A stretch of 64,000 bases of DNA from Streptantibioticus cattleyicolor NRRL 8057 = DSM 46488 (lineage in GTDB: Bacteria > Actinomycetota > Actinomycetes > Streptomycetales > Streptomycetaceae). Below the pieces are notes generated by a model, which saw only the letters and a list, made by a program, of their open reading frames with translations, did no database searches and was not told the origin of the DNA. Of the stretch, positions 1 through 64,000 are shown in pieces. Numbering within the stretch: the first letter of the stretch is position 1; every line of letters starts with the position of its first letter. The position numbers were made by a program, and so were the translations under genes. The stretch spans positions 124,001-188,000 of the forward strand of contig NC_017585.1 of NCBI RefSeq assembly GCF_000240165.1, in the 5' to 3' direction.

Positions 1-785
1 GGCCGGCCGTCGGCGAACGCGACGACCCCGGGGGTGCCGTTGACCAGCACCGGGCGCGCCTCCGCGGCGAAGCGGGCGAACATGATGGCCTGGGACGCCA
101 CATCGGCCGCGCCGCGCCGCAGGACGCTCGGCACGAGCGCGCCGCCGTCGGACCGCGCGACCACGTCGGGGTCGAGCACGGCCAGCAGCGCTTCGAAGTC
201 ACCGCCGCGGGAGGCGGTCAGGAAGGCGTCGACGACGCCGCGTTTGCGGACGTTGTCGGTGTCGGCGGCCGGGGTGGCGCCCTGGACGCGGCGGCGGGCG
301 CGGCTGGCGAGCTGCCGGGTGGAGACCACGGTGCGGCCGAGGCCCGGGGCGATGTCGTCGAAGGGCACGTCGAACATGTCGTGCAGCACGAAGGCGACCC
401 GCTCGGCCGGACCGAGGGTTTCCAGCACGACCATGAGGGCGATGCCCACCGAGTCGGCCACCAGGACCTCCTCCTCGGGGCCGACCCGGGCCGACGCGGT
501 GACCACCGGGTCCGGCAGCCGCACCCATCCCTCCTGCTCGGGCATGGGGTCCTCGCGCCGCGAGGCACGCGAACGCAGCATGTCCAGGCAGACCCGGCCG
601 ACGACCGTGGTCAGCCAGGCGCCCAGGTTCCGCACCCCGCCCACGTCCGCGCGGTCGAGCTTGAACCACGCCTCCTGGACGGCGTCCTCGGCCTCCGCCA
701 GCGACCCCAGCATCCGGTAGGCCACCGCCCGCAGCCCCGGCCGCTCCGCCTCGAAGCGCTCGGCCAGGGACGTCTCGTCGTTCAC
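1..785 (-). CDS. SigJ-type ECF sigma factor with SnoaL-like C-terminus (partial)
   Basis: Starts at a GTG (785) and runs off the left edge, so about 261 codons are visible. Region 2 is clear near the N-terminus (LRAVAYRMLG, AEDAVQEAW), followed by GAWLTTVVGRVCLDMLRSR. Region 4 contains LGPAERVAFVLHDMFDVPFDDIA. After about residue 185 comes an NTF2/SnoaL-like extension (VVDAFLTASRGGDFEALLAVLDPDV), which defines the SigJ-like (ECF41) group. In that group the C-terminal domain modulates sigma activity and no separate anti-sigma factor is usual. The overlapping ATG at 789 opens a different frame that is compositionally implausible. It is divergent from the SMI1/KNR4 gene. Confidence 0.85.
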   Translation of the reverse strand, partial: MNDETSLAERFEAERPGLRAVAYRMLGSLAEAEDAVQEAWFKLDRADVGGVRNLGAWLTTVVGRVCLDMLRSRASRREDPMPEQEGWVRLPDPVVTASARVGPEEEVLVADSVGIALMVVLETLGPAERVAFVLHDMFDVPFDDIAPGLGRTVVSTRQLASRARRRVQGATPAADTDNVRKRGVVDAFLTASRGGDFEALLAVLDPDVVARSDGGALVPSVLRRGAADVASQAIMFARFAAEARPVLVNGTPGVVAFADGR

Positions 786-1003
786 CAGTCATACCCCCGT
801 CGTGGAATCCGTCGGACCGATGTCAGACGCTAGCCGATCACGGCTGCTCAGGCGCCGGTCACCCGCCGCGCACCGGTCGGTGGACACGCAGGCACCAAGC
901 GGTGTCCGGACAGGCATGAAGACACCCGCACGCGTCCGGGCGGGTCGCGGACCGGTGCGAGGATTCCCCCATCCCCCGGCCGTTCTCCCCAAGGAGTCCA
1001 CGC

Positions 1004-1585
1004 ATGTCACCATCCTCTCCGTCGACGGTCGCCGAGTGGCGCGGGTTCCTCGAGGACTACAGCGCCAAGTTCCTCGCCTCGGACTACCTCCGGCAGGCCG
1101 AGGCGGACGGGCAGGCACCGTTTCCGGTGAGTGACACCCAGCGCGAGTCCGGCTGGCTGGGCCGCGAGCCGGCGACCGAGGAGGAAGTCCGGGCCGCCGA
1201 GGAACGGCTCGGGGTCCGGCTGCCGCCCGCGTACCGCAGCTTCCTGCTGACCAGCAACGGCTGGAACTCCATCGGCCCGGTCGATCTGCTCAAGGCCGAC
1301 GAGATCGCCTGGTTCGCCGAACGCGAGGCGTGGCTCGTCGACGCCTGGTCCGAACCGGGCGAGGACTTCTTCATCGGTGACTTCGCGATGCTCGACCGCT
1401 GCCTGGTGATCGCCAACGACGACGGCGGCGGCGGTTGTTACTGGCTGCTCCACGCGGACGGCGCCCGGGGGAACGGTGAGTGGACCGCGTACGAGTGGTG
1501 GCCGGGCGACGGCGACGTTCCCCAGGGCTCCGTCTCCGGTGACTTCGCCGCGCTCGTCACGAGCACGGCGGAGAACATCACGTAG
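1004..1585 (+). CDS. SMI1/KNR4 (SUKH) family protein
   Basis: 193 residues. The SUKH-1 core is visible at about residues 60-190: EEVRAAEERLGVRLPPAYRSFLLTSNG, then a hydrophobic and acidic tract (FFIGDFAMLDRCLVIANDDGGGGCYWL) and a closing WWPG segment. SUKH proteins are often immunity proteins against nuclease toxins, but many are orphans of unknown role. No toxin gene lies beside this one, so an immunity role is only a possibility. The start follows an AAGGAG (989-994) with good spacing. No membrane segment or signal peptide is visible. Confidence 0.8.
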   Translation: MSPSSPSTVAEWRGFLEDYSAKFLASDYLRQAEADGQAPFPVSDTQRESGWLGREPATEEEVRAAEERLGVRLPPAYRSFLLTSNGWNSIGPVDLLKADEIAWFAEREAWLVDAWSEPGEDFFIGDFAMLDRCLVIANDDGGGGCYWLLHADGARGNGEWTAYEWWPGDGDVPQGSVSGDFAALVTSTAENIT

Positions 1586-1640
1586 GGAGCGGCCGGGCAC
1601 CGGTCCTCGGGGCGGGACGGGGACGGCCGACCGGTCGCCG

Positions 1641-2906
1641 TCATCTCGTTCCGTGTGACCAACGCCGCTGCGGGCCCACGGTGACCGCCCACAACAGCAG
1701 GGCGGCGCAGCTGAAGGCGGTTCCCAGCACGGACACCCCGGTCCACCCGGCCGCGGCGTACGCCAGTGAGGATCCGACGGCACCGAGGGCGCTGCCCGCC
1801 GAGTAGAAGACCATGTAGCCGCCGATGATCCTGCTTCCGGCGTCCGGGCGCACCGCGTAGATGAGGGACTGGTTGGTGACGTGCACGGCTTGGACGGCGA
1901 AGTCCAGCAGGAGCGCGCCGATCGCCAGCGCCCACAGCGAGTGCCCGGTGAACGCCAGCGGGAGCCATGACACCGCGAGCAGGACCAGCCCGGCGCCGGT
2001 GGTCCGCTGCGCGAGCCCTCGGTCGTTCCAGCGGCCGGCGATCCCGGCGGCCACGGCTCCGGCCGCTCCGGCGAGGCCGAACGCGCCGATCGCGGTGTGC
2101 GACAGCGACCACGGCGGGCCGCTGAGCGGCTGGACGACGCTGCTCCACAGGGTGCTGAAGGCCGCGAAGACCAGCAGTGCCAGCGCGCCCCGGATCCGCA
2201 GCAGCGGGTGGCGGGCGAACAGGGCGACGGTCGACCTCAGCAGCCGCCGGTACGGCAGCCCGGCCGCCCGCGGTTCCCCGGCCGGCAGGGCGCGGCGCAA
2301 CAGTACGGCGAGGGTCGCGGTCACTACGGCCGACAGGAGGTAGACGCAGCGCCATCCGGCCAGGTCGGCCACGACCCCCGCGACCGTGCGGGCCAGCAGG
2401 ATGCCGGTGATCACCCCGCTGGTGACCGCTCCGACCACCCGTCCGCGGAACGCCGGAGCCGTGAGCGAGGCTGCCGCGGCGACCATCGTCTGGGTGACGA
2501 CGGCGAGCGCGCCGACCGCGGCGAGCGCGGAGAGCAGCGCGGCGGTCACGGGCGCCAGCCCGGCGGCGGTCAACGCGACGGCGAGCAGGGCGAGTTGGAC
2601 GGTGATCAGCCGCCGCCGGCGCATCAGGTCGCCGAGCGGGACGAGCAGGATCAAGCCGGCCGCGTATCCGAGTTGGGTGATGGTGACGATCGAGCCGAGC
2701 AGGCCGGAGCCGAGCGAGAAGCGCTCGCCGAGCGTCACCAGCAGCGGCTGGGCGAAGTAGACGTTGGCCACCGCGCTGCCGCAGGCGACGGCGAAGAGCA
2801 GGACCAGTCGTGCGGGCGGCGGCCCCGGTGGTACGGGTGGCCCGGGCGGTACGGCCTCGGCGTCCGCGTCCGTCCGCTCCCCCGCCGTCGAGTGGTCGCT
2901 CGGCAT
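1641..2906 (-). CDS. MFS transporter, drug-efflux type
   Basis: 421 residues with about twelve hydrophobic segments. The N-terminal half has CGSAVANVYFAQPLL and LGYAAGLILLVPLGDLMRRRRL, the loop 2-3 signature of the major facilitator family. GRVVGAVTSGVITGILLAR is typical of the YnfM/drug:H+ antiporter-1 group. The start at 2906 was chosen because GGGAGGG precedes it, and the longer frame reading into the HxlR gene is a shadow. It is divergent from an HxlR regulator with a shared operator region between them, so it is probably a regulated efflux pump. The substrate cannot be read from sequence. Confidence 0.85.
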   Translation of the reverse strand: MPSDHSTAGERTDADAEAVPPGPPVPPGPPPARLVLLFAVACGSAVANVYFAQPLLVTLGERFSLGSGLLGSIVTITQLGYAAGLILLVPLGDLMRRRRLITVQLALLAVALTAAGLAPVTAALLSALAAVGALAVVTQTMVAAAASLTAPAFRGRVVGAVTSGVITGILLARTVAGVVADLAGWRCVYLLSAVVTATLAVLLRRALPAGEPRAAGLPYRRLLRSTVALFARHPLLRIRGALALLVFAAFSTLWSSVVQPLSGPPWSLSHTAIGAFGLAGAAGAVAAGIAGRWNDRGLAQRTTGAGLVLLAVSWLPLAFTGHSLWALAIGALLLDFAVQAVHVTNQSLIYAVRPDAGSRIIGGYMVFYSAGSALGAVGSSLAYAAAGWTGVSVLGTAFSCAALLLWAVTVGPQRRWSHGTR

Positions 2907-2924
2907 ACGGCACCCTCCCCAGTA

Positions 2925-2983
2925 GTGGTTGCATCTTGCTACCTGCTGGACCCTAGGCGAAGCCGGTAGTATGTTGCAACCAG
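2925..2983. promoter_or_regulatory. Paired 19-bp operators between MFS and HxlR genes
   Basis: Two copies of a 19-bp site face each other. One is on the minus strand at 2943-2925 (GGTAGCAAGATGCAACCAC), the other on the plus strand at 2965-2983 (GGTAGTATGTTGCAACCAG); 15 of 19 bases match. A plausible minus-strand promoter overlaps them, with TTGCAA and TAGGGT separated by 18 bp. The arrangement suggests that HxlR controls both its own gene and the pump. Confidence 0.6.
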
Positions 2984-3023
2984 TCATGCTGTGAGGAACG
3001 TGCCGACGGAGGAGGAGAGCCCG

Positions 3024-3476
3024 ATGGTTGCCCGTACCCGGTTCGACGCCGACCCCTGCCCGGTCGCCCGGTCGATCGACGCCATCGGCGACTGGTGGTC
3101 GCTGCTGATCGTGCGGGACGCCTTCGACGGCAGCCGGCGCTTCGGCCAGTTCCAGCGGAGCCTGGGCATCGCCAAGAACATCCTCACCACCCGGCTGCGC
3201 GTCCTGGAGCAGGCCGGGGTGATGACCACCGCTCCGGCCTCCGACGGCAGCCCCTACCAGGAATACGTCCTCACCGAAAAGGGCCGCGCCCTCTTCCCCG
3301 TCATCGTCGCCCTCCGGCAATGGGGCGAGACCCACTGCTTCGCCCCCGGCGAACCCCACTCACGGCTGCTCGACCGTCACCACGGCCGCCCGCTGAGCCC
3401 GTTGGAGATCCACTCCGCCGACGGACGTCCGATCGGCCCGGACGACACGGTCGTCGAAAAGCTCGCCACCGGCTGA
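3024..3476 (+). CDS. HxlR-family winged-helix regulator
   Basis: 150 residues from the ATG at 3024, which sits behind GGAGGAGAG (3008-3018). An earlier GTG at 2991 lies in the operator region and is less likely. The HxlR core spans about residues 10-105: DPCPVARSIDAIGDWWSLLIVRDAFDG, then FGQFQRSLGIAKNILTTRLRVLEQAGV and the wing YVLTEKGRAL. The Cys in the N-terminal DPCP motif is common in HxlR proteins that sense electrophiles or quinones. It probably represses the divergent MFS gene. Confidence 0.88.
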   Translation: MVARTRFDADPCPVARSIDAIGDWWSLLIVRDAFDGSRRFGQFQRSLGIAKNILTTRLRVLEQAGVMTTAPASDGSPYQEYVLTEKGRALFPVIVALRQWGETHCFAPGEPHSRLLDRHHGRPLSPLEIHSADGRPIGPDDTVVEKLATG

Positions 3477-3558
3477 CGCCACCGGCCTCGCCCATATCCG
3501 CTTGCGCGCCCCCGCCGACCGGGTCACCCTCGCCTCACACCCGACCGAGGCGGAGAAG

Positions 3559-3969
3559 ATGACCACACAGCCCCACCACGTCGACCACGAACTCGTCCAG
3601 GCCGCGGCCCACGTCGCCCGCACCCGTTGCCGGGGCGACAACCACACCATGGCAGCCGCGGCCCGCGCCCGGGACGGCCGTGTCATCACCGCGGTGAACG
3701 CCTACCACTTCACCGGCGGCCCCTGCGCCGAACTGGTCCTCATCGGCACGGCGGCGGCCCAGGGCGCCTACGAGCTGGACACGATCGTCGCCGTCGGCGA
3801 CCGTGACCGGGGCGTCGTACCCCCGTGCGGCCGGTGCCGCCAGGTCCTGCTCGACTACTTCCCCGCCATCGGCGTCATCGTCGGCACGGACGACCAGCTG
3901 CGGACCGTCCCCGTCACCGAGCTGCTGCCCGAGAGCTACGTGTGGGCGGACCACCAACTCGCCGACTGA
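3559..3969 (+). CDS. Blasticidin-S deaminase-like cytidine deaminase
   Basis: 136 residues from the ATG at 3559, which has GGAG just upstream. Zinc ligands and catalytic acid are all present: C56-A-E58 in GGPCAELV, and C90 and C93 in PPCGRCRQVLLDY. Spacing and flanking motifs (VNAYHFTGGPCAEL, CGRCRQVLLD, ELLPESYVW) closely match fungal blasticidin-S deaminase as I remember it, much more than ordinary cytidine deaminase (Cdd). The expected reaction is hydrolytic deamination of the cytosine ring of blasticidin S, giving resistance. It could also act on a related aminoacyl-nucleoside. It follows the HxlR gene by 82 bp and may be co-transcribed. Confidence 0.82.
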   Translation: MTTQPHHVDHELVQAAAHVARTRCRGDNHTMAAAARARDGRVITAVNAYHFTGGPCAELVLIGTAAAQGAYELDTIVAVGDRDRGVVPPCGRCRQVLLDYFPAIGVIVGTDDQLRTVPVTELLPESYVWADHQLAD

Positions 3970-3992
3970 CCACCGCTGTTGTGCCGGTGCGT

Positions 3993-4466
3993 TCACACGA
4001 CGGATCCGGCCGCGGCGGACAACAGTCCGGTGACGGCCGCCCCGACCGCCAGGTACACGGCGGCCGTCCCGAACTCGGCGGCGAGACCGAGCCCGTTGGC
4101 GAACGGCAGCAACATCATCGCGACCGTCACCAGCGAGGTGATGCAGACGAAGAAGCGGCGCGGCTCGGCGGTGGTCACCAGCAGCAGATGGAGCAGCCCG
4201 GTGGCCACCAGCGCCGCGCCGGCCGACACGGCGGCGAGGTAACCGGTGGTGGCATCGCCCCACGCACCCGCGTGCCGTGGCGCGAAGACGGCGACGCCGA
4301 ACACCCCCCGCACCAGCAACGTGACGACGACCGCCGCCAACGCCGCAACCGCCGCCGTGGCGACCCCGGTCGCCCACAACCGCCCCGCCGCCACCGTCGG
4401 CCGACGCCCCGACTCCCGGCGTTCGTCGTACCCCGGATAACCACGGTAGTCAGCTGGGCCTGTCAT
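3993..4466 (-). CDS. DUF6069-type four-helix membrane protein
   Basis: 157 residues from the ATG at 4466, chosen because GAGGTGA lies just upstream (an earlier start at 4484 lacks this). A charged, Tyr/Arg-rich N-terminus of about 30 residues is followed by four hydrophobic segments, including LWATGVATAAVAALAAVVVTLLVRG and TSLVTVAMMLLPFANGLG. This matches the small actinobacterial membrane family I know as DUF6069. The function is unknown. It converges on the deaminase gene. Confidence 0.7.
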   Translation of the reverse strand: MTGPADYRGYPGYDERRESGRRPTVAAGRLWATGVATAAVAALAAVVVTLLVRGVFGVAVFAPRHAGAWGDATTGYLAAVSAGAALVATGLLHLLLVTTAEPRRFFVCITSLVTVAMMLLPFANGLGLAAEFGTAAVYLAVGAAVTGLLSAAAGSVV

Positions 4467-4694
4467 GGCGTCACCTCGCGACATCTCGTCGGCCGGCCGG
4501 GCACCGGATGGGCTACTTCCCTGATGCCCGCCCGAGCCGTCTGGATGCGCCGACCGACACGACGATCACCCGCCGTACGCGGTCGTCCGGAATCCGTCGG
4601 TCGGCTTCTGCGCGTGGCCCGTTGTCGGCGCCCCGGAAGCGGCCCGGTCAGCGCCGGGCAGCAGGCAGGCAACGGGGCCTAACCTTCCCCGGTC

Positions 4695-5081
4695 ATGTAC
4701 CGGATCGAAGAGGCTTATCCCAGCGTTGACGAATACCGGCGGCTGCGGGCATCGGTGGGCTGGCGGTCCCCCTCCCCCGCCGATTGCCAGGTCGCTTTGG
4801 AGGCGACGGTGTTCTCCGTCGTGGCCCGCCACCGGGGCGAGGCGGTCGGTATGGCCCGGATCGTCGGCGACAAGGTCCTCTACCTGCTGATCGTCGATGT
4901 CGCCGTGCACCCCGACCACCAGGGACGCGGCCTGGGCCGCCGCATGATCGACGAGCTCACGCGGTGGACGTCCGCGAACGGGACGCGTTCCACGATGCTG
5001 GTGGCCGGCCCCGACGTCGTCCCCTTCTACGAGGCCCTCGGCTTCCGCCCCGACCCCGGCCGGCTCATGAAACGCCCCTGA
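4695..5081 (+). CDS. GNAT-family N-acetyltransferase
   Basis: 128 residues, about the size of a minimal single-domain GNAT. The acetyl-CoA binding motif A is plain: VDVAVHPDHQGRGLGRRMIDEL (motif V/R-x-x-Q-G-x-G-x-R/A). The C-terminal FYEALGFRPDPGRLM follows the usual VPFYExxGF pattern. The substrate is unknown. There is little Shine-Dalgarno signal ahead of the ATG, so translation may be leaderless or weak. Confidence 0.85.
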   Translation: MYRIEEAYPSVDEYRRLRASVGWRSPSPADCQVALEATVFSVVARHRGEAVGMARIVGDKVLYLLIVDVAVHPDHQGRGLGRRMIDELTRWTSANGTRSTMLVAGPDVVPFYEALGFRPDPGRLMKRP

Positions 5082-5129
5082 ACAACGGCCGGCCCCGCAC
5101 CCGCCGCCCGCCCGCGAAACCCGCTCGCC

Positions 5130-5640
5130 CAGTTGGGCAGCGGTGTGGTGGATCTGCTGACCCTTCCGTCGTACGGCAACTACCGGCACGCGTACGCGCG
5201 TATGCTCGCCGCGCACGACGAGTTGATCGCCGCCACCGGGGATCGGAGTGCGTCGGCGGGCCGCAGCCGGAGGCGTTCCCGGTGCGGGAGAACCGTGCCG
5301 TGGTCAACGCCGCCCGCCTCGGCGCCGGCGCCGGTCTCCTGGTGGACACCGTGACCGATGTGCTCCGCGCGGCCTGTGCGCTCTCGGGCGGGGATGTGAC
5401 CTTGACGGAGCCGACCCGGGTCCGGTCGTTGTCCCGGCCGGTGCGGCGCGCGTTGCTCACCGCGCTCGACGGGGTCGTCGCGGCCTCCCCCGCCAAGCTC
5501 GCCGACGTCGGCGCGCACCGTGAGGCGTTCAAGCGTCTCGGTGAACGCCTGCGCCCGCACGAGTACCCGCGTCTGCCGCACGCCGCCGATGTGTTCGCGG
5601 TCGCCAGGGGCGAGAAGCGGGCCCATTCCTCTCTGAATCC
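5130..5640 (+). pseudogene. Frameshifted remnant of an unrecognised gene
   Basis: Two protein-like segments lie in different frames. The first (from about 5136) reads VVDLLTLPSYGNYRHAYARM then LAAHDELIAATGDR. Around 5240 the reading moves to another frame and continues as VGGPQPEAFPVRENRAVVNA, then LLVDTVTDVLRAACALSGGD and KRLGERLRPHEYPRLPHAADVF. No good start codon or ribosome site precedes the first part, and the end has no nearby stop in frame. It looks like a coding sequence with at least one indel and lost ends. I do not recognise the family. Confidence 0.55.
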
Positions 5641-5733
5641 AGTCCGATCGCTCTCCTCGCCCCCTGCCGATGCCGCGGTGCCGTACGGTCCCGCGGCATC
5701 GGCACGTTTCCCGGGCCGTGCCCGCACTCGGAC

Positions 5734-6393
5734 CTACACGTCCTCGGCGCGAACCATCCTGCCGAACCCGGCCGGCGTGTGCCGGGGCCACCGCCTGCCC
5801 GCCCGGTCGCTCGCGGCGGCCCGTAGCAACTCCAGCACCTGGCAGCCCGGGTACGCGCCGAACACCGGGAACTTCCACCGGTAGTGGTAGGACCAGTAGG
5901 TCACCGCCCTGTACTCGGTCAGCGTGAAGAACTCCGGGTTCCGCGTGACGAAGTCCCCGTAGAGCCGATACCCGGCAGACCGGCCGGAAGGCAGGTCGGC
6001 AAGGCCCTGCCTGATGACTTTCACGATCTGCACGACGTACTCGCCGACCAGCTGCACCACGAACGGCACCACCCACGGCTCGTCGCACGTGACGATGTGT
6101 TCCAGATGCCGCTGGCGGACCACTCCGTCGCCGTGCCGCGAGTACAGGCAGTGCAGGATCGCCCGTCGGGTCGCCGTCAGTGCGCGCACCACATCGACGG
6201 ACGGCTCGTCCGGATGGATCCGGTAGGGAATGGCCACGGTCTCGTCGCCCACGACCACCGAAAACGGCGACGCCGGCGCGGAATCACTCTCAGGCATCAC
6301 GGCCACCACCGCACGAACATCCTCGGCAAGCCACGCCGGGAACGCCGCGACCAACTCATCGTCGGCCATCGCCATGGATTCAGGCTGCTGCAT
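5734..6393 (-). CDS. Hypothetical protein
   Basis: 219 residues, family not recognised. It looks like a globular cytosolic protein: an acidic N-terminal helix (DDELVAAFPAWLAEDVRAVVAV), a beta region (SVVVGDETVAIPYRIHP), and an aromatic-rich C-terminal half (YRLYGDFVTRNPEFFTLTEY, VTYWSYHYRWKFPVFGAYPG). There is no signal peptide or membrane helix. An alternative start is the ATG at 6369. It lies downstream of and in the same direction as the MarR gene, about 40 bp away, and could share its transcript. Confidence 0.65.
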   Translation of the reverse strand: MQQPESMAMADDELVAAFPAWLAEDVRAVVAVMPESDSAPASPFSVVVGDETVAIPYRIHPDEPSVDVVRALTATRRAILHCLYSRHGDGVVRQRHLEHIVTCDEPWVVPFVVQLVGEYVVQIVKVIRQGLADLPSGRSAGYRLYGDFVTRNPEFFTLTEYRAVTYWSYHYRWKFPVFGAYPGCQVLELLRAAASDRAGRRWPRHTPAGFGRMVRAEDV

Positions 6394-6431
6394 GGCCGCA
6401 TAGGGACCCCGCTCGCGCCCACTCCGTCCGG

Positions 6432-6908
6432 TCAGCCTGTGGGCAGGCCGATCTGGTCGCGTTCGAGTGCGGAGCGGAGGTCGGCGAGGGCCTGGGCGGC
6501 GGGCGGTCCCGTGGGGCTGTTGAGGGTGGCCGCGGTGAGTTCGCCGAGGGTCTCGGTGAAGGTTTCCTGTGCCGCCTCGACGAGTCGCAGGCCGTCGTCG
6601 GTGAGGTGCAGCAGGGATGAGCGGCGGTCGGCGGGGTTGGGGCGCCGTATGACCCAGCCGTGCTTCTCCAGGCGGTCGGCGCCCTTGCTGGTGGCTCCGA
6701 TGCCGATGGCGAACTCGGTGGCGAGGTCGGCGACGCGGGAGCCGGGGTGGTCGCGCAGGAAGCGCAGGAACTCGAACTGCGAGGTGACGATCGCGTGCCG
6801 CTCGCGCAGACGGTCGTTGAGCGCGTTGTACAGGCGCGTCTCACAGCGGACGAGATCGGCGAAGAAGCCCGGGAGGTCGACCGGGCCACCGCTTGACGTG
6901 GATGCCAT
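6432..6908 (-). CDS. MarR-family regulator
   Basis: 158 residues. The MarR winged helix is visible at about residues 20-115: HAIVTSQFEFLRFLRDHPGS, RVADLATEFAIGIGATSKGADRL, and the wing HGWVIRRPNPADRRSSLLHLTDDG. The DRRSSLLHLT segment is the family's wing signature. The start codon lies inside a palindromic region shared with the divergent alpha/beta hydrolase gene, the usual arrangement for a MarR repressor of its neighbour. The ligand is unknown. Confidence 0.88.
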   Translation of the reverse strand: MASTSSGGPVDLPGFFADLVRCETRLYNALNDRLRERHAIVTSQFEFLRFLRDHPGSRVADLATEFAIGIGATSKGADRLEKHGWVIRRPNPADRRSSLLHLTDDGLRLVEAAQETFTETLGELTAATLNSPTGPPAAQALADLRSALERDQIGLPTG

Positions 6909-6942
6909 GGCATATATTCTAACTTACATGCCACGGAATATA
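6908..6942. promoter_or_regulatory. Interleaved palindromes, candidate MarR operator
   Basis: TGGCAT (6908-6913) is mirrored by ATGCCA (6928-6933), and TATATTC (6913-6919) by GAATATA (6936-6942). Both lie in the AT-rich gap between the MarR start and the divergent hydrolase, in otherwise GC-rich DNA. A TATAGT-like -10 for the hydrolase overlaps at 6939-6944. Confidence 0.5.
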
Positions 6943-6976
6943 GTTCGTTGGCATGCACTTGCTATGGAGGCGAACA

Positions 6977-7900
6977 ATGAGCAGGCAGCAGCGCGCGAAG
7001 CTCGACGCGATGGTGCGGAAGCCGCAGCCCGAGGGTCCCCGGTCGGTGGAGGAGATCCGCGCCGGATTCCGGGCGTTGATGGCGCGGATGATCGTTCCGG
7101 CCGGGATCCGCACCCGGGACACGACGCTCGGCGAGCGGCCCGCGGTACTGGTCGAGCCGGCCGACGCGCCGAGGGCCGGGACGATCCTGTACTTCCACGG
7201 CGGGTCGTACGTGGCCGGTTCACCGTGGACGGCGATGTCGCTGACGGGGAACCTGGTGACCAGGACCGGGTTCAGGGCTCTCTCGCTGGACTACCGGCTC
7301 GCCCCCGAGCACCCGTTCCCGGCCGCGATCGACGACGCGCTCAGCGCCTACCGCGCGCTGCTCGACGGCGGTGAGGACCCTTCGGCGATCGCGTTCGCCG
7401 GAGATTCCGCCGGCGGCGGGCTCACCGTCACCACCTGCCTCGCCGCCCGTGACGCCGGGCTGCCGATGCCCGCCGCGATCGTGGCGTTCTCCCCCGGGCT
7501 CGACCTGACCCGGACCGGCGGGAGCATGGTCACCAAGGCGGGCATCGATCCGTTCTTCACGCGTGAGGGCATGGCACCCACCGGGGCGATGTACCTCGCC
7601 GGACGGGACCCGCGCCACCCGCTGCTCAGCCCGGCCACCCTCGCCGACCTGACCGGCTTCCCGCCGATACTCCTCCAGGTGGGCACCAACGAGGTGCTCC
7701 TGGACGACTCGACCCGCCTGGCCGCCCGCGCGCGGGACGCCGGGGTCGACGTCGTCCTGGACGTCACCGCCGACGTACCCCACGTCTTCCAGGCGTTCGC
7801 CGGCGTCCTGGACGAGGCCGACGAGGCGCTCGACCGCGCGGCGCTCTTCCTCGGCCAGCGCATCCGCCCCCGGGAGACGGCGCCCACCCGGCAACGGTGA
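6977..7900 (+). CDS. HSL-type alpha/beta hydrolase (esterase)
   Basis: 307 residues from the ATG at 6977, preceded by GGAGG (6965-6969). The hormone-sensitive-lipase family motifs are intact: oxyanion-hole YFHGGSYVAGS, LDYRLAPEHPFPAAIDDA, nucleophile elbow GDSAGGG, and C-terminal acid/His region with LDDSTRL and VPHVFQAF. It is expected to hydrolyse short or medium acyl esters in the cytosol. It is divergent from a MarR regulator with which it shares operator sequence. The substrate is not inferable. Confidence 0.88.
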   Translation: MSRQQRAKLDAMVRKPQPEGPRSVEEIRAGFRALMARMIVPAGIRTRDTTLGERPAVLVEPADAPRAGTILYFHGGSYVAGSPWTAMSLTGNLVTRTGFRALSLDYRLAPEHPFPAAIDDALSAYRALLDGGEDPSAIAFAGDSAGGGLTVTTCLAARDAGLPMPAAIVAFSPGLDLTRTGGSMVTKAGIDPFFTREGMAPTGAMYLAGRDPRHPLLSPATLADLTGFPPILLQVGTNEVLLDDSTRLAARARDAGVDVVLDVTADVPHVFQAFAGVLDEADEALDRAALFLGQRIRPRETAPTRQR

Positions 7901-7911
7901 ACCCGGCGCGC

Positions 7912-8487
7912 CTATCGGCGGGTGGACTCCCAGGCCGCCTCGATCATCCGGAAGACCTCGTCCACGGCGGCCGGCGGATCGGCCGCCTCACGGGCCAGCG
8001 AGAAGGCGTCGATCACGAACCGCGCGATGGTCCGGCAGGCCGTTTCGGTCCGCGCCGGGCCGGGGTCGGCGGCGATGGCCTCCGCCAGCGACTCCGCGTG
8101 GCGCAGCCTCATCGACTCCTCGTACCCGCGCAGGGCGGACGATTCGTCGATCATGCGCCAGATCGGGGCGGCACCCTCCGCCGTGCAGTGACGCACCAGG
8201 GCGTGGATCTCGCGGCGCAGCGCGGGGATGAGCGGATCGTGCGGCGCCCGGTCGGTGACCGCGCGCGTGAGGCGTTGCTCGAAGTCCTCGTCCTGCTCGA
8301 AGACCAGCGCCTCCTTCGAGGCGAAGTGGGAGAAGACCGTGGTGACGGCGACATCGGCCTCGGCGGCCACGTCACGGATGCCCACCGCGTCGTACCCGCG
8401 GTCCAGGAAGAGCCGCAGGGCGGTGTCGGCGATCTTCTGGCGGGTCGCGGCCTTCTTGCGCTCCCGACGTCCGGGTGGGGCGGTCAT
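7912..8487 (-). CDS. TetR-family regulator
   Basis: 191 residues. The N-terminal HTH at about 10-58 is classic: RQKIADTALRLFLDRGYDAVGIRDVAAEADVAVTTVFSHFASKEAL. The C-terminal ligand domain is helical. It is divergent from an NADP-dependent oxidoreductase, which it probably represses. The ligand is unknown. Confidence 0.9.
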   Translation of the reverse strand: MTAPPGRRERKKAATRQKIADTALRLFLDRGYDAVGIRDVAAEADVAVTTVFSHFASKEALVFEQDEDFEQRLTRAVTDRAPHDPLIPALRREIHALVRHCTAEGAAPIWRMIDESSALRGYEESMRLRHAESLAEAIAADPGPARTETACRTIARFVIDAFSLAREAADPPAAVDEVFRMIEAAWESTRR

Positions 8488-8564
8488 GCGCTGATGCTAC
8501 CAGGTAGGGAACCGGAGTCGTTTTGAAAGCAATGTTGTTTTGAAGTCGATTTTGTTTGGAAACC

Positions 8565-8575
8565 CTAACCGTTAG
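8565..8575. promoter_or_regulatory. Odd palindrome upstream of oxidoreductase, candidate TetR site
   Basis: CTAACCGTTAG is a perfect odd palindrome 17 bp before the oxidoreductase start. The AT-rich gap also holds a direct repeat GTTTTGAA (8520-8527 and 8538-8545). Position and symmetry suggest an operator for the divergent TetR protein. Confidence 0.45.
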
Positions 8576-8591
8576 TGCTATGGTCGGCGGC

Positions 8592-9485
8592 ATGAAGAGA
8601 GTGAGCTTCGCCGAGTTCGGCGGTCCTGACGTTCTGCGACTCGAAGACGCCGAGGAGCCCCACGCGGACCCCGGCCGGATACGCATCACCGTGCGGGCGG
8701 CGGGTGTGAACCCCGTCGACTGGAGGCTCCGGGAAGGCCAGGTGCTCGGGGCCCATCCGGTCGAGTTGCCCTTCGGGGTCGGGCAGGACGCCGCCGGGGT
8801 GGTGGACGAGGTCGGGGAGGGTGTGACAGGGGTCGAGGTCGGCGACCGCGTGTTCGGTGAAGGGGCGAGCACCTACGCCGAGTTCGCCGTGCTGTGGGCA
8901 TGGGCCCGGATGCCCGATGAGCTGACGTTCGAAGAGGCGGCCGGGTACCCCTCCGTGGTGGAGACCGCGCTGCGCGTCATCCGCGAAGTCGGTGTGGAGC
9001 CCGGGCAGACACTGCTGGTCAGCGGTGCGTCCGGGGGCGTCGGCTCGGCGGTGCTCCAGATCGCCCGCGACCGCGGCATCACGGTGATCGGCACGGCCGG
9101 GGCGGCGAACCAGGAGTATCTGCGCGGCCTCGGTGCCGTCGCCACCACGTACGGCGACGGCTGGGTCGAGCGCGTGCGGCGACTCGGCCGTATCGACGCG
9201 GCGCTCGACCTGGCCGGCTCCGGTGTGATCCCCCAACTCGTCGAGCTGACCGGGGATCCGGGGAAGGTGGTCTCCATCGCCGACCTCGGCGCGCCGGAGT
9301 TCGGCGTCCGGTTCTCCGGCGTGGCCGGGAGCATGCCGGACGCCCTCGCCGAGGCCGTCCGCCTCATCTCACGCGGCAAGCTCCACATCCCGGTCGAGAA
9401 GGCGTACCCGCTCGCCGACGCCGCCGCCGCGCACATCGACAGCCGGGCCGGTCACACCCGTGGACGTCGCGTGCTGATCGTCTGA
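8592..9485 (+). CDS. NADP-dependent quinone oxidoreductase-like protein (zinc-free MDR)
   Basis: 297 residues from the ATG at 8592; an in-frame ATG at 8580 is possible. The N-terminal GroES-like domain has VRAAGVNPVDWRLREG and GQDAAGVVDEVGEGVTGVEVGDRVFGEG. The Rossmann part has LLVSGASGGVGSAVLQIARDRG, and the C-terminus ends AAAAHIDSRAGHTRGRRVLIV. No catalytic zinc ligands are seen, which fits the quinone oxidoreductase/enoyl reductase branch. It probably reduces a reactive quinone or enone under TetR control. Confidence 0.87.
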   Translation: MKRVSFAEFGGPDVLRLEDAEEPHADPGRIRITVRAAGVNPVDWRLREGQVLGAHPVELPFGVGQDAAGVVDEVGEGVTGVEVGDRVFGEGASTYAEFAVLWAWARMPDELTFEEAAGYPSVVETALRVIREVGVEPGQTLLVSGASGGVGSAVLQIARDRGITVIGTAGAANQEYLRGLGAVATTYGDGWVERVRRLGRIDAALDLAGSGVIPQLVELTGDPGKVVSIADLGAPEFGVRFSGVAGSMPDALAEAVRLISRGKLHIPVEKAYPLADAAAAHIDSRAGHTRGRRVLIV

Positions 9486-9498
9486 ACCGTCCGCGCGC

Positions 9499-10806
9499 TC
9501 ACCCGGCCGCCCCCGCCCGCCCGCGCCATCCCTGATACCCCCAGTGCACCACGGCGCCGACCGCCAGCCACACCAATCCGGTCGAGGCGCCACGCCCCCC
9601 GGTCGCCACCAGCATCGCCGCCCCGCAGGTGAACGCGAGCGGCAGGACGATCCGAGGGGCGGGGGTACGGAACGCGGGTGCCGGGCCCGACGCGGCACGG
9701 CGCAGCCTCACCAGGGACAGCAGCGGCGGGAAGAAGTGCAGCACGTACAGGAACCCTCCGGCGGTGGCGGCCAGTTGGACGCTGCCCAGCAGGGCGACAC
9801 CGCCGAGGAGCAGCCCGTCGACGAGGACGGCGGGGCGCGGAACGCGTGAGTCGGGCCGCAATCTGCCGAGAGCGGCGGGAAGCAGTCCGTCGCGGGCCAT
9901 CGCGAACAGCGCCCGGGACGTCACCATCACCAGGGCGTTCGCCGTGGCGGCCAACGTCAGCGCGGCGCACCCCAGCATGAGCCGACGGGCGGGCACACCT
10001 CCGAACCGGGCCGCCGCGTCCGCGAGCGGCGCCCCCGACCCCCGCAGGACCCCGGCCGGGGTGGTCCCGAACGCCGTGAAGGCAACGAGGAGGTAGAGGA
10101 CGAGGACGCAGACGAGCGTCAGCAGGATCGCCAACGGCAGGTTGCGTTCCGGCCGGCGTATCTCCTCCCCCGCCGCGGCGACCATGTCGAAGCCGCCGAA
10201 GGCCAGGAAGACCACCGGGGTGGCCAGCAGGACCCCCACACCACCGTGCGGCGCGAACGGAACCAGCACCGCGGACCGGACATGCGGCAACCCCCAGCAG
10301 ACGAACGTCAGGAAGCCGACGACCGCCACCGCGAAGACCACCGACTGGGCCCGGCCGGACAGCTTGGCGCCGACCAGGTTGACCAGGGTGCAGGCGGCCA
10401 CCAGCGCGACGGCGCCCGCGGTCGTGGGCACCCCGGTGGCCGCGTGCAGATACTGGCCGAAGCCGATCGTGACGTAACCGGAGGCCAGCAGGTAGCCACC
10501 CCAGTAGATCCAGCCCATCGCGAAGCCCCACGTGGGGCCGAGCACCTGACGGGTGACGGCGTAGCCGCCGCCCGCGGCCGGGACGCGGCAGGCGAGTTCG
10601 GCGTAGGGCAGGGCGATCACCGCCGAGGCGGCGAAGGCCAGCACGAAGGCGATCAGCGATGCCGGCCCGGCCGCTCCCGCGGCGACCTCGACCAGCGTGA
10701 AGATGCCACCACCGACCGTGCCCCCGACACCGAGCGCGAGCGCCTCGCGCAGTCCCAACTCCCGCCGTAAGCCCCCGGCGGACCCGTCACGCACGGTGTT
10801 CGTCAT
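9499..10806 (-). CDS. APC-family amino acid permease
   Basis: 435 residues from the ATG at 10806, preceded by GGAGGCG. It has about twelve hydrophobic segments. The first carries GLREALALGVGGTVGGGIFTL, the APC substrate-backbone motif (GxxxGxGIF-like), and LPYAELACRVPAAGGGYAVTRQVLG is the conserved helix-3 region. FGGFDMVAAAGEEIRRPERNLPLAI is the typical intracellular loop. It is divergent from an XRE-cupin regulator, a common pairing for amino-acid or polyamine uptake. Confidence 0.87.
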   Translation of the reverse strand: MTNTVRDGSAGGLRRELGLREALALGVGGTVGGGIFTLVEVAAGAAGPASLIAFVLAFAASAVIALPYAELACRVPAAGGGYAVTRQVLGPTWGFAMGWIYWGGYLLASGYVTIGFGQYLHAATGVPTTAGAVALVAACTLVNLVGAKLSGRAQSVVFAVAVVGFLTFVCWGLPHVRSAVLVPFAPHGGVGVLLATPVVFLAFGGFDMVAAAGEEIRRPERNLPLAILLTLVCVLVLYLLVAFTAFGTTPAGVLRGSGAPLADAAARFGGVPARRLMLGCAALTLAATANALVMVTSRALFAMARDGLLPAALGRLRPDSRVPRPAVLVDGLLLGGVALLGSVQLAATAGGFLYVLHFFPPLLSLVRLRRAASGPAPAFRTPAPRIVLPLAFTCGAAMLVATGGRGASTGLVWLAVGAVVHWGYQGWRGRAGAAG

Positions 10807-10870
10807 CGGCTGCGCCTCCACGGATCGGACGGTGTTCCGGCGTGGACGGCATTCTGCGCGCGGCCCTCTT

Positions 10871-10888
10871 CGTTCGGCAAGCCGAACG
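10871..10888. promoter_or_regulatory. 8-bp-arm inverted repeat, candidate XRE-cupin operator
   Basis: CGTTCGGC and GCCGAACG are perfect inverted arms separated by AA, centred between the permease and the XRE-cupin gene. A weak plus-strand promoter (TTGGCC at about 10890) lies immediately downstream. Confidence 0.5.
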
Positions 10889-10985
10889 ATTGGCCTGATT
10901 CAGCGAACACACCCTATCGCTCCGTGGTGGCCACCGCCCGGCCGGTAAGGTGACCGGACCGCTCGTCGCGCCTTGAAGGAAGAGC

Positions 10986-11582
10986 ATGGACCGGCAACCC
11001 GAACACGCTGGGAAGACGACGGACACGCCCCCCGCCACGCCTCCGTTGGACCGGATCGCCGCGGCCGTCCGGAAGGAACGCAACCGCGTCGGCCTGTCCC
11101 TGTCCGAACTGGCCAAGCGCGCCGGGATCGCCAAGTCCACCCTCTCCCAGCTGGAAGCGGGGGCGGGCAACCCCAATCTGGAGACATTGTGGGCGCTCAG
11201 CGTGACCCTCGGCGTTCCGTTCAGCCGCCTCGTCGACCTCTCCCCGCCCCGGGCCACGGTGGTGCGGCGCGGGGAAGGCACCGCGGTGACATCCGAACGC
11301 GCCGACTACGCGGCCATGTTGCTTTCCGCGTGCCCTCCCGGCGCCCGGCGCGACCTCTACCTGCTCCACGTCGAGCCCGGCCCGCCCCGGGAGTCCGAGC
11401 CCCACATGCCGGGCACCGTGGAACACGCCGTCATCTGCACCGGCGAGGCACTGATCGGCCCCAGCGAAGCCCCCGTCCACCTCGGCCCTGGTGACTACAT
11501 CGCCTACCCCGGTGACGTCCCGCACATCTGCCGCGCGCTGTCACCTGGCACGTGCGTCGCGCTGACCATGGAATACGTGTAG
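10986..11582 (+). CDS. XRE-family regulator with C-terminal cupin
   Basis: 198 residues in two domains. The HTH is at about 22-78 ([36 protein letters not shown]). A cupin-2 sensor is at about 110-195, with [40 protein letters not shown]. This architecture (PuuR-like) usually senses a small metabolite and controls an adjacent permease, here the divergent APC protein. It is preceded by AAGGAAG. Confidence 0.87.
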
Positions 11583-11685
11583 CCCGTCGGCGGCACCGGA
11601 GTTCGGCCGGGCGGCCGGGCCCGTCTCACGCCGACTTCGGCTGGATATCCTCGGCATCCACCAAGTCGCCGCGAGGAGAGAGATC

Positions 11686-13377
11686 ATGGTCCAGCTCATG
11701 TCCCGGATGCTGCTCAAGACGTTGCGGGACGCTCCGGCCGACGCCGAGACCGTCAGCCACCGGCTTCTGGTGCGCGCCGGGTACGTGCGGCGGTCGTCGG
11801 CCGGGGTGTGGACGTGGTTGCCGCTGGGCAAGCGGGTCCTGGAGAACGTCGCACGGGTCGTCCGGGAGGAGATGGACGCCATCGGCGGCCAGGAGGTGCT
11901 GCTCCCCGCCCTGCTGCCGCGTGAGCCGTACGAGGCGACCGGGCGCGCCGGGGAATACGGTGACCTGCTCTTCCAGCTCACCGACCGCAAGGGCAGCGCC
12001 TACGTCCTCGGGCCCACCCACGAGGAGATCTTCACCCAGGTGGTCAAGGACCAGGCCACCTCGTACAAGGATCTGCCGGTCATCCTGTACCAGATCCAGA
12101 CCAAGTACCGGGACGAGGCCCGGCCGCGTTCGGGTGTGTTGCGTGGCCGTGAGTTCCAGATGAAGGACGCGTACTCCTTCGACACCGACGACGCCGGGCT
12201 CGCGGAGTCGTACCGGCTGCACCGTGAGGCGTACGTGAGGATCTTCACCCGGCTCGGCTTCGACTACCGCGTCGTCTCCGCGGTCTCCGGTGCCATGGGC
12301 GGCTCGGCCTCCGAGGAGTTCCTGGCCCCGGCCGCGGCGGGCGAGGACACCTTCGTGCAGTGCACGTCGTGCGCGTACGCGGCCAACACCGAGGCGGTCA
12401 CCACCACCGTGCCGGCCGCCGACCCCGCCGCGCACGGGCCGCTGGAGGAGTTGGACACCTCCGACACCCCCACCATCGACACGCTCGCCGCCCATCTCGG
12501 CGTTCCGGCCTCCGCGACCTTGAAGAACCTGCTGGTCAAGGTGGACGGTGAGATCACCGCCGTGGGTGTGCCCGGTGACCGTGAGGTGGACCTCGGCAAG
12601 CTGGCGGAGCATCTGGCACCGGCCACCGTGGAGTTGGTCACCGCGGAGGACTTCACCGGACGCCCCGACCTCGTCCGCGGCTACATCGGCCCGCAGCGGC
12701 GTTCCTTCCCCTACCTCGCCGACCCCCGGATCGCCCCAGGCACGGCGTGGATCACCGGTGCCAACAAGCCCGGCAAGCACGCCCGCGACGTGGTGTGCGG
12801 CCGGGACTTCACCGTCGACCGGTACCTGGACGTGGTGGTGGTCGAGCCGGGCGATCCGTGCCCGTCGTGCGGTGCCGGTCTGGAGATCGGGCGGGCCATC
12901 GAGATCGGCCACATTTTCCAGCTCGGCCGCAAGTACGCCGACGCCTTCGGCCTGGACGTGCTCGGCAAGGACGGCAAGCCGGTGCGGGTCACCATGGGCT
13001 CGTACGGCATCGGCATCTCCCGCGCCGTGGCCGCCCTCGCCGAGCAGACCGCCGACGAGCGCGGCCTGTGCTGGCCCCGCGAGGTGGCCCCGGCCGACGT
13101 CCACGTGGTCGCCGCCGGGAAGGCCGGCCAGACCGAACTGGCGCTGGAGATCGCCGCCAAGCTCGAAGCCGCCGGCGCCCGCGTCCTCGTCGACGACCGC
13201 GCCGGGGTCTCCCCCGGCGTCAAGTTCACCGACGCCGAACTCATCGGCGTCCCCACCATCATGGTCGTCGGCCGCCGGGCCGCCGAGGGCGTGGTGGAAC
13301 TCAAGGACCGGCGCACCGGTGAACGCACCGAACTCCCCGCCGACCAGGCCGTGGTGCGGCTGACCGAGAACCTGTAG
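11686..13377 (+). CDS. proS: Prolyl-tRNA synthetase, bacterial type with INS domain
   Basis: 563 residues, the usual length for bacterial ProRS. Class II motif 2 is in [21 protein letters not shown] and motif 3 in [26 protein letters not shown] matches the proline-binding TxE. The YbaK-like editing insertion spans about 225-390 ([16 protein letters not shown]), and the C-terminal anticodon-binding domain ends [12 protein letters not shown]. The start follows GAGGAGAG. None of the usual housekeeping neighbours (nusA, rimP, infB) is present. An accessory second ProRS is therefore plausible, but this is inference. Confidence 0.92.
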
Positions 13378-13381
13378 GCCG

Positions 13382-13969
13382 TCAATGGCCGCCGCTGGGG
13401 ACCTCGCAGCCGTCGTGGTCGGGGTAGCCGCCGAACGCGTCCGCACGGGTGGCATCGCGGAGCATCGTGCCTTCCACGCACAGCGGTGAGGGGTCGGCCT
13501 CGACGAGGAAACCGACCCCGGTGCCGTCCTGGTACGACCGCACCTTGCCTTCGGGGTAGCCCAGGCCGACGAGGGCTTTACGGGTGTCCTCGGGGACGAA
13601 GTCACCCCGCTTGCGCAGCGGTTCCAGTGCGTTCCTCACACGGCTGACGGCCGCGAGTCCTTCGCAGCGTTGCCGGCCGTAGAGGTCGAAGGGCACCTTG
13701 AAACCGTTGTTCTCGGCGTAGTGGTCCCCCGGCGCCGGCGTCACCGGTGCGACCGTCGGCCGCGTCGGCGTCGGTGTCGGGGTTTCGCCGGGGCACGGGA
13801 AGTTCGTCGGCGTGCCCGGTGTCGATATCCCGCTCGGTACGGGATGTGGACTCCGGTACGCCCCCGCGACGTCTCCCGCCCGCTGCGTCCCACACCCGGT
13901 CGCCAGCGCCGCCACCACCGCCAGCGGCACCATCCCGCGCCCGAACCCCGCCAGTTTGATTACCCTCAT
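13382..13969 (-). CDS. Putative lipoprotein
   Basis: 195 residues. The N-terminus has a basic stretch, a hydrophobic core (GMVPLAVVAALATGC) and a lipobox ending at Cys 26, so it should be lipidated and displayed outside the membrane. A Pro/Thr-rich linker (TPTPTPTRPTVAPVTPAP) follows, then a small globular domain with AVSRVRNALEPLRKRGDFVPEDTRKALVGLGY. I do not recognise the domain. It converges tightly on proS, with 4 bp between stops. Confidence 0.75.
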   Translation of the reverse strand: MRVIKLAGFGRGMVPLAVVAALATGCGTQRAGDVAGAYRSPHPVPSGISTPGTPTNFPCPGETPTPTPTRPTVAPVTPAPGDHYAENNGFKVPFDLYGRQRCEGLAAVSRVRNALEPLRKRGDFVPEDTRKALVGLGYPEGKVRSYQDGTGVGFLVEADPSPLCVEGTMLRDATRADAFGGYPDHDGCEVPSGGH

Positions 13970-14086
13970 GCCCCCGATTCTCCCGGGCGGGCCGGAGGCG
14001 CGTCATGCCATTTCACGACAGCCGCTGCGGGGGGGGACTGCTCGCACCGACGAGCACGGTGAACCGGTCACGCCGGACCGCACTCG

Positions 14087-14449
14087 CTACGGCGTGGCAC
14101 GGCCGTCGAGGAAGCCCACCAGCACGGAGGCCTCGGCGCGGAGGCGGGCGGCCCGGTCGGCGTGGGCGGGGGTGGTCAACTGGGCGGCGGCTTCGAGTCG
14201 TTCGGTGGCTTCGGCCCGCACGATGTCTGCCACGGTGCTTTCGGTCAGTTCGCGTCGCACCGCCTCGGTGGTGCCGGCGCCGAGCGGTGAGTGTTCGAGG
14301 GCCCCGCCGCGCATCCGGTCGTCGTCCACGGGGACCGCCTCGGCGTTGTCGAGCGCGGCGAGTGTGGAACGCAGCGCGCTGACCGCTGCCTTGTCGCGGG
14401 CGCGCATCGCTTCCGGGAGGGCTTGACGCATACGAACACGAAGGGACAT
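14087..14449 (-). CDS. GatB/YqeY-like protein
   Basis: 120 residues. MRQALPEAMRARDKAAVSALRSTLAALDNAEAV is the N-terminal signature of the YqeY family (related to the tail of GatB), followed by an acidic helix and ARLRAEASVLVGFL. It is slightly shorter than typical YqeY (about 150 residues). The family has been linked with tRNA amidotransferase tails, but the function is not established. Confidence 0.7.
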   Translation of the reverse strand: MSLRVRMRQALPEAMRARDKAAVSALRSTLAALDNAEAVPVDDDRMRGGALEHSPLGAGTTEAVRRELTESTVADIVRAEATERLEAAAQLTTPAHADRAARLRAEASVLVGFLDGRATP

Positions 14450-14586
14450 GGCGGGAGCCTATGGCCGTGTCGGTGACCGCACAACGGGTAATCCCGGGCG
14501 GCGGCGTCGGCGCCGACCGCTCGTTCGGTGGCCGGAAGCCTGCTGTGGTGGCGGCGGGGGGTGGCCGGTGGTGTGATGCTCCCCTC

Positions 14587-14853
14587 ATGGAGAAGGGAAG
14601 CGGTCCGAGGGACCAGCGGGAGCGGGACGCGGTCACCGTTGAGATCGGGTACGCGCTCGCCAGCGCGGCGTTCCTCGGTGTTGTGGTGTTCGTCGTCTTC
14701 GTCGGGCCCGCGATGGTGTGGCACCTGCCCCGGTGGGCGGAGGGCGTCCTGGTGGTCGCGGGAGCGGTGACCGCGGGGGTGCTGGCCGTGGTGCGGGTGG
14801 TGCACGTCCTGCGGCGACACGCGCGCGCCGTGGGTCGCCCCGGTGGCGGCTGA
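14587..14853 (+). CDS. Small two-helix membrane protein (DUF6332-like)
   Basis: 88 residues from the ATG at 14587. QRERDAVTVEIGYALASAAFLG leads into two hydrophobic helices (FLGVVVFVVFVGPAMVW and VLVVAGAVTAGVLAVVRVV) with a basic tail. It matches the small Streptomyces family I know as DUF6332, of unknown function. The longer open frame starting at 14461 has no supporting composition. Confidence 0.65.
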   Translation: MEKGSGPRDQRERDAVTVEIGYALASAAFLGVVVFVVFVGPAMVWHLPRWAEGVLVVAGAVTAGVLAVVRVVHVLRRHARAVGRPGGG

Positions 14854-14870
14854 CCGGGGCGACCCGGCCG

Positions 14871-15779
14871 TCACCTCGTGGTGAGGCGTCGCAGTGCGGC
14901 CTGGGCGGGCGGGCCCCAGGTGGGTTTGCCTCCGGGGCGGCCGTGGACGCCGGCGTGGCCGATGTGGAGGGCGGCGAGGGCGCGCAGCACCGCCCAGCCG
15001 CGGGCGCGGCGGAGGGTGGCGGGGTCCGGGCTCGGCCGGTACGCCTGGTGGAAGCGGTCGAGGGCGCCGTCCGGCAGCAGGGTCCAGGCGGCGGCGAGGT
15101 CGCAGGCCGGGTCGCCGGCGAAGAGGGCGCCGAAGTCGATCACGCCGGAGAAAGTGCCGTTCGTGGTCAGGACGTTGGCCGGATGCAGGTCGCCGTGGAG
15201 CCAGAGGCGTGGGCCTGTCCACTCGGGCGCGGCGGCGGCGTCCTCCCAGACCGCGCGGACGGCGTCCGGGTCGCGGATCAGCCCGAGTTCGGTGGCCGAG
15301 GCGAGCGCCGAGGTGAAGTACGCGGCGGTGTCGGCCAGCGGGCCGCCCCGGTCCCGGCTCGCGGGTGCCTCGTCGGGGGCGGGGTGGTGGAGGGCGGTCA
15401 GGAAGGCGGCCAGGGTGACGGCCGCCCGCGTGGGGTGCGTCGCGGGGGCTCGGTCGGCGGGTTCGCCCGGCACCCAGGTGGTGACGAGCCAGGGTCGCGG
15501 GAACCGTTCGGAGGGTTCACCGAGGCGCTGCGGAACGGTGATCCGCAGGGGGAGGCGCGGGGCGAGGAGGGGCACCCAGGTGTGTTCCTTGCGCAGCAGT
15601 TCGTCCGCGGACCGCGTCGCCCAGGGCAACCGGACGGCGAGGTCGTCGCCGAGCCGCCACACCTGGTTGTCCCAGCCGAGGGCGCCGAGCTTCAGGGGGC
15701 GGTCCGCCAGGTCCGGGTGCTGCTCGCGCAGCAGATCCCGGATCAGGTCCGCCGTGATGTCCGTTCGGGTGGCTGTCAT
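14871..15779 (-). CDS. Aminoglycoside phosphotransferase (APH)-family kinase
   Basis: 302 residues from the ATG at 15779; a TTG at 15788 is the longer alternative. The fold is a protein-kinase-like APH: N-lobe GWDNQVWRLGDDLAVRLPW, catalytic loop LWLHGDLHPANVL (Asp and Asn of the HGDxxxxN motif), and metal-binding GVIDFGALFAGDPACDLA. Streptomyces has many such kinases, some acting on antibiotics, others on sugars or homoserine-like substrates. The specificity here is unknown. Confidence 0.85.
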   Translation of the reverse strand: MTATRTDITADLIRDLLREQHPDLADRPLKLGALGWDNQVWRLGDDLAVRLPWATRSADELLRKEHTWVPLLAPRLPLRITVPQRLGEPSERFPRPWLVTTWVPGEPADRAPATHPTRAAVTLAAFLTALHHPAPDEAPASRDRGGPLADTAAYFTSALASATELGLIRDPDAVRAVWEDAAAAPEWTGPRLWLHGDLHPANVLTTNGTFSGVIDFGALFAGDPACDLAAAWTLLPDGALDRFHQAYRPSPDPATLRRARGWAVLRALAALHIGHAGVHGRPGGKPTWGPPAQAALRRLTTR

Positions 15780-15815
15780 GTCGGGCAACGGTAGCGGTCC
15801 GGTTGCTCGGGCCCG

Positions 15816-16373
15816 TCAGACGTACACGTCGGGGCGGGGCGCCGGAACGGCGGGGGCGGCGGGGCGGGAGCGGGCGACGAGGAGCCGCGCGCGGACGACG
15901 ATCGTGCCGAGGCGGACGACGACTTCGCCGAAGGCCATCAGGATCAGGGCCACCACCCATGCCTGGCCGCTGGTGATGTGGTGCGTGGCGGAGAAGCGGG
16001 CGACGTGGGCGGCGCCGGAGGGGTGCGAGGACCATACGGCGAACGCCAGCCGGAAGCCCATGCTGACCACCCACAGCGCGGCGGCCCCGAGGGTGGCCCT
16101 GACCCGCACGTGGCCGCCGGCGCGGCGGACCCGGGTGAGCAGACCGCCGAAGAGGCCGAAGGCGATCCCGGTGGCGGCGAAGACCACGGCGAGCGCGACG
16201 TCGTTGCCGTCGGTGGGTATGTGGCGCAGGTAGGACGAGGCGGCCCAGCCGATGACGGCCAGCGGCAGCAGGATCGTGCGGGCGGTCAGGCGCTCCTCGC
16301 GCATCTGACGGAAGACGAGGAGGAGAAGGGCGATGTCGATGATCCAGTCGGTGATCGTCATGTCGTAGAGCAT
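15816..16373 (-). CDS. Membrane protein, possibly DUF1453-like
   Basis: 185 residues starting MLYDMTITDW at 16373, with GGGAGGGG close upstream; ATG 16361 is an alternative. Segments DWIIDIALLLLVFRQMREERL, RTILLPLAVIGWAASSYL, VALAVVFAATGIAFGLFGGLL, ATLGAAALWVVSMGFRLAF and WVVALILMAFGEVVVRL give about five membrane helices. The FRQMREERLTARTILLPL pattern resembles DUF1453/CcdC-type proteins, but I am not certain. A lac-type palindrome lies upstream at 16480. Confidence 0.6.
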   Translation of the reverse strand: MLYDMTITDWIIDIALLLLVFRQMREERLTARTILLPLAVIGWAASSYLRHIPTDGNDVALAVVFAATGIAFGLFGGLLTRVRRAGGHVRVRATLGAAALWVVSMGFRLAFAVWSSHPSGAAHVARFSATHHITSGQAWVVALILMAFGEVVVRLGTIVVRARLLVARSRPAAPAVPAPRPDVYV

Positions 16374-16479
16374 CACCCCTCCCGCCCCGCGTTCCCTGGG
16401 CCCCCGGGTGGAGCGCGGGGTGGAACCTCGTCTCCACCCGGGGTACGAGAACGGCGCCCGCCGCATCCGGCTCCGGCCT

Positions 16480-16493
16480 TGTGAGCGCTCACA
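16480..16493. promoter_or_regulatory. Perfect 14-bp palindrome TGTGAGCGCTCACA, LacI/GalR-type site
   Basis: The symmetric core resembles a lac-type operator and differs from the Streptomyces CebR box (TGGGAGCGCTCCCA) only at the flanking pairs. It lies 107 bp upstream of the membrane protein gene and downstream of the HAD gene. No LacI gene is adjacent, so any regulator would act from elsewhere. Confidence 0.45.
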
Positions 16494-16569
16494 CCGCACC
16501 GGGCCCGGCCCGGCGGCGGCACGCCACCACCACGTACCGCGCCCCCGGACCCCACGGTCAACGGCCGTT

Positions 16570-17013
16570 TCAGGCAGTGGTGTCCCAGCCCGGCACGACC
16601 TCGACGCCGATCCCCTCCTCACGCCACAGCCGGATCACCTCGGGGTTGTCGTCGTAGGCCATGACCGGGCGGTAGCGGCGGCGGATGCTCGCCAGGATGT
16701 CGCGTTTGACTGCGTAGTCGGGACGGTGGTCCTGTCGGCCGCGCATCCACATGGCCTCGGACGGCACTCCGTGCAGGGCGAGCCACCAAGCGGTGTGGTG
16801 CCGGTAGCGGGCGGAGCGCGCGGTGACGACGAGGACCGCGCGGCCAGCGGCGTGGTGGGCCCGGGCGGCGTCGACGACCCAGGCGTGCGGCGGGCAGTCG
16901 ACGGAGGCGGTGTGGAAGGCGTGGAAGGAGCCGGGGCCGTCGATCAGGTGCCGGATGCGGCGGACGTCGCACAGGGTGCCGTCCATGTCGAAGATCACGG
17001 CCTCAGGCAGCAC
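16570..17013 (-). CDS. HAD-family phosphatase, polynucleotide 3'-phosphatase-like
   Basis: 147 residues. The catalytic motif I is near the N-terminus (AVIFDMDGTLCDVRRI, nucleophile and acid/base Asp). Motif II Thr is in AVLVVTARSARYRHHTAWWL, a Lys is in DYAVKRDIL, and motif III is in RPVMAYDDNPEVIRLW. This layout matches the phosphatase domain of T4 Pnk-type end-repair enzymes. It overlaps the end of the upstream RlaP-like gene by 11 bp, so the two should be translationally coupled. A role in RNA or DNA 3'-end healing is inferred from family and context. Confidence 0.78.
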   Translation of the reverse strand: MLPEAVIFDMDGTLCDVRRIRHLIDGPGSFHAFHTASVDCPPHAWVVDAARAHHAAGRAVLVVTARSARYRHHTAWWLALHGVPSEAMWMRGRQDHRPDYAVKRDILASIRRRYRPVMAYDDNPEVIRLWREEGIGVEVVPGWDTTA

Positions 17014-17689
17014 GACGGGCCCGCGGAGCGTAGAAGGCGGCCCGGACCCGGCGCAGCCACGCCTCGACGGCGGCCTCGTCCGGCGCGGCCGGGAGGACGC
17101 CGGGCGCGCCGAACCGGTCCTCGGCGCGGGAGAGGAGCACCAGCGCCCGGTCCGGCTCGGTGACGATCCACTCGGCCATGGCGCGGACGGCGTCGGGGTC
17201 GGCGAGGCGGATCGTCAGGTGGCCGGTGGCGTGCAGTTCCTCGCCCTGCCGGAGCAGCCGGACCAGGTGGCGGGCGTGCTTGAGCATGCGCTCGCGGGTG
17301 TCCGCGCGGTGCGTTCCGTCGCCGCGGGCGCGGAGTTTGCGGAATTGCCGGGTGGCGTATCCGAGGTAGGCGTCGCGGACGGCTGCCGTGGACGCGAACG
17401 CCCGGCGCATGCCGACGAGTTCGTCACCGAGCGGGGTGCGTATCTCGTAGGTGTCCAGCCACAGCAGTTCGGTGAGCGTCGGGTTGCCTTTGAGGGCGAG
17501 GCGGCAGAACTTGGCGGCTTCGTGGAGGGTGGTGTCCGGGCCGGTGGTGACGTGGGATTCGGCGGGGCGGTGCAGGCCGTGCAGTTCCTCGGTGGGTGCG
17601 GCGAACATGCCGAGGCGGTCGATGTCGGATCCGGCGTGGGCGAGGCCGTAGGCGGTGGAGCCGACCGTGCCGGACAGCAGGATGTTCAT
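17003..17689 (-). CDS. RlaP-like polymerase-beta-fold nucleotidyltransferase
   Basis: 228 residues. The N-terminus has the nucleotidyltransferase signature GTVGSTAYGLAHAGSDIDRLGMF, i.e. GSxxxG followed by the SDID metal-binding pair. A helical C-terminal part follows (NPTLTELLWLD, AYLGYATRQFRKLRARGDG, KHARHLVRLLRQGEEL). These features match the predicted nucleotidyltransferase family PF10127 (RlaP), which has been assigned by comparative genomics to RNA repair pathways. It is the first gene of a two-gene minus-strand operon with the HAD phosphatase. Confidence 0.78.
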   Translation of the reverse strand: MNILLSGTVGSTAYGLAHAGSDIDRLGMFAAPTEELHGLHRPAESHVTTGPDTTLHEAAKFCRLALKGNPTLTELLWLDTYEIRTPLGDELVGMRRAFASTAAVRDAYLGYATRQFRKLRARGDGTHRADTRERMLKHARHLVRLLRQGEELHATGHLTIRLADPDAVRAMAEWIVTEPDRALVLLSRAEDRFGAPGVLPAAPDEAAVEAWLRRVRAAFYAPRARRAA

Positions 17690-17849
17690 GGGTGCCCCTG
17701 TGGGTACGAGGTGGTGTCGTCAGGGTGCCCGATGGAGTCCGGGTTGGCCAGCGAGTTCCCGGGGGCGCCGGTCACCCCGTGTCCTGGGGTGTGTCCTGGC
17801 CGAAGGTGTGTGCAAGGAAGCGGCGCAGGACGGGGTCGGCGAAGCGCCG

Positions 17850-18030
17850 GATCGCGACCCGCTGCGCGACGAAGGCAACCGGTACGCGATGCGTCTGCCG
17901 GCCGCCGGTGTACCGGTCGAGTTACGCCCCGTGCCGGGGATGTTCCACGTCTTCGACCACGTGGCACCGGACGCCGGGATGGCCGCCGCCCTCGTCCGGG
18001 CGTTGTGCAGGCACCGTCGGGAACCGGCGT
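17850..18030 (+). pseudogene. C-terminal remnant of an alpha/beta hydrolase
   Basis: A short segment reads DRDPLRDEGNRYAMRLPAAG, VPVELRPVPGMFHVFDHVAP and DAGMAAALVRALCRH. This is the acid-to-His C-terminal part of HSL-type hydrolases (usual form DPLRDEG...GMFHGF). Nothing resembling the oxyanion-hole or nucleophile regions precedes it. The surrounding 17690-18135 contains no complete gene. Confidence 0.6.
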
Positions 18031-18135
18031 CACCGCGACGGGCCCGCGCGCCGTTCGGTACGTTGGCCCGCGTGGGAAAACCTGGACGCGTGGTGTCGCG
18101 TTCCGGGCCGGAGCGTCGAGTCGCAGGAGGATGGC

Positions 18136-18435
18136 ATGGCGTACTACGTCCTTGAATACTCGCTCGTGGACGACTACGTGGAACGACGCGCGCCGTTGCG
18201 CGAGGAACACCTCGGACTCGCCCGTGCCGCGCGTGAGCGGGGCGATCTCGTGCTGGCGGGTGCGCTGGCCGAGCCGGTCGACCGCGCGTTGCTGGTGTGG
18301 CGGACCGACGACCCGTCCGTGGTCGAGGACTTCGCGCGGCACGACCCGTACGTGCGGGAGGGGCTGGTCACGCGGTGGACCGTCCGCCCGTGGAGCGTCG
18401 TCGGCTGGGCCCCGGACGGGACGGCGGAAGTGTGA
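18136..18435 (+). CDS. YciI-family protein
   Basis: 99 residues from the ATG at 18136, preceded by AGGAGG (18125-18130). YYVLEYSLVDDYVERRAPLREEHL and ERGDLVLAGALAEPVDRALLVW, then DPYVREGLVTRWTVRPW, are the YciI ferredoxin-like-fold pattern with the conserved His and Asp. YciI proteins are small dimers, some acting as dehalogenase- or isomerase-like enzymes; the activity here is unknown. Confidence 0.85.
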   Translation: MAYYVLEYSLVDDYVERRAPLREEHLGLARAARERGDLVLAGALAEPVDRALLVWRTDDPSVVEDFARHDPYVREGLVTRWTVRPWSVVGWAPDGTAEV

Positions 18436-18495
18436 CGCGGGTCTCCCGGAAAGGGTGACACGACGCTGTCGCGGACGGCTGCGATCGTTGCCGGC

Positions 18496-19434
18496 ATGAC
18501 GATCACAGATGAGGACTGTCTCGCCGAGACGCTGGCGTTCAACGAGCGGTTCGAGGCCGCCGCCGCGAGCCGGCCGCTACGTGAAGTGGCGCCGCGCTCG
18601 GCCGGGTTGGCGGCGGCCCGGCGCAACCGGCTCGGTGGCGACACACCACCGGTGAGGCTCCCGCACGGCCGTGACCGCGTCGTCGCGGGAGGGGTGGGGA
18701 TACGGGTCTTCGTACCGGACCACGTCGACGGGGTGTATCTGCACATCCACGGGGGCGGCTGGATGGTCGGTTCGGCGGACGGGCAGGACGAGAGGTTGTG
18801 GCAGCTGGCCGAGCGGGCCCGGCTGGCCGTGGTCAGCGTGGAGTACCGGCTCGCGCCGGAGCACCCGTTCCCCGCCGGACCGGACGACTGCGAGGCGGTC
18901 GCACAGTGGCTGGTGGAGCACGCCGCCGCCGAGTTCGGGACCGAACGGCTGCTGATCGGCGGCGAGTCGGCCGGTGCCCACCTGAGTGTCGTGACCTTGC
19001 TGCGCCTGCGTGACCGGCATGGCGTCACCGGCGCGTTCCGGGCGGCCAACCTGGTCTTCGGCCCCTACGACCTGTCGATGACGCCGAGTCAGCGGTCGTT
19101 CGGCTCCCGGCGGCTGCTGAGCAACACCGACTCGTTGCGACGGGCGTACGAGCTGTTCACGCCGGGTATGGACGCGGAGCGGCGGCGCGGTCCCGAGGTC
19201 TCACCGCTCTTCGCCGACCTGGCCGGTATGCCGCCGGCCCGGATCGTCGTCGGTACCGAGGATCCGCTGCTGGACGACTCGTTGTTCCTGGCCCAACGGT
19301 GGCGGGCGGCCGGCGCCGAGGTGCGTCTCGGTGTCGTCGCCGGCGCGATGCACGGCTTCACGTTGTTCCCGCTGACCGTCGCGGAGCGGGAACGGCGGCG
19401 GGAGCGGGAGTTCCTGTCCGGCGCGGGGCGGTAG
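18496..19434 (+). CDS. HSL-type alpha/beta hydrolase
   Basis: 312 residues. Oxyanion-hole HIHGGGWMVGSADGQDERLW, VEYRLAPEHPFPAGPDDCEAV, nucleophile elbow IGGESAGAHLSV (GxSxG as GESAG), acid region VGTEDPLLDDSLF and His in GAMHGFTLFP are all present. The N-terminal cap (ITDEDCLAETLAFNERFEAA) is longer than in the hydrolase at 6977. The adjacent WYL regulator starts 11 bp after the stop and may be co-transcribed. The substrate is unknown. Confidence 0.87.
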   Translation: MTITDEDCLAETLAFNERFEAAAASRPLREVAPRSAGLAAARRNRLGGDTPPVRLPHGRDRVVAGGVGIRVFVPDHVDGVYLHIHGGGWMVGSADGQDERLWQLAERARLAVVSVEYRLAPEHPFPAGPDDCEAVAQWLVEHAAAEFGTERLLIGGESAGAHLSVVTLLRLRDRHGVTGAFRAANLVFGPYDLSMTPSQRSFGSRRLLSNTDSLRRAYELFTPGMDAERRRGPEVSPLFADLAGMPPARIVVGTEDPLLDDSLFLAQRWRAAGAEVRLGVVAGAMHGFTLFPLTVAERERRREREFLSGAGR

Positions 19435-19444
19435 CCTCACCGGT

Positions 19445-20164
19445 ATGAACCGCACTGCCCGGCTCTACGCGCTGGTGGAGGAGTTGCGCGCGGCGGCGCC
19501 GCGTCCGTTGACGGTCGGGGTGCTCGCCGCGCGCTTCGAGGTGAGTACGCGTACGGTCCAGCGTGATCTGCGGGCCCTGATGGAGAGCGGCGTGCCGGTG
19601 CGCATCACGCCGGGGCGTGGTGGGGGCTGGTCGATCGACCCGCGGATGACGCTGCCGCCGATCCGGTTCACCGCCGACGAGGCGGCGGCGCTGGCCGCCG
19701 CGCTCGCCGCGGCCGGTGCCTCCACCCCGTACGCGGGCGCGGCGCGCACCGCGGCCCAGAAGATCGCGGTCTCGATGTCCGGCCCCGCCTCGGCGGCGGC
19801 GCGGGAACTCGCCGCGCGGATCGTCACGTTGCCGTCGCCGGTGGACACGACGGTCCGCGCCGCGGTGGAGCAGGCTCTCACCGCCGGCACGGTCCTGCGG
19901 TTGTCCTATCTCGACGCGGCCGGACGCCGGAGCGACCGCGTGGTGGAACCGGCCGGGCTGCTCACCGTCGACGGGCGGTGGTACCTCATCGCCTGGTGCC
20001 GCACGCGGCAGGCCGGCCGTGGCTTCCGGCTGGACCGCGTCACGGCGGCGGTCCCGACCACGGACCGGGCCGGCCGCCACGACCTGGCCGAACTGTTGCG
20101 CGGCTCGGCCGCGGCCGGCGCCGTTCCGCCCACGACGCTGGCCGCGCTGGCGTCCCCGTCCTGA
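19445..20164 (+). CDS. YafY-type WYL-domain transcriptional regulator
   Basis: 239 residues. N-terminal HTH_11 (ARLYALVEELRAAAPRPLTVGVLAARFEVSTRTVQRDL) is followed by the WYL domain with RVVEPAGLLTVDGRWYLIAWCRTR and FRLDRVTAA. WYL domains sense nucleic-acid-derived or other small ligands. The gene is 11 bp behind the hydrolase and may regulate it. Confidence 0.87.
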   Translation: MNRTARLYALVEELRAAAPRPLTVGVLAARFEVSTRTVQRDLRALMESGVPVRITPGRGGGWSIDPRMTLPPIRFTADEAAALAAALAAAGASTPYAGAARTAAQKIAVSMSGPASAAARELAARIVTLPSPVDTTVRAAVEQALTAGTVLRLSYLDAAGRRSDRVVEPAGLLTVDGRWYLIAWCRTRQAGRGFRLDRVTAAVPTTDRAGRHDLAELLRGSAAAGAVPPTTLAALASPS

Positions 20165-20219
20165 AGGAACGGGGGTCGGTGCGCCGGTGGCGTCGGGGCG
20201 GGAGCGGCGGCCGGACGGT

Positions 20220-20630
20220 TCAGCGGAGTTCCTGGATGCGGACGAGGTTGCCCGCCGGGTCGCGGAAGGCGCAGTCACGGACGCCGTAGGGCTGCTCGGT
20301 CGGTTCCTGGACGACCTCGGCGTCGGCTGCCTGCACCTTCTCGAAGGTGTCGTCGAGGTTCCGGGTGGCCAGCAGGATCCAGCCGTATGTGCCCTTGGCC
20401 ATCATCTCCCGGATGGTGCGGCGCTCGTCCTCGGTGATCCCGGGGTCGACGGCCGGCGGCGCCAGCAGGATGGAGGTGTCGGGCTGACCGGCCGGGCCTA
20501 CGGTGATCCAGCGCATCGTGCCCTGTCCGACGTCGTTGCGGACCTCGAAGCCGAGCACGTCGCGGTAGAAGGCGACGGACGCCTCCGGGTCGTCGTGCGG
20601 GAGGAAACTGGTGTGAATGGTGATGTCCAT
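20220..20630 (-). CDS. VOC-superfamily (glyoxalase-like) protein
   Basis: 136 residues from the ATG at 20630. It has the paired beta-alpha-beta-beta-beta modules of the VOC fold: HTSFLPHDDPEASVAFYRDVLGFEVRNDVG in the first half, and VQAADAEVVQEPTEQPYGVRDCAFRDPAGNLVRIQEL in the second. Metal-binding His/Glu positions typical of glyoxalase/dioxygenase members are partly visible. The function is unknown; resistance proteins and lyases also belong here. Confidence 0.85.
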   Translation of the reverse strand: MDITIHTSFLPHDDPEASVAFYRDVLGFEVRNDVGQGTMRWITVGPAGQPDTSILLAPPAVDPGITEDERRTIREMMAKGTYGWILLATRNLDDTFEKVQAADAEVVQEPTEQPYGVRDCAFRDPAGNLVRIQELR

Positions 20631-20739
20631 GCCGGTCAGCGTAGGTGTGCCCGGGTGACCCGCGCTTCTTGAATCCTGACCGATCCGGCCGTGTGTCCCG
20701 GGCACGCGGTCGGTCTTCGCGGGGCGGGGACCACCGGCG

Positions 20740-21363
20740 TCAGGGGGCGCCGTCGGCGTGGAAGAGCCGGTCCAGGTGGTGCCGTACGACGGCGGCGGCG
20801 GACTCGGGGGTGCGCCGGCCCACCAGGATGGCGGTGCCCAGCCCCGCCGAGAGGGCGAGCAGGCTGATCGCCTCCGTCCGGGTGTCGGTGTCGGGGGCGA
20901 CGAGGCGGGCCTCCCGCGCCTGCGCGAGCAGGGCGTCGAGGGCGTCCTCGGCGGCGTCGGGGGCGTCGGGGGCGTCGGCGAAGGGCTGCGCGGCAAGCGC
21001 CTCGTCCGTCACGGAGAGCACCGCGTACGAGGTGTAGACGAGGTGGAAGGTGCGGCTCTCCGCGTCGGTGGGGAGCGATTCCATCAGCAGCGCCTCGATC
21101 ACGGCACGGGGGCCGGGGGCGTCCCCGGCGGCCCGGACCCGGGCGGCGGTGCGTTCGCCGAACGCTGCGGCCAGCCGCTCCAGCCCGTACAGGAGCAGCT
21201 TCTCCTTGGTCTGGAAGTAGTACTGCACCAGCCGCAGGGAGACGCCCGCCTCGGCTGCCACGTCCCGCATCCCGACGTTGTGCAGGCCGCGCCGCCCGGC
21301 GACCCGGACGAGCGCCTCGGCGATCTCGTTGCGCCGTTCCTCATGGTCCACCCGCTTCGGCAT
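20740..21363 (-). CDS. TetR-family regulator
   Basis: 207 residues from the ATG at 21363 (MPKRVDHEERR), with GGCGGAGA upstream; the longer frame up to 21438 would consume the operator. The HTH is at 8-55: RRNEIAEALVRVAGRRGLHNVGMRDVAAEAGVSLRLVQYYFQTKEKLL. It is BetI/PhlF-like in the first helices. It is divergent from an alpha/beta hydrolase gene and faces a double operator. Confidence 0.9.
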   Translation of the reverse strand: MPKRVDHEERRNEIAEALVRVAGRRGLHNVGMRDVAAEAGVSLRLVQYYFQTKEKLLLYGLERLAAAFGERTAARVRAAGDAPGPRAVIEALLMESLPTDAESRTFHLVYTSYAVLSVTDEALAAQPFADAPDAPDAAEDALDALLAQAREARLVAPDTDTRTEAISLLALSAGLGTAILVGRRTPESAAAVVRHHLDRLFHADGAP

Positions 21364-21415
21364 CGTCCCGCGTCTCCGCCCTCGGTCCTCCCGGCCCGTC
21401 GGCCGCCGGTTTTCA

Positions 21416-21453
21416 TGATACGCCGGTATCACCATCATGGTACGGTCGTATCA
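21416..21453. promoter_or_regulatory. Tandem 16-bp TetR operators
   Basis: TGATACGCCGGTATCA (21416-21431) is a perfect 6-bp-arm palindrome. TGGTACGGTCGTATCA (21438-21453) is a near-perfect second copy. Their centres are 22 bp apart, about two helical turns, so two dimers would sit on the same face of the DNA. They lie between the TetR and hydrolase starts. Confidence 0.65.
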
Positions 21454-21484
21454 CGAACGCAGTTCTCCCACGGAGGTGTCAACC

Positions 21485-22405
21485 GTGTCCGAGACACCGA
21501 CCCGCCGGCGCGTCCCCGCAAGGGACGTCGGCCGCTACGTGAACTAGGCGCTGCGCGACCGGTACTTCCGGGCCTGCGACGCGGTCTACGCCCTGGGCCC
21601 GGCCCCGCGCGCGGAGCACGACGTGGAGACCGTCTTCGGGACCACGCACGTCTACGAGTGGGGCCCCACGCACCCTGCGGACGAAACCCGGATCCCGGTG
21701 GTGCTCGTCCACGGCTCCGGCTCCAACTCCTCGATGTGGTACCCGAACGTGGCCGCCCTGCGCACCCGGGGCCCGGTCTACGCGCTCGACACCCCCGGCG
21801 ACCCGGGGCGCAGCGTCCACCGCGTCCCCATGCACCGGCCCGAGCGCGCCGCGCGGTGGATGGACGAGGCCCTTGCCGCCCTCGGGCTCGACCGGGTCCA
21901 CCTCATCGGCTCCTCCTACGGCGGCTGGCTCACCCTCAACCAGGCGCACCGGCGTCCCGGCAGGTTGGCCTCGGTGACCCTGCTCGGCCCCGGGGGGCTG
22001 GAGAAGGTGGGGCTCCGGTTCTTCGTCTGGATCTTCGTCAGCCTCTTCGCGACGTCCGCCCCGAAGCCGCTGCGCCGCCATCTGGCCGCCTGGCTGGACC
22101 AACCCGTCCTCGTCATCCCCGAGTTGCGCGCGATGATCCGGACCGGCGTCCGCGCGTTCCGCATCCGCCGGCCGGCCCCGCTGCCGCTGACCGACGACGA
22201 GCTGCGCACCATACACACCCCGCTCCATCTGCTGATGGGCAGGCGGAGCCTCCTCGTCCACCCGAAACGGCAACTGGCACGGGTGCCGTCCCTGGTGCCC
22301 GGCGCCCGCGTGGAGATCGTCCCCGCCACCGGCCACGGGCCGCAGATCGACCACGCCGACGCCGTCAACGAGCGGATGCTCGACTTCATCGGCTCCGTCG
22401 ACTGA
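21485..22405 (+). pseudogene. Alpha/beta hydrolase gene with in-frame TAG at codon 21
   Basis: A strong GGAGGTG site (21473-21479) precedes GTG 21485. The frame then reads RARDVGRYVN-like sequence to a TAG at 21545-21547 and continues as ALRDRYFRACDAVYALGPAP without interruption to 22405. The downstream part is a complete hydrolase: VVLVHGSGSNSSMWYPN, nucleophile elbow IGSSYGGWLTLNQ, and His in PATGHGPQIDH. Without readthrough, translation could only restart at GTG 21623, which has no good ribosome site. It is either a nonsense-mutated gene, a sequencing error, or a readthrough case. It is divergent from TetR. Confidence 0.75.
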
Positions 22406-22430
22406 ACGCGTGGGGGGACGGCGGCACCCG

Positions 22431-22455
22431 AACTCCCTTCCCGACGACGGGAGTT
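22431..22455 (+). terminator. Short hairpin after hydrolase
   Basis: AACTCCC (22431-22437) pairs with GGGAGTT (22449-22455) across an 11-nt loop, just after the hydrolase stop and before the next lipoprotein gene. There is no long U tract. Confidence 0.35.
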
Positions 22456-22503
22456 AACTGAACCGGCGGACCGATCGCCGCACCGGCTGTCATGCTCGAC
22501 CAC

Positions 22504-23370
22504 ATGACGAGCGCAGCCACGCCACGCGGCACCGGAGCCGTCCGCGAAGGCCGGTCCGGCACGACACGTGCGGTCTCCGTGCTCGCCGGGTTGCTGGCCG
22601 TGGGGGTGGTCACGGCGGGTTGCGCGGACGCGTCCGGGTACGGGTCCGCCCGGCACCCGGCGGTGATCGGCAGCCCGGCCCTGCTGGAACGGGACGCGCG
22701 CACGCTGATCCTCCGGTGGACCGCGGACCACTTCGACAACTGCGCCGATCAGGCCGTGGCGATCGCGACGGTCTAGGCGCGCCGCATCCTGCTGAGCGTG
22801 ACACCGCAACCCAGGACACCCGCGCCCGAGGTCTGCGCGCTGGCGATCGCGAACGGCGGCACGACCACCCTGCGGCTCACGGCGCCCATCGGCGACCGCA
22901 CCCTGGCGGACGCGCACACCGGCCGCCCGATCGCCCTGCTCGACGACCGCGCACTGGAACAGGTCGGCCACCTCCCCCGCGGATACCGGCCGGACCCCCA
23001 CGAGCCGGTGCGGCTCACCGTGAGCACACATCCCCACAGCGACACGCGGGCAGCCCTGCCCGAGGTGGACCACCTTTTCATCATCGGCACCGGTGAGGAC
23101 CGGCTGCTGACGACCTCACAGACCCGGGACCAGGTGAACCCACGGGAATTCGGCATGTCGCCCGTCGGCACCGTCACCGTCCACGGCCGGCCGGCCACCG
23201 TCTGGCAGGACACCTCCGCGAACGGCGGACCCGCCTCCATGCGCCTGCTGCTCTGGCGGGAGGGCGGCTGGACGCTGAAGGTCGAGAACTCCGGCCCGGT
23301 CAAGGGAGGCGACGCGCTCCCCGCGGCCGAGCTGCGCGAGGTCGCCGAAGGGATGGGTGTCCGGGGCTGA
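22504..23370 (+). pseudogene. Lipoprotein gene with in-frame TAG at codon 91
   Basis: From ATG 22504 there is a signal sequence (RAVSVLAGLLAVGVVTAGC) with a lipobox Cys. The frame continues through DHFDNCADQAVAIATV to TAG 22774-22776, then resumes in the same frame as ARRILLSVTPQPRTPAPEVC to a stop at 23370. The later part looks like one continuous secreted domain (VDHLFIIGTGEDRLLTTSQT, VWQDTSANGGPASMRLLLWR). As written, only a 90-residue lipoprotein stub would be made, or a second product from GTG 22798 without a signal peptide. I do not recognise the domain. Confidence 0.7.
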
Positions 23371-23700
23371 CGGGCCACGGCAGCGTTCGTCTTCGCTCCC
23401 GTGACCCTCAAGTGCCGTTGAGGTCGCCGGCCTCGGCGGCAACGGCGGCCCTCCCGACCGACCGGACGGCACGGCCGCGTTCACAGAATCCTCAGAGGCC
23501 CCGGGGGTGGCCGATCCGGGGGCAGGGCACGATGATGGGCGCTGCCGCGCCGGAGCCGTCGGGTGCGGCACGGCTGTGCGCGGGTCCGGAACGCCTCCGG
23601 GCCGGTACCGCGCCGGCCGGCACGTCGTGTGGAGCACTTCCCCCCTCCGGCGGGACGCACCACCCCGCGCGGCCCGCCGCCGTCAGCTCAGGAGTCCCCC
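23371..23700. other. 330-bp intergenic region
   Basis: No convincing coding sequence. A small hairpin CCTCAA/TTGAGG (23406-23423) may end the upstream transcript. The last bases carry the ribosome site (AGGAG) of the DoxX gene. Confidence 0.5.
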
Positions 23701-24150
23701 ATGACCTCCAAGCTCAACGACCATGCCGAGCAGGCCGGACCACACGTGCTGGGTCTGCTGCGGATCGTCACCGCCCTGCTCTTCTGCTGCCACGGCGCCG
23801 CGTCGATCTTCGGCGTCCTCGGCGGAGCCCACGGCGGCCACTCCCTGCCGGCCGGCCAGTGGCCGGGCTGGTGGGCGGCGCTGATCCAACTCGTCGGCGG
23901 CGCCTTCGTCCTGCTGGGCCTGGGCACCCGCGTCGCCGCGCTGCTGTGTTCGGGCTCCATGGCGTACGCCTACTTCACCGTCCACCAGGCACACGCCCTG
24001 TTCCCCATCCAGAACGGCGGCGAGCCCGCCGTGCTCTACTGCTGGATCTTCCTCGCCGTCGCGGTCACCGGCCCCGGCAGCCTCGCCCTCGACACGCTGC
24101 TGCGCCAACCCCGCCGCGAACACCGCCGGTTGGCACTGGGCGCCCGCTGA
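23701..24150 (+). CDS. DoxX-family membrane protein
   Basis: 149 residues with four predicted membrane helices. LRIVTALLFCCHGAASIFGV is the DoxX N-terminal signature, followed by WWAALIQLVGGAFVLLGLGTRVAALLCSGSMAYAYF and the C-terminal GEPAVLYCWIFLAVAVTGPG. DoxX proteins sit in the membrane and are tied to redox or thiol stress in some bacteria. The AGGAG upstream supports the start. Confidence 0.87.
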   Translation: MTSKLNDHAEQAGPHVLGLLRIVTALLFCCHGAASIFGVLGGAHGGHSLPAGQWPGWWAALIQLVGGAFVLLGLGTRVAALLCSGSMAYAYFTVHQAHALFPIQNGGEPAVLYCWIFLAVAVTGPGSLALDTLLRQPRREHRRLALGAR

Positions 24151-24152
24151 GC

Positions 24153-24422
24153 ATGTCCTGGCCGGGACCCGCCAACGCCGACGAGGTGACGGTCCCCGAC
24201 ATCGTCGGGCTGACCGTCACCCGCGCCCGGGCCGTCGCGTGGGAGGCGGGCCTGGTCGTCACCACCGACGACCCGGACGGCCCGCCGGTCCGGGCCCTCA
24301 CCTGGCAGGGGGTCTGGGTGGTCACCGCCCAGCACCCCGCCCCGGGCTCCCGGATGCGCCGCCGCGGCTCCCTCGTGATCTTCTTCGAGAAGCCGCCCGG
24401 CGGCGACCCCGGGCACGAGTAG
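24153..24422 (+). CDS. Single PASTA-domain protein
   Basis: 89 residues. VTVPDIVGLTVTRARAVAWEAGLVVTTDD and VVTAQHPAPGSRMRRRGSLVIFFE form one PASTA domain. There is no kinase domain, signal peptide or membrane helix, so it is a free-standing soluble PASTA protein. It starts 2 bp after the DoxX stop and is surely in the same operon. PASTA domains bind muropeptides in kinases and PBPs; that role is unproven for such short proteins. Confidence 0.78.
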   Translation: MSWPGPANADEVTVPDIVGLTVTRARAVAWEAGLVVTTDDPDGPPVRALTWQGVWVVTAQHPAPGSRMRRRGSLVIFFEKPPGGDPGHE

Positions 24423-24548
24423 CCGTCCCGTCCCCGCCCCAACGGCTCTGCTTTGATTGCCGCATGACGGAGAAGACGGGGACGCCGCCGCGGCACGTAC
24501 ACGGTCGTCACGCGAAACGGCGGGCGGCGGCCGCGCCTGACCCCTCGG

Positions 24549-25478
24549 CTACCAGTGCGCGGGGCGGCTGAGGGCGTCGGGGAGTCTGGTGGTGGCGTCG
24601 CCCCGGGCGGCGTTGACCTGGGCCTGGGTGAGGAAGACGGCGCCGGTGAGGTCGGCGCCGCGCAGGTCGGCGTTGCGCAGGTCGGCGCCGATGAGGTCGG
24701 CCAGGCGGAGGTCTGCCTTCTTCAGGTCGGCGGCGACGAGGAGGGCGCCGCGCAGGCAGGCGCCGCGCAGGTTGGCGCCGGCCAGTCGGGCGCCGGCCAG
24801 GTCGGCGCCACGGTGGTTGCGGGTGCGTCCCTGGACCTGGGCCCGTACCAGTTCGCTCACGCGCAGCAGCAGCTCGTTGACGTCACCACGCAGCGCCGCC
24901 ATGTCGAGTTCCCGCAGCGATTCCGCGCTGCCTTCGGTGAGGGCCTCGACGCGTCCCAGGGCGCGGCGCAGGTCGCGGTGGACGGGGCGGGCGGCGGGCA
25001 GGGCGAGGGCCTCGGCGAGGTACCAGAGTATTTCGTGCAGCTGCCGCATCACCGGGAAGACGGCGAACATCGGGCCCGCGTCCGCCGGTGACCGCCGCCA
25101 GTCGGTGCCGCCGAAGGTGACCTGCGAGACCTTCTGCCCGGCGCCGAAGCAGTCGAAGACGGTGCAACCGGGGAAGCCCTTCTCCCGCAGCCCGGCGTGG
25201 ATGCCGCAGCGGAAGTCCGCCTGGAGGTTGGCGCACGGGGTGCCGGCGTCCTTGTCGACCGCGAAGTCGGCGGAACGGGAGAAGGGCAGCGCGACACAGC
25301 ACAGGCCGAAGCAGCTGGAACAGTCGGCGCGCAGGTCGTCCCGGCCGTCGCGGAACGGACGCCCGCCGCCCGAGGGCCGCCGGCGCGGACCACGGTCGCG
25401 GTCGGCGGGACGCCGCGCGTCACGGTGCGTACGCCTGCGGGCGTCACCGGCATCAGGGGTTCCGGGGTTCTGGGCCAA
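24549..25478 (-). CDS. Pentapeptide-repeat protein with Cys-rich N-domain
   Basis: 309 residues if the TTG at 25478 is the start; AGGAGAG lies 8 bp upstream, and no better start is seen. After a basic, low-complexity N-terminus comes a Cys-rich region ([45 protein letters not shown]) that could bind a metal or iron-sulfur centre. The C-terminal 80 residues are A(D/N)Lxx repeats ([39 protein letters not shown]), a right-handed beta helix. The function is unknown; DNA mimicry as in MfpA is one possibility for the repeat part. Confidence 0.78.
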
Positions 25479-25646
25479 CGTACGCGCTCTCCTGTGACGG
25501 GACGAGCACGTATCCGACGTGCCCGGGGACCGTCCCATTCTCGCAGACGGCGTACGGGCCGCCGGAGGCCGTCCGCCCGGCCGCTTCGTTCAGGAAGTCA
25601 AGGGAGAACGCGGATCGCAGCGGTCGATCGCTCCAAGTCTCACCCC

Positions 25647-25675
25647 TTGACTCGTGCTCATGACAAGACTCATAT
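25647..25675 (+). promoter_or_regulatory. Candidate sigma-70 promoter of the GH64 gene
   Basis: TTGACT (25647-25652) and TCATAT (25670-25675) are separated by 17 bp, about 80 bp before the GH64 start. The stretch is less GC-rich than its surroundings. The rest of the 275-bp gap (25479-25753) shows no gene. Confidence 0.5.
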
Positions 25676-25753
25676 TGGGCGTCACTGGAGCAGGCACGGC
25701 GGCGATCCCCACCGCCAACCCCCACAAATCCCCTGCTCAGACAGGACGTTCGC

Positions 25754-27424
25754 ATGCTTTCGCGTCGCAGGCTCCTCACCGCCGCGGGGACGGCCACCGC
25801 CGCCCTCCTCGGCTCACCGCTTCTACTTCCGGAACGTGCCGCGCGCGCCCAGGCCGCGCCGGCGCTCCCCCTGACACTGCTCAACGCCTCCGGCAACGGC
25901 ACCGCCTACGCCTACATCACCGCCACCGACACCGCGGGCCGGCTCGGGTTCGTCGGCGCCGACGGTGTCTTCCACGCGCTGCCCAACCCGTCGTCCGTAC
26001 TGACCCCGGTGCCCGACTACGCGATCCCGCTCGGCCCTTCGGGCGGATCCGGGGTGTCGCTGGTGCTCACCGGCTACCTCACCGGGGGCCGGGTCTGGTT
26101 CTCCATCGGCGACAAGATCCGGTTCTTCGCCAACCCCGGCCCGCCCGGCGGCGCTCCGGGCCTGGTCGAGCCGGGGTTCACCAGTGCGGACCCCAACTGG
26201 TCGACGCACTGGAGCTTTTGCGAGTTCACCTACAACGCGGCCAATCTGTACGCCAACATCAGCTACGTCGATCTGGTCGCCTCCCCCATCTCGATGCGGT
26301 CCACCGGCGCGGCCGGCGACCAGTCGGTCAGCCCGCTGCCGCCCGGGGCACCGGAAGCCATCGCCTCGGGGCTGGCGGCACAGCACGCGGCCGACGGGGC
26401 GCCCTGGGACCAACTGGTGGTCCGCGACACCTCCGGCGCGCTGCTGCGGGTGCTGGCGCCGACGCACTCCCCGGCGTCCTTCGGCACGTACTTCGCCCCG
26501 TACGTGGACGCGGTCTGGTCGCACTTCCAGAACACACCACTGACCGTCGACACGCAGAACCCCGCCTTCGGCGCCTTCACCGGCACCGTCTCCGGTGACG
26601 TCCTGACCTTCGCCGGGCTCGACACCCACGGCGTGCCGTTCACCAAACCGGGCACGAACGACATCTTCAGCTGCGCCAGCGGCCCGTTGTACAACTCCGG
26701 CGGCGACGCGCGCGGGGCGGTGGCGGCACGTCTGTCGGCCGCGCTCAACCGCGGCACGCTGCTGCTGGACGGCGGCGGACAGCAGCCCAGCGGGGTGGGC
26801 CCGGCGCAGTACTACCAGAACGCGATCACCAACCATTACGCGCGCCTGGTGCACGCCAACGCCGGCGTCGGCTACGCCTTCCCCTACGACGACGTGGGCC
26901 CGACCGGGACCCCGCCGGTGGACGGCCACCTCCAGGACCCGGCCCCCACGTCCTGGACGATCACCCTCGGCGGCACCTCCGGCGGCGGCGGATCCGGTGG
27001 CGCCTCCACCACCAGCGCCTACACCACGATTCCGGCCTCCTCGTTCAGCTCGCGCAACGGCACGCAGACCGAGAACTGCCAGGACACCGGAGGCGGCCTG
27101 GACGTGGGCTGGATCCACGCCGGCTGCTGGCTCGGCTACCGCCGGATCGACTTCGGCGGCACCACCCCGCGGCAGTTCATCGCCCGGGTCGCCTCCGGCG
27201 CGGCGGCCGGCGTCAGCGGCGGCATCGAACTGCGCCTGGACGGCCCGACCGGCACCAAGGTCGCCGAGATCGACGTCGGCGACACCGGGGGCTGGCAGTC
27301 CTGGCGCACCGTCCCCATCAACCTCACCGGCGCCGCCACCGGGGTGCACGACGTCTACCTGACCTTCATCGGCTCGGCCTCCGACTTCGTCAACCTCCAC
27401 TGGTTCACCTTCTCCGCGACCTGA
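25754..27424 (+). CDS. Secreted GH64 beta-1,3-glucanase with C-terminal CBM6
   Basis: 556 residues. The N-terminus MLSRRRLLTAAGTATAALLG is a Tat-type signal. The GH64 catalytic domain spans about 38-405. Acidic residues E157 (SFCEFTY) and D173 (SYVDLV) are 16 apart, the spacing I recall for the catalytic pair of the laminaripentaose-producing enzyme of S. matensis. A Gly/Ser linker (GGTSGGGGSGG) leads to a CBM6-like module (about 422-556) with TTIPASSFSSRNGTQTENCQ and VHDVYLTFIGSASDFVNLHW. It should cleave fungal or callose beta-1,3-glucan outside the cell, releasing pentaose units. Confidence 0.88.
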   Translation: MLSRRRLLTAAGTATAALLGSPLLLPERAARAQAAPALPLTLLNASGNGTAYAYITATDTAGRLGFVGADGVFHALPNPSSVLTPVPDYAIPLGPSGGSGVSLVLTGYLTGGRVWFSIGDKIRFFANPGPPGGAPGLVEPGFTSADPNWSTHWSFCEFTYNAANLYANISYVDLVASPISMRSTGAAGDQSVSPLPPGAPEAIASGLAAQHAADGAPWDQLVVRDTSGALLRVLAPTHSPASFGTYFAPYVDAVWSHFQNTPLTVDTQNPAFGAFTGTVSGDVLTFAGLDTHGVPFTKPGTNDIFSCASGPLYNSGGDARGAVAARLSAALNRGTLLLDGGGQQPSGVGPAQYYQNAITNHYARLVHANAGVGYAFPYDDVGPTGTPPVDGHLQDPAPTSWTITLGGTSGGGGSGGASTTSAYTTIPASSFSSRNGTQTENCQDTGGGLDVGWIHAGCWLGYRRIDFGGTTPRQFIARVASGAAAGVSGGIELRLDGPTGTKVAEIDVGDTGGWQSWRTVPINLTGAATGVHDVYLTFIGSASDFVNLHWFTFSAT

Positions 27425-27546
27425 CCCCGCACCCCCCGGGCCCGGGACGGCGGCTCAGGCCGGCAAGGCGATCGCCTCGGCCCGGGCCCGGCGCAGCCAC
27501 ACGGCGTGGGTGGCCTCGTCGACGTCGATGACGGTACGGACGACGA

Positions 27547-27576
27547 CCTGCCGTACGTCGGTGACGGTACGGCAGG
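27547..27576. repeat. Perfect 10-bp inverted repeat
   Basis: CCTGCCGTAC (27547-27556) and GTACGGCAGG (27567-27576) are exact complements with a 10-bp spacer, inside the disrupted NQO gene. It may be the end of a small inserted element. Confidence 0.5.
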
Positions 27577-27625
27577 ACGCACGCGGTCCACACGCGGTGC
27601 AGCGGGTCGCCGGACTCGGCCCGGC

Positions 27626-27672
27626 CCGAGGGACGAGGGCCGGGCCCCGGCCGCAGCCGAGGCGAGGCGGGG
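27626..27672. repeat. Dispersed GC-rich repeat, copy A
   Basis: Positions 27626-27659 are identical over 34 bp to 52465-52498, with similarity continuing to about 27672. The core is near-palindromic (GGCCGGGCCCCGGCC). Here it lies inside the NQO gene remnant. Confidence 0.7.
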
Positions 27673-28034
27673 CCCGACCGTGGGGGACGAAGACCAGGGC
27701 GTCGAGCGTGGCGACCTCCGCCCGACGGCGTGCCACCAGCGGATCGGCGGCTGCCGCGGCCGGGCCCACCGTCGCCGTCCCGCCGGCCTCCGGCAGCGGC
27801 GGGAAGCCCTCGGCGTACAGGTCGTGCGCGAAGACCTCGCAGCCGCCGTCGCGCAACTGTCCCACCACGGCGTCGGACACGGCGTGGTGGAAGCTCCCCG
27901 GCCGTGGGTGCGCCAGATGGACCCCTGCCCGCATACCAGTCCCCCGTCGGCGTCGGCAGGGCCGACCGGTGATCGGCCCAGGCGGAGCTTACGCAGCCGG
28001 ACCGCGCCCGCCAGGGGCACCGCGGACGGGCCGG

Positions 28035-28757
28035 TCAGCCCAGCTTGAGCAGGAGCGCGGCGAGTTCGTCCGGCGCGGTGACCATGGCGTCGTGGCCGGT
28101 CGCCAGTTCCCACACCTGTGCCGGGGTGCCGTTGGGCTGCGTCGCGGGGACGGGCCGGCGCGGGAAGCCCTCCGGCCTGACAGTGCAGTGGATGTGGGTG
28201 CGCGGGATCGCGTCGACGGCCGGGTTGTCCAGCCGTACCGGTTGCTGGAGGCAGCGCACCGGCTGGTCGGAGAGCATCGAGCGCAGCCAGGCGGCGTCCG
28301 CGGGGTCGGTGACCCCGAACAGCCCGGCGGGCGGCGGCAGTTCGGGCAGCGGCGGCACCAGCCAGCCCGGTTCACAGTTCACGGCGCGGTCGATGACCCC
28401 CTGGGTGACCGGCATCACGTCGACGGCGCTCTCCCCGTGCTCGGGGACCATGGCCTCGAGGTAGACCAGGTGTCCGACGCGGTCCGGGACGTCGTTGGCC
28501 GCGGAGGAGATGACCAGTCCGGCGTAGCTGTGGCCGACGAGCACCACCTCATCGAGGTCTTCGCCGGTGATGAGCCCGACGACGTCGTCGACGTGGGTGT
28601 CGAGCCCCACCTCGGGGCCGCGCAGGTGTTTCCTCTCGCCGAGTCCGGTCAGTGACGGGGCGAACACCCGGTGGCCGGCGGACTCCAGCAACGGAACGAC
28701 GCGGTCCCAGCACGGTCCGCTGTGCCAGGCCCCGTGGACCAGGAGATAGGTCGACAT
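28035..28757 (-). CDS. Alpha/beta hydrolase, short esterase type
   Basis: 240 residues from the ATG at 28757. YLLVHGAWHSGPCWDRVVPLL (oxyanion region), VLVGHSYAGLVISSAA (nucleophile Ser in GHSYAG) and LATGHDAMVTAPDELAALLLKL (catalytic His) match the family that includes plant salicylate/methyl esterases and hydroxynitrile lyases. The bacterial substrate is unknown. It is divergent from an MmyB-type regulator, a recurring Streptomyces pairing. Confidence 0.87.
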   Translation of the reverse strand: MSTYLLVHGAWHSGPCWDRVVPLLESAGHRVFAPSLTGLGERKHLRGPEVGLDTHVDDVVGLITGEDLDEVVLVGHSYAGLVISSAANDVPDRVGHLVYLEAMVPEHGESAVDVMPVTQGVIDRAVNCEPGWLVPPLPELPPPAGLFGVTDPADAAWLRSMLSDQPVRCLQQPVRLDNPAVDAIPRTHIHCTVRPEGFPRRPVPATQPNGTPAQVWELATGHDAMVTAPDELAALLLKLG

Positions 28758-28923
28758 GGTTGTGCTCCTCGTGCGTGTCGGGGGAGGTACGGAGGGCCAC
28801 GGCGCGGCCCCGCTCGTCCCGCCGACCACGCTGCCGTCCGGGCTCCGCCGCAGCCAGCGCCCCGGCGATCCTGGGGGTGAGGGGACCAGGCAGCCGCGCG
28901 GGCGCGCTGACTACAGTGGGGGG

Positions 28924-29784
28924 ATGGCCGACGAACCGAACCAGCTGGGCGATTACGTACGCGCCCGCCGCGCGCTCGTCACCCCGCAGGAGGCCGGTAT
29001 CCCCGTCACGGGCGTGCGCCGGGTGCCGGGGCTGCGCCGGGAGGAGGTCGCGATGCTCGCCGGCATCAGCGCCGACTACTACCTGCGTCTGGAACAGGGC
29101 CGCGACCGCAACCCGTCGGTGCAGGTCCTGGAATCCATCGCCCGCGTCCTGCGGCTCGACGAGGACGCGACGGCGTACCTGCTGCGGCTCGGCGCCGCCA
29201 GGCCCTGGGGGCAGCGGCGCCGGCCCCGCGAGGAGACCGTCCCGGCGGGCGTCGCCAAGCTCGTCGCCGCCCTGCCGTTCCCCGCCTTCGTCGAGGGCCG
29301 CTACCTCGACATCCTCGCCGCCAACGCCTTGGCAACCGCGCTGTCCCCGCGTCTCGTCGTCGGCAACAACCGCCTGCGGGACGCCTTCCTCGACCCCGCC
29401 GAGCGGACCCTCCACCCCGACTGGGAGAGCGCCACGGCGAACATGGTCGCCGGGTTCCGCGAGTCGGTCGGCACCGACACGGACGACCCCCGGTTCATCG
29501 AGCTGGTCGGCGAACTCTCCCTCGCCAGCCCCCTGTTCAGCCGCCTGTGGGCCCGCCACGACGTGGACGCCTGCGAGGGCGCCGCGATCCGCGTCGACCA
29601 CCCGCAGATCGGTCCGGTACGACTCAACCGGGAGCGGCTGGGCGTCGGCGCCACGGCGAGCGGCAAACTCGTCGTCTACCACCCCGACCCGGGCACCGAC
29701 AGCGCCGAAAGACTCGCGCTCCTCGCCGCCACCCTCCCGCCCCCGACCGCCCCGTCGGCCACACCCGCGGCTTCGCGGCACTGA
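28924..29784 (+). CDS. XRE regulator with MmyB-like ligand domain
   Basis: 286 residues from the ATG at 28924; the larger frame running on through the GH87 gene is a shadow. The HTH region has VPGLRREEVAMLAGISADYYLRLEQGRDRNPSVQVLESIARVL, the hallmark of this family. The C-terminal MmyB-like PAS domain (about 110-275) has ILAANALATALSPRL and HPDWESATANMVAGFRESVG. It likely controls the divergent alpha/beta hydrolase. Confidence 0.88.
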   Translation: MADEPNQLGDYVRARRALVTPQEAGIPVTGVRRVPGLRREEVAMLAGISADYYLRLEQGRDRNPSVQVLESIARVLRLDEDATAYLLRLGAARPWGQRRRPREETVPAGVAKLVAALPFPAFVEGRYLDILAANALATALSPRLVVGNNRLRDAFLDPAERTLHPDWESATANMVAGFRESVGTDTDDPRFIELVGELSLASPLFSRLWARHDVDACEGAAIRVDHPQIGPVRLNRERLGVGATASGKLVVYHPDPGTDSAERLALLAATLPPPTAPSATPAASRH

Positions 29785-30151
29785 CGCTGCGGCCGTTCCG
29801 GGCGCGGACGGCTCAGCGCCTTCGCGCAATAACCCGCTGAAGCAACGCAACTTCCCCGCAGCCACCGCTGAGCAGCCGGGCTCAACGGGCTCTCCGCGCC
29901 CGGGCGTTGGCATCGCGACACCACACCGTCACACCGGCGGCGCCTACCGGCGGGTACCAGTCAGCAGTTCGCTCCCGGGCATGGACGCCGTTCCGGGGTT
30001 CTGCAACACTCTGCCCACAGGTACGCAAATTCTTGATAGTACCGCGATGGATCCATGGACCAGCGTGCAACTCCGCGGCCCAGTCCCGCAGGTTTCCGGT
30101 CTTCGAGTAGCACGCCCGATCCTCCAGACCCCCACGAGACAGAGGGACCCC
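29785..30151. other. 367-bp upstream region of the GH87 gene
   Basis: No gene is supported here. It contains GGTAC (30020-30024) and GTACC (30039-30043) flanking the AT-rich CGCAAATTCTTGATA, probably the promoter/operator of the glucanase gene. The CGCAAA core recurs before the LacI and solute-binding protein genes. Confidence 0.5.
30024..30035 (+). promoter_or_regulatory. Candidate LacI operator, GH87 copy
   Basis: CGCAAATTCTTG lies within the inverted GGTAC/GTACC arms upstream of the GH87 gene. Similar sequences are CGCAAAACTTG before the LacI gene and CGCAAATATTCG before the binding-protein gene. Confidence 0.4.
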
Positions 30152-33100
30152 ATGAGATCGCAGCGCTCCATCCCGCGCCTGGTGGCGGGGGTGATCGCGG
30201 CCGGCCTGCTGCTGCTCGGCGGGCCGGCCGGCCCCGCCGTCGCCGCGCGCCCCGCCGCGCCGGCGGCGCCACCACCACCCACCACGCCGCACCCGGGCGG
30301 CAGGTCCGCCTCGGCCAGCACCTCCGACGGCGGGCACACCGCCGCCCGCCTCGCCGACGGCGACGCCACGACGTACTGGCAGAGCAAGGCCGGCTCCCTT
30401 CCGCAGTGGGCCCAGCTCGACCTGGGCCGCACCACCCGCGTCGACCAGGTGAAGCTCAAGATGCCCGCCTCCTGGTCCGCCCGCACCGAGACGCTGTCGC
30501 TGCAGGCAAGTGCCGACGGCGTCTCCTTCGCCACGGTGACCGGCTCGAAGGCGTACACCTTCACACCCTCCTCCGGCAACACCGTGACGATCTCCTTCCC
30601 GGCCACCCTCGCCCGCTTCGTCCGGGCCGAGGTGACCGCGAACTCCGCCGCCAGGTCCGCCCAGTTGTCCGAGATGACCGTCCACCCGGCCGACGCCTCC
30701 ACGGTCGATCTGGCCGCCGGGAAGCCGACCGCGGAGTCCGGCCACGCCGACGTCTACCCCTCGGCCAACGCGGTCGACGGCGACGCGAACACCTACTGGG
30801 AGAGCACCGACAACGCCTTCCCGCAGTGGCTGCGCGTCGACCTCGGCAGCGCGGTGGCCGTCAACCGCGTGGTGCTCAAGCTGCCGCCGTCCACCGCCTG
30901 GGCGACCCGCACCCAGACCCTGTCCGTGCAGGGCAGCACCGACGGGAACACCTTCTCCGACCTCGTCGCCTCCGCCGGATACACCTTCGACCCGGCCACC
31001 GGCAACACCGTGACCATCGACTTCAACCAGGCCACCACCCGCTACGTCCGGCTGTACTTCACCGCCAACACCGGCTGGCCGGCCGGGCAGGTCTCCGAGT
31101 TCGAGGTGTACGGGCCGGCCTCCGGCGACACCACCGCGCCGACCGCGCCCACCGGCCTGGCGTACACCCAGCCCGCCCCCGGACAGATCACCCTCACCTG
31201 GCACGCGTCGACCGACAACGTCGGCGTCACCGGCTACGACGTCTACGCCAACGGCACCCTGCGCTCCTCGGTCGCCGGCGACGTGCTCACCTACACCGAC
31301 AACCGCCCCGACACCGACACCGTCACCTACTACGTCAAGGCGAGGGACGCGGCCGGCAACCAGTCCCCGGCCAGCAACAGCGTCACCCGCACCGGGACCT
31401 CCGGCGACACCCAGCCGCCGACCCCACCGGGCAACCTGGCGTACACCCAGCCCGCCCCCGGACAGATCAAGCTGACCTGGACCGCGGCCTCCGACAACGT
31501 CGGCGTCACCGGCTACGAGGTCTTCGCCGACGGCAGCCAGATCGCCACCACCGCCGGCGACGTGCTCACCTACACCGACAACCGCCCCGACTCCGACACC
31601 GTCACCTACTTCGTCAGGGCGAAGGACGCGGCCGGCAACGAGTCCGGCAACAGCAACACCGTCACCCGTACCGGCACCACCCCGACCGGCACCAACATGG
31701 CGCTCGGCAAGCCGATCAGCGCCTCCTCCACGGTGCAGAACTACGTGGCCGCCAACGCCGACGACGGTGATGTCACCACCTACTGGGAAGGCACCGGCAC
31801 CAGTTCGCTGACCGTACGGCTCGGTTCCAACGTGGACACCAGCTCGGTCGTGGTCAAGCTCAACCCCAGCATGAACTGGGGCCCGCGCACCCAGACCATC
31901 GAGGTGCAGGGCCGGGAGCAGAGCGCCTCCGACTTCACCCAGCTGGTCGCGCCCAAGAGCTATGCCTTCAGCCCGGCCACCGGCAACCTGGTGTCCATCC
32001 CGGTCTCCGCGCGCGTCGCCGACGTACGGCTGGTGTTCAGCGCCAACTCCGGTGCGGGCGGCGGCCAGGCGGCCGAGCTGGAAGTCATCGGCGTGCCCGG
32101 CCCCAACCCGGATCTGACCATCAGCGCGCTGACCGCCTCCCCCGCCACGCCGGTGGAGACCGATCCGGTCACGCTGAAGGCGACGGTGAAGAACATCGGC
32201 ACCCGTGACTCGGGCGCCACCGACGTCAACTTCTACCTCGGGACCACCAAGGCCGGCACCGCGAAGCTGGGCGCCCTGGCGGCCGGCGCCTCCACCACCG
32301 TCTCGGCCGATGTCGGCGCGCTCGGCGCGGGCAGCTACCAACTGACCGCCAAGGTCGACGAGTCCAACGTGGTCATCGAGCAGAACGAGAGCAACAACAG
32401 TTACACCAGCCCCGACCCGCTGGTGGTCAAGCCGGTGGCCTCCTCCGACCTGGTCGCCTCCCCGGTGGCCTGGTCGCCGGGGAACCCCTCGGCGGGGCAG
32501 GCCGTCACCTTCTCGGTGGCCGTCAAGAACCAGGGCACCGTCGCCTCGGCGGGCGGCAGCCACGGCATCACCCTCACCGTCACCGACGCCACGACCGGCA
32601 CCGTGGTCAAGACGCTCACCGGCGGCTACGACGGCACCATAGCGGCCGGCGCCACCACCTCCCCGGTGGCCCTGGGCAGCTGGACGGCGGCGAACGGCAA
32701 GTACACCGTCAAGACGGTCATCGCCGCGGACGCCAACGAACTGCCGGTCAAGCAGGGCAACAACACCTCCACCCAACCGCTCTTCGTCGGCCGCGGCGCC
32801 GACATGCCCTACGACTCCTACGAGGCCGAGGACGGGGTGCTCGGCGGCGGCGCGACGGTGCTCGGACCCAACCGGACCATCGGCGACCCCGCCGGTGAGG
32901 CGTCCGGCCGCGAGGCGGTGCGCTTGGCGTCCACCGGGGACTCCGTCTCCTTCACCACCCGGGCCGCCACCAACACCCTGGTCGTCCGCTTCAACATCCC
33001 GGACGGGCCGGACACCTCGCTCGACGTGTACGTCGACGGCGCCTTCCTCAAGGCGATCCCGCTCACCGCCAAGTACGCCTGGCTCTACGGCGACGAGGCG

Positions 33101-34456
33101 AGCCCCGGCAACAACCCCGGTGCCGGCAGCCCACGGCACATCTACGACGAGGCCAACCTGTTGCTGGGGTCCACCGTCCCGGCCGGCCACACCGTCACGC
33201 TGCGCAAGGACGCGGGCAACTCGGCGGCGTACTACAACATCGACTACATCGACCTGGAGCAGGCCACCCCGGTGCCCGACCCGGACCCGGCCACGTACGT
33301 GGTGCCGGCCGGCTTCACCCAGCAGGACGTGCAGGCGGCGCTGGACACCGCACGGCAGGACACCACCAAGCTCGGCGTCTACCTGCCCGCCGGTGACTAC
33401 CAGACCACCAACAAGTTCACCGTCTACGGCCGACCCATCAAGGTGATCGGCGCCGGGCCCTGGTTCACCCGGTTCCTCACCCCGCAGGGCCAGGAGAACA
33501 CCGACGCCGGCTTCACCGTACCGGCCACGGCGGGCGGCTCCACGTTCACCGGGTTCGCCTTCTTCGGCAACTACACCAGCCGCATCGACGGCCCCGGCAA
33601 GGTCTTCGACCTCAGCGGGGTGGCCAAGCTCACCATCGACAACCTGTGGATCGAGCACACCGTCTGCGGGGTGTGGGCGTCCAACGTCGACGACTCCACC
33701 TTCACCGGCCTGCGGATCCGCGACACCTTCGCGGACGGCATCAACCTCACCAACGGCAGCACCGGCAACCTGATCGCCGACGACGAGGCCCGGTCCACCG
33801 GGGACGACAGCTTCGCGCTCTTCCCGGCCATCGACAACAACAACGAGCAGGAGACCGGCAACACCTTCCGCAACCTCAGCGTCCGGACCACCTGGCGGGC
33901 GGCGGGCCTGGCGGTCTACGGCGGTGGCGGCAACACCTTCAGCAACCTCTACATCGCCGACACCCTCACCTACTCCGGCATCACCATCGGCTCGCTGCGG
34001 TTCGGCGGCATCCCCGCCCTGGGCTTCGAGTCCTCGCCGAAGACAACGTTCGACAACATCTCCCTGGTCCGGGACGGCGGCCACTTCTGGGGCTCGCAGA
34101 CCTTCCCGGCGCTGTGGCTGTACTCCGCGGAGTACGCCTTCCAGGGCATCAGGATCAGCGACACCGACATCACCGACCCCACCTACTCCGGGATCATGTT
34201 CCAGACCAAGTGGAACGGGTCCACCCCGCTCAACCCGATCACGGACACGGCGTTCACCGACATCACCGTCAAGGGCGCCCGCAGGAGCGGTGACGCCTAC
34301 GACGCCAAGTCCGGCTTCGGACTGTGGGCCAACCCGCAGCCGGAACCGGGCCAGGGTCCGGCGGTCGGCTCGGTGACCTTCAACGGTCTGCACGAGAGCG
34401 ACAACGCGGTCGACATCGAGAACACCACGTCCACCTTCACCATCAACGTCAGCTGA
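30152..34456 (+). CDS. Secreted multidomain GH87-type alpha-1,3-glucanase (mycodextranase-like)
   Basis: 1434 residues. Signal peptide 1-31. Domains in order: F5/8-type C (discoidin) at about 48-178 and 186-320, two FN3 at 328-416 and 421-509, a third discoidin at 514-647, two CARDB at 652-760 and 765-879, a CBM6/35-like module at 885-1036, and a right-handed beta-helix catalytic domain at 1045-1434. Candidate catalytic acids are D1195 (TFADGINLTNG) and D1218-D1219 (STGDDSF). The 23-residue gap matches the Asp trio I recall from Paenibacillus GH87. It should cleave fungal alpha-1,3-glucan. A strong terminator follows. Confidence 0.85.
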   Translation: MRSQRSIPRLVAGVIAAGLLLLGGPAGPAVAARPAAPAAPPPPTTPHPGGRSASASTSDGGHTAARLADGDATTYWQSKAGSLPQWAQLDLGRTTRVDQVKLKMPASWSARTETLSLQASADGVSFATVTGSKAYTFTPSSGNTVTISFPATLARFVRAEVTANSAARSAQLSEMTVHPADASTVDLAAGKPTAESGHADVYPSANAVDGDANTYWESTDNAFPQWLRVDLGSAVAVNRVVLKLPPSTAWATRTQTLSVQGSTDGNTFSDLVASAGYTFDPATGNTVTIDFNQATTRYVRLYFTANTGWPAGQVSEFEVYGPASGDTTAPTAPTGLAYTQPAPGQITLTWHASTDNVGVTGYDVYANGTLRSSVAGDVLTYTDNRPDTDTVTYYVKARDAAGNQSPASNSVTRTGTSGDTQPPTPPGNLAYTQPAPGQIKLTWTAASDNVGVTGYEVFADGSQIATTAGDVLTYTDNRPDSDTVTYFVRAKDAAGNESGNSNTVTRTGTTPTGTNMALGKPISASSTVQNYVAANADDGDVTTYWEGTGTSSLTVRLGSNVDTSSVVVKLNPSMNWGPRTQTIEVQGREQSASDFTQLVAPKSYAFSPATGNLVSIPVSARVADVRLVFSANSGAGGGQAAELEVIGVPGPNPDLTISALTASPATPVETDPVTLKATVKNIGTRDSGATDVNFYLGTTKAGTAKLGALAAGASTTVSADVGALGAGSYQLTAKVDESNVVIEQNESNNSYTSPDPLVVKPVASSDLVASPVAWSPGNPSAGQAVTFSVAVKNQGTVASAGGSHGITLTVTDATTGTVVKTLTGGYDGTIAAGATTSPVALGSWTAANGKYTVKTVIAADANELPVKQGNNTSTQPLFVGRGADMPYDSYEAEDGVLGGGATVLGPNRTIGDPAGEASGREAVRLASTGDSVSFTTRAATNTLVVRFNIPDGPDTSLDVYVDGAFLKAIPLTAKYAWLYGDEASPGNNPGAGSPRHIYDEANLLLGSTVPAGHTVTLRKDAGNSAAYYNIDYIDLEQATPVPDPDPATYVVPAGFTQQDVQAALDTARQDTTKLGVYLPAGDYQTTNKFTVYGRPIKVIGAGPWFTRFLTPQGQENTDAGFTVPATAGGSTFTGFAFFGNYTSRIDGPGKVFDLSGVAKLTIDNLWIEHTVCGVWASNVDDSTFTGLRIRDTFADGINLTNGSTGNLIADDEARSTGDDSFALFPAIDNNNEQETGNTFRNLSVRTTWRAAGLAVYGGGGNTFSNLYIADTLTYSGITIGSLRFGGIPALGFESSPKTTFDNISLVRDGGHFWGSQTFPALWLYSAEYAFQGIRISDTDITDPTYSGIMFQTKWNGSTPLNPITDTAFTDITVKGARRSGDAYDAKSGFGLWANPQPEPGQGPAVGSVTFNGLHESDNAVDIENTTSTFTINVS
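31157..31700. repeat. Tandem duplication of the FN3 domain
   Basis: The two FN3 modules are offset by 279 bp (93 codons) and are nearly identical in DNA: CTGGCGTACACCCAGCCCGC starts at 31157 and again at 31436, and the CTCACCTACACCGACAACCG stretches also match. Conservation at silent sites points to recent duplication or gene conversion. Confidence 0.8.
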
Positions 34457-34465
34457 CCCACGGCG

Positions 34466-34500
34466 GCGTGCCCGCGGTCCGCCCCGGACCGCGGGCACGC
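34466..34500 (+). terminator. Strong terminator hairpin after GH87 gene
   Basis: A perfect 15-bp stem (34466-34480 with 34486-34500) and a 5-nt loop GCCCC, starting 9 bp after the stop. There is no U tract, as is common in Streptomyces. Confidence 0.8.
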
Positions 34501-34533
34501 ACCGGTGCGTGATCGCATCTGCCCAGTAAGCCG

Positions 34534-34560
34534 CTTGCAAGTTTTGCGATAGCCTTGCGT
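34534..34560. promoter_or_regulatory. Candidate LacI autoregulatory operator
   Basis: CTTGCAAG (34534-34541) is a perfect palindrome. The minus strand at 34548-34538 reads CGCAAAACTTG, sharing the CGCAAA core seen at the other glucan genes. TTGC recurs three times in 25 bp directly before the LacI start. Confidence 0.5.
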
Positions 34561-34562
34561 AT

Positions 34563-35585
34563 ATGACGCGACGACTTGCTCAAGTGGCCAAGAAGGTCGG
34601 GGTCAGCGAGGCCACGGTCAGCCGGGTGCTCAACGGCAAACCGGGGGTCTCCGAGGCGACCCGCCAGTCCGTTCTCACCGCCTTGGACGTCCTCGGTTAC
34701 GAGCGTCCCACCCAGTTGCGCGGGGAGCGCGCCCGCCTCGTCGGGCTGGTCCTGCCCGAGTTGCAGAACCCCATCTTCCCGGCGTTCGCGGAGGTCATCG
34801 GCGGCGCGCTGGCGCAGCAGGGGTTCACGCCGGTGCTGTGCACGCAGACCAGGGGCGGGATCTCCGAGTCCGACTACGTCGAGTTGCTGTTGCAGCAGCA
34901 GGTGTCGGGGGTGGTCTTCGCGGGCGGTCTGTACGCCCAGGCCGACGCGGCCCACGACCACTACCGGCTGCTCGCCGAGCGGAAGGTGCCGGTGGTGCTG
35001 ATCAACGCGGCCATCGACCACCTCGGATTCCCCGCGGTCTCCTGCGACGACTCCGTCGCCGTGGAGCAGGCGTGGCGGCACCTGGTCTCGCTGGGGCACG
35101 AGCGCATCGGGCTGGTGCTCGGCCCGGAGGACCACATCCCGTCCCAGCGCAAGCTCACCACGGTCCGGCAGGTGGCCGCGGCGGCCGGCCGCGAGCTGGC
35201 CGGGGAGCACGTGGCGCGGGCGCTGTTCTCGCTGGAGGGCGGCCAGGCGGCCACCGCCCGGCTGCTGGAGCGCGGGGTGACCGGCATCATCTGCGCCAGC
35301 GACCCGTTGGCGCTCGGCGCGGTGCGCGCGGCCCGGCGGCGCGGCCTCGCCGTCCCCGGCGAGGTGTCGGTGGTCGGCTTCGACGACTCGATGTTCATGA
35401 ACTGCACCGAGCCGCCGCTGACCACGGTCCGGCAGCCCATCGAGGCGATGGGCCGGGCCGCGGTGGAGATGCTCACCGTCCAGATCGACGGCGGGTCGGT
35501 CACCGCCGAAGAGCTGCTGTTCGAGCCGGAGTTGGTGGTCCGCGGTTCCACCGGTCCCGCGCCTCGCGACGCCGGCGGCCGATAA
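34563..35585 (+). CDS. LacI-family transcriptional repressor
   Basis: 340 residues. The HTH and hinge helix are textbook: LAQVAKKVGVSEATVSRVLNGKPGVSEATRQSVLTALDVLGY. The periplasmic-binding-like sensor spans about 60-330, with LVGLVLPELQNPIFPAFAEVI, IGLVLGPEDHIPSQRKL, GIICASDPLALGAVRAARRRGLAVPGEVSVVGFDDS and TTVRQPIEAMG. It sits between the GH87 gene and the sugar ABC importer, so it should repress both in the absence of an oligosaccharide inducer. Confidence 0.93.
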   Translation: MTRRLAQVAKKVGVSEATVSRVLNGKPGVSEATRQSVLTALDVLGYERPTQLRGERARLVGLVLPELQNPIFPAFAEVIGGALAQQGFTPVLCTQTRGGISESDYVELLLQQQVSGVVFAGGLYAQADAAHDHYRLLAERKVPVVLINAAIDHLGFPAVSCDDSVAVEQAWRHLVSLGHERIGLVLGPEDHIPSQRKLTTVRQVAAAAGRELAGEHVARALFSLEGGQAATARLLERGVTGIICASDPLALGAVRAARRRGLAVPGEVSVVGFDDSMFMNCTEPPLTTVRQPIEAMGRAAVEMLTVQIDGGSVTAEELLFEPELVVRGSTGPAPRDAGGR

Positions 35586-35589
35586 CTGT

Positions 35590-35601
35590 CGAATATTTGC
35601 G
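35590..35601. promoter_or_regulatory. Candidate LacI operator before binding-protein gene
   Basis: The minus strand reads CGCAAATATTCG, sharing the CGCAAA core with sites before the GH87 and LacI genes. A related GAGATATTGC lies 20 bp downstream. It is about 110 bp upstream of the importer operon. Confidence 0.4.
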
Positions 35602-35708
35602 GGATCAACACGAGATATTGCACCGACCCGTCGTTGGTGGTTGAGTGAACGCCGTCACACAGCGCGCTGCTGTGGGCGTCCACGCACCTGCCCACGAGGG
35701 GTCGACCA

Positions 35709-37058
35709 ATGAGAAGTCCCGGGTTCCGCACGTGCACCGCCGTCATCGCCACCGCCCTCACGCTCACCGGGCTCAGCGCCTGCAATTCCGGCAGCGCCGA
35801 GGGTTCCGGCGGCAAGACCCGCATCACGGTCAACTGCTGGCCCCAGCCGAGCGCCCGGATCGACCACAAGCGGTTCGCCGAGGACGTCGCCACCTTCGAA
35901 AAGGTCAACCCGGACATCGACGTCGTCGCCCACGACGCCTTCCCGTGCGAGGACCCGAAGACCTTCGACGCCAAGCTGGCCGGCGGGCAGATGGAGGACG
36001 TCTTCTACACCTACTTCACCGACACCCGCCACGTCGTCGACATCGACCAGGCCGCCGACATCACCTCCTACGTCAAGGACCTCAAGGGCTACCAGGACAT
36101 CCAGAAGCAACTGCGTGACGTCTACACCGTCGACGGCAAGGTCTACGGGGTGCCACGCACCAACTACTCGATGGGTCTGCTCTACAACCGCAAGCTCTTC
36201 CAGCGGGCCGGCCTCGACCCCGACAAGCCCCCGGCCACCTGGGCGGACGTGCGGGCGGCGGCCAAGAGGATCGCGGCCCTGGGCAACGGCACCGTCGGGT
36301 ACGCCGAATACAGCGCGCAGAACCAGGGCGGCTGGCACTTCACCGCCGAGATCTACTCCCAGGGCGGCAGCGTCGTCAGCGCGGACGGCAAGAAGGCGGC
36401 GGTCGCCGGCCCCGAAGGCAGAGCGGTCCTGCAAAACCTCAAGGACATGCGGTGGACCGACAACTCCATGGGGTCCCGGCAGCTGCTGATCATCAACGAC
36501 GCCCTCCAAATGATGGGTTCCGGCAAGCTCGGCATGTACATCGCCGCTCCGGACAACGTCCCCAGGATCGTCAAGGAGGCCGGCGGCGACTACAAGGACC
36601 TGGCGTTCGCGCCGATGCCCGGCGGCAAGGCGACCCTGATCGGCGGCGACGGCTACATGTTCAACAAGCACGACACCCCTGCCCAGATCAAGGCCGGCCT
36701 CAAGTGGCTGGAGTGGACCTTCCTCACCCCGGGCAACGGCTTCCTCAACAACTACCAGCGCCTGGCGAAGGACGGCTCCCCGGTCGGCCTGCCCGAGCCC
36801 CGGCTCTTCACCGGTGCCACCGACGCCAAGGACCAGGAGCTGAAGAAGAAGTACGCCAACGTCCCGGTGGCCAACTACCGTTCCTTCACCGAGGGCGACC
36901 AGAAGCTCGCGATGAAGCTGGAGCCGCCGAAGGCACAGCAGATCTACGCGGTCCTCGACGGCGCGGTCTCCGCGGTGCTCACCAACAAGGACGCCGACAT
37001 CGACGCCCTCCTCAAGGACGCCTCCGGCAAGATCGACGGCATCCTCTCCCGGGGCTGA
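35709..37058 (+). CDS. Sugar ABC transporter solute-binding lipoprotein
   Basis: 449 residues. The signal sequence ends in the lipobox LTGLSAC (Cys 25), so it is tethered outside the membrane. The family-1 extracellular solute-binding fold is visible: FEKVNPDIDVVAHDAFPCED, KVYGVPRTNYSMGLLYNRKLFQRAGL, PPATWADVRAAAKRIA, FAPMPGGKATLIGGDGYMFN. It is first in an operon with two permeases. By context it binds oligosaccharides from glucan breakdown; the exact sugar is inferred, not seen. Confidence 0.9.
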   Translation: MRSPGFRTCTAVIATALTLTGLSACNSGSAEGSGGKTRITVNCWPQPSARIDHKRFAEDVATFEKVNPDIDVVAHDAFPCEDPKTFDAKLAGGQMEDVFYTYFTDTRHVVDIDQAADITSYVKDLKGYQDIQKQLRDVYTVDGKVYGVPRTNYSMGLLYNRKLFQRAGLDPDKPPATWADVRAAAKRIAALGNGTVGYAEYSAQNQGGWHFTAEIYSQGGSVVSADGKKAAVAGPEGRAVLQNLKDMRWTDNSMGSRQLLIINDALQMMGSGKLGMYIAAPDNVPRIVKEAGGDYKDLAFAPMPGGKATLIGGDGYMFNKHDTPAQIKAGLKWLEWTFLTPGNGFLNNYQRLAKDGSPVGLPEPRLFTGATDAKDQELKKKYANVPVANYRSFTEGDQKLAMKLEPPKAQQIYAVLDGAVSAVLTNKDADIDALLKDASGKIDGILSRG

Positions 37059-37066
37059 CGTCCGCG

Positions 37067-38044
37067 ATGAAGACCGCACGACGCCCCTCCCCCGCTTCCG
37101 CTCCGCCGCCGGCCACCGCGCCGCTCGCCGCCCCGGCGGCCCCCGCGGCGCGTCCCGCCGTCCGCGCCCCGCTGCGCCGCAGGCTCACCGACCAGTTGAG
37201 GGCGTACGGCTTCCTCCTCGGCGGCCTGCTCTGCTTCGCGCTCTTCTCCTGGTACCCGGCGATCCGCGCGGTGGTCATCGCCTTCCAGAAGTACACCCCG
37301 GGCTCGGCGCCGCGCTGGGTGGGCACCGCCAACTTCACCCACGTCTTCGCCGACCCCGAGTTCGCCGCGGCCTGGCGCAACACACTCGTCTTCTCGCTGC
37401 TCGCCCTGGTCATCGGCTTCGCCGTCCCGTTCGTCATGGCGGTGGTCCTCAACGAACTCCGGCACGCCAGAGCCTTCTTCAGGGTGGTGGTGTACCTGCC
37501 GGTGATGATCCCTCCGGTGGTCAGCGCGCTGCTGTGGAAGTGGTTCTACGACCCCGGGTCCGGGCTCGCCAACGAGGCGCTGCGCTTCGTGCACCTGCCC
37601 ACCTCCAACTGGACCAACGGCTCCGGCACCGCCCTGGTCTCCCTGGTCCTCGTCGCCACCTGGGCCAACATGGGCGGCACGGTGCTGATCTACCTGGCCG
37701 CGCTCCAGGGGATCCCCGGCGAGCTGTACGAGGCGGCGGAGCTGGACGGCGCGAGCGTGTGGCAGCGCCTGCGGCACGTCACCGTCCCGCAGACCCGCTT
37801 CATCATCCTGATGCTGCTCCTGCTCCAGATCATCGCCACCATGCAGGTCTTCACCGAGCCCTTCGTGATCACCGGCGGCGGCCCGGAGAACTCCACGATC
37901 ACCGTGCTGTACCTGATCTACAAGTACGCCTTCCTCTACAACGACTTCGGCGGTGCCTGCGCGCTCAGCGTGCTGCTGCTCGCCCTGCTCGGTGTCTTCT
38001 CCGCCTTCTACCTGCGGCTGACCCGTTCCGGGGAGGACCGATGA
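37067..38044 (+). CDS. Sugar ABC transporter permease (MalF type)
   Basis: 325 residues. An Ala/Pro-rich cytoplasmic N-terminus of about 45 residues is followed by six membrane helices. The EAA loop that docks the ATPase is YEAAELDGASVWQRLRHVTVPQ. MIPPVVSALLWKWFYDPGSGLAN is typical of MalF/UgpA. It starts 8 bp after the binding-protein stop and overlaps the next permease by 4 bp (ATGA). Confidence 0.92.
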   Translation: MKTARRPSPASAPPPATAPLAAPAAPAARPAVRAPLRRRLTDQLRAYGFLLGGLLCFALFSWYPAIRAVVIAFQKYTPGSAPRWVGTANFTHVFADPEFAAAWRNTLVFSLLALVIGFAVPFVMAVVLNELRHARAFFRVVVYLPVMIPPVVSALLWKWFYDPGSGLANEALRFVHLPTSNWTNGSGTALVSLVLVATWANMGGTVLIYLAALQGIPGELYEAAELDGASVWQRLRHVTVPQTRFIILMLLLLQIIATMQVFTEPFVITGGGPENSTITVLYLIYKYAFLYNDFGGACALSVLLLALLGVFSAFYLRLTRSGEDR

Positions 38045-38925
38045 CCGACCGTGCCGTACGCACTCTCGTCTCGCCGCTCACGCTGGCCCGGCCGCGCGGC
38101 AAGGCGGTGTACTGGACGGTGTTCGGCGCCGTGGTGCTGCTGTTCGCCCTCGCCTTCCTCTTCCCCGTCTACTGGATGGTCTCCGGTGCCATGAAGTCGC
38201 CGGAGGAGCTGGTCCGCACGCCGCCGACGCTGCTGCCGCACCACTGGCACCTGTCCGGGTACACCGACGCGTGGAGCCTGATGCAGTTGCCCACGCACCT
38301 GCTGGACACCGTGGTGCAGGCGGCCGGCGCCTGGCTGTTGCAGCTGGTCTTCTGCACCTTGGCGGCGTACGCGCTGTCCAAGCTGAAGCCGGCCTTCGGC
38401 AAGGTGGTCCTCGGCGGCATCCTCGCCACCTTGATGGTGCCGGCCCAGGCGCTGGTGGTGCCGAAGTACCTGACCGTTGCCGACCTGCCGGTCCTCCACG
38501 TCAACCTGCTCAACGACCCGCTGGCGATCTGGCTGCCCGCGGTGGCCAACGCCTTCAACCTCTACCTCCTCAAGCGGTTCTTCGACCAGATCCCGCGCGA
38601 CGTGCTGGAAGCGGCCGAGATCGACGGCGCCGGGAAGCTGCGTACCCTGTGGTCGATCGTGCTGCCGATGTCCCGGCCGGTGCTCGGGGTGGTGTCGATC
38701 TTCGCCCTGGTCGCGGTGTGGCAGGACTTCCTGTGGCCGCTGATGGTCTTCTCCGACACCGCGAAGCAGCCGATCAGCGTGGCGCTGGTCCAGCTGTCGC
38801 AGAACGTGCCGCTGACCGTGCTGATCGGGGCGATGGTGATCGCCAGTGTCCCGATGGTCGTGATGTTCCTGGTCTTCCAGCGGCACATCATCGCCGGCAT
38901 CGGAGCCGGCAGCACCAAGGGCTGA
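38041..38925 (+). CDS. Sugar ABC transporter permease (MalG type)
   Basis: 294 residues, six membrane helices. The EAA motif is LEAAEIDGAGKLRTLWSIVLPMSRPV, and LFPVYWMVSGAMKSPEEL is the MalG N-terminal pattern. The operon has no ATPase gene. In Streptomyces such importers usually share the MsiK ATPase encoded elsewhere, which is likely here as well. Confidence 0.92.
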   Translation: MTDRAVRTLVSPLTLARPRGKAVYWTVFGAVVLLFALAFLFPVYWMVSGAMKSPEELVRTPPTLLPHHWHLSGYTDAWSLMQLPTHLLDTVVQAAGAWLLQLVFCTLAAYALSKLKPAFGKVVLGGILATLMVPAQALVVPKYLTVADLPVLHVNLLNDPLAIWLPAVANAFNLYLLKRFFDQIPRDVLEAAEIDGAGKLRTLWSIVLPMSRPVLGVVSIFALVAVWQDFLWPLMVFSDTAKQPISVALVQLSQNVPLTVLIGAMVIASVPMVVMFLVFQRHIIAGIGAGSTKG

Positions 38926-38943
38926 CCCACCGCCCTTCCCGAC

Positions 38944-38985
38944 CGCCGCCGCCCCGGCCCGACACCCCGCTCCGGGGCGGCGGCG
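38944..38985 (+). terminator. Terminator after importer operon
   Basis: A perfect 14-bp stem (38944-38957 with 38972-38985) and a 14-nt loop, 18 bp after the permease stop. It may separate, or partly attenuate into, the GH13 gene. Confidence 0.7.
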
Positions 38986-39079
38986 CACCATCCGTCACCG
39001 TTGCGCGCGCGTACGGCCCCGGCGCCGTGAAGTCCCGCGCCGGGAAACCCCCGCGCCCGCGCTGGAAAGGAACCCGCCC

Positions 39080-40714
39080 ATGGAAGGCAGCGCCCTGTCC
39101 GCCGACGAGAACTGGTGGCGATCGGCCGCCATCTACCAGGTGTACGTCCGCAGCTTCGCCGACGGCGACGGCGACGGCACCGGAGACCTGGCGGGCGTGC
39201 GCGCCCGGCTGGCGTATCTCGCAGACCTGGGCGTCGAGGCCCTGTGGTTCAACCCCTGGTACCTGTCGCCGCTGGTCGACGGCGGTTACGACGTCACGGA
39301 CTACCGCGTCGTCGACCCCGCCTTCGGGACGCTGGCGGAGGCCGAGAAGCTCATCGCGGAGGCGAGCACGCTGGGCATCCGCACCATTATCGACATCGTC
39401 CCCAACCACGTCTCCGACCAGCATTCGTGGTTCCGGGCGGCCCTCGCCGCCGGCCCCGGCAGCCCGGAGCGCGAACTGTTCCACTTCCGTCCCGGCCGCG
39501 GCGCCCACGGCGAACTGCCGCCCAACAACTGGCCGTCGCAGTTCTCGCCGTCCGCCTCCACCTGGACCCGGGTCGAGGACGGCGAGTGGTACCTCCACCT
39601 GTTCGCCCCCCAGCAGCCCGACCTCAACTGGGCCCACCCCGCGGTCCGCCGGGAACACGAGGACGTGCTGCGCTTCTGGTTCTCCCGCGGCGTGGCCGGG
39701 GTGCGGATCGACTCCGCCGCGCTGCTCGCCAAGGACCCCGCGCTCCCCGACCACGACCCGGGCTCCCCCGGACCGTGCCCGTACATCGACCGCGACGAGC
39801 TGCACGACGTCTACCGCTCCTGGCGGGCCGTCGCCGACGAGTACGGGGCGGTGCTCATCGGCGAGCTGTGGCTGCCGGATCCGGCGCGCTTCGCCCGTTA
39901 CCTGCGCCCGGACGAACTCCACACCGCCTTCAACTTCGACTTCCTCACCCGTCGTTGGGACGCCGACGAGCTGCGCGTGTCCATCGACACCACCCTCGCC
40001 GAGCACGCCCCGGTCGGGGCCCCGGCCACCTGGGTGCTCAGCAACCACGACGTCACCCGCACCGTGACCCGCTACGGGCGCGCGGACACCGGCTTCGACT
40101 TCGCGGACAAGCGCTTCGGCACGCCGACCGATCTGCCGACCGGCACCCGCCGGGCCCGGGCCGCCGCCCTGCTCACCCTGGCGCTGCCCGGCTCGGTCTA
40201 CCTGTACCAGGGGGAGGAACTGGGGCTGCCCGAGGCCGACATCCCGCTCGACCGCATCCAGGACCCGATGCACTACCGTTCCGGCGGGACCGATCCCGGC
40301 CGGGACGGCTGCCGGGTACCGCTGCCCTGGACGGCCGCCGCGCCGCACGCCGGGTTCGGGACGTCCCCGGACGCCGAGCCGTGGCTGCCGCAGCCGGCCG
40401 GCTGGGCCGACTACGCGGCCGACCGCCAGGCGGCCGACCCCGGCTCGATGCTCTCGCTGTACCGCGAGGCGCTGCGGCTGCGCCGGTCCGGGCCCGGTTT
40501 CGGCGACGGCCCCCTGCGCTGGCTGCCCGCACCGCCCGGCGTGCTGTGCTTCGCCCGCGCCGACACCCTGGTCTGCGTGGTCAACCTCACCGACCGCCCC
40601 GTGGACCTCCCCGACCACACCGCCGTCCTGCTGACCAGCGCCCCGCTGGACGGGACCGGACGGCTCCCCCGGGACACGGCGGCCTGGCTGTCGGCGTCGC
40701 CCGCCGGCGGGTGA
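39080..40714 (+). CDS. GH13 alpha-glucosidase (intracellular)
   Basis: 544 residues with no signal peptide. The (beta/alpha)8 motifs are intact: IDIVPNHVSD (region I), GVRIDSAALL with nucleophile D211 (II), LIGELW with acid/base E262 (III), and WVLSNHDVTR with D324 (IV). WWRSAAIYQVYVRSFADGDGDGTGDL is the oligo-1,6-glucosidase/alpha-glucosidase start, and a C-terminal beta domain follows. AAAGGAA lies upstream. By context it hydrolyses imported alpha-glucosidic (for example nigero-) oligosaccharides to glucose. Confidence 0.9.
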   Translation: MEGSALSADENWWRSAAIYQVYVRSFADGDGDGTGDLAGVRARLAYLADLGVEALWFNPWYLSPLVDGGYDVTDYRVVDPAFGTLAEAEKLIAEASTLGIRTIIDIVPNHVSDQHSWFRAALAAGPGSPERELFHFRPGRGAHGELPPNNWPSQFSPSASTWTRVEDGEWYLHLFAPQQPDLNWAHPAVRREHEDVLRFWFSRGVAGVRIDSAALLAKDPALPDHDPGSPGPCPYIDRDELHDVYRSWRAVADEYGAVLIGELWLPDPARFARYLRPDELHTAFNFDFLTRRWDADELRVSIDTTLAEHAPVGAPATWVLSNHDVTRTVTRYGRADTGFDFADKRFGTPTDLPTGTRRARAAALLTLALPGSVYLYQGEELGLPEADIPLDRIQDPMHYRSGGTDPGRDGCRVPLPWTAAAPHAGFGTSPDAEPWLPQPAGWADYAADRQAADPGSMLSLYREALRLRRSGPGFGDGPLRWLPAPPGVLCFARADTLVCVVNLTDRPVDLPDHTAVLLTSAPLDGTGRLPRDTAAWLSASPAGG

Positions 40715-40830
40715 GGCGGCGGTCGCGGCGGCACGGAACCGGCCGGCCCCGACGGTCCCTCGCCGCGATCGGCCGGGCCGTCGCCCCTGGTGCCGGGGTG
40801 GTTGTCGGACCCCCGCCCTACGATGCGGGC

Positions 40831-41340
40831 ATGGACATCGTGGACGCGCGGGTGGCGCTGGTTCCCTGGGGGCAGGACGATCTGTGGCTGCTGCGGAGGA
40901 CCAACAGCCCGCAGATGACGGCGCACTTGGGCGGTCCGGAGACGGAGGAGCGGCTCGTCGCACGGCACGGGCGGTATCTGCGGTTGGACGCCGGGCGGAT
41001 GTACCGGGTCACGCTGGCGGACAGCGGGGACACCGTGGGTTCGATCGGTTTCTGGGAGAGGCGGTGGCACGGCGGGACGGTGTGGGAGACCGGGTGGGGG
41101 GTGCTGCCGGAGTTCCAGGGGCGGGGGCTGGCGGTACGGGCGGCGCGTGCGCTCGTGACGGCGGCGAGAGACGCGGGCGGCCCGCGCTGTCTGCACGCGT
41201 TCCCCCGGGTGGACCACCGCGCGTCCAACGCGGTCTGCCGCAAGGCCGGCTTCGAACTGCTCGGTGCGGTGGAGTTCGAGTACCCCAAGGGCCACTGGCT
41301 GACGTCGAACGACTGGCGCGTCGACCTCGGCGAGGGCTGA
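40831..41340 (+). CDS. GNAT-family N-acetyltransferase (RimJ/RimL type)
   Basis: 169 residues. The N-terminus DARVALVPWGQDDLWLLRRTNSPQM is typical of the RimJ/L branch. Motif A is GWGVLPEFQGRGLAVRAARALVTAA, and the C-terminus has VDHRASNAVCRKAGFELLGAVEFEYPKGHW. It may acetylate a small amine or a protein N-terminus. It is not obviously part of the glucan locus. Confidence 0.87.
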   Translation: MDIVDARVALVPWGQDDLWLLRRTNSPQMTAHLGGPETEERLVARHGRYLRLDAGRMYRVTLADSGDTVGSIGFWERRWHGGTVWETGWGVLPEFQGRGLAVRAARALVTAARDAGGPRCLHAFPRVDHRASNAVCRKAGFELLGAVEFEYPKGHWLTSNDWRVDLGEG

Positions 41341-41452
41341 CGCCCCGAGGGCCGGACACGGACTCGCCTCCTCGGCACCGAACGCGACACCCGCCGACTC
41401 GTCGCGCTCCTCGTCGCAGGTCGGCGCCTGCGGGGTGACGGCCACCCCGCCG
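41341..41452. other. Short convergent intergenic gap
   Basis: No gene or clear terminator seen between the GNAT stop and the small ORF on the other strand. Confidence 0.4.
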
Positions 41453-41674
41453 TTAGTCGTCAGCCGTCGGCTCGCAGGGTGCCAGGTGACGGAGTCCGCC
41501 GGTGCGGCGGCCCTCGTTGAGTACGTGCCATACGAGGGCGTGCATGTCGTCGTGGAGTTCGCCGACACGGCGGCTCAGCCCCCTTACGGTGCAGACGACC
41601 AACTCGTCGTGGCCGGTGGAGGGATGGCGGACCGAGCCGATGGCGCGGCGCCCTCCGGCCCGTGTCTTCGGCAC
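41453..41674 (-). CDS. Small 73-residue hypothetical protein
   Basis: Starts at GTG 41674, 7 bp after the stop of the monooxygenase gene, with GGCGAG nearby. The sequence has a basic N-terminus (PKTRAGGRRAIGSVRHP) and an amphipathic stretch DELVVCTVRGLSRRVGELHD followed by DMHALVWHVLNEGRRTGGL. It reads like a real small helical protein rather than a shadow, but no family is recognised. Confidence 0.4.
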   Translation of the reverse strand: MPKTRAGGRRAIGSVRHPSTGHDELVVCTVRGLSRRVGELHDDMHALVWHVLNEGRRTGGLRHLAPCEPTADD

Positions 41675-41681
41675 CTCGCCG

Positions 41682-44084
41682 TCACGGTCGTCGGCCGCCG
41701 CCCCCGGTGGTCGGGGTGGGGGGTCGGGACGGGGTCCAGCGCAGGTGGACGTCGGGGTCGGGGTCGTCCGCGCGGAGGAGGGAGAGCCGGGGGCGTACGG
41801 CATCGGTGCGGGCGGAGGGCGGTTTGCGGCGGCCGGGCCGGTATTGCCGGGGCCAGTCGGCGCCGGCGCCCAGGTGGTCCTGTTCGGCCGCCGCGTGCAG
41901 GGTCCAGTGCGGGTCGTACAGGTGGGTGCGGCCGAGGGCGCACAGGTCGGCGCGGCCCGCCAGCAGGATGGAGTTGACGTCGTCGTAGGAGGCGATGGCG
42001 CCGACCGCGATGACCGCGGTGCCGGTGGCAGTGGCGGCCTCGTGCCGGATCCGGTCGGCGAACGGTGTCTGGTAGGAGCGGCCGAACGCGGGGCGCTCGT
42101 CCTTGGTGACCTGGCCGGTGGAGACGTCGATGGCCTGCGCGCCGTGGGCGATGAACGCCTTGGCGATCTCGACGGCGTCGTGCTCGGTGTTGCCGTCCGG
42201 CGCCCAGTCGGTGGCGGAGATCCGCACGATCAGCGGCCGTTCGGCGGGCCAGACGGCGCGGACGGCGTCGAAGACCTCCAGGGGGTAGCGGAGCCGGTTG
42301 CGCAGTGGGCCGCCGTACTCGTCGGTGCGCCGGTTGGCGATCGGCGAGAGGAAGGAGGAGAGCAGGTATCCGTGGGCGCAGTGCAGTTCGAGCAGGTCGA
42401 ACCCGGCTTCGGCGCCGCGGCGCGCGGCGGCGGTGAAGTCGGCGGTGATCCGGTCCAGGTCGGCGCGGGTGGCTTCGCGGGGGACCGCGGACCCGGGCCC
42501 GTACGGCAGTGGGGAGGGGCCGATCGTCTCCCAGTTGCCGTGCGGGAGCGGGTCGTCCATGCCGTCCCACATCAGCCGGGTGGAGCCCTTGCGTCCGGAG
42601 TGGCCGAGTTGGAGGCCGATGCGCGCGGTGCTGCGGTCGTGGACGAAGGAGACGATCCGCGCCCAGGCGTCGCGTTGTTCGTCGGTCCACAGCCCGGTGC
42701 AGCCGGGGGTGATGCGTCCGTCCGGCGAGACGCACACCATCTCCGTCATCACCAGCCCCGCCCCGCCCATGGCCCGGGAGCCGAGGTGGACGAGGTGGAA
42801 GTCGTCCGGCACGCCGTCGACGGCGCTGTACATGTCCATCGGGGAGACGATCACCCGGTTCTTCAGCTCCAGCCCGCCCAGCCGGAACGGCTGGAACATC
42901 GCGGGCGCCACCGTGGTGAGCCCCTGCGACGCGGCGAACGCGGTGTCGACGCGGTCGGCGAACCGCCGGTCGCGGGTGCGCAGGTTGTCGTAGGTGATGC
43001 GGCGCGAGCGCGTCAGCAGGTTGAAGCAGAACTGGGTGGGCTCCTGGTGGACGTACCTGCCGATGTTCTCGAACCACTCCAGTGACGCCTGCGCGGCCCG
43101 CTGGGTGGACTCCACGACGGGTCGCCGTTCGGCCTCGTAGGCGGTCAACGCGGCGGTCACGTCGGGGTGTTCGTGAAGGCAGGCGGCGAGGGCCAGCGAG
43201 TCCTCCATGGCGAGCTTGGTCCCGGAGCCGATGGAGAAGTGGGCGGTGTGGGCGGCGTCGCCGACGAGGACGAGGTTGCCGTGGTGCCAGCGTTCGTTGC
43301 GTACGGTGGTGAAGGTGAGCCACTTGGAGTTGTTCGCGAACAGCCGGTGTCCGGCGAGTTCCTCGGCGAACAGGTCCCGGAGGCGTTCGACGGCCCGCTC
43401 GTCGGAGGCGCCCGGCGGGAACTCGGTCCCCTCGGTGGCGTCGAAGCCGGCCCGGCGCCAGACGTCCTGGCGCATCTCGACGATGAAGGTGGAGCCGCGG
43501 TCGGAGTAGGGGTAGGCGTGGACCTGCATGGTCCCCCACCGGGTCTGCTTGATGAAGAACTGGAACGCCTCGAAGACCCGGTCGGTGCCGAGCCACATGT
43601 AGGTGTTGTGTCTGCGGTCCAGGGTGGGCCGGAAGGCGTCCGCGTGGCAGCCCCGCACCGTGGAGTTGACGCCGTCGGCCCCCACCACCAGGTCGTGCCG
43701 GGCACGCAGCGCCCCGACGTCGGGGGCGGGCGTCCGGTGGTGGACGGTGACGCCGAGGCCGTGGCAGCGTTCCCGCAGCAGGCGCAGGAGTTCGCGGCGG
43801 CTCATGGCGGCGAAGCCCTGGCCGCCGATGGTGTGGGTTTCGCCGCGGTAGTGGATGTCGATGTCGGTCCACCGGGCGAAGCGCCGGGCCATGGCGTCGG
43901 CGAACCGTGGATCGGCGTTGGCGATGCCGCCGAGCGTCTCGTCGGAGAAGACGACGCCGAAGCCGAACGTGTCGTCGGGGGCGTCGCGTTCCCACACGGT
44001 GATGTCGTGGGCCGGGTCGAGCTGTTTCATCAGGGCGGCGAAGTAGAGGCCACCGGGGCCACCGCCGACGATCGCGATCTTCAC
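41682..44084 (-). CDS. Fused FAD monooxygenase / OYE-type reductase (2-aminobenzoyl-CoA or salicylyl-CoA class)
   Basis: 800 residues from GTG 44084, preceded by GAGAGG. The N-terminal half is a class A flavoprotein hydroxylase: dinucleotide motif IAIVGGGPGGLYFAALM, VVGADGVNSTVRG and LVLVGDAAHTAHFSIGSGTKLAMED. From about residue 400 there is a complete Old Yellow Enzyme-type NADH:flavin oxidoreductase: PFRLGGLELKNRVIVSPM and HGYLLSSFLSPIANRRTDEYGG. This fusion is known from 2-aminobenzoyl-CoA monooxygenase/reductase of Azoarcus, and databases name it salicylyl-CoA 5-hydroxylase/oxidoreductase. Neighbouring ligase, RidA and PaaX genes favour the 2-aminobenzoate reading. Confidence 0.87.
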   Translation of the reverse strand: MKIAIVGGGPGGLYFAALMKQLDPAHDITVWERDAPDDTFGFGVVFSDETLGGIANADPRFADAMARRFARWTDIDIHYRGETHTIGGQGFAAMSRRELLRLLRERCHGLGVTVHHRTPAPDVGALRARHDLVVGADGVNSTVRGCHADAFRPTLDRRHNTYMWLGTDRVFEAFQFFIKQTRWGTMQVHAYPYSDRGSTFIVEMRQDVWRRAGFDATEGTEFPPGASDERAVERLRDLFAEELAGHRLFANNSKWLTFTTVRNERWHHGNLVLVGDAAHTAHFSIGSGTKLAMEDSLALAACLHEHPDVTAALTAYEAERRPVVESTQRAAQASLEWFENIGRYVHQEPTQFCFNLLTRSRRITYDNLRTRDRRFADRVDTAFAASQGLTTVAPAMFQPFRLGGLELKNRVIVSPMDMYSAVDGVPDDFHLVHLGSRAMGGAGLVMTEMVCVSPDGRITPGCTGLWTDEQRDAWARIVSFVHDRSTARIGLQLGHSGRKGSTRLMWDGMDDPLPHGNWETIGPSPLPYGPGSAVPREATRADLDRITADFTAAARRGAEAGFDLLELHCAHGYLLSSFLSPIANRRTDEYGGPLRNRLRYPLEVFDAVRAVWPAERPLIVRISATDWAPDGNTEHDAVEIAKAFIAHGAQAIDVSTGQVTKDERPAFGRSYQTPFADRIRHEAATATGTAVIAVGAIASYDDVNSILLAGRADLCALGRTHLYDPHWTLHAAAEQDHLGAGADWPRQYRPGRRKPPSARTDAVRPRLSLLRADDPDPDVHLRWTPSRPPTPTTGGGGRRP

Positions 44085-44100
44085 GGGACGACCTCTCACT

Positions 44101-45765
44101 TCACTGCCGGGCGGCGGTGTCCTGCTCTTCCTCGACGATCCTGCGGAGCGCGAAGCGCTGGAGCTTGCCGCTGGCGTTGCGCGGCAGCGAGGTGCGAAAG
44201 CGCACGTCACGCGGGTATTTATAGGGGGCGATAACCCGTTTGACGTGGTCCTGGATCTCCCGTGCCTTGGCGGCGTCGCCGACCACGCCGTCCCGCAGCA
44301 CGACGAAGGCGCACACCACCGCGCCGCGTTCGGCGTCGGGGCGGCCGACGACGGCGGACTCCAGCACGTCGGGGTGGGTGTCGATGGCGGCCTCGACCTC
44401 GGGCCCGCCGATGTTGTACCCGGAGGAGACGATCATGTGGTCGCCGCGGGCGTGGTAGTGGAAGTAGCCGTCCTCGTCCCGGTGGAAGATGTCACCGGTG
44501 ACGTTCCAGCCGCCGACCACGTAGTCGCGCTGGCGTTCGTCGTCCAGGTAGCGGCAGCCGACCGGGCCGATGACGGCCAGCCGTCCGGGTTCGCCGGGGC
44601 CCAGTTCGGAGCCGTCGGGGCCGAGGACGGTGGCGCGGTAGCCGGGGACGGGTCTGCCGGTGGCGCCGGGCCGGATGTCGTCCCCGGCGGCCGAGATGAA
44701 GATGTGCAGCAGTTCGGTGGCGCCGATGCCGTCGATCACCTTGAGGCCGAGCCGGTCGTGCAGTCGTCGCCAGGTGTCGCGGGTGATGTGTTCGCCGGCG
44801 GAGACGGCGGTGCGCAGTCCGCGGAGTTTGTGTTCGCTGCCGTCGCGCAGGATGGCCCGGTACGCGGTGGGGGCGGTGGCGAGGACGGTGACGCCCTGCC
44901 GTTCGACGAGGTCGGCGAGTCGGGGCGGGGTGGCGGCCTCGGTCAGCAGGGCGCAGGCGCCGGCCCGCAGCGGGAAGACCACCAGCATGCCCAGTCCGAA
45001 GGTGAAGGCCAACGGGGCGGTGCACGCCACCAGGTCGTCCGGGAGCAGTCGCAGCACGTGCCGGCCGAAGGTGTTGTCGATGGAGAGGATGTCGCGGTGG
45101 AAGTGCACGGTGATCTTCGGGGAGCCGGTGCTACCCGAGGTCGGCGCGAGGAGCGCCACGTCGTCACCGGCGGTGTCCACGTTGGCGAAGTCACCGGATT
45201 TGCCCGCCGCACGGGTCGTCAGATCGCCGGGCGCGGTGCCGCCGTACTCCACGATCCGCAGCGCGGGCGCGACGTCCCGCACGGCGTGGACGTCCTCGGT
45301 GAAGCGGTGGTCCACCAGCGCGATGGAGGGCCGGGTGCGCCGTGCCAAGGGCGCGATCTCACGGGCCCTGAGCGCGGCCATGGTGGTGACGGCGATGCCG
45401 CCCGCCTTGAGTATGCCGAGCCAACTCGCCACCGCCCAGGGGTTGTTGGGTGCGCGGAGCATGACGCGTCCGCCGGTGACCAGGCCGAGGTCCTCGGTGA
45501 GCACCTGGGCCACCTGGTTGGCCCGGGTCCGCAGCGTTCCGTAGGTCCACATCTCGCCGTCCGGGGTGCGCAGCGCCGGGGAGTTAGGGCCGAAGGCGGC
45601 GGCGGGGACGTCGATGAGTTCGGTGGCGGCGTTGAGCCGTGACGGGTACCGCAGTTCCGGTGTGGTGAACTCGATCACCGGCCACTGTCGTGCGGCCGGG
45701 AGGCGATCGCGGGCGAAGGTGTCCTGGTGCGCGGAGGTCGAGGGGGACGACGGAGGGTTCGGCAC
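44101..45765 (-). CDS. Aryl-CoA ligase (2-aminobenzoate/benzoate-CoA ligase family)
   Basis: 554 residues from a GTG behind GGAAGGA. ANL-superfamily motifs: P-loop LLAPTSGSTGSPKITVHFHRD (A3), IDGIGATELLHIF (A5), GWNVTGDIFHRDEDGYFHYHARGDHMIVSSGYNIGG (A7-A8) and the catalytic Lys in LPRNASGKLQRF (A10). The benzoate-CoA ligase branch is suggested by FTTPELRYPSRLNAATELID. It starts the pathway by making the aryl-CoA thioester that the downstream fused oxygenase uses. There are 16 bp between the genes. Confidence 0.88.
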   Translation of the reverse strand: MPNPPSSPSTSAHQDTFARDRLPAARQWPVIEFTTPELRYPSRLNAATELIDVPAAAFGPNSPALRTPDGEMWTYGTLRTRANQVAQVLTEDLGLVTGGRVMLRAPNNPWAVASWLGILKAGGIAVTTMAALRAREIAPLARRTRPSIALVDHRFTEDVHAVRDVAPALRIVEYGGTAPGDLTTRAAGKSGDFANVDTAGDDVALLAPTSGSTGSPKITVHFHRDILSIDNTFGRHVLRLLPDDLVACTAPLAFTFGLGMLVVFPLRAGACALLTEAATPPRLADLVERQGVTVLATAPTAYRAILRDGSEHKLRGLRTAVSAGEHITRDTWRRLHDRLGLKVIDGIGATELLHIFISAAGDDIRPGATGRPVPGYRATVLGPDGSELGPGEPGRLAVIGPVGCRYLDDERQRDYVVGGWNVTGDIFHRDEDGYFHYHARGDHMIVSSGYNIGGPEVEAAIDTHPDVLESAVVGRPDAERGAVVCAFVVLRDGVVGDAAKAREIQDHVKRVIAPYKYPRDVRFRTSLPRNASGKLQRFALRRIVEEEQDTAARQ

Positions 45766-45802
45766 GGGGGTCCTTCCGGAAGCCGCCGGCGAAGCGGACG
45801 GG

Positions 45803-46726
45803 TCAGACGGTGCGGATCATGCCCTCCTGGACGACGGTGGCCAGATGCCGGTGGTCGCGGGTGAAGAAGCGGCCGGTGGCGACCCCGCGTCCGGCGTCGG
45901 CGGCGACCGCGTCCTGGACGTACAGGAGCCAGTCGCCGACCGGGCCCGGGCGGTGGAACCACATGGCGTGGTCGAGGCTGGCGGTGACCAGTCCGGGTCT
46001 GGCCCACGGCAGGTCGAGCACCCGCAGGACGGGTTCGAGGATGGTGTAGTCGCAGACGTAGGCGAGGGCGGCGAGGTCGCGCTGGGCGTCGGTGAGCCCT
46101 TCGACCGGCCGCAGCGGGTCGAACGGCTTGAGCCACACCGCCTGGTGCGCGACGCGTTCGCCCTCGACGGTGAGGTAGACCGGCCCGGGCACGTGCCGCA
46201 TGTCGAATCCGCGCCCCGTGGACCAGTACGTCTTCGAGGTGTCGGTCATCGTGCCGCCGTCGCGTCCGGCGAGGTACCGCGCGGAGCTGGGCAGTCGCTC
46301 CGGGTCGGGGACGTCCTCGGGCGGCCGGGCGTGGAAGGCGCCGCCGGCCTCCCCGGCGGCGAAGTTGGCCAGGCAGACGTAGAGCGGTTTGCCGTGCTGG
46401 TAGCCGCGCACCTGCCGGGTGCTGTAGCCGCGCCCGTCGCGCACCACTTCCACCTCGTAGCGCACGCTCGCGCCGATGTCGGCGGGGCGCAGGAAGTAAC
46501 TGTGCGTGGAGTGCAGTGTCTTGCCGTCGGTGACGGAGCGCATGGCCGCCGCCGCTGCCTGGGCGACCAGGTCGCCGCCGTACGCCTTGGGCCACGGGCA
46601 GGGCTGGGTGACGGCGGTGAAGGCGAGGTCGAAGTGGTGGGGTTCGGCGGGGACGAGGGTGACGGCGGTGGTGAAGACGGCGGAGGTGGCGTGGCTTCCG
46701 GTGGCGGTCTTCCCGGCGCCGGTCAC
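45803..46726 (-). CDS. Acyl-CoA thioesterase II-type (TesB-like)
   Basis: 307 residues from GTG 46726; its start overlaps the cupin stop by 4 bp (GTGA). Double hot-dog features: CPWPKAYGGDLVAQAAAAAMRSV and LHSTHSYFLRPADIGASVRYEVEVVRDGRGYSTRQVRGYQ in the first half, DHAMWFHRPGPVGDWLLYVQDAVAADAGRGVATGRFFTRDHRHLATVVQEG in the second. The Asp of the DHAMWFH motif is the usual catalytic residue. It may release the acid from pathway CoA esters or recycle CoA. Confidence 0.88.
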   Translation of the reverse strand: MTGAGKTATGSHATSAVFTTAVTLVPAEPHHFDLAFTAVTQPCPWPKAYGGDLVAQAAAAAMRSVTDGKTLHSTHSYFLRPADIGASVRYEVEVVRDGRGYSTRQVRGYQHGKPLYVCLANFAAGEAGGAFHARPPEDVPDPERLPSSARYLAGRDGGTMTDTSKTYWSTGRGFDMRHVPGPVYLTVEGERVAHQAVWLKPFDPLRPVEGLTDAQRDLAALAYVCDYTILEPVLRVLDLPWARPGLVTASLDHAMWFHRPGPVGDWLLYVQDAVAADAGRGVATGRFFTRDHRHLATVVQEGMIRTV

Positions 46727-47205
46727 CGGCTCGGCCAGTCGCGCAGGTCGGCGTCGGCGATGTCGGGGAGGTTGACCACGATGTTCTCCGGCGTCCGGGT
46801 GGTCATCCAGGTCAGGGGGTTGGTGCGGGAGAGGTTGCATTCGATGTGCGGCATGAACGGCGGCACGAAGACCCAGTCGCCCTCGCTCATGTCGACGTAG
46901 TCCTCGAGTTTCTCGCCGAAGTAGATGCGGGCCCGGCCGGACAGGACGTATCCGCCGGTCTCGGCCTCGCCGTGGTGGTGGTTGACGGAGCGGTAGCCGG
47001 GCTCGTTGCTGACCTTGCCGAACCACAGTTTCGTCGCCGGGGTGTGCTGGATGCTCACCCCCGAGACCCGGATCGCGCCGCCCGAGTCGGCGGTGTTGGT
47101 GTCCTCGTGGCCGCCGCGGGTGACCACCGGGGCGACGAGTCCGCCCGGCAGCCGGTACATCGAGTTGTCACCGTCGAGTCGGTACTTGCTGAGGTCGGGC
47201 TCCAT
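46723..47205 (-). CDS. Single-domain cupin protein
   Basis: 160 residues. The cupin metal motif is SVNHHHGEAETGGYVLSGRARIYFG (His cluster plus Glu), followed by DWVFVPPFMPHIECNLS with the last His. It is about half the size of gentisate 1,2-dioxygenase, so it is not that enzyme. It is the first gene of the minus-strand operon and is translationally coupled to the thioesterase. A metal-dependent step on a ring or enol intermediate is plausible; the role is not known. Confidence 0.82.
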   Translation of the reverse strand: MEPDLSKYRLDGDNSMYRLPGGLVAPVVTRGGHEDTNTADSGGAIRVSGVSIQHTPATKLWFGKVSNEPGYRSVNHHHGEAETGGYVLSGRARIYFGEKLEDYVDMSEGDWVFVPPFMPHIECNLSRTNPLTWMTTRTPENIVVNLPDIADADLRDWPSR

Positions 47206-47319
47206 GGGTTCGGCTCCGTTTCAGTCGTCACGGGGGTGCCGCCGGAGGGCCGTTGCGGGGTGGAGAGCGCCGGGCGCGTACGCGTCCTGCCGAGCGGCAG
47301 GGCGAGGATGACGATGTCT

Positions 47320-47354
47320 CGTATTTTTCACGGTCGTCATTTATTGTCAATACG
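47320..47354. promoter_or_regulatory. Divergent promoter/operator of the aryl-CoA locus
   Basis: The minus strand carries a consensus -35 TTGACA (47350-47345) and an AAAATAC -10 (about 47327-47321) driving the cupin-thioesterase-ligase-oxygenase operon. CGTATT (47320-47325) and AATACG (47349-47354) form inverted arms across it, a possible PaaX-type binding region. The rest of the 196-bp gap shows no gene. Confidence 0.55.
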
Positions 47355-47401
47355 TTGCTCAGGGCGGGCCGCGTCCCGCCCGGGACCGAGCCGGAGGCCG
47401 T

Positions 47402-47815
47402 ATGACACACCTCGCCGTCAACCCGGACGCCCTCCCCCGCCCCCGCGGCTACTCGCACGGCACGCTCGCCGGGAACACCCTCCACCTGGCCGGGCAGACC
47501 GCCCTCGACGCCGACATGCGGATCGTGCCGGGCGGCATCGTCGAGCAGTTCCGCCAGGCGTTCACCAACGTGCTCACCACGCTGCGCGCGGTGGGCGGCC
47601 TGCCGGAGGACCTGGTCAGCGTCACCCTCTACCTCACCGACATCCCCGGCTACCAGGCGCACGGCAAGGAGATCGGCGAGGTCTGGCGGGAACTGGCCGG
47701 GCCGGTCTACCCGGCGATGGCCGGCATCGGCTGCACCGCCCTGTGGCAGCCGGAAGCCATGATCGAGATCCTGGGGGTGGCCGTGATCCCCGAGCACCGG
47801 CTGGTGCGGCCGTAG
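47402..47815 (+). CDS. RidA-family enamine/imine deaminase
   Basis: 137 residues. YSHGTLAGNTLHLAGQTALDADMRIVPGGIVEQFRQAFTNVLTTL and VSVTLYLTDIPGYQAHGKEIGEVW follow the YjgF/RidA pattern. RidA proteins hydrolyse enamines and imines. The known product of 2-aminobenzoyl-CoA monooxygenase/reductase is an enamine-like amino-oxocyclohexene carboxyl-CoA, so this would be a fitting deaminase for that step. That link is inference. It is co-directional with PaaX, 16 bp away. Confidence 0.85.
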   Translation: MTHLAVNPDALPRPRGYSHGTLAGNTLHLAGQTALDADMRIVPGGIVEQFRQAFTNVLTTLRAVGGLPEDLVSVTLYLTDIPGYQAHGKEIGEVWRELAGPVYPAMAGIGCTALWQPEAMIEILGVAVIPEHRLVRP

Positions 47816-47831
47816 GCCGTATGGTTGCGGC

Positions 47832-48719
47832 ATGGACACCCTGCCGTCCCCGAAGGAGAACAGGGCACTGGACGTCGTGGTGGCCGCCGCGGGGACGCGG
47901 CCCCGGCCGGGCCGTGACACCCGCCTCGGCCCGCTGATCCTCACCGTCCTCGGCCTGTACGCGCGCGGCGAGCACAACTGGCTCTCCGTCGCCTCGGTGG
48001 TGCGCCTCATGGCCGACCTCGGCGTGGAGGGCCAGGCGGTACGGTCCGCGATATGGCGGCTGAAGCGCCGTGGTGTGATCCACGGCGAACGCCGCGGGGG
48101 CGCCGCGGGCTACCGCCTCGCGGAGCCGACCCTGGAAACCCTCGCCGAGGGGGACGTGCGCATCTTCGAACGCACCCGGGCCACCACCGACGACGGCTGG
48201 CTCGTGGTCGTCTTCTCGGTGCCCGAGTCCGAACGCGACAAGCGCCACGAACTGCGCACCGCCCTGACGCGGTTGGGGTTCGGCACCGCGGCACCCGGGG
48301 TGTGGGTCGCCCCGGGAAACCTGGCCACCGAGACGCGGCGCACCCTGGAACGCCGGGGGCTCGCCGGGTACGTCGACATCTTCACCGGCGACCACGTCGC
48401 CTTCGGCGACCTGCGCGCCAAGGTCGCCGCCTGGTGGGACCTGGACGAACTCACCGGACTGTACGCGGACTTCCTGCGCGCCCACCGTCCCCTGCTCGAC
48501 ACCGTCGCGGCCGGCCGGACGACCCCGGCCGAGGCGTTCCGCGCGTACGTGCCCATGCTCACCCAGTGGCGGCGGCTGCCCTACCGCGACCCCGGCCTCC
48601 CGCTGGCCCTGCTGCCGCCGGGGTGGAACGGGGTCACGGCGGGGGCGCTCTTCGCCGAGCTGAACACCGCGTTGCGGGCGCCCGCGCGCGAGCACGCCCT
48701 GTCCGTGATCCACGGCTGA
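47832..48719 (+). CDS. PaaX-family transcriptional repressor
   Basis: 295 residues. The N-terminal winged helix has LILTVLGLYARGEHNWLSVASVVRLMADLGVEGQAVRSAIWRLKRRGVI. The central PaaX domain has WLVVVFSVPESERDKRHELRTALTRLGFGTAAPGVWVAPG, and a C-terminal part ends FAELNTALR. PaaX proteins bind aryl-CoA thioesters such as phenylacetyl-CoA. This one most likely senses the aryl-CoA made by the neighbouring ligase and controls the divergent operon. Confidence 0.9.
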   Translation: MDTLPSPKENRALDVVVAAAGTRPRPGRDTRLGPLILTVLGLYARGEHNWLSVASVVRLMADLGVEGQAVRSAIWRLKRRGVIHGERRGGAAGYRLAEPTLETLAEGDVRIFERTRATTDDGWLVVVFSVPESERDKRHELRTALTRLGFGTAAPGVWVAPGNLATETRRTLERRGLAGYVDIFTGDHVAFGDLRAKVAAWWDLDELTGLYADFLRAHRPLLDTVAAGRTTPAEAFRAYVPMLTQWRRLPYRDPGLPLALLPPGWNGVTAGALFAELNTALRAPAREHALSVIHG

Positions 48720-48870
48720 ACCCCGGGTGCCGCCGCCGGAGGCGGGACAGTGCCCAGGCCAGTGGGGTGGGCCGGGGGGCCGCCCCAACGGCGGGGTGGG
48801 GACAGCCCCCCGCCGGTCCCGGTGACTGGCAGGCTGTTGTCGCCGTGCCGGGGCCGGGAGACTCGACGGC

Positions 48871-49956
48871 ATGACGATTTCCACCGAGGTTCCCCTCCTG
48901 GCGGGAACGCCCGCCGTCCCCACCCGTACGTCCGGCTCCGGGGCCGGCAGCGACTTCGCCCGGCTGTCCCGGCGCATCACGGACGCGGGGCTGCTGGATC
49001 GGCGTCCCGGTTACTACACCGCACGGCTCGCTGTGGTCATCGCGTCGCTGGCGGCGGGGTGGGGTGCCTTCTTCGCGCTCGGCGACTCCTGGTGGCAGCT
49101 GGCGGTCGCCGCCTTCCTGGCCGTGGTGTTCAGCCAGATGGCGTTGGTCGCGCACGACCTGGCGCACCGGCAGGTCTTCCGGCGCCGGCGGCCGAGCGAG
49201 ACGTGGGGCCGGCTCTTCGGCAACCTGGGGATCGGCATGAGCTACGGCTGGTGGATGAACAAGCACACCCGCCACCACGCCAACCCCAACCACGAGCAGC
49301 TCGACCCCGACGTCGTCCCGGACATCCTGGTGTGGTCCACCGAACAGGCCCGGGTCAGCCGCGGCCTGCCCCGCTTCATCGGCGGCCACCAGGCGTCGCT
49401 GTTCTTCCCGCTGCTCACGCTGGAGGGCTTCAACCTGCACCTGTCGAGCGTGCGGGCGCTGCGTTCGCCGGCCATGAAGCACCGGCTGCTGGAGGGCGCC
49501 CTGCTCGGCGCGCACATCGCGGGATACCTCTGCGCGCTCTTCCTGGTGCTCTCCCCCGGCAAGGCGGTCGCGTTCCTCGCCGTGCACCAGTGCCTGTTCG
49601 GTGTCTACCTCGGCTGCACCTTCGCGCCGAACCACAAGGGCATGCCCACGTTCACCGGCGACGAACGCCCCGACTTCCTGCGGCGCCAGGTGCTCACCTC
49701 CCGCAACGTGCGCGGCGGCCGACTCACCGACGTCGTGCTCGGCGGCCTCAACTACCAGATCGAGCACCACCTGTTCCCCAGCATGCCCACCCCCCACCTG
49801 CGCCGCGCCCACGTCATCGTCCGCGACTACTGCGCGGAGATCGGCGTTCCCTACCACGAGACCGGACCGATCCAGTCGTACCGCGAAGCCCTCACCCACC
49901 TGCACCGGGTGGGCGAACCGATCCGGCGGCAGCGCAAGGCGTCCGCACGGCGGTGA
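48871..49956 (+). CDS. Membrane fatty acid desaturase (front-end/acyl type)
   Basis: 361 residues with hydrophobic pairs around 50-95 and 180-250. Three His boxes bind the di-iron centre: HDLAHRQ, HTRHHANPNH and the last box NYQIEHHLFPSMPTPHL. The QIEHH form is typical of front-end desaturases (delta-6-like and sphingolipid types) common in Streptomyces. It acts in the membrane with ferredoxin or another electron donor, none of which is encoded nearby. Confidence 0.9.
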   Translation: MTISTEVPLLAGTPAVPTRTSGSGAGSDFARLSRRITDAGLLDRRPGYYTARLAVVIASLAAGWGAFFALGDSWWQLAVAAFLAVVFSQMALVAHDLAHRQVFRRRRPSETWGRLFGNLGIGMSYGWWMNKHTRHHANPNHEQLDPDVVPDILVWSTEQARVSRGLPRFIGGHQASLFFPLLTLEGFNLHLSSVRALRSPAMKHRLLEGALLGAHIAGYLCALFLVLSPGKAVAFLAVHQCLFGVYLGCTFAPNHKGMPTFTGDERPDFLRRQVLTSRNVRGGRLTDVVLGGLNYQIEHHLFPSMPTPHLRRAHVIVRDYCAEIGVPYHETGPIQSYREALTHLHRVGEPIRRQRKASARR

Positions 49957-49963
49957 CCGGGCG

Positions 49964-50950
49964 TCACACCGTCCCCGGTCCGAACCGGCGCCGGTATTCC
50001 GACGGCGTCAGCCCCGTCCCGCGGCGCATCACGGTGCGCAGGTGGGCGGCGGTGCCCAGGCCGCTGCGCCGGGCCACCACGTCGACGCGTGACTCACCCC
50101 GTTCGATCAGCCGGCAGGCCAGGGTGAGGCGTTCTCCCGTCAGCCACGCGAGAGGGGTCGTGCCGAGTTGGGAACGGAAGCGGCGGTGCAGGGTCGCGCG
50201 GCTGACGGCGGCGCGCGCGGCGAGGTCGTCGACCGTCAGTGGTGTGTCCAGCCGCCGCTGTGCCCAGGCGAGCACGGGCGCGAGGGATTCGTCCGGGATG
50301 TCGGGCACGGGGCGTTCGATGAACTGCCGTTGTCCGCCGTCCCGGTGGGCCGCGAAGACCAGGCGCCGGCTGACGGCGTTGGCGATCTCCGCGCCGTGGT
50401 CGCGGCGGACGATGTGCAGCCCCAGGTCGAGCGCGGCGGCGCTGCCCGCGGCGGTGAGGATGTCGCCGTCGTCCACGAACAGCACGTCCTCCGCCAGCCG
50501 GACGGCGGGGAAACGGGCCCGGAAGGCGTCCGCCCACTGCCAGTGCGCGGTGGCCCGCCGTCCGTCGAGGACCCCGGCCTCGGCGAGGGTGAAGGCACCG
50601 CTGCAGAAGCCGACCAGCCGCGCGCCCCGCGCGTGCGCCCGCCGGATGGCGTCGAGGACGGCGCCTCGGCGGGGCACGTGCACATCGGGGCGGTTGGGGA
50701 CGATGACGGTGTCCGCGCGGTCGGCCGCGTCGAGGCCGCGGACGCCGCTCAGGGCGAAGAAGCCGTCCCGCATCGACGTGCTCGGCTCGGGCGAGCAGAG
50801 GCAGAAGTCGTACAGGTCGCGGCCGATCTCCGGTCGGCGCAGGCCGAACACCTCGGTGGCGCAGCCGAGTTCGAACGGGTTGGAGTTCTCGTCGACGATC
50901 CGGTCGAGGGGGCCGGTGCCGGCCCGGCCGGGGCGTGAGGCCCCCTCGGC
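49964..50950 (-). pseudogene. GlxA-type AraC regulator lacking a start codon
   Basis: From about 50908 the frame reads IVDENSNPFELGCATEVFGL, a conserved N-terminal piece of the DJ-1/PfpI domain. The full domain (GFCSGAFTLAEAGVLDGRRATAHW) and a C-terminal AraC HTH (LTVDDLAARAAVSRATLHRRF, TPSEYRRRFG) follow. No ATG, GTG, TTG or CTG precedes the conserved part before the TGA of the upstream TetR gene, which lies in the same frame. The first usable start is GTG 50851, which would cut the beginning of the DJ-1 domain. It is probably a 5'-deleted gene. Confidence 0.7.
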
Positions 50951-51616
50951 TCAGTCGCCGGGGGAATCGTCCGGGGAGCGGTCCCCCTTTCCGCGCCGGG
51001 GACCGGAGGTGGCGGCGGGGCGCAGGAAGCGCTGGAGGATCAGGCGCAGGGTGGGGAGTTGGGCGGCCGGGTCGAAGGACGGGTCGGTGGCGGCGGTGGT
51101 GTAGAGGGCGCCGATGAGCGCCTGGACCCAGGCGGCGGTGGCCTCCGGGTCGAGGCCGGGGTCGATCTGCCCGGCCACGACGGCGTTCCGCAGCACGGTG
51201 GTGAGGGTGGACCGCTCCTCGTCGTTCGCCCGGCTCAGCAGCGCCGCCAGGTCGGGGTCGCGGTACGCCTGGACCATCGCCTCCATGACGAGGGCCGGGA
51301 CCGACGGCCGGGTGGCGGGGGCGGCGAGGAGGTCCACGGTCTCCAGCAGCGCGGTCCACGGGTCGTCGGCGGTGCGGGCGGCGGCGAGGCGCTGTGCCTT
51401 GCCGGCGCCGTCGGCCTCGTCCTCCTCGAGGACGGCGTGGAAGATGGCGCGCTTGTTGGGGAAGTAGTGGAACAGGTTGCCCGTGCTCGTCCCGGCCGCC
51501 TTGCAGATCTCCGCCGTGGTGGTGCGTTCGAAGCCCTTGGCGGCGAAGAGCCCGGCCGCGGCGTCGACGATCTGCCTGCGCCGCGCCCGGTGTCTGCCGG
51601 GGTCGACTGTCCTCAC
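50951..51616 (-). CDS. TetR-family regulator
   Basis: 221 residues from GTG 51616, preceded by GGAGG with 5-nt spacing. The HTH is RQIVDAAAGLFAAKGFERTTTAEICKAAGTSTGNLFHYFPNKRAIF. The C-terminal ligand domain ends in a charged tail (RRGKGDRSPDDSPGD). A perfect 32-bp palindrome lies between it and the divergent YqeB-like gene, a classic self- and neighbour-repressing arrangement. Confidence 0.9.
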   Translation of the reverse strand: MRTVDPGRHRARRRQIVDAAAGLFAAKGFERTTTAEICKAAGTSTGNLFHYFPNKRAIFHAVLEEDEADGAGKAQRLAAARTADDPWTALLETVDLLAAPATRPSVPALVMEAMVQAYRDPDLAALLSRANDEERSTLTTVLRNAVVAGQIDPGLDPEATAAWVQALIGALYTTAATDPSFDPAAQLPTLRLILQRFLRPAATSGPRRGKGDRSPDDSPGD

Positions 51617-51661
51617 GTTGGCCTCCTTCGGGCCGGCTCCGGCTCGTCCGGCCTCCGGGCT

Positions 51662-51693
51662 CAATAATAGACCGAGCGCTCGGTCTATTATTG
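51662..51693. promoter_or_regulatory. Perfect 32-bp palindromic TetR operator
   Basis: The left arm CAATAATAGACCGAGC (51662-51677) is followed directly by its exact reverse complement. The centre ACCGAGCGCTCGGT is a common TetR-type core. AT-rich outer arms (AATAATAG) may also serve as promoter elements on both strands. Confidence 0.85.
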
Positions 51694-51721
51694 CGGGGAC
51701 GGCTGGAGTGGAGGGGGAGAG

Positions 51722-52444
51722 ATGCCCATGGAGACAACCCCGGTACGGGGCCGCGACGACGGCCGGCTCACCGTGCTCGGCGCACCGGGCTGGGGCAGCG
51801 TGTGCGTCTGCGTGGTCTTCGCGCTGGTGGGGGCGGGTACCGGCCGGTTGCTGGGGCCGCTGGCCCACTGGCTGGTGACGCTGCCGTGGGCCCCGATGCA
51901 GGGCCCGGCCCGGCTCGTCGCGGCCCTGCCCGCACCCGTGCTGTACGCCGTCGGCGCGGTGGCCGGGCTGGCGCTCGGACTGGTCGCCCGGCACGAGCAG
52001 TTGGTGATCCGCCTCACCGGTGACCACGTCGTCCTGAGCCGCAAGGGCAGGCAGCACGGGTTCGCCCGGGACGCCGTCGCCACGGTGTTCCGGGACGGCA
52101 AGGACCTGGTGCTGCTCGGCCACGACGGCGGTGAACTCGCCCGGCAGGCCTGCGACATCGACGCCAACCGGGTCGCCGATGCCTTCGCCGCGCACGGCTA
52201 CCGCTGGGCGAAGTCCGATCCCCACGGCGACCGGTTCCGCCGCTGGGTCCCCGGCACGCCGGGGCTCCCCGCGGGAGCCGACGCCCTGCTCAAGGCCCGC
52301 CAGACGGCGCTGGACAAGAAGGGTCCCACCGCCGACGAGGCCGGCGAACTCCGCGACGAACTGGCCCGGCTCGGTGTCGTCGTGCGGGACGAGAAGCGGC
52401 GACAGTACTGGCGGCCCCTCCGAGCCGAGGGTGAGCCGAGCTGA
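51722..52444 (+). CDS. YqeB-like membrane protein
   Basis: 240 residues from the ATG at 51722, with GGAGG 7 nt upstream. Two hydrophobic regions (WGSVCVCVVFALVGAGTGRLLGPL and VLYAVGAVAGLALGLVARHEQLVI) lead to a soluble C-terminal domain with VVLSRKGRQHGFARDAVATVFRDGKDLVLLGHDGGEL and DELARLGVVVRDEKRRQYWR. This matches the YqeB family of unknown function. TetR very likely controls it through the palindrome upstream. Confidence 0.8.
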   Translation: MPMETTPVRGRDDGRLTVLGAPGWGSVCVCVVFALVGAGTGRLLGPLAHWLVTLPWAPMQGPARLVAALPAPVLYAVGAVAGLALGLVARHEQLVIRLTGDHVVLSRKGRQHGFARDAVATVFRDGKDLVLLGHDGGELARQACDIDANRVADAFAAHGYRWAKSDPHGDRFRRWVPGTPGLPAGADALLKARQTALDKKGPTADEAGELRDELARLGVVVRDEKRRQYWRPLRAEGEPS

Positions 52445-52464
52445 GGCGGAGGTCGGGGGTCGGT

Positions 52465-52600
52465 CCGAGGGACGAGGGCCGGGCCCCGGCCGCAGCCGGA
52501 GCGAGGCGGAACCCGAGCCTCGCATGGCGAGCCGGGCTGAGGCGGAGGGCGAGGGCCGGCCCCGGCCACAGCCCGATCCGAGGCGGGGCCGGGGCCCGCC
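52465..52600. repeat. Dispersed GC-rich repeat, two tandem copies (B, C)
   Basis: 52465-52498 is identical over 34 bp to 27626-27659. A second degenerate unit follows at about 52550-52590 (GAGGGCCGGCCCCGGCCACA), giving a period of roughly 75 bp. The repeats fill most of the 239-bp gap between the YqeB-like and CPT genes, where no gene is seen. Confidence 0.7.
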
Positions 52601-52683
52601 GCCTGACCGCGGCCGGGGGGACGCGGGTCCCGACCGCGGGGATCGCTCCGGGAGCGGCACGGCCGCCGCCTCGTTCCCGGACG

Positions 52684-53217
52684 TCAGCGCAGGCGGGCGG
52701 CGATGGCCCGGGCGCACGCCATGGGCCCGGTGTGCGTGGTGTCCACCTCCAGGTCGTAGCGGACGCCCTGGTGCACCAGGTCGGCCTGGGCGGCGGCCAT
52801 CCCCGGGACGCGGTCGCCCCGCGCGATCTCGCGGTCGGCGGCGGCCGAACGCGCGCACCGGACGCCGACCCACAGTGCGGGCAGGCCGTCCAGCGCCTCG
52901 TGCCACCGTTGCCGGGACCGTGCCCCGCCGAGGAAGACGTCGTCGACGACGATCCTGGCACCGGCCCGGGCCATCGCCACGACGCCCTGCCGCCAGGCCG
53001 CCTCCAGCGCCAGGAACCCCGGCCCGACGTCCACCCCGCCGTCCGCCGTGAACCCGATGCCCTCCTGGGACCCCCGCATCGTGGCGGGCAGCACGTCCAC
53101 GAACGAGTCGCACCCCAACGCCGGCCATGGATCGGGCAGTACGGCCTGGAGGCACCGTACGATCCCGGTCTTCCCGGAGCTGGAACCACCGTTGAGGATG
53201 ATCATCCGAAGCGTCAC
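52684..53217 (-). CDS. cpt: Chloramphenicol 3-O-phosphotransferase homologue
   Basis: 177 residues from GTG 53217, which aligns with the start of S. venezuelae CPT as I remember it (178 residues). The P-loop is [20 protein letters not shown], the proposed catalytic D37 lies in [10 protein letters not shown], and [21 protein letters not shown] and [29 protein letters not shown] are conserved. It should phosphorylate the 3-hydroxyl of chloramphenicol. No chloramphenicol biosynthesis genes are nearby, so it would be a stand-alone resistance gene or act on another alcohol. Confidence 0.87.
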
Positions 53218-53397
53218 CGGGCCACCGTAGGGCGCGCGCCCGGCCGTGGCGAAGTGAATTTCCGGCACCCCGACCGCCTTTGCCGCCCCTCGGTGTCCCG
53301 TGCCGTGTGCGGGGCGCGGATCCGGCCGCGGGGCCGCCTTCGCACGGTGGTGTGGCGCGCGGCGTGAAATCGCCGGGTATTCCGGTGCGGTCTTGAG

Positions 53398-53844
53398 CGG
53401 CCCACCGCGTCGTCCGATGATTTCGGCCGCAGCGTCACGCTCACCCCCGTCCTCCTGGACGTCACCGGGACGCATCTGGTCGTGGCGGCCACCGCGAGCA
53501 CCGCCCCGGCCGCGACCGCCGGTGCCTCCGCCGGGTCCGATGCCGACTGGCCCTCGGACCAGCAGGTCTTCCTGCTGGTCGGCCGCGACCTCCTCGCCCG
53601 CCTGCTGCAAGGCGCCCTCGACCAGTGGCGCGGCACGTCGCTCGCCAAGGACGACAAGGGCAACGCGCTCGGCAGGGTGTGGTGGGAGGCGACGTTCCAG
53701 GGGGCGAGCAACGTCACGGTCGACGCGGACGACCCGACCTCGGTCTCCGCCGACTTCGACATCCCCTGGGCGGTGGGGCTCGACCTGTTCAGCCCCGGCC
53801 CCGGCAAGGGGTGCGCCCTGTTCAAGGCGTCCCAGGAGTCCTGA
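53398..53844 (+). pseudogene. 5'-truncated ORF, TULIP-like fragment
   Basis: The frame is open from a TGA near 53366 and reads protein-like from [20 protein letters not shown] onwards. No ATG, GTG or TTG is available until GTG 53482, which would give 120 residues. Later segments are [22 protein letters not shown] and [20 protein letters not shown]. The amphipathic helix followed by beta strands resembles TULIP-type lipid-binding domains, but this is only a pattern impression. It is the first of the 53-62 kb cluster and may have lost its start. Confidence 0.45.
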
Positions 53845-53876
53845 ACCCGCCCGTGAGCCAAGGGAGTTGTGCAGCA

Positions 53877-54248
53877 GTGGACGCAGTGATCGACTTCGAG
53901 GTCGTCCTCGGCCCGCCCGTCCCCAACGTCACGTTCAAGGCCACCGGCCTGTCCGACACCGCCCTGACCACGACGCTGGAGAAGATCGTCCTCAACTCGG
54001 TCGCCATGGTGCCCAAGTCGGCGGGGGCCGCCGTGCTCGCCGGGCTCGCCAACCTGCTGGCGCTGGCCGCCCCCAAAGTCGTCAAGGACAACCTCGAAGG
54101 CGTCAAGACCGCCGACATCCCGCTCAGCAAACCGCTGGGCACCGAGATCACCGTCGCGGGGCAGACCGTGTCCGTGAAGCTGACCTCCCCCGAACTCGGT
54201 TCCCACGACGGGATGTTCATGGTCAGCGGCGCCTTCACGGTCTCCTGA
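53877..54248 (+). CDS. Hypothetical protein, TULIP-like pattern
   Basis: 123 residues from GTG 53877, with AGGGAG upstream; GTG 53853 and GTG 53886 are alternatives. [20 protein letters not shown] is followed by an apolar helix ([25 protein letters not shown]), then beta strands ([32 protein letters not shown]). There is no signal peptide. Strand-helix-strand with a terminal VSGAFTV resembles half of a lipid-binding TULIP barrel. Family not recognised. Confidence 0.6.
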
Positions 54249-54324
54249 CACCACCCCGCCCCCGGTCGCGCCGGCCCCGCCGCGCGCGCCGCACCCCTGC
54301 CAACCGACCACTCCGGGAGACCCG

Positions 54325-55701
54325 TTGAGCACGCCCCAGCCCCCGCGGTCCGGCGACGCGGCCGAGACGCTCCACCTCGCCGACACCCCCGGCTACCCCC
54401 TCGCCCGCAACGTCGAGATGCCCGACACCCTCGGCTACCCCACCGGTTCCCTCAGCTTCCGCCTCGGCGCGCTCCAGGTGCGTCCCGAGGGCCGGCCGGA
54501 AGCCGTCGCCGAGGAGACCCGCGACGGGGTGCGCCGCGTCACCCACCGCATCCCGGCGCTCCTCCTCACCGGCCGCTACGCCCTGGACGCCCGGCCCGAC
54601 GAGATCCGCGAGATCGACACCGCAGGAAACCTGCGCCCGCTCTCCCAGGAGGCCCGGCAGCCCACGCTGCCCGCCGGTGCCCGCGCGGTCGCGCCCCGCC
54701 ACCCGGACGACGACACCGTCCGCCGGTGGACCGACCGCGCCGACGCCCACCGCACGAAGCTGATGAAGACCGAGAACGGCCGCCAGGTCCTCATCGAGTA
54801 CGGCACCCACAACGAGAGCTACTTCGACGTCTTCGACGGCACCTCCGCGACCTGCCGCGCGCTGCGCAAGAAGTGGGCCGAGAAGGGCATCACCCAGCGG
54901 ATGTCGGAACACACCTACGGCGCCACCGACCCGGACACCACCGACGGCCGGCCGCCGGTCAACGACTGGCAGGACCCGCAGGAGGGCGTCGCCTACAACC
55001 TGCACGCCTGGCGCCAGCGCACCACGGTGGTCACCACGCTCAGCACCGAGGCCGGCCGCATCGCGGCGAAGGACCCCGACAAGGCCGACCGCTTCCGCAA
55101 GGCCGCCGAAGCCTCCGAGCGGTTCTCCAAGGCGGTCCAGCAGACCGGGAACGACGACACGCAGACCACCCCGATGACCCAGGAGAACGTCTACGCGGCC
55201 ATCGACCGGCACTCCGGGGAGCTGCCCTCGGTCTGCGCCGCCGAGATGGCCCGCTACGACGGACTCGCCCTGCTCGCCCACGACACCGCGCAGGCGGCGC
55301 CCGAGGGACACCGGCCCGACTGGATCGCCCACTCCGATGAGGACCGCGCCATCATCCAGGAGATCGGCGCCGCCGCCTACCACGAGGAAGCCCAGCAGGC
55401 CCCGCCCGCCACCGACACCCTGCACACCGGCGCGTGCACCGCGCGGCTGACGGACATCCGCGTCACCACCCACCTCGACCCGGACGGCACCCCGGCGGAC
55501 GTGACGGTGGAACTGCCGCACCTCGCCCTGGAGATCGACGACGGACAGTGGCGGGGCGCCGCCGCCGACGTGGCCCGCGAACGGCTCGCCGCCATGCGGT
55601 TCGTCCGCCACCTGCTGCGCGACGCGGTCGCCGAGACCGTCCGCCACGCCGCCTGTACCGGGATGTCCGGATACGCCCACCCGCGCCTCGGGCGGTCCTG
55701 A
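54325..55701 (+). CDS. Hypothetical protein of the prenyl-synthase cluster
   Basis: 458 residues from TTG 54325, with CGGGAG upstream. An N-terminal beta region contains TLGYPTGSLSFRLGALQVRP and HRIPALLLTGRYALDARPDEIREID, similar in rhythm to the other cluster proteins. The middle (about 140-330) is polar and helical (HRTKLMKTENGRQVLIEYGT, DRFRKAAEASERFSKAVQQT). The C-terminus returns to beta strands (ARLTDIRVTTHLDPDGTPAD, VTVELPHLALEIDD) and a final helix. There are no known catalytic motifs. Its stop is 4 bp before the polyprenyl synthetase start, so the two are co-expressed. Confidence 0.65.
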   Translation: MSTPQPPRSGDAAETLHLADTPGYPLARNVEMPDTLGYPTGSLSFRLGALQVRPEGRPEAVAEETRDGVRRVTHRIPALLLTGRYALDARPDEIREIDTAGNLRPLSQEARQPTLPAGARAVAPRHPDDDTVRRWTDRADAHRTKLMKTENGRQVLIEYGTHNESYFDVFDGTSATCRALRKKWAEKGITQRMSEHTYGATDPDTTDGRPPVNDWQDPQEGVAYNLHAWRQRTTVVTTLSTEAGRIAAKDPDKADRFRKAAEASERFSKAVQQTGNDDTQTTPMTQENVYAAIDRHSGELPSVCAAEMARYDGLALLAHDTAQAAPEGHRPDWIAHSDEDRAIIQEIGAAAYHEEAQQAPPATDTLHTGACTARLTDIRVTTHLDPDGTPADVTVELPHLALEIDDGQWRGAAADVARERLAAMRFVRHLLRDAVAETVRHAACTGMSGYAHPRLGRS

Positions 55702-55704
55702 CCG

Positions 55705-56733
55705 GTGCTCATCCTCGACACCACCGCCCCCGCCGAGGACGTCACCGGCGCGCTGTGGACGGACCTGCTCGCCGACGACCTGCCCCGCTTCGAGGCGTTC
55801 CTGGAGCAGGCGCTCGCCCCGCAGCGGGAGTACCTCACCGACGGCGAGCGGGCCCTGTACCGGCACGGCAAACGCCTGCGCCCCGCCGTCCTGCTGCTCG
55901 CCGCGCGCATGGTGCACGGCGCCGCCCCGCTGCCGGACAAGGTGCTCCAGGGCGCCGTCTCGCTGGAGATGCTGCACGTGGCGACGTTGATCCACGACGA
56001 CATCGTGGACGGCTCCGCCCTGCGCCGCGGGCTGCCCTCGGTCAACGCCGCCCGGGGCACCGGGACCGCGGTCCTCGTCGGCGACCTCCAGTTCGTCCAG
56101 GCCATCCGCGGCTTCGTCCGCGCGATCGACCGGGACAGCGACATGGGCCTGGTCGAACTCGTCCTGGACACCGCCTTCCAGATCGGCTGCGGGGAACTGG
56201 ACGAACTGCGCACCGACCTCACCGAGGACCCGGTACGCCTGGCGGAGACCTACTGGCGCACCGCCGACCGCAAGACCGCGGCGCTCTTCGGCCTGGCGGC
56301 CGAGGCCGGGGTGACCCTGGCCGACGGCCACACCGGGGACGCCCGCCGGGCCGGTTTCTACGGCCGCCGGATCGGGCGCGCCCTCCAGGTCATGGACGAC
56401 CTGTTCGACCTCGCCCAGGACGAGTCGGCGTCCGGCAAGCCGCGCGGCATGGACCTACTGCGCCGCCGCGCCTCGCTGCCGCTGATCTACGCCATGCGGG
56501 AGTGGGGACCCGACCACGCGGTCAGCCGGATCATGCGCGGTGAACCCGTCGCGCCCGGGGTGCTGGACCGCGTCCTCGCCAAGGTCCGCGGCGGCACCGG
56601 ATTCTCCCGCGCCTACACCGACGCCCGCACCCAGGTCCTGGAGGCCGTCGAGCTGCTGCGTCCGTTCCCGGCCGGCCGTTACCGCTACGCCCTGGAGGAC
56701 CTGGCCCTGCACATCGTGGACCGCGGCGTCTGA
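55705..56733 (+). CDS. Polyprenyl diphosphate synthase (trans-isoprenyl transferase)
   Basis: 342 residues from GTG 55705. The first aspartate-rich motif is LIHDDIVDGSALRRG (DDxxD as DDIVD) and the second is QVMDDLFDLAQDE (DDxxD). GKRLRPAVLLLAARM supplies the KRxRP binding residues. It should condense isopentenyl diphosphate with an allylic diphosphate to give a GGPP- or longer-chain product. Chain length cannot be fixed: an Ala-Thr pair precedes the first motif (HVATLIHDD), with no bulky aromatics. It is embedded among unrecognised genes, without phytoene or squalene synthase or cyclase genes nearby. Confidence 0.9.
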   Translation: MLILDTTAPAEDVTGALWTDLLADDLPRFEAFLEQALAPQREYLTDGERALYRHGKRLRPAVLLLAARMVHGAAPLPDKVLQGAVSLEMLHVATLIHDDIVDGSALRRGLPSVNAARGTGTAVLVGDLQFVQAIRGFVRAIDRDSDMGLVELVLDTAFQIGCGELDELRTDLTEDPVRLAETYWRTADRKTAALFGLAAEAGVTLADGHTGDARRAGFYGRRIGRALQVMDDLFDLAQDESASGKPRGMDLLRRRASLPLIYAMREWGPDHAVSRIMRGEPVAPGVLDRVLAKVRGGTGFSRAYTDARTQVLEAVELLRPFPAGRYRYALEDLALHIVDRGV

Positions 56734-56778
56734 GCGGTCAGGCAGCGCGTCCCCGCCCGACGAGACAAGGAGAGGTCC

Positions 56779-58516
56779 GTGGCCACCAAGCTGCTCGACT
56801 TCATCTACGCCACCATGCTCAAGCGCGTCAACGATCCCGCCGGCCGCTACTGGCTCCCCACCGTCCTGAAGGACGTCCGCACCCCCGACGGCCAGGCGCT
56901 CGATCCGCTGGCCGTCGACACCTGGGACATCGGCGCGCTCGCCGGCGACGAGGGCGCCACCATCGGCGACACCATCAGCGACTCGTGGTGGATCTTCGTC
57001 GGCAACGCCTTCGACAACGCCAAGGACCAGGGCGTCCCCGATCTCCCCGACGACCTCGACGCCTTCACCAGCCAGCGCGACGCCGACCACCCCTACCCCG
57101 CGCTGACGCTGACCGCCGTCACCGTCGAGGGCCTGGCCAACGCCTCGGTCGGCGACCTGCGCGACCTGACCCCCACCGAGGACGGCTACCGCGGCACGAT
57201 CCGGGTCACCACCGCCGTGTACGACACGCACGGGTTGCGACCGCGGATCACCATCGACGGCACCTACAGCCTGGTGCAGTACGTCGTGGTGATCGACGAC
57301 CCCGGGGGACGGCGCGTCGGCCGGCGACGGCCTGAAGCCGCCGACGAAGGTCGTGGTCAGCGGGTTGGACGGGGTGGACTGGCCACGCCAACGCATCGAA
57401 GGGCACGGCCACTTCACCGCCACCGCCACCGATCTCGCCTTCGACGTGGTGCTCCGCGCCGGGACCGCGGGCACCGGGGCGGAGCGCACCGCGCGGCTGA
57501 CCGTCGAGTCGGTCACCGCCGTCTCCCAGCCGGTGTTCCACCTCGACGAGAAGTCACTGACCATCGAGGGCGCCACCATCGACCCGTACACCCTCGACGG
57601 CTGGAAGAAGGCGGCGACCGATGCCTTCAACAGCGCTCCGGCAGGCCAGGCGATCACCGGCAAGCTCGTCGACGCCCTCACCGACGACTCGCTGCGCGAC
57701 CGGCTCTCCGCCGCCGTCACCGACCAGCTGGCCAAGGCGCTCGACGGGGTGCTCGGCGCCGTCCCGCCCGGCGCGCTCCCCACCGACGACCGGGGATTCC
57801 CCGCGAAGTACGGGCCGTTGGAGGTCTACCTCTTCGACCGGCTGCGGGCCTGCGTCAACGACACCGCCTCCGGCTTCTACCCGCCCACCGTCGTCCTGGG
57901 CGCCACCGACCCGGTGCTCGAACCGTACCGGGTCGGGCGGATCGACCTCGGCTCGTACCGCATCGGCGTCGCCCAGGCGCAGCTCACCTTCTACGACGTC
58001 ACGGTCAACGGCATCTCCAACGTGCTGATCCCGGTCGAGGACGCCCGCCTCACCGAAGAAGGCATCGCGGCGACGCTGCGGCTCGGCCGGCTCCCCGGGG
58101 ACGGGAAGGTGCCCCTTCCCCCGCTCACCGTCACCGGCACGGGCGTCATCGCCTTCCCCGACACGGCGGACGGCGCGCGGGACGACGACGACACGATCAC
58201 CGGTGCCATCACCGTGACCGTCGAGGGCCCCTCGGCCACCGCCGGAGTCTCCTTCACCGGCCGCGATGCCGACGAACTCACCATCGGCCTCGACTCGCTC
58301 ACCCTCACCATCGCCCCGCCGGACCTGAAGGTCACCATCCGCCTCGAAGAATCCAGCCCGTGGGAGAAGGCCATCAACCAGGTGCTCAACAAGGACGAGG
58401 TCAAACGCCGCATCGTCGAGGGGACCCAGCAGACGGCCGACGCGCACCGCGCCGACATCGCCAAGGAACTCACCACCAACGCCCGCACGGTCGTCCGCGC
58501 CAAGCTCGGGGGCTGA
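56779..58516 (+). pseudogene. Large TULIP/JHBP-like protein gene with a frameshift
   Basis: From GTG 56779 (GGAGAGG upstream) the frame reads well to IDGTYSLVQYVVVIDDP. At the G run 57304-57308, dropping one G joins it to DGASAGDGLKPPTKVVVSGL and on to the stop at 58516, giving about 578 residues. Patterns resemble lipid-binding TULIP/JHBP repeats: LTAVTVEGLANASVGDLRDL in the first half, GRIDLGSYRIGVAQAQLTFY and DVTVNGISNVLIPVED in the second. There is no signal peptide. The single-base homopolymer shift could be a sequencing error, in which case the gene is intact. Confidence 0.65.
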
Positions 58517-58520
58517 CCGC

Positions 58521-61500
58521 ATGACCATCGACGAACTCCGGGCCCTGAACACCCGGTGCACCCGGGCGGACGTCCTCACCCTCCCCGCCGACGCCATCGG
58601 CACCGGGCCCGCCGCCGCGCTGATCGGCACCTGGCTCGACGGCACCCTCACCGTCACCGGCCTGCGTCGCGAGGACCACGACGCGACGGTCGTGGTGCAC
58701 GGCACCGTCACCGTGTCCGGCCTCGGCATCACCGAAGTGCCGGTGACCGGGATCGAGTTCGGCGTCGACCCCGTCGACCACGAGCCCACGCTCTACGTGC
58801 CGCTCGTCCTCCCGGCGGACTGGGACTTCGCCACCTCGTTCCCGGAGACCGGCGGGAGCGACCTGGCCGGCCTCGCCTTCCCCGCCCCGCCCGCGCTGCT
58901 GCTCACCTCCGCGGCCCGGCCCGCCCGGCAGGCGTACCCGGCGCTCGACGCCGGGGTCACCTTCCACGCCGCCGAGGTGGCCGACCCGGCGCCGCTCGGT
59001 ACCCTCGTCACGCTGCTCCGGCCCGGGCCCGGGGAGCTGTCGTTGACCGGTCCGATCGCGCGCCGCCCGGCGACCGGCCCGGGGGACACGGTCCGCACCG
59101 AGATCACGCTGCGCTCGGCGGGGCGGCCGGAGGAGGCGTTCTCCGCCTCGTTCCACCTGTGGGCCGGTTCGCGCGGTGGCGGGGCGGAGGGGCCCACGGT
59201 CGTCTACGGGCTGCGGCTCGCCGCCGACCTGTTCCTGGGGCAGGACGCCGGTGCCACGGTCAGCGCCCCGGCGGACTCCGGGGGCGGGACGGTGGTGCTC
59301 ACCGCCGACCGGCTGCCCGGGCGGCTCGCCACGGGTGACCTGGCCGCCTGGAACGGCACCGGGGCGGCCGTCCACCGCCTCGTCGACCAGGAGGGCTTCG
59401 CGCTCGGTGACGCCGTCCGGCTCACCGGGGTGTCCGCCGCCATCGACCCCGCCAAGCTCGGCCAGGGCGGTCTGGCGGCGGCGCTCACCCAGGTCACCGC
59501 CACCGTCGAGACCACGCCCGGCACGGTGTGGCCCATCGCCGGAGACGACCTCGCGCTGACCGGGGTCGGCGCCACCCTGACCGTCACCGACCCGCTGCGG
59601 GCGTCGCGTACCGCGCACGTCACCGGCCACGGCGACTTCACCGTCACCGGTGACATCACCCTGCACGCCACCGCGGAGATACCGCCCGGCACCTTCCAGC
59701 TCACCCTCGACGAGAGCACCCCGGTCCGCCTCACCGACGTACTCCGGCACTTCCTGCCGCACGCCGACCTCACCGGCGCACCCGACCTGACGCTCACCGC
59801 CTTCTCCGGCACCGCGACCCCCAAGCAGGGCGCCTGCGAGGTGGACGCCACCGTCTCCTCCGACTGGCACCTCGACATCGGCGCCGCCCGCGTGTGCCTC
59901 ACCGAGGCCGGGCTGACGGTCACCCGCCACGGCGACGGGGCGGCACGGCCCGAGGCCCCGACGGCACCCGGCGGCAGCCCCTCCCGGACCACCGGGACCC
60001 TGTCGGCCACGGCCGAGGTCGGCCCGGCCCAGGGCGGCGACGGCTCGGCGGTGAGATTCTCCGCGACCTGGGACATCCCCGGCGCCTTCCAACTCACCGG
60101 CGCCTTCCCCGACCTCGACCTGACGGCACTGCTGGCATCCCTCGCCTGCCGGGCCGACGTGCCACTGCCGGACGGACTGCCGCAGGTCTCCCTGCTGCGT
60201 CCGGCGGTGACCGTACGCCTCGGCGACGCGCTGGCCGGACAGCCGGCCCGGGGGCGGAGCTACGAGCTGGCGGTCGCCACCACGGCGCGGTTCGACGGGA
60301 CCGAGCTGGCCTTCGTCGGCAAGGCGGGCCGGACGCCGGAGGGCGCCACCCTGTTCGCCGCCGTGCTGTCGCAAGGGGACTGGAGCTGGTCGCCGGGGAA
60401 GGTGTCGTCCTGGGCGCCGGCCCTCGCCTTCCTCGACGGCATCACCTTCACCAGGTCCGGGCTGGCCGTCAGCTCCGCCGACGACGTCCCCGTCGACGGC
60501 GGGCAGGACGCGCCCGACACCCTGCCCGCCACGCTCGACAAGGGCCTGACCTTCTTCACCGAACTGGGACTGACCGGGCCGCTGGCACCGCTCGGGGCGC
60601 TGTTCCAGGACACCACCGGCATCCATCTGACGGCGCGGCTCACCACCCCCGTGCAGAACTCGGAGTTCACCGCGTCCATCGCCGAGCAGAAGACCCGCGC
60701 CGGGTTCGGCGGCCTCATCCTCACCATCCGGCCCGCCGCCAGGGAGGTCTCCCTCCAGACCTCGTGGAACTTCACCGTCCCCGGCGTCGGCACGGCCCCG
60801 GCGACGCTGCTCCAGTTCGTCGCCGGAGGAGCGCTCAAGGGCGCCGGGTTCCATCTGTTCCTCGTCCTCAAGCCCGCCGGGTCCGCGGCGGAGTCGGTCG
60901 CCGGACGGCCCGTTACCCGTCAACTCGCCTACGCCCTGCGGTCGTCCGGTCCCACCCCGCTGCCCGGACCGCCCGACCCCGCACCGCCCGCCGTACGCCG
61001 GACCGCGGCCCGCCTCGCCGGGCTCACCGCGGCACCGTCCGCCAAGGACCGGCCCGCCTGGAAGAACGCCTTCGGCGTCGAGGGGTTCGACATCCACGAC
61101 TTCTTCATGGAGATCGGCTCCGGGGAGGCCGGGCCGACCCTGGGGGCAGGCGGCTCGGTGGTGATCGGCGAGGCCACGCTGGAACTGGACATCGAAGGCG
61201 GCTTCGAACCGGAGCCGTTCGTCACCGTCTTCCGCTTCGCCCTGGGCACCGTCCACCAGGGCACCGGCATCTCGCTGTGGGACATGCTCGCCGTCCTCGT
61301 CACAGCACCGGACTGGCTCGGCTTCCTCCGGCAGATCGTCCTCCACGAGCTGGCGATCCGCGTGGTGACCGTCCCCGGCGGCTGGACGGATCCGGCGACC
61401 CACGAGGAGTGGCCGCAGGGCTTCTACGCCAAGGGCGACATCGACTTCTTCGGCAACAACTGGCGCTTCGAGGTCAACATCGGCGACGAGGGACTGTACG

Positions 61501-62135
61501 CCTCCAGCGCCATCGCCCAGCCGCTGAAACTCGCCGGCGTCCTCACGTTCTCCGACGCCACCGGCACGAAGGGCCCCCGGTACCTGCTCGACACCCGGGG
61601 CATCCGCGGCGGCCACCTGCCGGCGAAGATCTTCCTCCTGTCCGGCAGGCTCGACCTGCTCGGTGTGTCGGCCACCGTCGAAGCACACCTCGGCGACGAC
61701 GGCTTCGCCTTCGCCCTCGGCGTCGACGTGCTGGAGATCCTCCGCGGCGAGATGAGCTGCGTCCTCGGCAGCGGCGGCCTGCGCGCCAAGGCCCGGATCG
61801 AGCTGGACCTCGACGTCACCGTGGCGCGAGGCGTCGTCCTCGGGGGCATCCCGGTGCCCGCCGGAAACCTGGTCGGCGTCCACCTGGTGGGCGGGTTCGA
61901 CCTCGTCGTCGACGGCACCGGCGTCGACCTGGCGCTGACGGCGGGATGCGACGCCTACCTCCTCGACGTGCACCTGGTCCACTTCGCCTTCGACCAGCAC
62001 TTCCCGATCGCCAGGTGGGCCGACATCGCCGGCTACCTCAAGGACGACCCGGAGAAGCTCTTCGCGTCGCTGGGCGAGGGCATCTGGGACGCCATCAAGG
62101 ACTGCGCGACGACGACGGCCGCTCAACTCACCTGA
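58521..62135 (+). CDS. Giant beta-rich protein (1204 residues), possibly DUF6603-like
   Basis: Starts 4 bp after the preceding stop. It has no signal peptide and no transmembrane helices. It is built of repeated beta-sandwich-like units, for example TAHVTGHGDFTVTGDITLHA followed by PVRLTDVLRHFLPHADLTGA, and SAVRFSATWDIPGAFQLTGA. The C-terminal third is more compact (FDIHDFFMEIGSGEAGPTLG, GFYAKGDIDFFGNNWRFEVN, GEGIWDAIKDCATTTAAQLT). This resembles, from memory, large bacterial and fungal proteins annotated DUF6603; I cannot confirm it. There are no catalytic motifs. It is the last gene of the cluster and overlaps the convergent methyltransferase by 13 bp. Confidence 0.7.
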   Translation: MTIDELRALNTRCTRADVLTLPADAIGTGPAAALIGTWLDGTLTVTGLRREDHDATVVVHGTVTVSGLGITEVPVTGIEFGVDPVDHEPTLYVPLVLPADWDFATSFPETGGSDLAGLAFPAPPALLLTSAARPARQAYPALDAGVTFHAAEVADPAPLGTLVTLLRPGPGELSLTGPIARRPATGPGDTVRTEITLRSAGRPEEAFSASFHLWAGSRGGGAEGPTVVYGLRLAADLFLGQDAGATVSAPADSGGGTVVLTADRLPGRLATGDLAAWNGTGAAVHRLVDQEGFALGDAVRLTGVSAAIDPAKLGQGGLAAALTQVTATVETTPGTVWPIAGDDLALTGVGATLTVTDPLRASRTAHVTGHGDFTVTGDITLHATAEIPPGTFQLTLDESTPVRLTDVLRHFLPHADLTGAPDLTLTAFSGTATPKQGACEVDATVSSDWHLDIGAARVCLTEAGLTVTRHGDGAARPEAPTAPGGSPSRTTGTLSATAEVGPAQGGDGSAVRFSATWDIPGAFQLTGAFPDLDLTALLASLACRADVPLPDGLPQVSLLRPAVTVRLGDALAGQPARGRSYELAVATTARFDGTELAFVGKAGRTPEGATLFAAVLSQGDWSWSPGKVSSWAPALAFLDGITFTRSGLAVSSADDVPVDGGQDAPDTLPATLDKGLTFFTELGLTGPLAPLGALFQDTTGIHLTARLTTPVQNSEFTASIAEQKTRAGFGGLILTIRPAAREVSLQTSWNFTVPGVGTAPATLLQFVAGGALKGAGFHLFLVLKPAGSAAESVAGRPVTRQLAYALRSSGPTPLPGPPDPAPPAVRRTAARLAGLTAAPSAKDRPAWKNAFGVEGFDIHDFFMEIGSGEAGPTLGAGGSVVIGEATLELDIEGGFEPEPFVTVFRFALGTVHQGTGISLWDMLAVLVTAPDWLGFLRQIVLHELAIRVVTVPGGWTDPATHEEWPQGFYAKGDIDFFGNNWRFEVNIGDEGLYASSAIAQPLKLAGVLTFSDATGTKGPRYLLDTRGIRGGHLPAKIFLLSGRLDLLGVSATVEAHLGDDGFAFALGVDVLEILRGEMSCVLGSGGLRAKARIELDLDVTVARGVVLGGIPVPAGNLVGVHLVGGFDLVVDGTGVDLALTAGCDAYLLDVHLVHFAFDQHFPIARWADIAGYLKDDPEKLFASLGEGIWDAIKDCATTTAAQLT

Positions 62136-62797
62136 TCCGGGGCGGAGTTGACCGCTACCCCGGCGAGCCGCATCAGCAGATGGCCCCGGCGGAAACGTTC
62201 GCCCTCGCGCGGCTCGCGCAGCATCCGGCCGGTTTCGGCGAACCCGGCCTCGCGGGCGAGTTCCGCGAGCGCGTCGATCGGCCACCGGTACGCCGTCACC
62301 ACCTTGTGGTCGAACGGCGTGACCGGTTCGCCCTCCGACTCGAAGAAGGCGAGCAGCAGGTGGCCGCCGGGGGCGAGCACCCGCTTGAACTCGGCGAAGT
62401 ACGGCGGCAGTTCGCGCGGCGGGGTGTGGATCACCGAGTACCAGGACACCACGCCCCGCAGCGTGCCGTCGGCCAGGTCGAGGGCGTCCATCGATCCGAC
62501 CTCGAACCGCAGGTCCGGGTAGGTGTCGCGGGCCAGATCGATCATCACCGGCGACAGGTCGACGCCGAAGACGTCCAGCCCGAGGTCGCGCAGGTGCGCC
62601 GTGACGGGGCCGGGGCCGCAGCCCAGTTCGGCGACGGGCCCGGGGCCGTCGGCCGTGACGTAGTCGGCGAACGCGGCGAGCACCGCGCGGTCGAGCGAGG
62701 GGCCGGTGAGGTCGTCGCGGGCGAGTGCGGCGTAGCGGACGGCGATGGCGTCGTAGGCGTCCACCGTCTCGCGCAGGCAGGAGGAGGGTTCGGTCAC
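62123..62797 (-). CDS. Class I SAM-dependent methyltransferase
   Basis: 224 residues from GTG 62797. SAM-binding motif I is VAELGCGPGPVTAHLRDLGLDVFGVDLSP, with ALDLADGTLRGVVSWYSVIH and KRVLAPGGHLLLAFFESEG (motifs II-III). The SWYSVIHTPPRELPPYFAEF stretch is common in small-molecule methyltransferases of actinobacteria. Its end overlaps the giant protein gene on the other strand. It could modify a cluster product, but it is transcribed separately. Confidence 0.85.
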   Translation of the reverse strand: MTEPSSCLRETVDAYDAIAVRYAALARDDLTGPSLDRAVLAAFADYVTADGPGPVAELGCGPGPVTAHLRDLGLDVFGVDLSPVMIDLARDTYPDLRFEVGSMDALDLADGTLRGVVSWYSVIHTPPRELPPYFAEFKRVLAPGGHLLLAFFESEGEPVTPFDHKVVTAYRWPIDALAELAREAGFAETGRMLREPREGERFRRGHLLMRLAGVAVNSAPDQVS

Positions 62798-62999
62798 GAG
62801 GCAGGACCTTAGAGGGTGCCGCCGTGGCGTCACCAGCCGGCGATCACCTCACGTCCGTGCGGGACGGCGAGGCCGAGCAGCCCGGGGAAGCGGGCGTCGA
62901 GGTCGTCCCGGCCCTCTCTCGTCCTCGCCCGCGCCCGGGCCGCCGCGCGCGGCGCCGCCAACCCGAGCCGCACCACGACCCGTTGGCCCCGGAGGAACC

Positions 63000-63189
63000 A
63001 TGGACACACCGGTCTCGAAGCGGCATACGCCCGTCTGCTCACGGCCGGCGGAGGCGGTCGGCGACACCACCGTGCCGACCGCGGAGGAACGTCCGCCGTC
63101 GACTGGCCCCTGACCCACATCGCCCTGAGCGACCGCCTGCTCGCCGCCGCCGCGCGCGACGTGGCCGTCGGCCGGCCCGTGGTGGCGGT
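63000..63189 (+). pseudogene. Gene fragment on plus strand
   Basis: A short protein-like stretch reads GLEAAYARLLTAGGGG and, after a degenerate spacer, VDWPLTHIALSDRLLAAAARDV. An ATG at 63000 (MDTPVSKRH) is one frame off, suggesting an indel. It ends where a different remnant on the opposite strand begins. Family not recognised. Confidence 0.35.
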
Positions 63190-63705
63190 CAGCGTCAGGT
63201 TCCGCACCCCGGCCGGCGACTTCCGCAGTCCGCGCGGGGGCAGTTGGGCCATCGGCACCAGGGCGGCGACGAGGAGTTCGCCGAGGGCGCTGACCGGTGG
63301 GCCGGGCCAGCGGTCCCGCCCTTCCCGGACGAGTTCGGTCATGGAGCGGGGCCGGTCGTCGGCCATGACCGCCCGGCCGGCCGCGGCCACCTCGTCGAGG
63401 TCGACGCCGTCGAGTTCCCCCCGGTAGCCGGCCGCGTCATGGCGGGCCCGCCAGGCGACCAGGTGGACGGTGCACCGCGTCAGGTGCGTCCGCACCACCT
63501 GCCGGCCGGTCAGCGCATGGTCGAGCCGGTCCGGCGAGAAAGCCCGCAGCCTTGACACAGCCCGGTGAGGGGGTTCCTGCGGCGCCTGGGCCTGCACTCC
63601 GCACAACTGGGCCACCGCCTCCGGCACCGGTACGTCGGCGCGATCGAGCAGATACTGGCGGGCCGGGGTCGCGCGGCCCAGGGCGCGTGTGCTCAGCACG
63701 GGCAT
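63190..63705 (-). pseudogene. Truncated winged-helix (HTH_42/AlkZ-like) protein gene
   Basis: The N-terminal half is recognisable: MPVLSTRALGRATPARQYLL, VPEAVAQLCGVQAQAPQEPP, FSPDRLDHALTGRQVVRTHL, TRCTVHLVAWRARHD and MAQLPPRGLRKSPAGVRNLT. Internal residues usual between VHLV and WRARHD appear deleted. After about 63190 the frame continues only into low-complexity Arg/Ala-rich shadow, so the C-terminal half, including the catalytic-like region, is lost. The family relates to YcaQ/AlkZ interstrand-crosslink glycosylases. Confidence 0.6.
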
Positions 63706-63825
63706 GGCCGCTCACTCCGTGGCGCACCCGTGACGGGTACCGCCTTCTCCTCGCTCGCGGCGGGCGGCGGCCGCGCGTCCTCCACCAGGGCAGGCCGCCC
63801 GGCCGGGCGAAGCGCCCCCGCGCCG

Positions 63826-64000
63826 TCAGATGTCGAGGAACCGGACGTCCTTGGCGTTGTGCTGGATGAAGTGGCGGCGGGCTTCGACGTCCTCGCCCAT
63901 GAGGACGGAGAAGAGTGCGTCGGCGACGGCGGCGTCGTCGAGGGTGACCTGGCCGAGGACCCGGTGGGCGGGGTCCATGGTGGTGACGCGCAGTTCCTCG
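63826..64000 (-). CDS. Type IIA topoisomerase subunit B, C-terminus (GyrB/ParE)
   Basis: Only the last 57 residues are visible; the gene continues beyond the right edge. [40 protein letters not shown] and [13 protein letters not shown] form the conserved C-terminal tail of GyrB and ParE, with the Toprim-associated LMGEDVExRR motif. Which paralogue (gyrase or topo IV) cannot be told from this piece. No strong terminator follows before the HTH_42 remnant. Confidence 0.9.

Follow-up and report, generated by a model that had tools for sequence, protein, structure and literature searches.

A putative LacI-controlled alpha-1,3-glucan utilisation locus in Streptantibioticus cattleyicolor

Introduction

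Alpha-1,3-glucan occurs both in fungal walls and in dental plaque, and the role of an intracellular alpha-1,3-glucosidase is known elsewhere from enzymes of families GH31 and GH65. The genes of the Streptomyces maltose operon are named MalR-MalEFG-AglA. Lachnoclostridium phytofermentans, which belongs to a different phylum, has a GH87 gene cluster of its own. This GH87/ABC/LacI cluster, with GH65 and GH31 enzymes instead of GH13, is discussed in passages of PMC9061262, where Cphy_1874-1877 are presented with a GH65 nigerose phosphorylase, a GH31_u1 alpha-1,3-glucosidase, an ABC transporter, a LacI regulator and a GH87 gene nearby. A pathway for cyclic maltosyl-maltose, encoded by cmmA-G of Arthrobacter globiformis, is described in a portion of PMC7676653, and Streptomyces strains able to grow on alpha-1,3-glucan appear in a portion of PMC11475409. 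Among the literature matches listed, none concerned a system for the import or control of alpha-1,3-glucan utilisation in Streptomyces. The statement of the first-pass annotation that no such Streptomyces locus had been described therefore stands for these matches, but the clostridial cluster is discussed in part of PMC9061262.

Here we describe a segment (positions 25754-40714) of a 64-kb window, i.e. the whole stretch of DNA analysed (64,000 nucleotides). We propose, with a probability of about 0.8, that it contains a LacI-controlled locus for alpha-1,3-glucan utilisation in which GH87 is secreted, nigero-oligosaccharides are imported and GH13 hydrolyses them. This reading is based on domain content, catalytic residues, conserved linkage, co-occurrence and shared operator-like sequences, and we infer the ligand, the linkage specificity of GH13, the inducer, the sharing of an ATPase and repression.

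Gene organization of the locus

Pfam scans of the gene products identified all genes described earlier in 25754-40714, confirming the first-pass gene assignments (GH64-CBM6, a 1434-residue GH87, LacI, a solute-binding protein [SBP], two permeases and GH13, with no ATPase). The features are as follows:

25754-27424, plus strand: GH64-CBM6 protein (Pfam GH64 8.7e-112, CBM6 1.6e-35)
30024-30039, minus strand: predicted LacI operator for GH87, some 112-128 bp 5' of the start codon (motif match)
30152-34456, plus strand: secreted GH87 alpha-1,3-glucanase, 1434 aa (CatAgl_D1 and CatAgl_D2, PDB matches, Asp triad)
34523-34557, plus strand: conserved element of the LacI promoter, predicted to be an operator for autoregulation (35-mer motif of 70 LacI promoters)
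34563-35585, plus strand: LacI-family regulator (Pfam LacI and Peripla_BP_3)
35586-35604, plus strand: predicted operator through which LacI would control the importer operon (aligned promoters; 21-23 bits in the window)
35709-37058, plus strand: lipoprotein SBP (SBP_bac_1; LSAC lipobox)
37067-38044, plus strand: ABC permease 1 (BPD_transp_1; the scanned piece began at 37082)
38041-38925, plus strand: ABC permease 2 (BPD_transp_1)
39080-40714, plus strand: intracellular GH13 alpha-glucosidase (alpha-amylase domain 1.2e-93)

GH64, GH87 and GH13 were the only glycosidases found in this segment by the Pfam scans, which detected neither GH65 nor GH31 among its gene products. Three genes lie between GH64 and GH87: a minus-strand ORF lacking any Pfam match, one for an alpha/beta hydrolase and one for an MmyB-like regulator. 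Because of this separation, GH64 was regarded as a neighbour rather than a contiguous member.

The GH87 glucanase

The two-part GH87 catalytic unit was detected in full, each part scoring far above the Pfam cut-offs (CatAgl_D1, 1.6e-64; CatAgl_D2, 2.7e-100). The unit is C-terminal and is preceded by three F5/8C (discoidin) stretches, two CARDB modules and repeats resembling FN3 (which match chitinase A1, 1k85), and a signal peptide was recognized by eye. The best match was the alpha-1,3-glucanase 6k0m (391-394 bits), and D1195, D1218 and D1219 align with the Asp residues mutated in the alpha-1,3-glucanase chains 6k0p, 6k0q and 6k0s. The enzyme is predicted from its sequence to cut alpha-1,3-glucan. 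It was the only GH87 match in the genome, so that no enzyme of the type represented by AglST was found there.

Conservation and co-occurrence of the module

In 80 named Streptomyces loci, representing the best 80 of 272 SBP relatives, SBP orthologues (72-84% identical) were present in all 80, each permease in 79, GH13 relatives (75-83%) in 77, an adjoining LacI gene (78-85% identical) in 71 and a GH87 gene passing the filter in 52; none passing it was found in the fetched flanks of the other 28. Six of these GH87 genes are of the window type (64-67%) and 46 are of the AglST type, the latter being 74-91% identical to the enzyme of locus L043 and all located directly after GH13 on the same strand. 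Locus L044 holds both types, and AglST remnants were found in three further loci. The L043 enzyme matched 7C7D with 1044 bits, and a second such enzyme, in L042, with 378 bits.

Across 394 genomes of the family (thresholds: E 1e-3 for GH87 and GH64, 1e-100 for SBP), SBP and GH87 were both present in 206 and both absent from 168, with GH87 only in 15 and SBP only in 5 (phi 0.90; Fisher p 1e-85, a value that overstates independence, the genomes being related). Among 18 hand-picked regions (11 with GH87 and SBP close together and 7 with the two far apart or on different contigs), LacI adjoins GH87 in six of the seven separated cases (L139-L144, not L155). In eight distant regions (L145-L148, L152-L154 and L156), LacI, GH87, SBP, the permeases and GH13 occur together, although SBP is only about 50% identical. 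A linked unit of GH87, LacI, SBP, two permeases and GH13 is thus strongly supported at the sequence level, and conserved linkage together with co-occurrence makes a chance neighbourhood of GH87 and the module unlikely. The earlier pairing of GH87 with the LacI/importer/GH13 module is upheld by this linkage and co-occurrence, by the split-locus genomes and by the operator-like sites described below.

A broader reading, which we put forward tentatively and at slightly less than even odds, is that around half of the sampled family genomes carry a dedicated LacI regulon for alpha-1,3-glucan, that its GH13 acts inside the cell as a specialised alpha-1,3-glucosidase, and that the module accepts alternative GH87 enzymes, with the regulator usually keeping to GH87.

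The importer and the GH13 enzyme

The SBP has an LSAC lipobox, identified by eye. Its predicted fold (pLDDT 86) is closest to SBPs of Thermotoga, Arthrobacter (cyclic maltosyl-maltose) and Listeria (cycloalternan) and to Streptomyces MalE, with a beta-1,2-glucan binder in seventh place; the modelled fold suggests an alpha-gluco-oligosaccharide ligand but is not decisive. In sequence, the best PDB match was the cycloalternan binder Lmo0181 of Listeria, followed by Arthrobacter 7bvt, which is also among the top fold matches. The locus could accordingly be directed at a mixed-linkage alpha-glucan, either nigeran (alpha-1,3/1,4, through mycodextranase action) or alternan/cycloalternan (alpha-1,3/1,6), and take up mixed nigerosyl oligosaccharides. 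Besides the Lmo0181 match, the grouping of actinomycete mycodextranases with GH87 enzymes in parts of PMC11475409 and PMC10696023, and the isolation of Streptomyces on alternan as well as mutan in part of PMC11475409, are in line with such a substrate. However, the PDB matches of the SBP are remote (about 20% identity), so that ligand transfer is weak, and the window GH87 is nearest to the alpha-1,3-glucanase 6k0m, while its linked relatives match 7C7D; we consider a mixed-linkage substrate unlikely. From its context, the imported sugar is likely to be a nigero-oligosaccharide.

The scanned products of the cluster included no ATPase, and a scan of all 8.1 Mb of the genome yielded a single match to OB_MalK, the mark of a MalK/MsiK-type ATPase. 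A cluster encoding an SBP and a pair of permeases but no ATPase of its own fits a Streptomyces importer of the shared-ATPase (MsiK) type, and we infer that the importer is powered by this single enzyme; the single match bears out the earlier expectation that the ATPase must be borrowed.

No signal peptide was seen in GH13 (39080-40714), which we take to belong to subfamily GH13_30, a term for which the literature search returned nothing useful. Compared with the two paralogues in the same genome, 28 positions are module-specific (gaps in a paralogue being scored as different). They include Ser212, which follows the nucleophile Asp and replaces Val, and which is found in >97% of 88 module sequences. 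Ser212 may bear on alpha-1,3 bonds, and GH13 is likely, from context, to cut such bonds in the imported sugar.

The same data bear on whether the module is another alpha-1,4 importer, of the maltose/maltodextrin type and paired with an AglA-like GH13, next to which GH87 lies by chance. GH13 and LacI are 54-59% and 55% identical, respectively, to their counterparts in the MalE-type operon of this genome, and the folds nearest to the modelled SBP include those of S. scabiei MalE and GacH. The MalE orthologue is, however, encoded elsewhere (L124; 407 bits to 8ART) and shares only 27-29% identity with the window SBP; furthermore, the linkage to GH87 recurs with two GH87 types in several arrangements, an operator-like site is common to GH87 and the module, and GH13 carries the module-specific positions listed above. 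An alpha-1,4 importer is thus highly improbable, and identity with the maltose operon itself was rejected in view of the MalE orthologue, which has an operon of its own elsewhere in the genome.

Predicted LacI operators

The importer operator (35586-35604; 21-23 bits) is conserved across the aligned promoters. With an SBP-promoter motif built from other species (the window was left out, as were 10 of the 80 promoters that departed from the text pattern, including L044, L045 and L047-L049), the SBP promoter gave the best match in the 64-kb window and the GH87 site the second best. The LacI promoter site scored 30.6 bits with the 35-mer motif from 70 promoters, and the next match, apart from its own overlapping reverse match, scored <0; this element is related to the importer and GH87 sites but is laid out differently. 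Trained without the window GH87 type, FH1-type loci (L032, L044, L045 and L047-L049) being left out, the LacI-promoter motif had its top-ranking site before GH87 in L044, L045, L049, L149, L150 and L151 (17-27 bits). The SBP-promoter motif scored 16.4 bits before the AglST-type GH87 gene of L148. No strong motif site precedes GH87 in L139-L144, L145-L147 or L152-L156, and strong SBP-type matches (13-20 bits) occur in unexplained places in L139, L145-L147, L152 and L153. The nine importer loci of the S. griseus type (L033-L041) have no LacI, yet the operator-like element is retained in them.

In the 8.1-Mb genome, the GH87 site is among the four best (2-mismatch) matches to the relatives' consensus, two other such sites lying within a coding frame and near a possible gene start, respectively; the genome-wide counts were 3+3 versus 1+3 for the control. 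A degenerate pattern was built to include both window sites, and its two exact matches are therefore not independent evidence; at <=3 mismatches it gave 29+29 matches versus 15+28 for the reversed-pattern control, not far above the control. Because the right half of the GH87 site, ATTTGCGTAC, also precedes several module-unlinked GH87 genes (at lower scores), part of the resemblance between this site and the SBP operator may stem from inheritance.

Mosaic origin of the locus

The closest relatives of the window GH87 were found in at least 21 genomes of one other genus (catalytic domain 78-85% identical), where they lie away from LacI, SBP and GH13 in all 13 fetched 20-kb regions. S. niger, with a GH87 only 64% identical, has the nearest or equal-nearest counterparts of the window's SBP, LacI and GH13 (84, 85 and 80%, respectively). 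The locus looks mosaic, because the nearest kin of GH87 are unlinked to the module while SBP, LacI and GH13 match S. niger, and we propose that a GH87 replacement took place here.

GH64 as a neighbouring gene

GH64 has a Tat-like N-terminus (signal judged by eye). Its start 4.4 kb before GH87 is in keeping with the earlier view that GH64 (beta-1,3) and GH87 (alpha-1,3) form one co-regulated locus directed at fungal walls. The two genes are also within 9 kb of each other in four other genomes and co-occur to a degree (phi 0.46; GH64 and SBP, phi 0.39; 394 genomes). However, those four genomes were selected for close coordinates, and GH64 was absent from all 10 GH87 regions chosen regardless of it (L162-L171). 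Nor was an operator match found in the GH64 promoter within the 64-kb window. With the initial threshold, GH64 was matched in only one of the 80 module loci, and a looser one added a single partial match (L063) among 100 loci scanned. In the five genomes with the closest GH64 relatives (76-78%), two had no GH87 match, two had their best GH87 on another contig and one had an unlocated GH87. Co-regulation is therefore improbable: membership is not supported by promoter motif, co-occurrence, neighbourhood or closest relatives, and GH64, as judged from sequence comparison, is not part of the alpha-1,3-glucan module but lies near it.

Proposed pathway and comparison with known systems

In the alpha-1,3-glucan pathway proposed here, secreted GH87 would cut the polymer (fungal wall or mutan) to nigerose and short nigero-oligosaccharides, which the lipoprotein SBP and two permeases would import, powered by the single MsiK/MalK-type ATPase, and cytoplasmic GH13 would convert to glucose. 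Repression by LacI would extend to the importer operon, to GH87 and to the LacI gene itself, and would be relieved when an imported sugar binds to LacI. If correct, this names a transporter, a regulator and an intracellular enzyme for alpha-1,3-glucan and supplies a predicted operator for a trait that would be widespread, GH87 and SBP being found together in 206 of 394 genomes.

The L. phytofermentans cluster, for which nigerose degradation is proposed in part of PMC9061262, likewise combines a GH87 endo-enzyme, an ABC importer and LacI, but, according to the same part, uses GH65 and GH31, whereas the window uses GH13, with neither GH65 nor GH31 in 25754-40714. The cmmA-G system, as presented in a portion of PMC7676653, shares an extracellular enzyme, an SBP with two permeases, an intracellular GH13-family alpha-glucosidase and an alpha-gluco-oligosaccharide substrate; it differs in the sugar and in its extracellular enzyme, which is GH13, not GH87. 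The Streptomyces maltose operon has the same set of LacI, SBP, two permeases and GH13, but the window SBP is only 27-29% identical to the MalE type (53 bits to 8ART), and the MalE orthologue of this genome is separate, accompanied by a GH13 and a LacI of its own. Another GH87 alpha-1,3-glucanase is AglST (PDB 7C7D) from Streptomyces thermodiastaticus, relatives of which directly follow GH13 in many Streptomyces modules, whereas the GH87 in the window belongs to the other type, is nearer to 6k0m and lies before LacI.

Gene content of the locus

The window (G000:C1:124001-188000) belongs to a genome of 8.1 Mb, the sole member of its genus in the compared set, and contains the following features:

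11686-13377, prolyl-type tRNA synthetase with an editing domain (class II core, tRNA_edit and anticodon domain), ~136 kb from the contig start
25754-27424 (+), GH64
30152-34456 (+), GH87, secreted predicted alpha-1,3-glucanase
34563-40714, module of LacI, lipoprotein binding protein (SBP), two ABC permeases and intracellular GH13
41682-48719, cluster likely to serve salicylate catabolism: a bifunctional salicylyl-CoA 5-hydroxylase (above the NCBIfam cut-off) with a CoA ligase, an acyl-CoA thioesterase, a RidA-like protein and a PaaX-type regulator
52684-53610, chloramphenicol phosphotransferase-like protein
54325-62135, polyprenyl synthase whose top NCBIfam match, to a model for family 2 encapsulin cargo, falls below the cut-off; three predicted proteins nearby (458, 387 and 1204 aa) have no Pfam match above the cut-off and no NCBIfam match

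The first-pass annotation had proposed a joint fungal-wall glucan locus of GH64, GH87 and the LacI/ABC/GH13 module, and every part that it named was found. Both catalytic sub-domains of the GH87 protein scored far over the profile cut-offs, its best solved relative is the alpha-1,3-glucanase 6k0m (which we take to be from Paenibacillus glycanilyticus FH11), and it keeps all three Asp residues altered in mutant alpha-1,3-glucanase structure entries, features by which, at the sequence level, the gene is a genuine GH87. No ATPase gene was found within the cluster, and OB_MalK had a single match in the whole 8.1-Mb genome.

Linkage of GH87 with the importer module

Using the SBP as bait, we compared 80 named Streptomyces loci (the best 80 of 272 relatives), in which LacI was found in 71, the SBP in 80, each permease in 79 and GH13 in 77; a match to the GH87 catalytic unit passed the filter in 52. 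GH87 of the window's type (64-67%) was present in six of these 52 (L032, L044, L045 and L047-L049), where it lies towards the LacI end of the module, with the strand reversed in L032. The other type, found in 46, is 74-91% identical to the enzyme of locus L043 and always lies on the same strand after GH13; it resembles AglST of Streptomyces thermodiastaticus (PDB 7C7D), which matched the L043 enzyme with 1044 bits and, in L042, an AglST-like gene with 378 bits. Both types occur together in L044. Thus, two quite different enzymes fill two positions beside one module. The 28 loci without a GH87 match passing the filter include nine of the S. griseus type (L033-L041), in which no LacI adjoining the importer was found, some short contigs, and three (L062, L066 and L108) in which decaying AglST-type remnants follow GH13 and the importer module is complete.

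A further 18 GH87 regions were chosen by coordinate and are therefore non-random. Seven represent GH87 surroundings from genomes whose importer is far off or on a separate contig: six (L139-L144) contain GH87 and LacI (81-82%) with no other module part, and the seventh (L155) contains GH87 alone. LacI, GH87, importer and GH13 are united in eight regions (L145-L148, L152-L154 and L156; SBP ~50%, LacI 72-78%, GH13 69-71%), and the gene order of the window recurs in three (L149-L151).

Among 394 genomes, 221 carry GH87, 211 the SBP (E up to 1e-100) and 311 GH64. GH87 and the SBP were both present in 206 and both absent from 168, with 15 carrying GH87 only and five the SBP only (phi 0.90; p-values are inflated by kinship of the genomes).

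Predicted operators

SBP promoters share a palindrome-like element, CTGTC-AAATAATT-ACAG. In a two-strand scan of the window with a motif built from 70 other SBP promoters, the top score (21.3 bits) fell on the SBP promoter of the window itself and the second (12.0 bits) on a predicted site 112-131 bp upstream of GH87, followed by a match of 7.1 bits; narrower training on nearer types gave 23.4, 11.8 and 10.3 bits for the first three ranks. Genome-wide, the relatives' consensus with up to three mismatches yielded six sites, and those in the SBP and GH87 promoters were two of the four best.

A separate motif, built from 64 LacI promoters, ranked first upstream of GH87 in L044, L045, L049 and L149-L151 (the L150 site, unlabelled by the script, was assigned to the GH87 promoter by hand) and second, weakly (11-12 bits), in L032, L047 and L048. 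No strong site of this motif was found upstream of GH87 in L139-L144, L145-L148 and L152-L156, where the best match was mostly upstream of LacI, except in L139-L144, L155 and L156. In L148, an SBP-type motif (16.4 bits) lies upstream of the AglST-type GH87. Linkage, co-occurrence, split loci and operator-like sites together bear out the proposed tie of GH87 to the LacI/importer/GH13 module, and we regard this link as strong.

SBP-type matches of 13-20 bits were also seen at unexplained places in L139, L145-L147, L152 and L153. Those outside known module promoters (L139:9687, L146:13413, L145:14378, L152:14595 and L153:4133) possibly mark further regulon members.

Position of GH64 and origin of GH87

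The inclusion of GH64 in the unit was not borne out. Its promoter had no SBP-motif match in the window scan, and its co-occurrence with the SBP (198 both, 113 GH64 only, 13 SBP only, 70 neither; phi 0.39) and with GH87 (phi 0.46) is weaker than that of GH87 with the SBP on the same tree of genomes. Four regions selected for closeness of the two genes (L158-L161) have GH64 less than 9 kb from GH87; in ten other GH87 regions, GH64 was not found. Of the five genomes with the closest GH64 (76-78%), two have no GH87 match and two have their best match on another contig; in the fifth, GH87 was not located. GH64 should be removed from the unit.

Among the matches listed, the catalytic domain of the window's GH87 has its closest relatives (78-85% identity) in at least 21 genomes, all from a single other genus; identity to the remaining matches does not exceed 72%. 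No module LacI, SBP, permease or GH13 was found within 20 kb of GH87 in 13 regions from that genus (L159-L171). The SBP (84%), LacI (85%) and GH13 (80%) of the window are closest, or tied closest, to those of Streptomyces niger, whose GH87 is 64% identical to the window's. Given these unlinked closest relatives and the different affinity of the module, sequence comparison suggests that the GH87 in this slot was probably replaced and that the locus is a mosaic. The right half of the window's GH87 site also occurs, with lower scores, upstream of several unlinked GH87 genes, so part of the operator may have been inherited. In L159-L161, L163, L165 and L167-L171, the unlinked GH87 has, within several kb, a second stretch resembling (28-39%) the N-terminal, discoidin-rich half of GH87.

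Imported sugar

A maltose operon was rejected as the identity of the module, because the genome encodes its MalE orthologue elsewhere (C2:1446-1452 kb; L124; 407 bits to 8ART), together with separate permeases, GH13 and LacI; this orthologue is 27-29% identical to the window SBP. Comparison of 88 module GH13 sequences with the two paralogues of the window's genome picked out 28 positions that are >97% conserved across the module and different in each paralogue. One is the residue after the nucleophile, Ser in the module and Val in the two paralogues. This residue may bear on linkage.

The best PDB sequence matches of the SBP are Listeria Lmo0181 and an Arthrobacter cyclic maltosyl-maltose binder. 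Its predicted structure (pLDDT 86.2) is closest in fold to these two, to Streptomyces MalE and to a protein of Thermotoga, but seventh in the ranking is a protein that binds beta-1,2-glucan. According to an excerpt of PMC7676653, the ligand of Lmo0181 is cyclic nigerosyl-1,6-nigerose. Sequence and modelled fold would fit an alpha-gluco-oligosaccharide ligand, no more precisely; nigero-oligosaccharides as the imported sugar and alpha-1,3 bonds as the GH13 target, as originally proposed, are likely.

Comparison with known systems

The statement that no such Streptomyces locus is described holds among the matches listed in open-licence literature, whose titles and abstract openings revealed no Streptomyces alpha-1,3-glucan import locus. 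Excerpts report Streptomyces isolated on mutan and alternan (PMC11475409) and the action of a GH87 on Aspergillus walls, which yields glucose, nigerose and nigerotriose (PMC10696023). The sole literature match combining GH87, LacI and an ABC transporter was PMC9061262, an excerpt of which describes a Lachnoclostridium cluster that shares these components, with GH87 nearby, but has GH65 and GH31.
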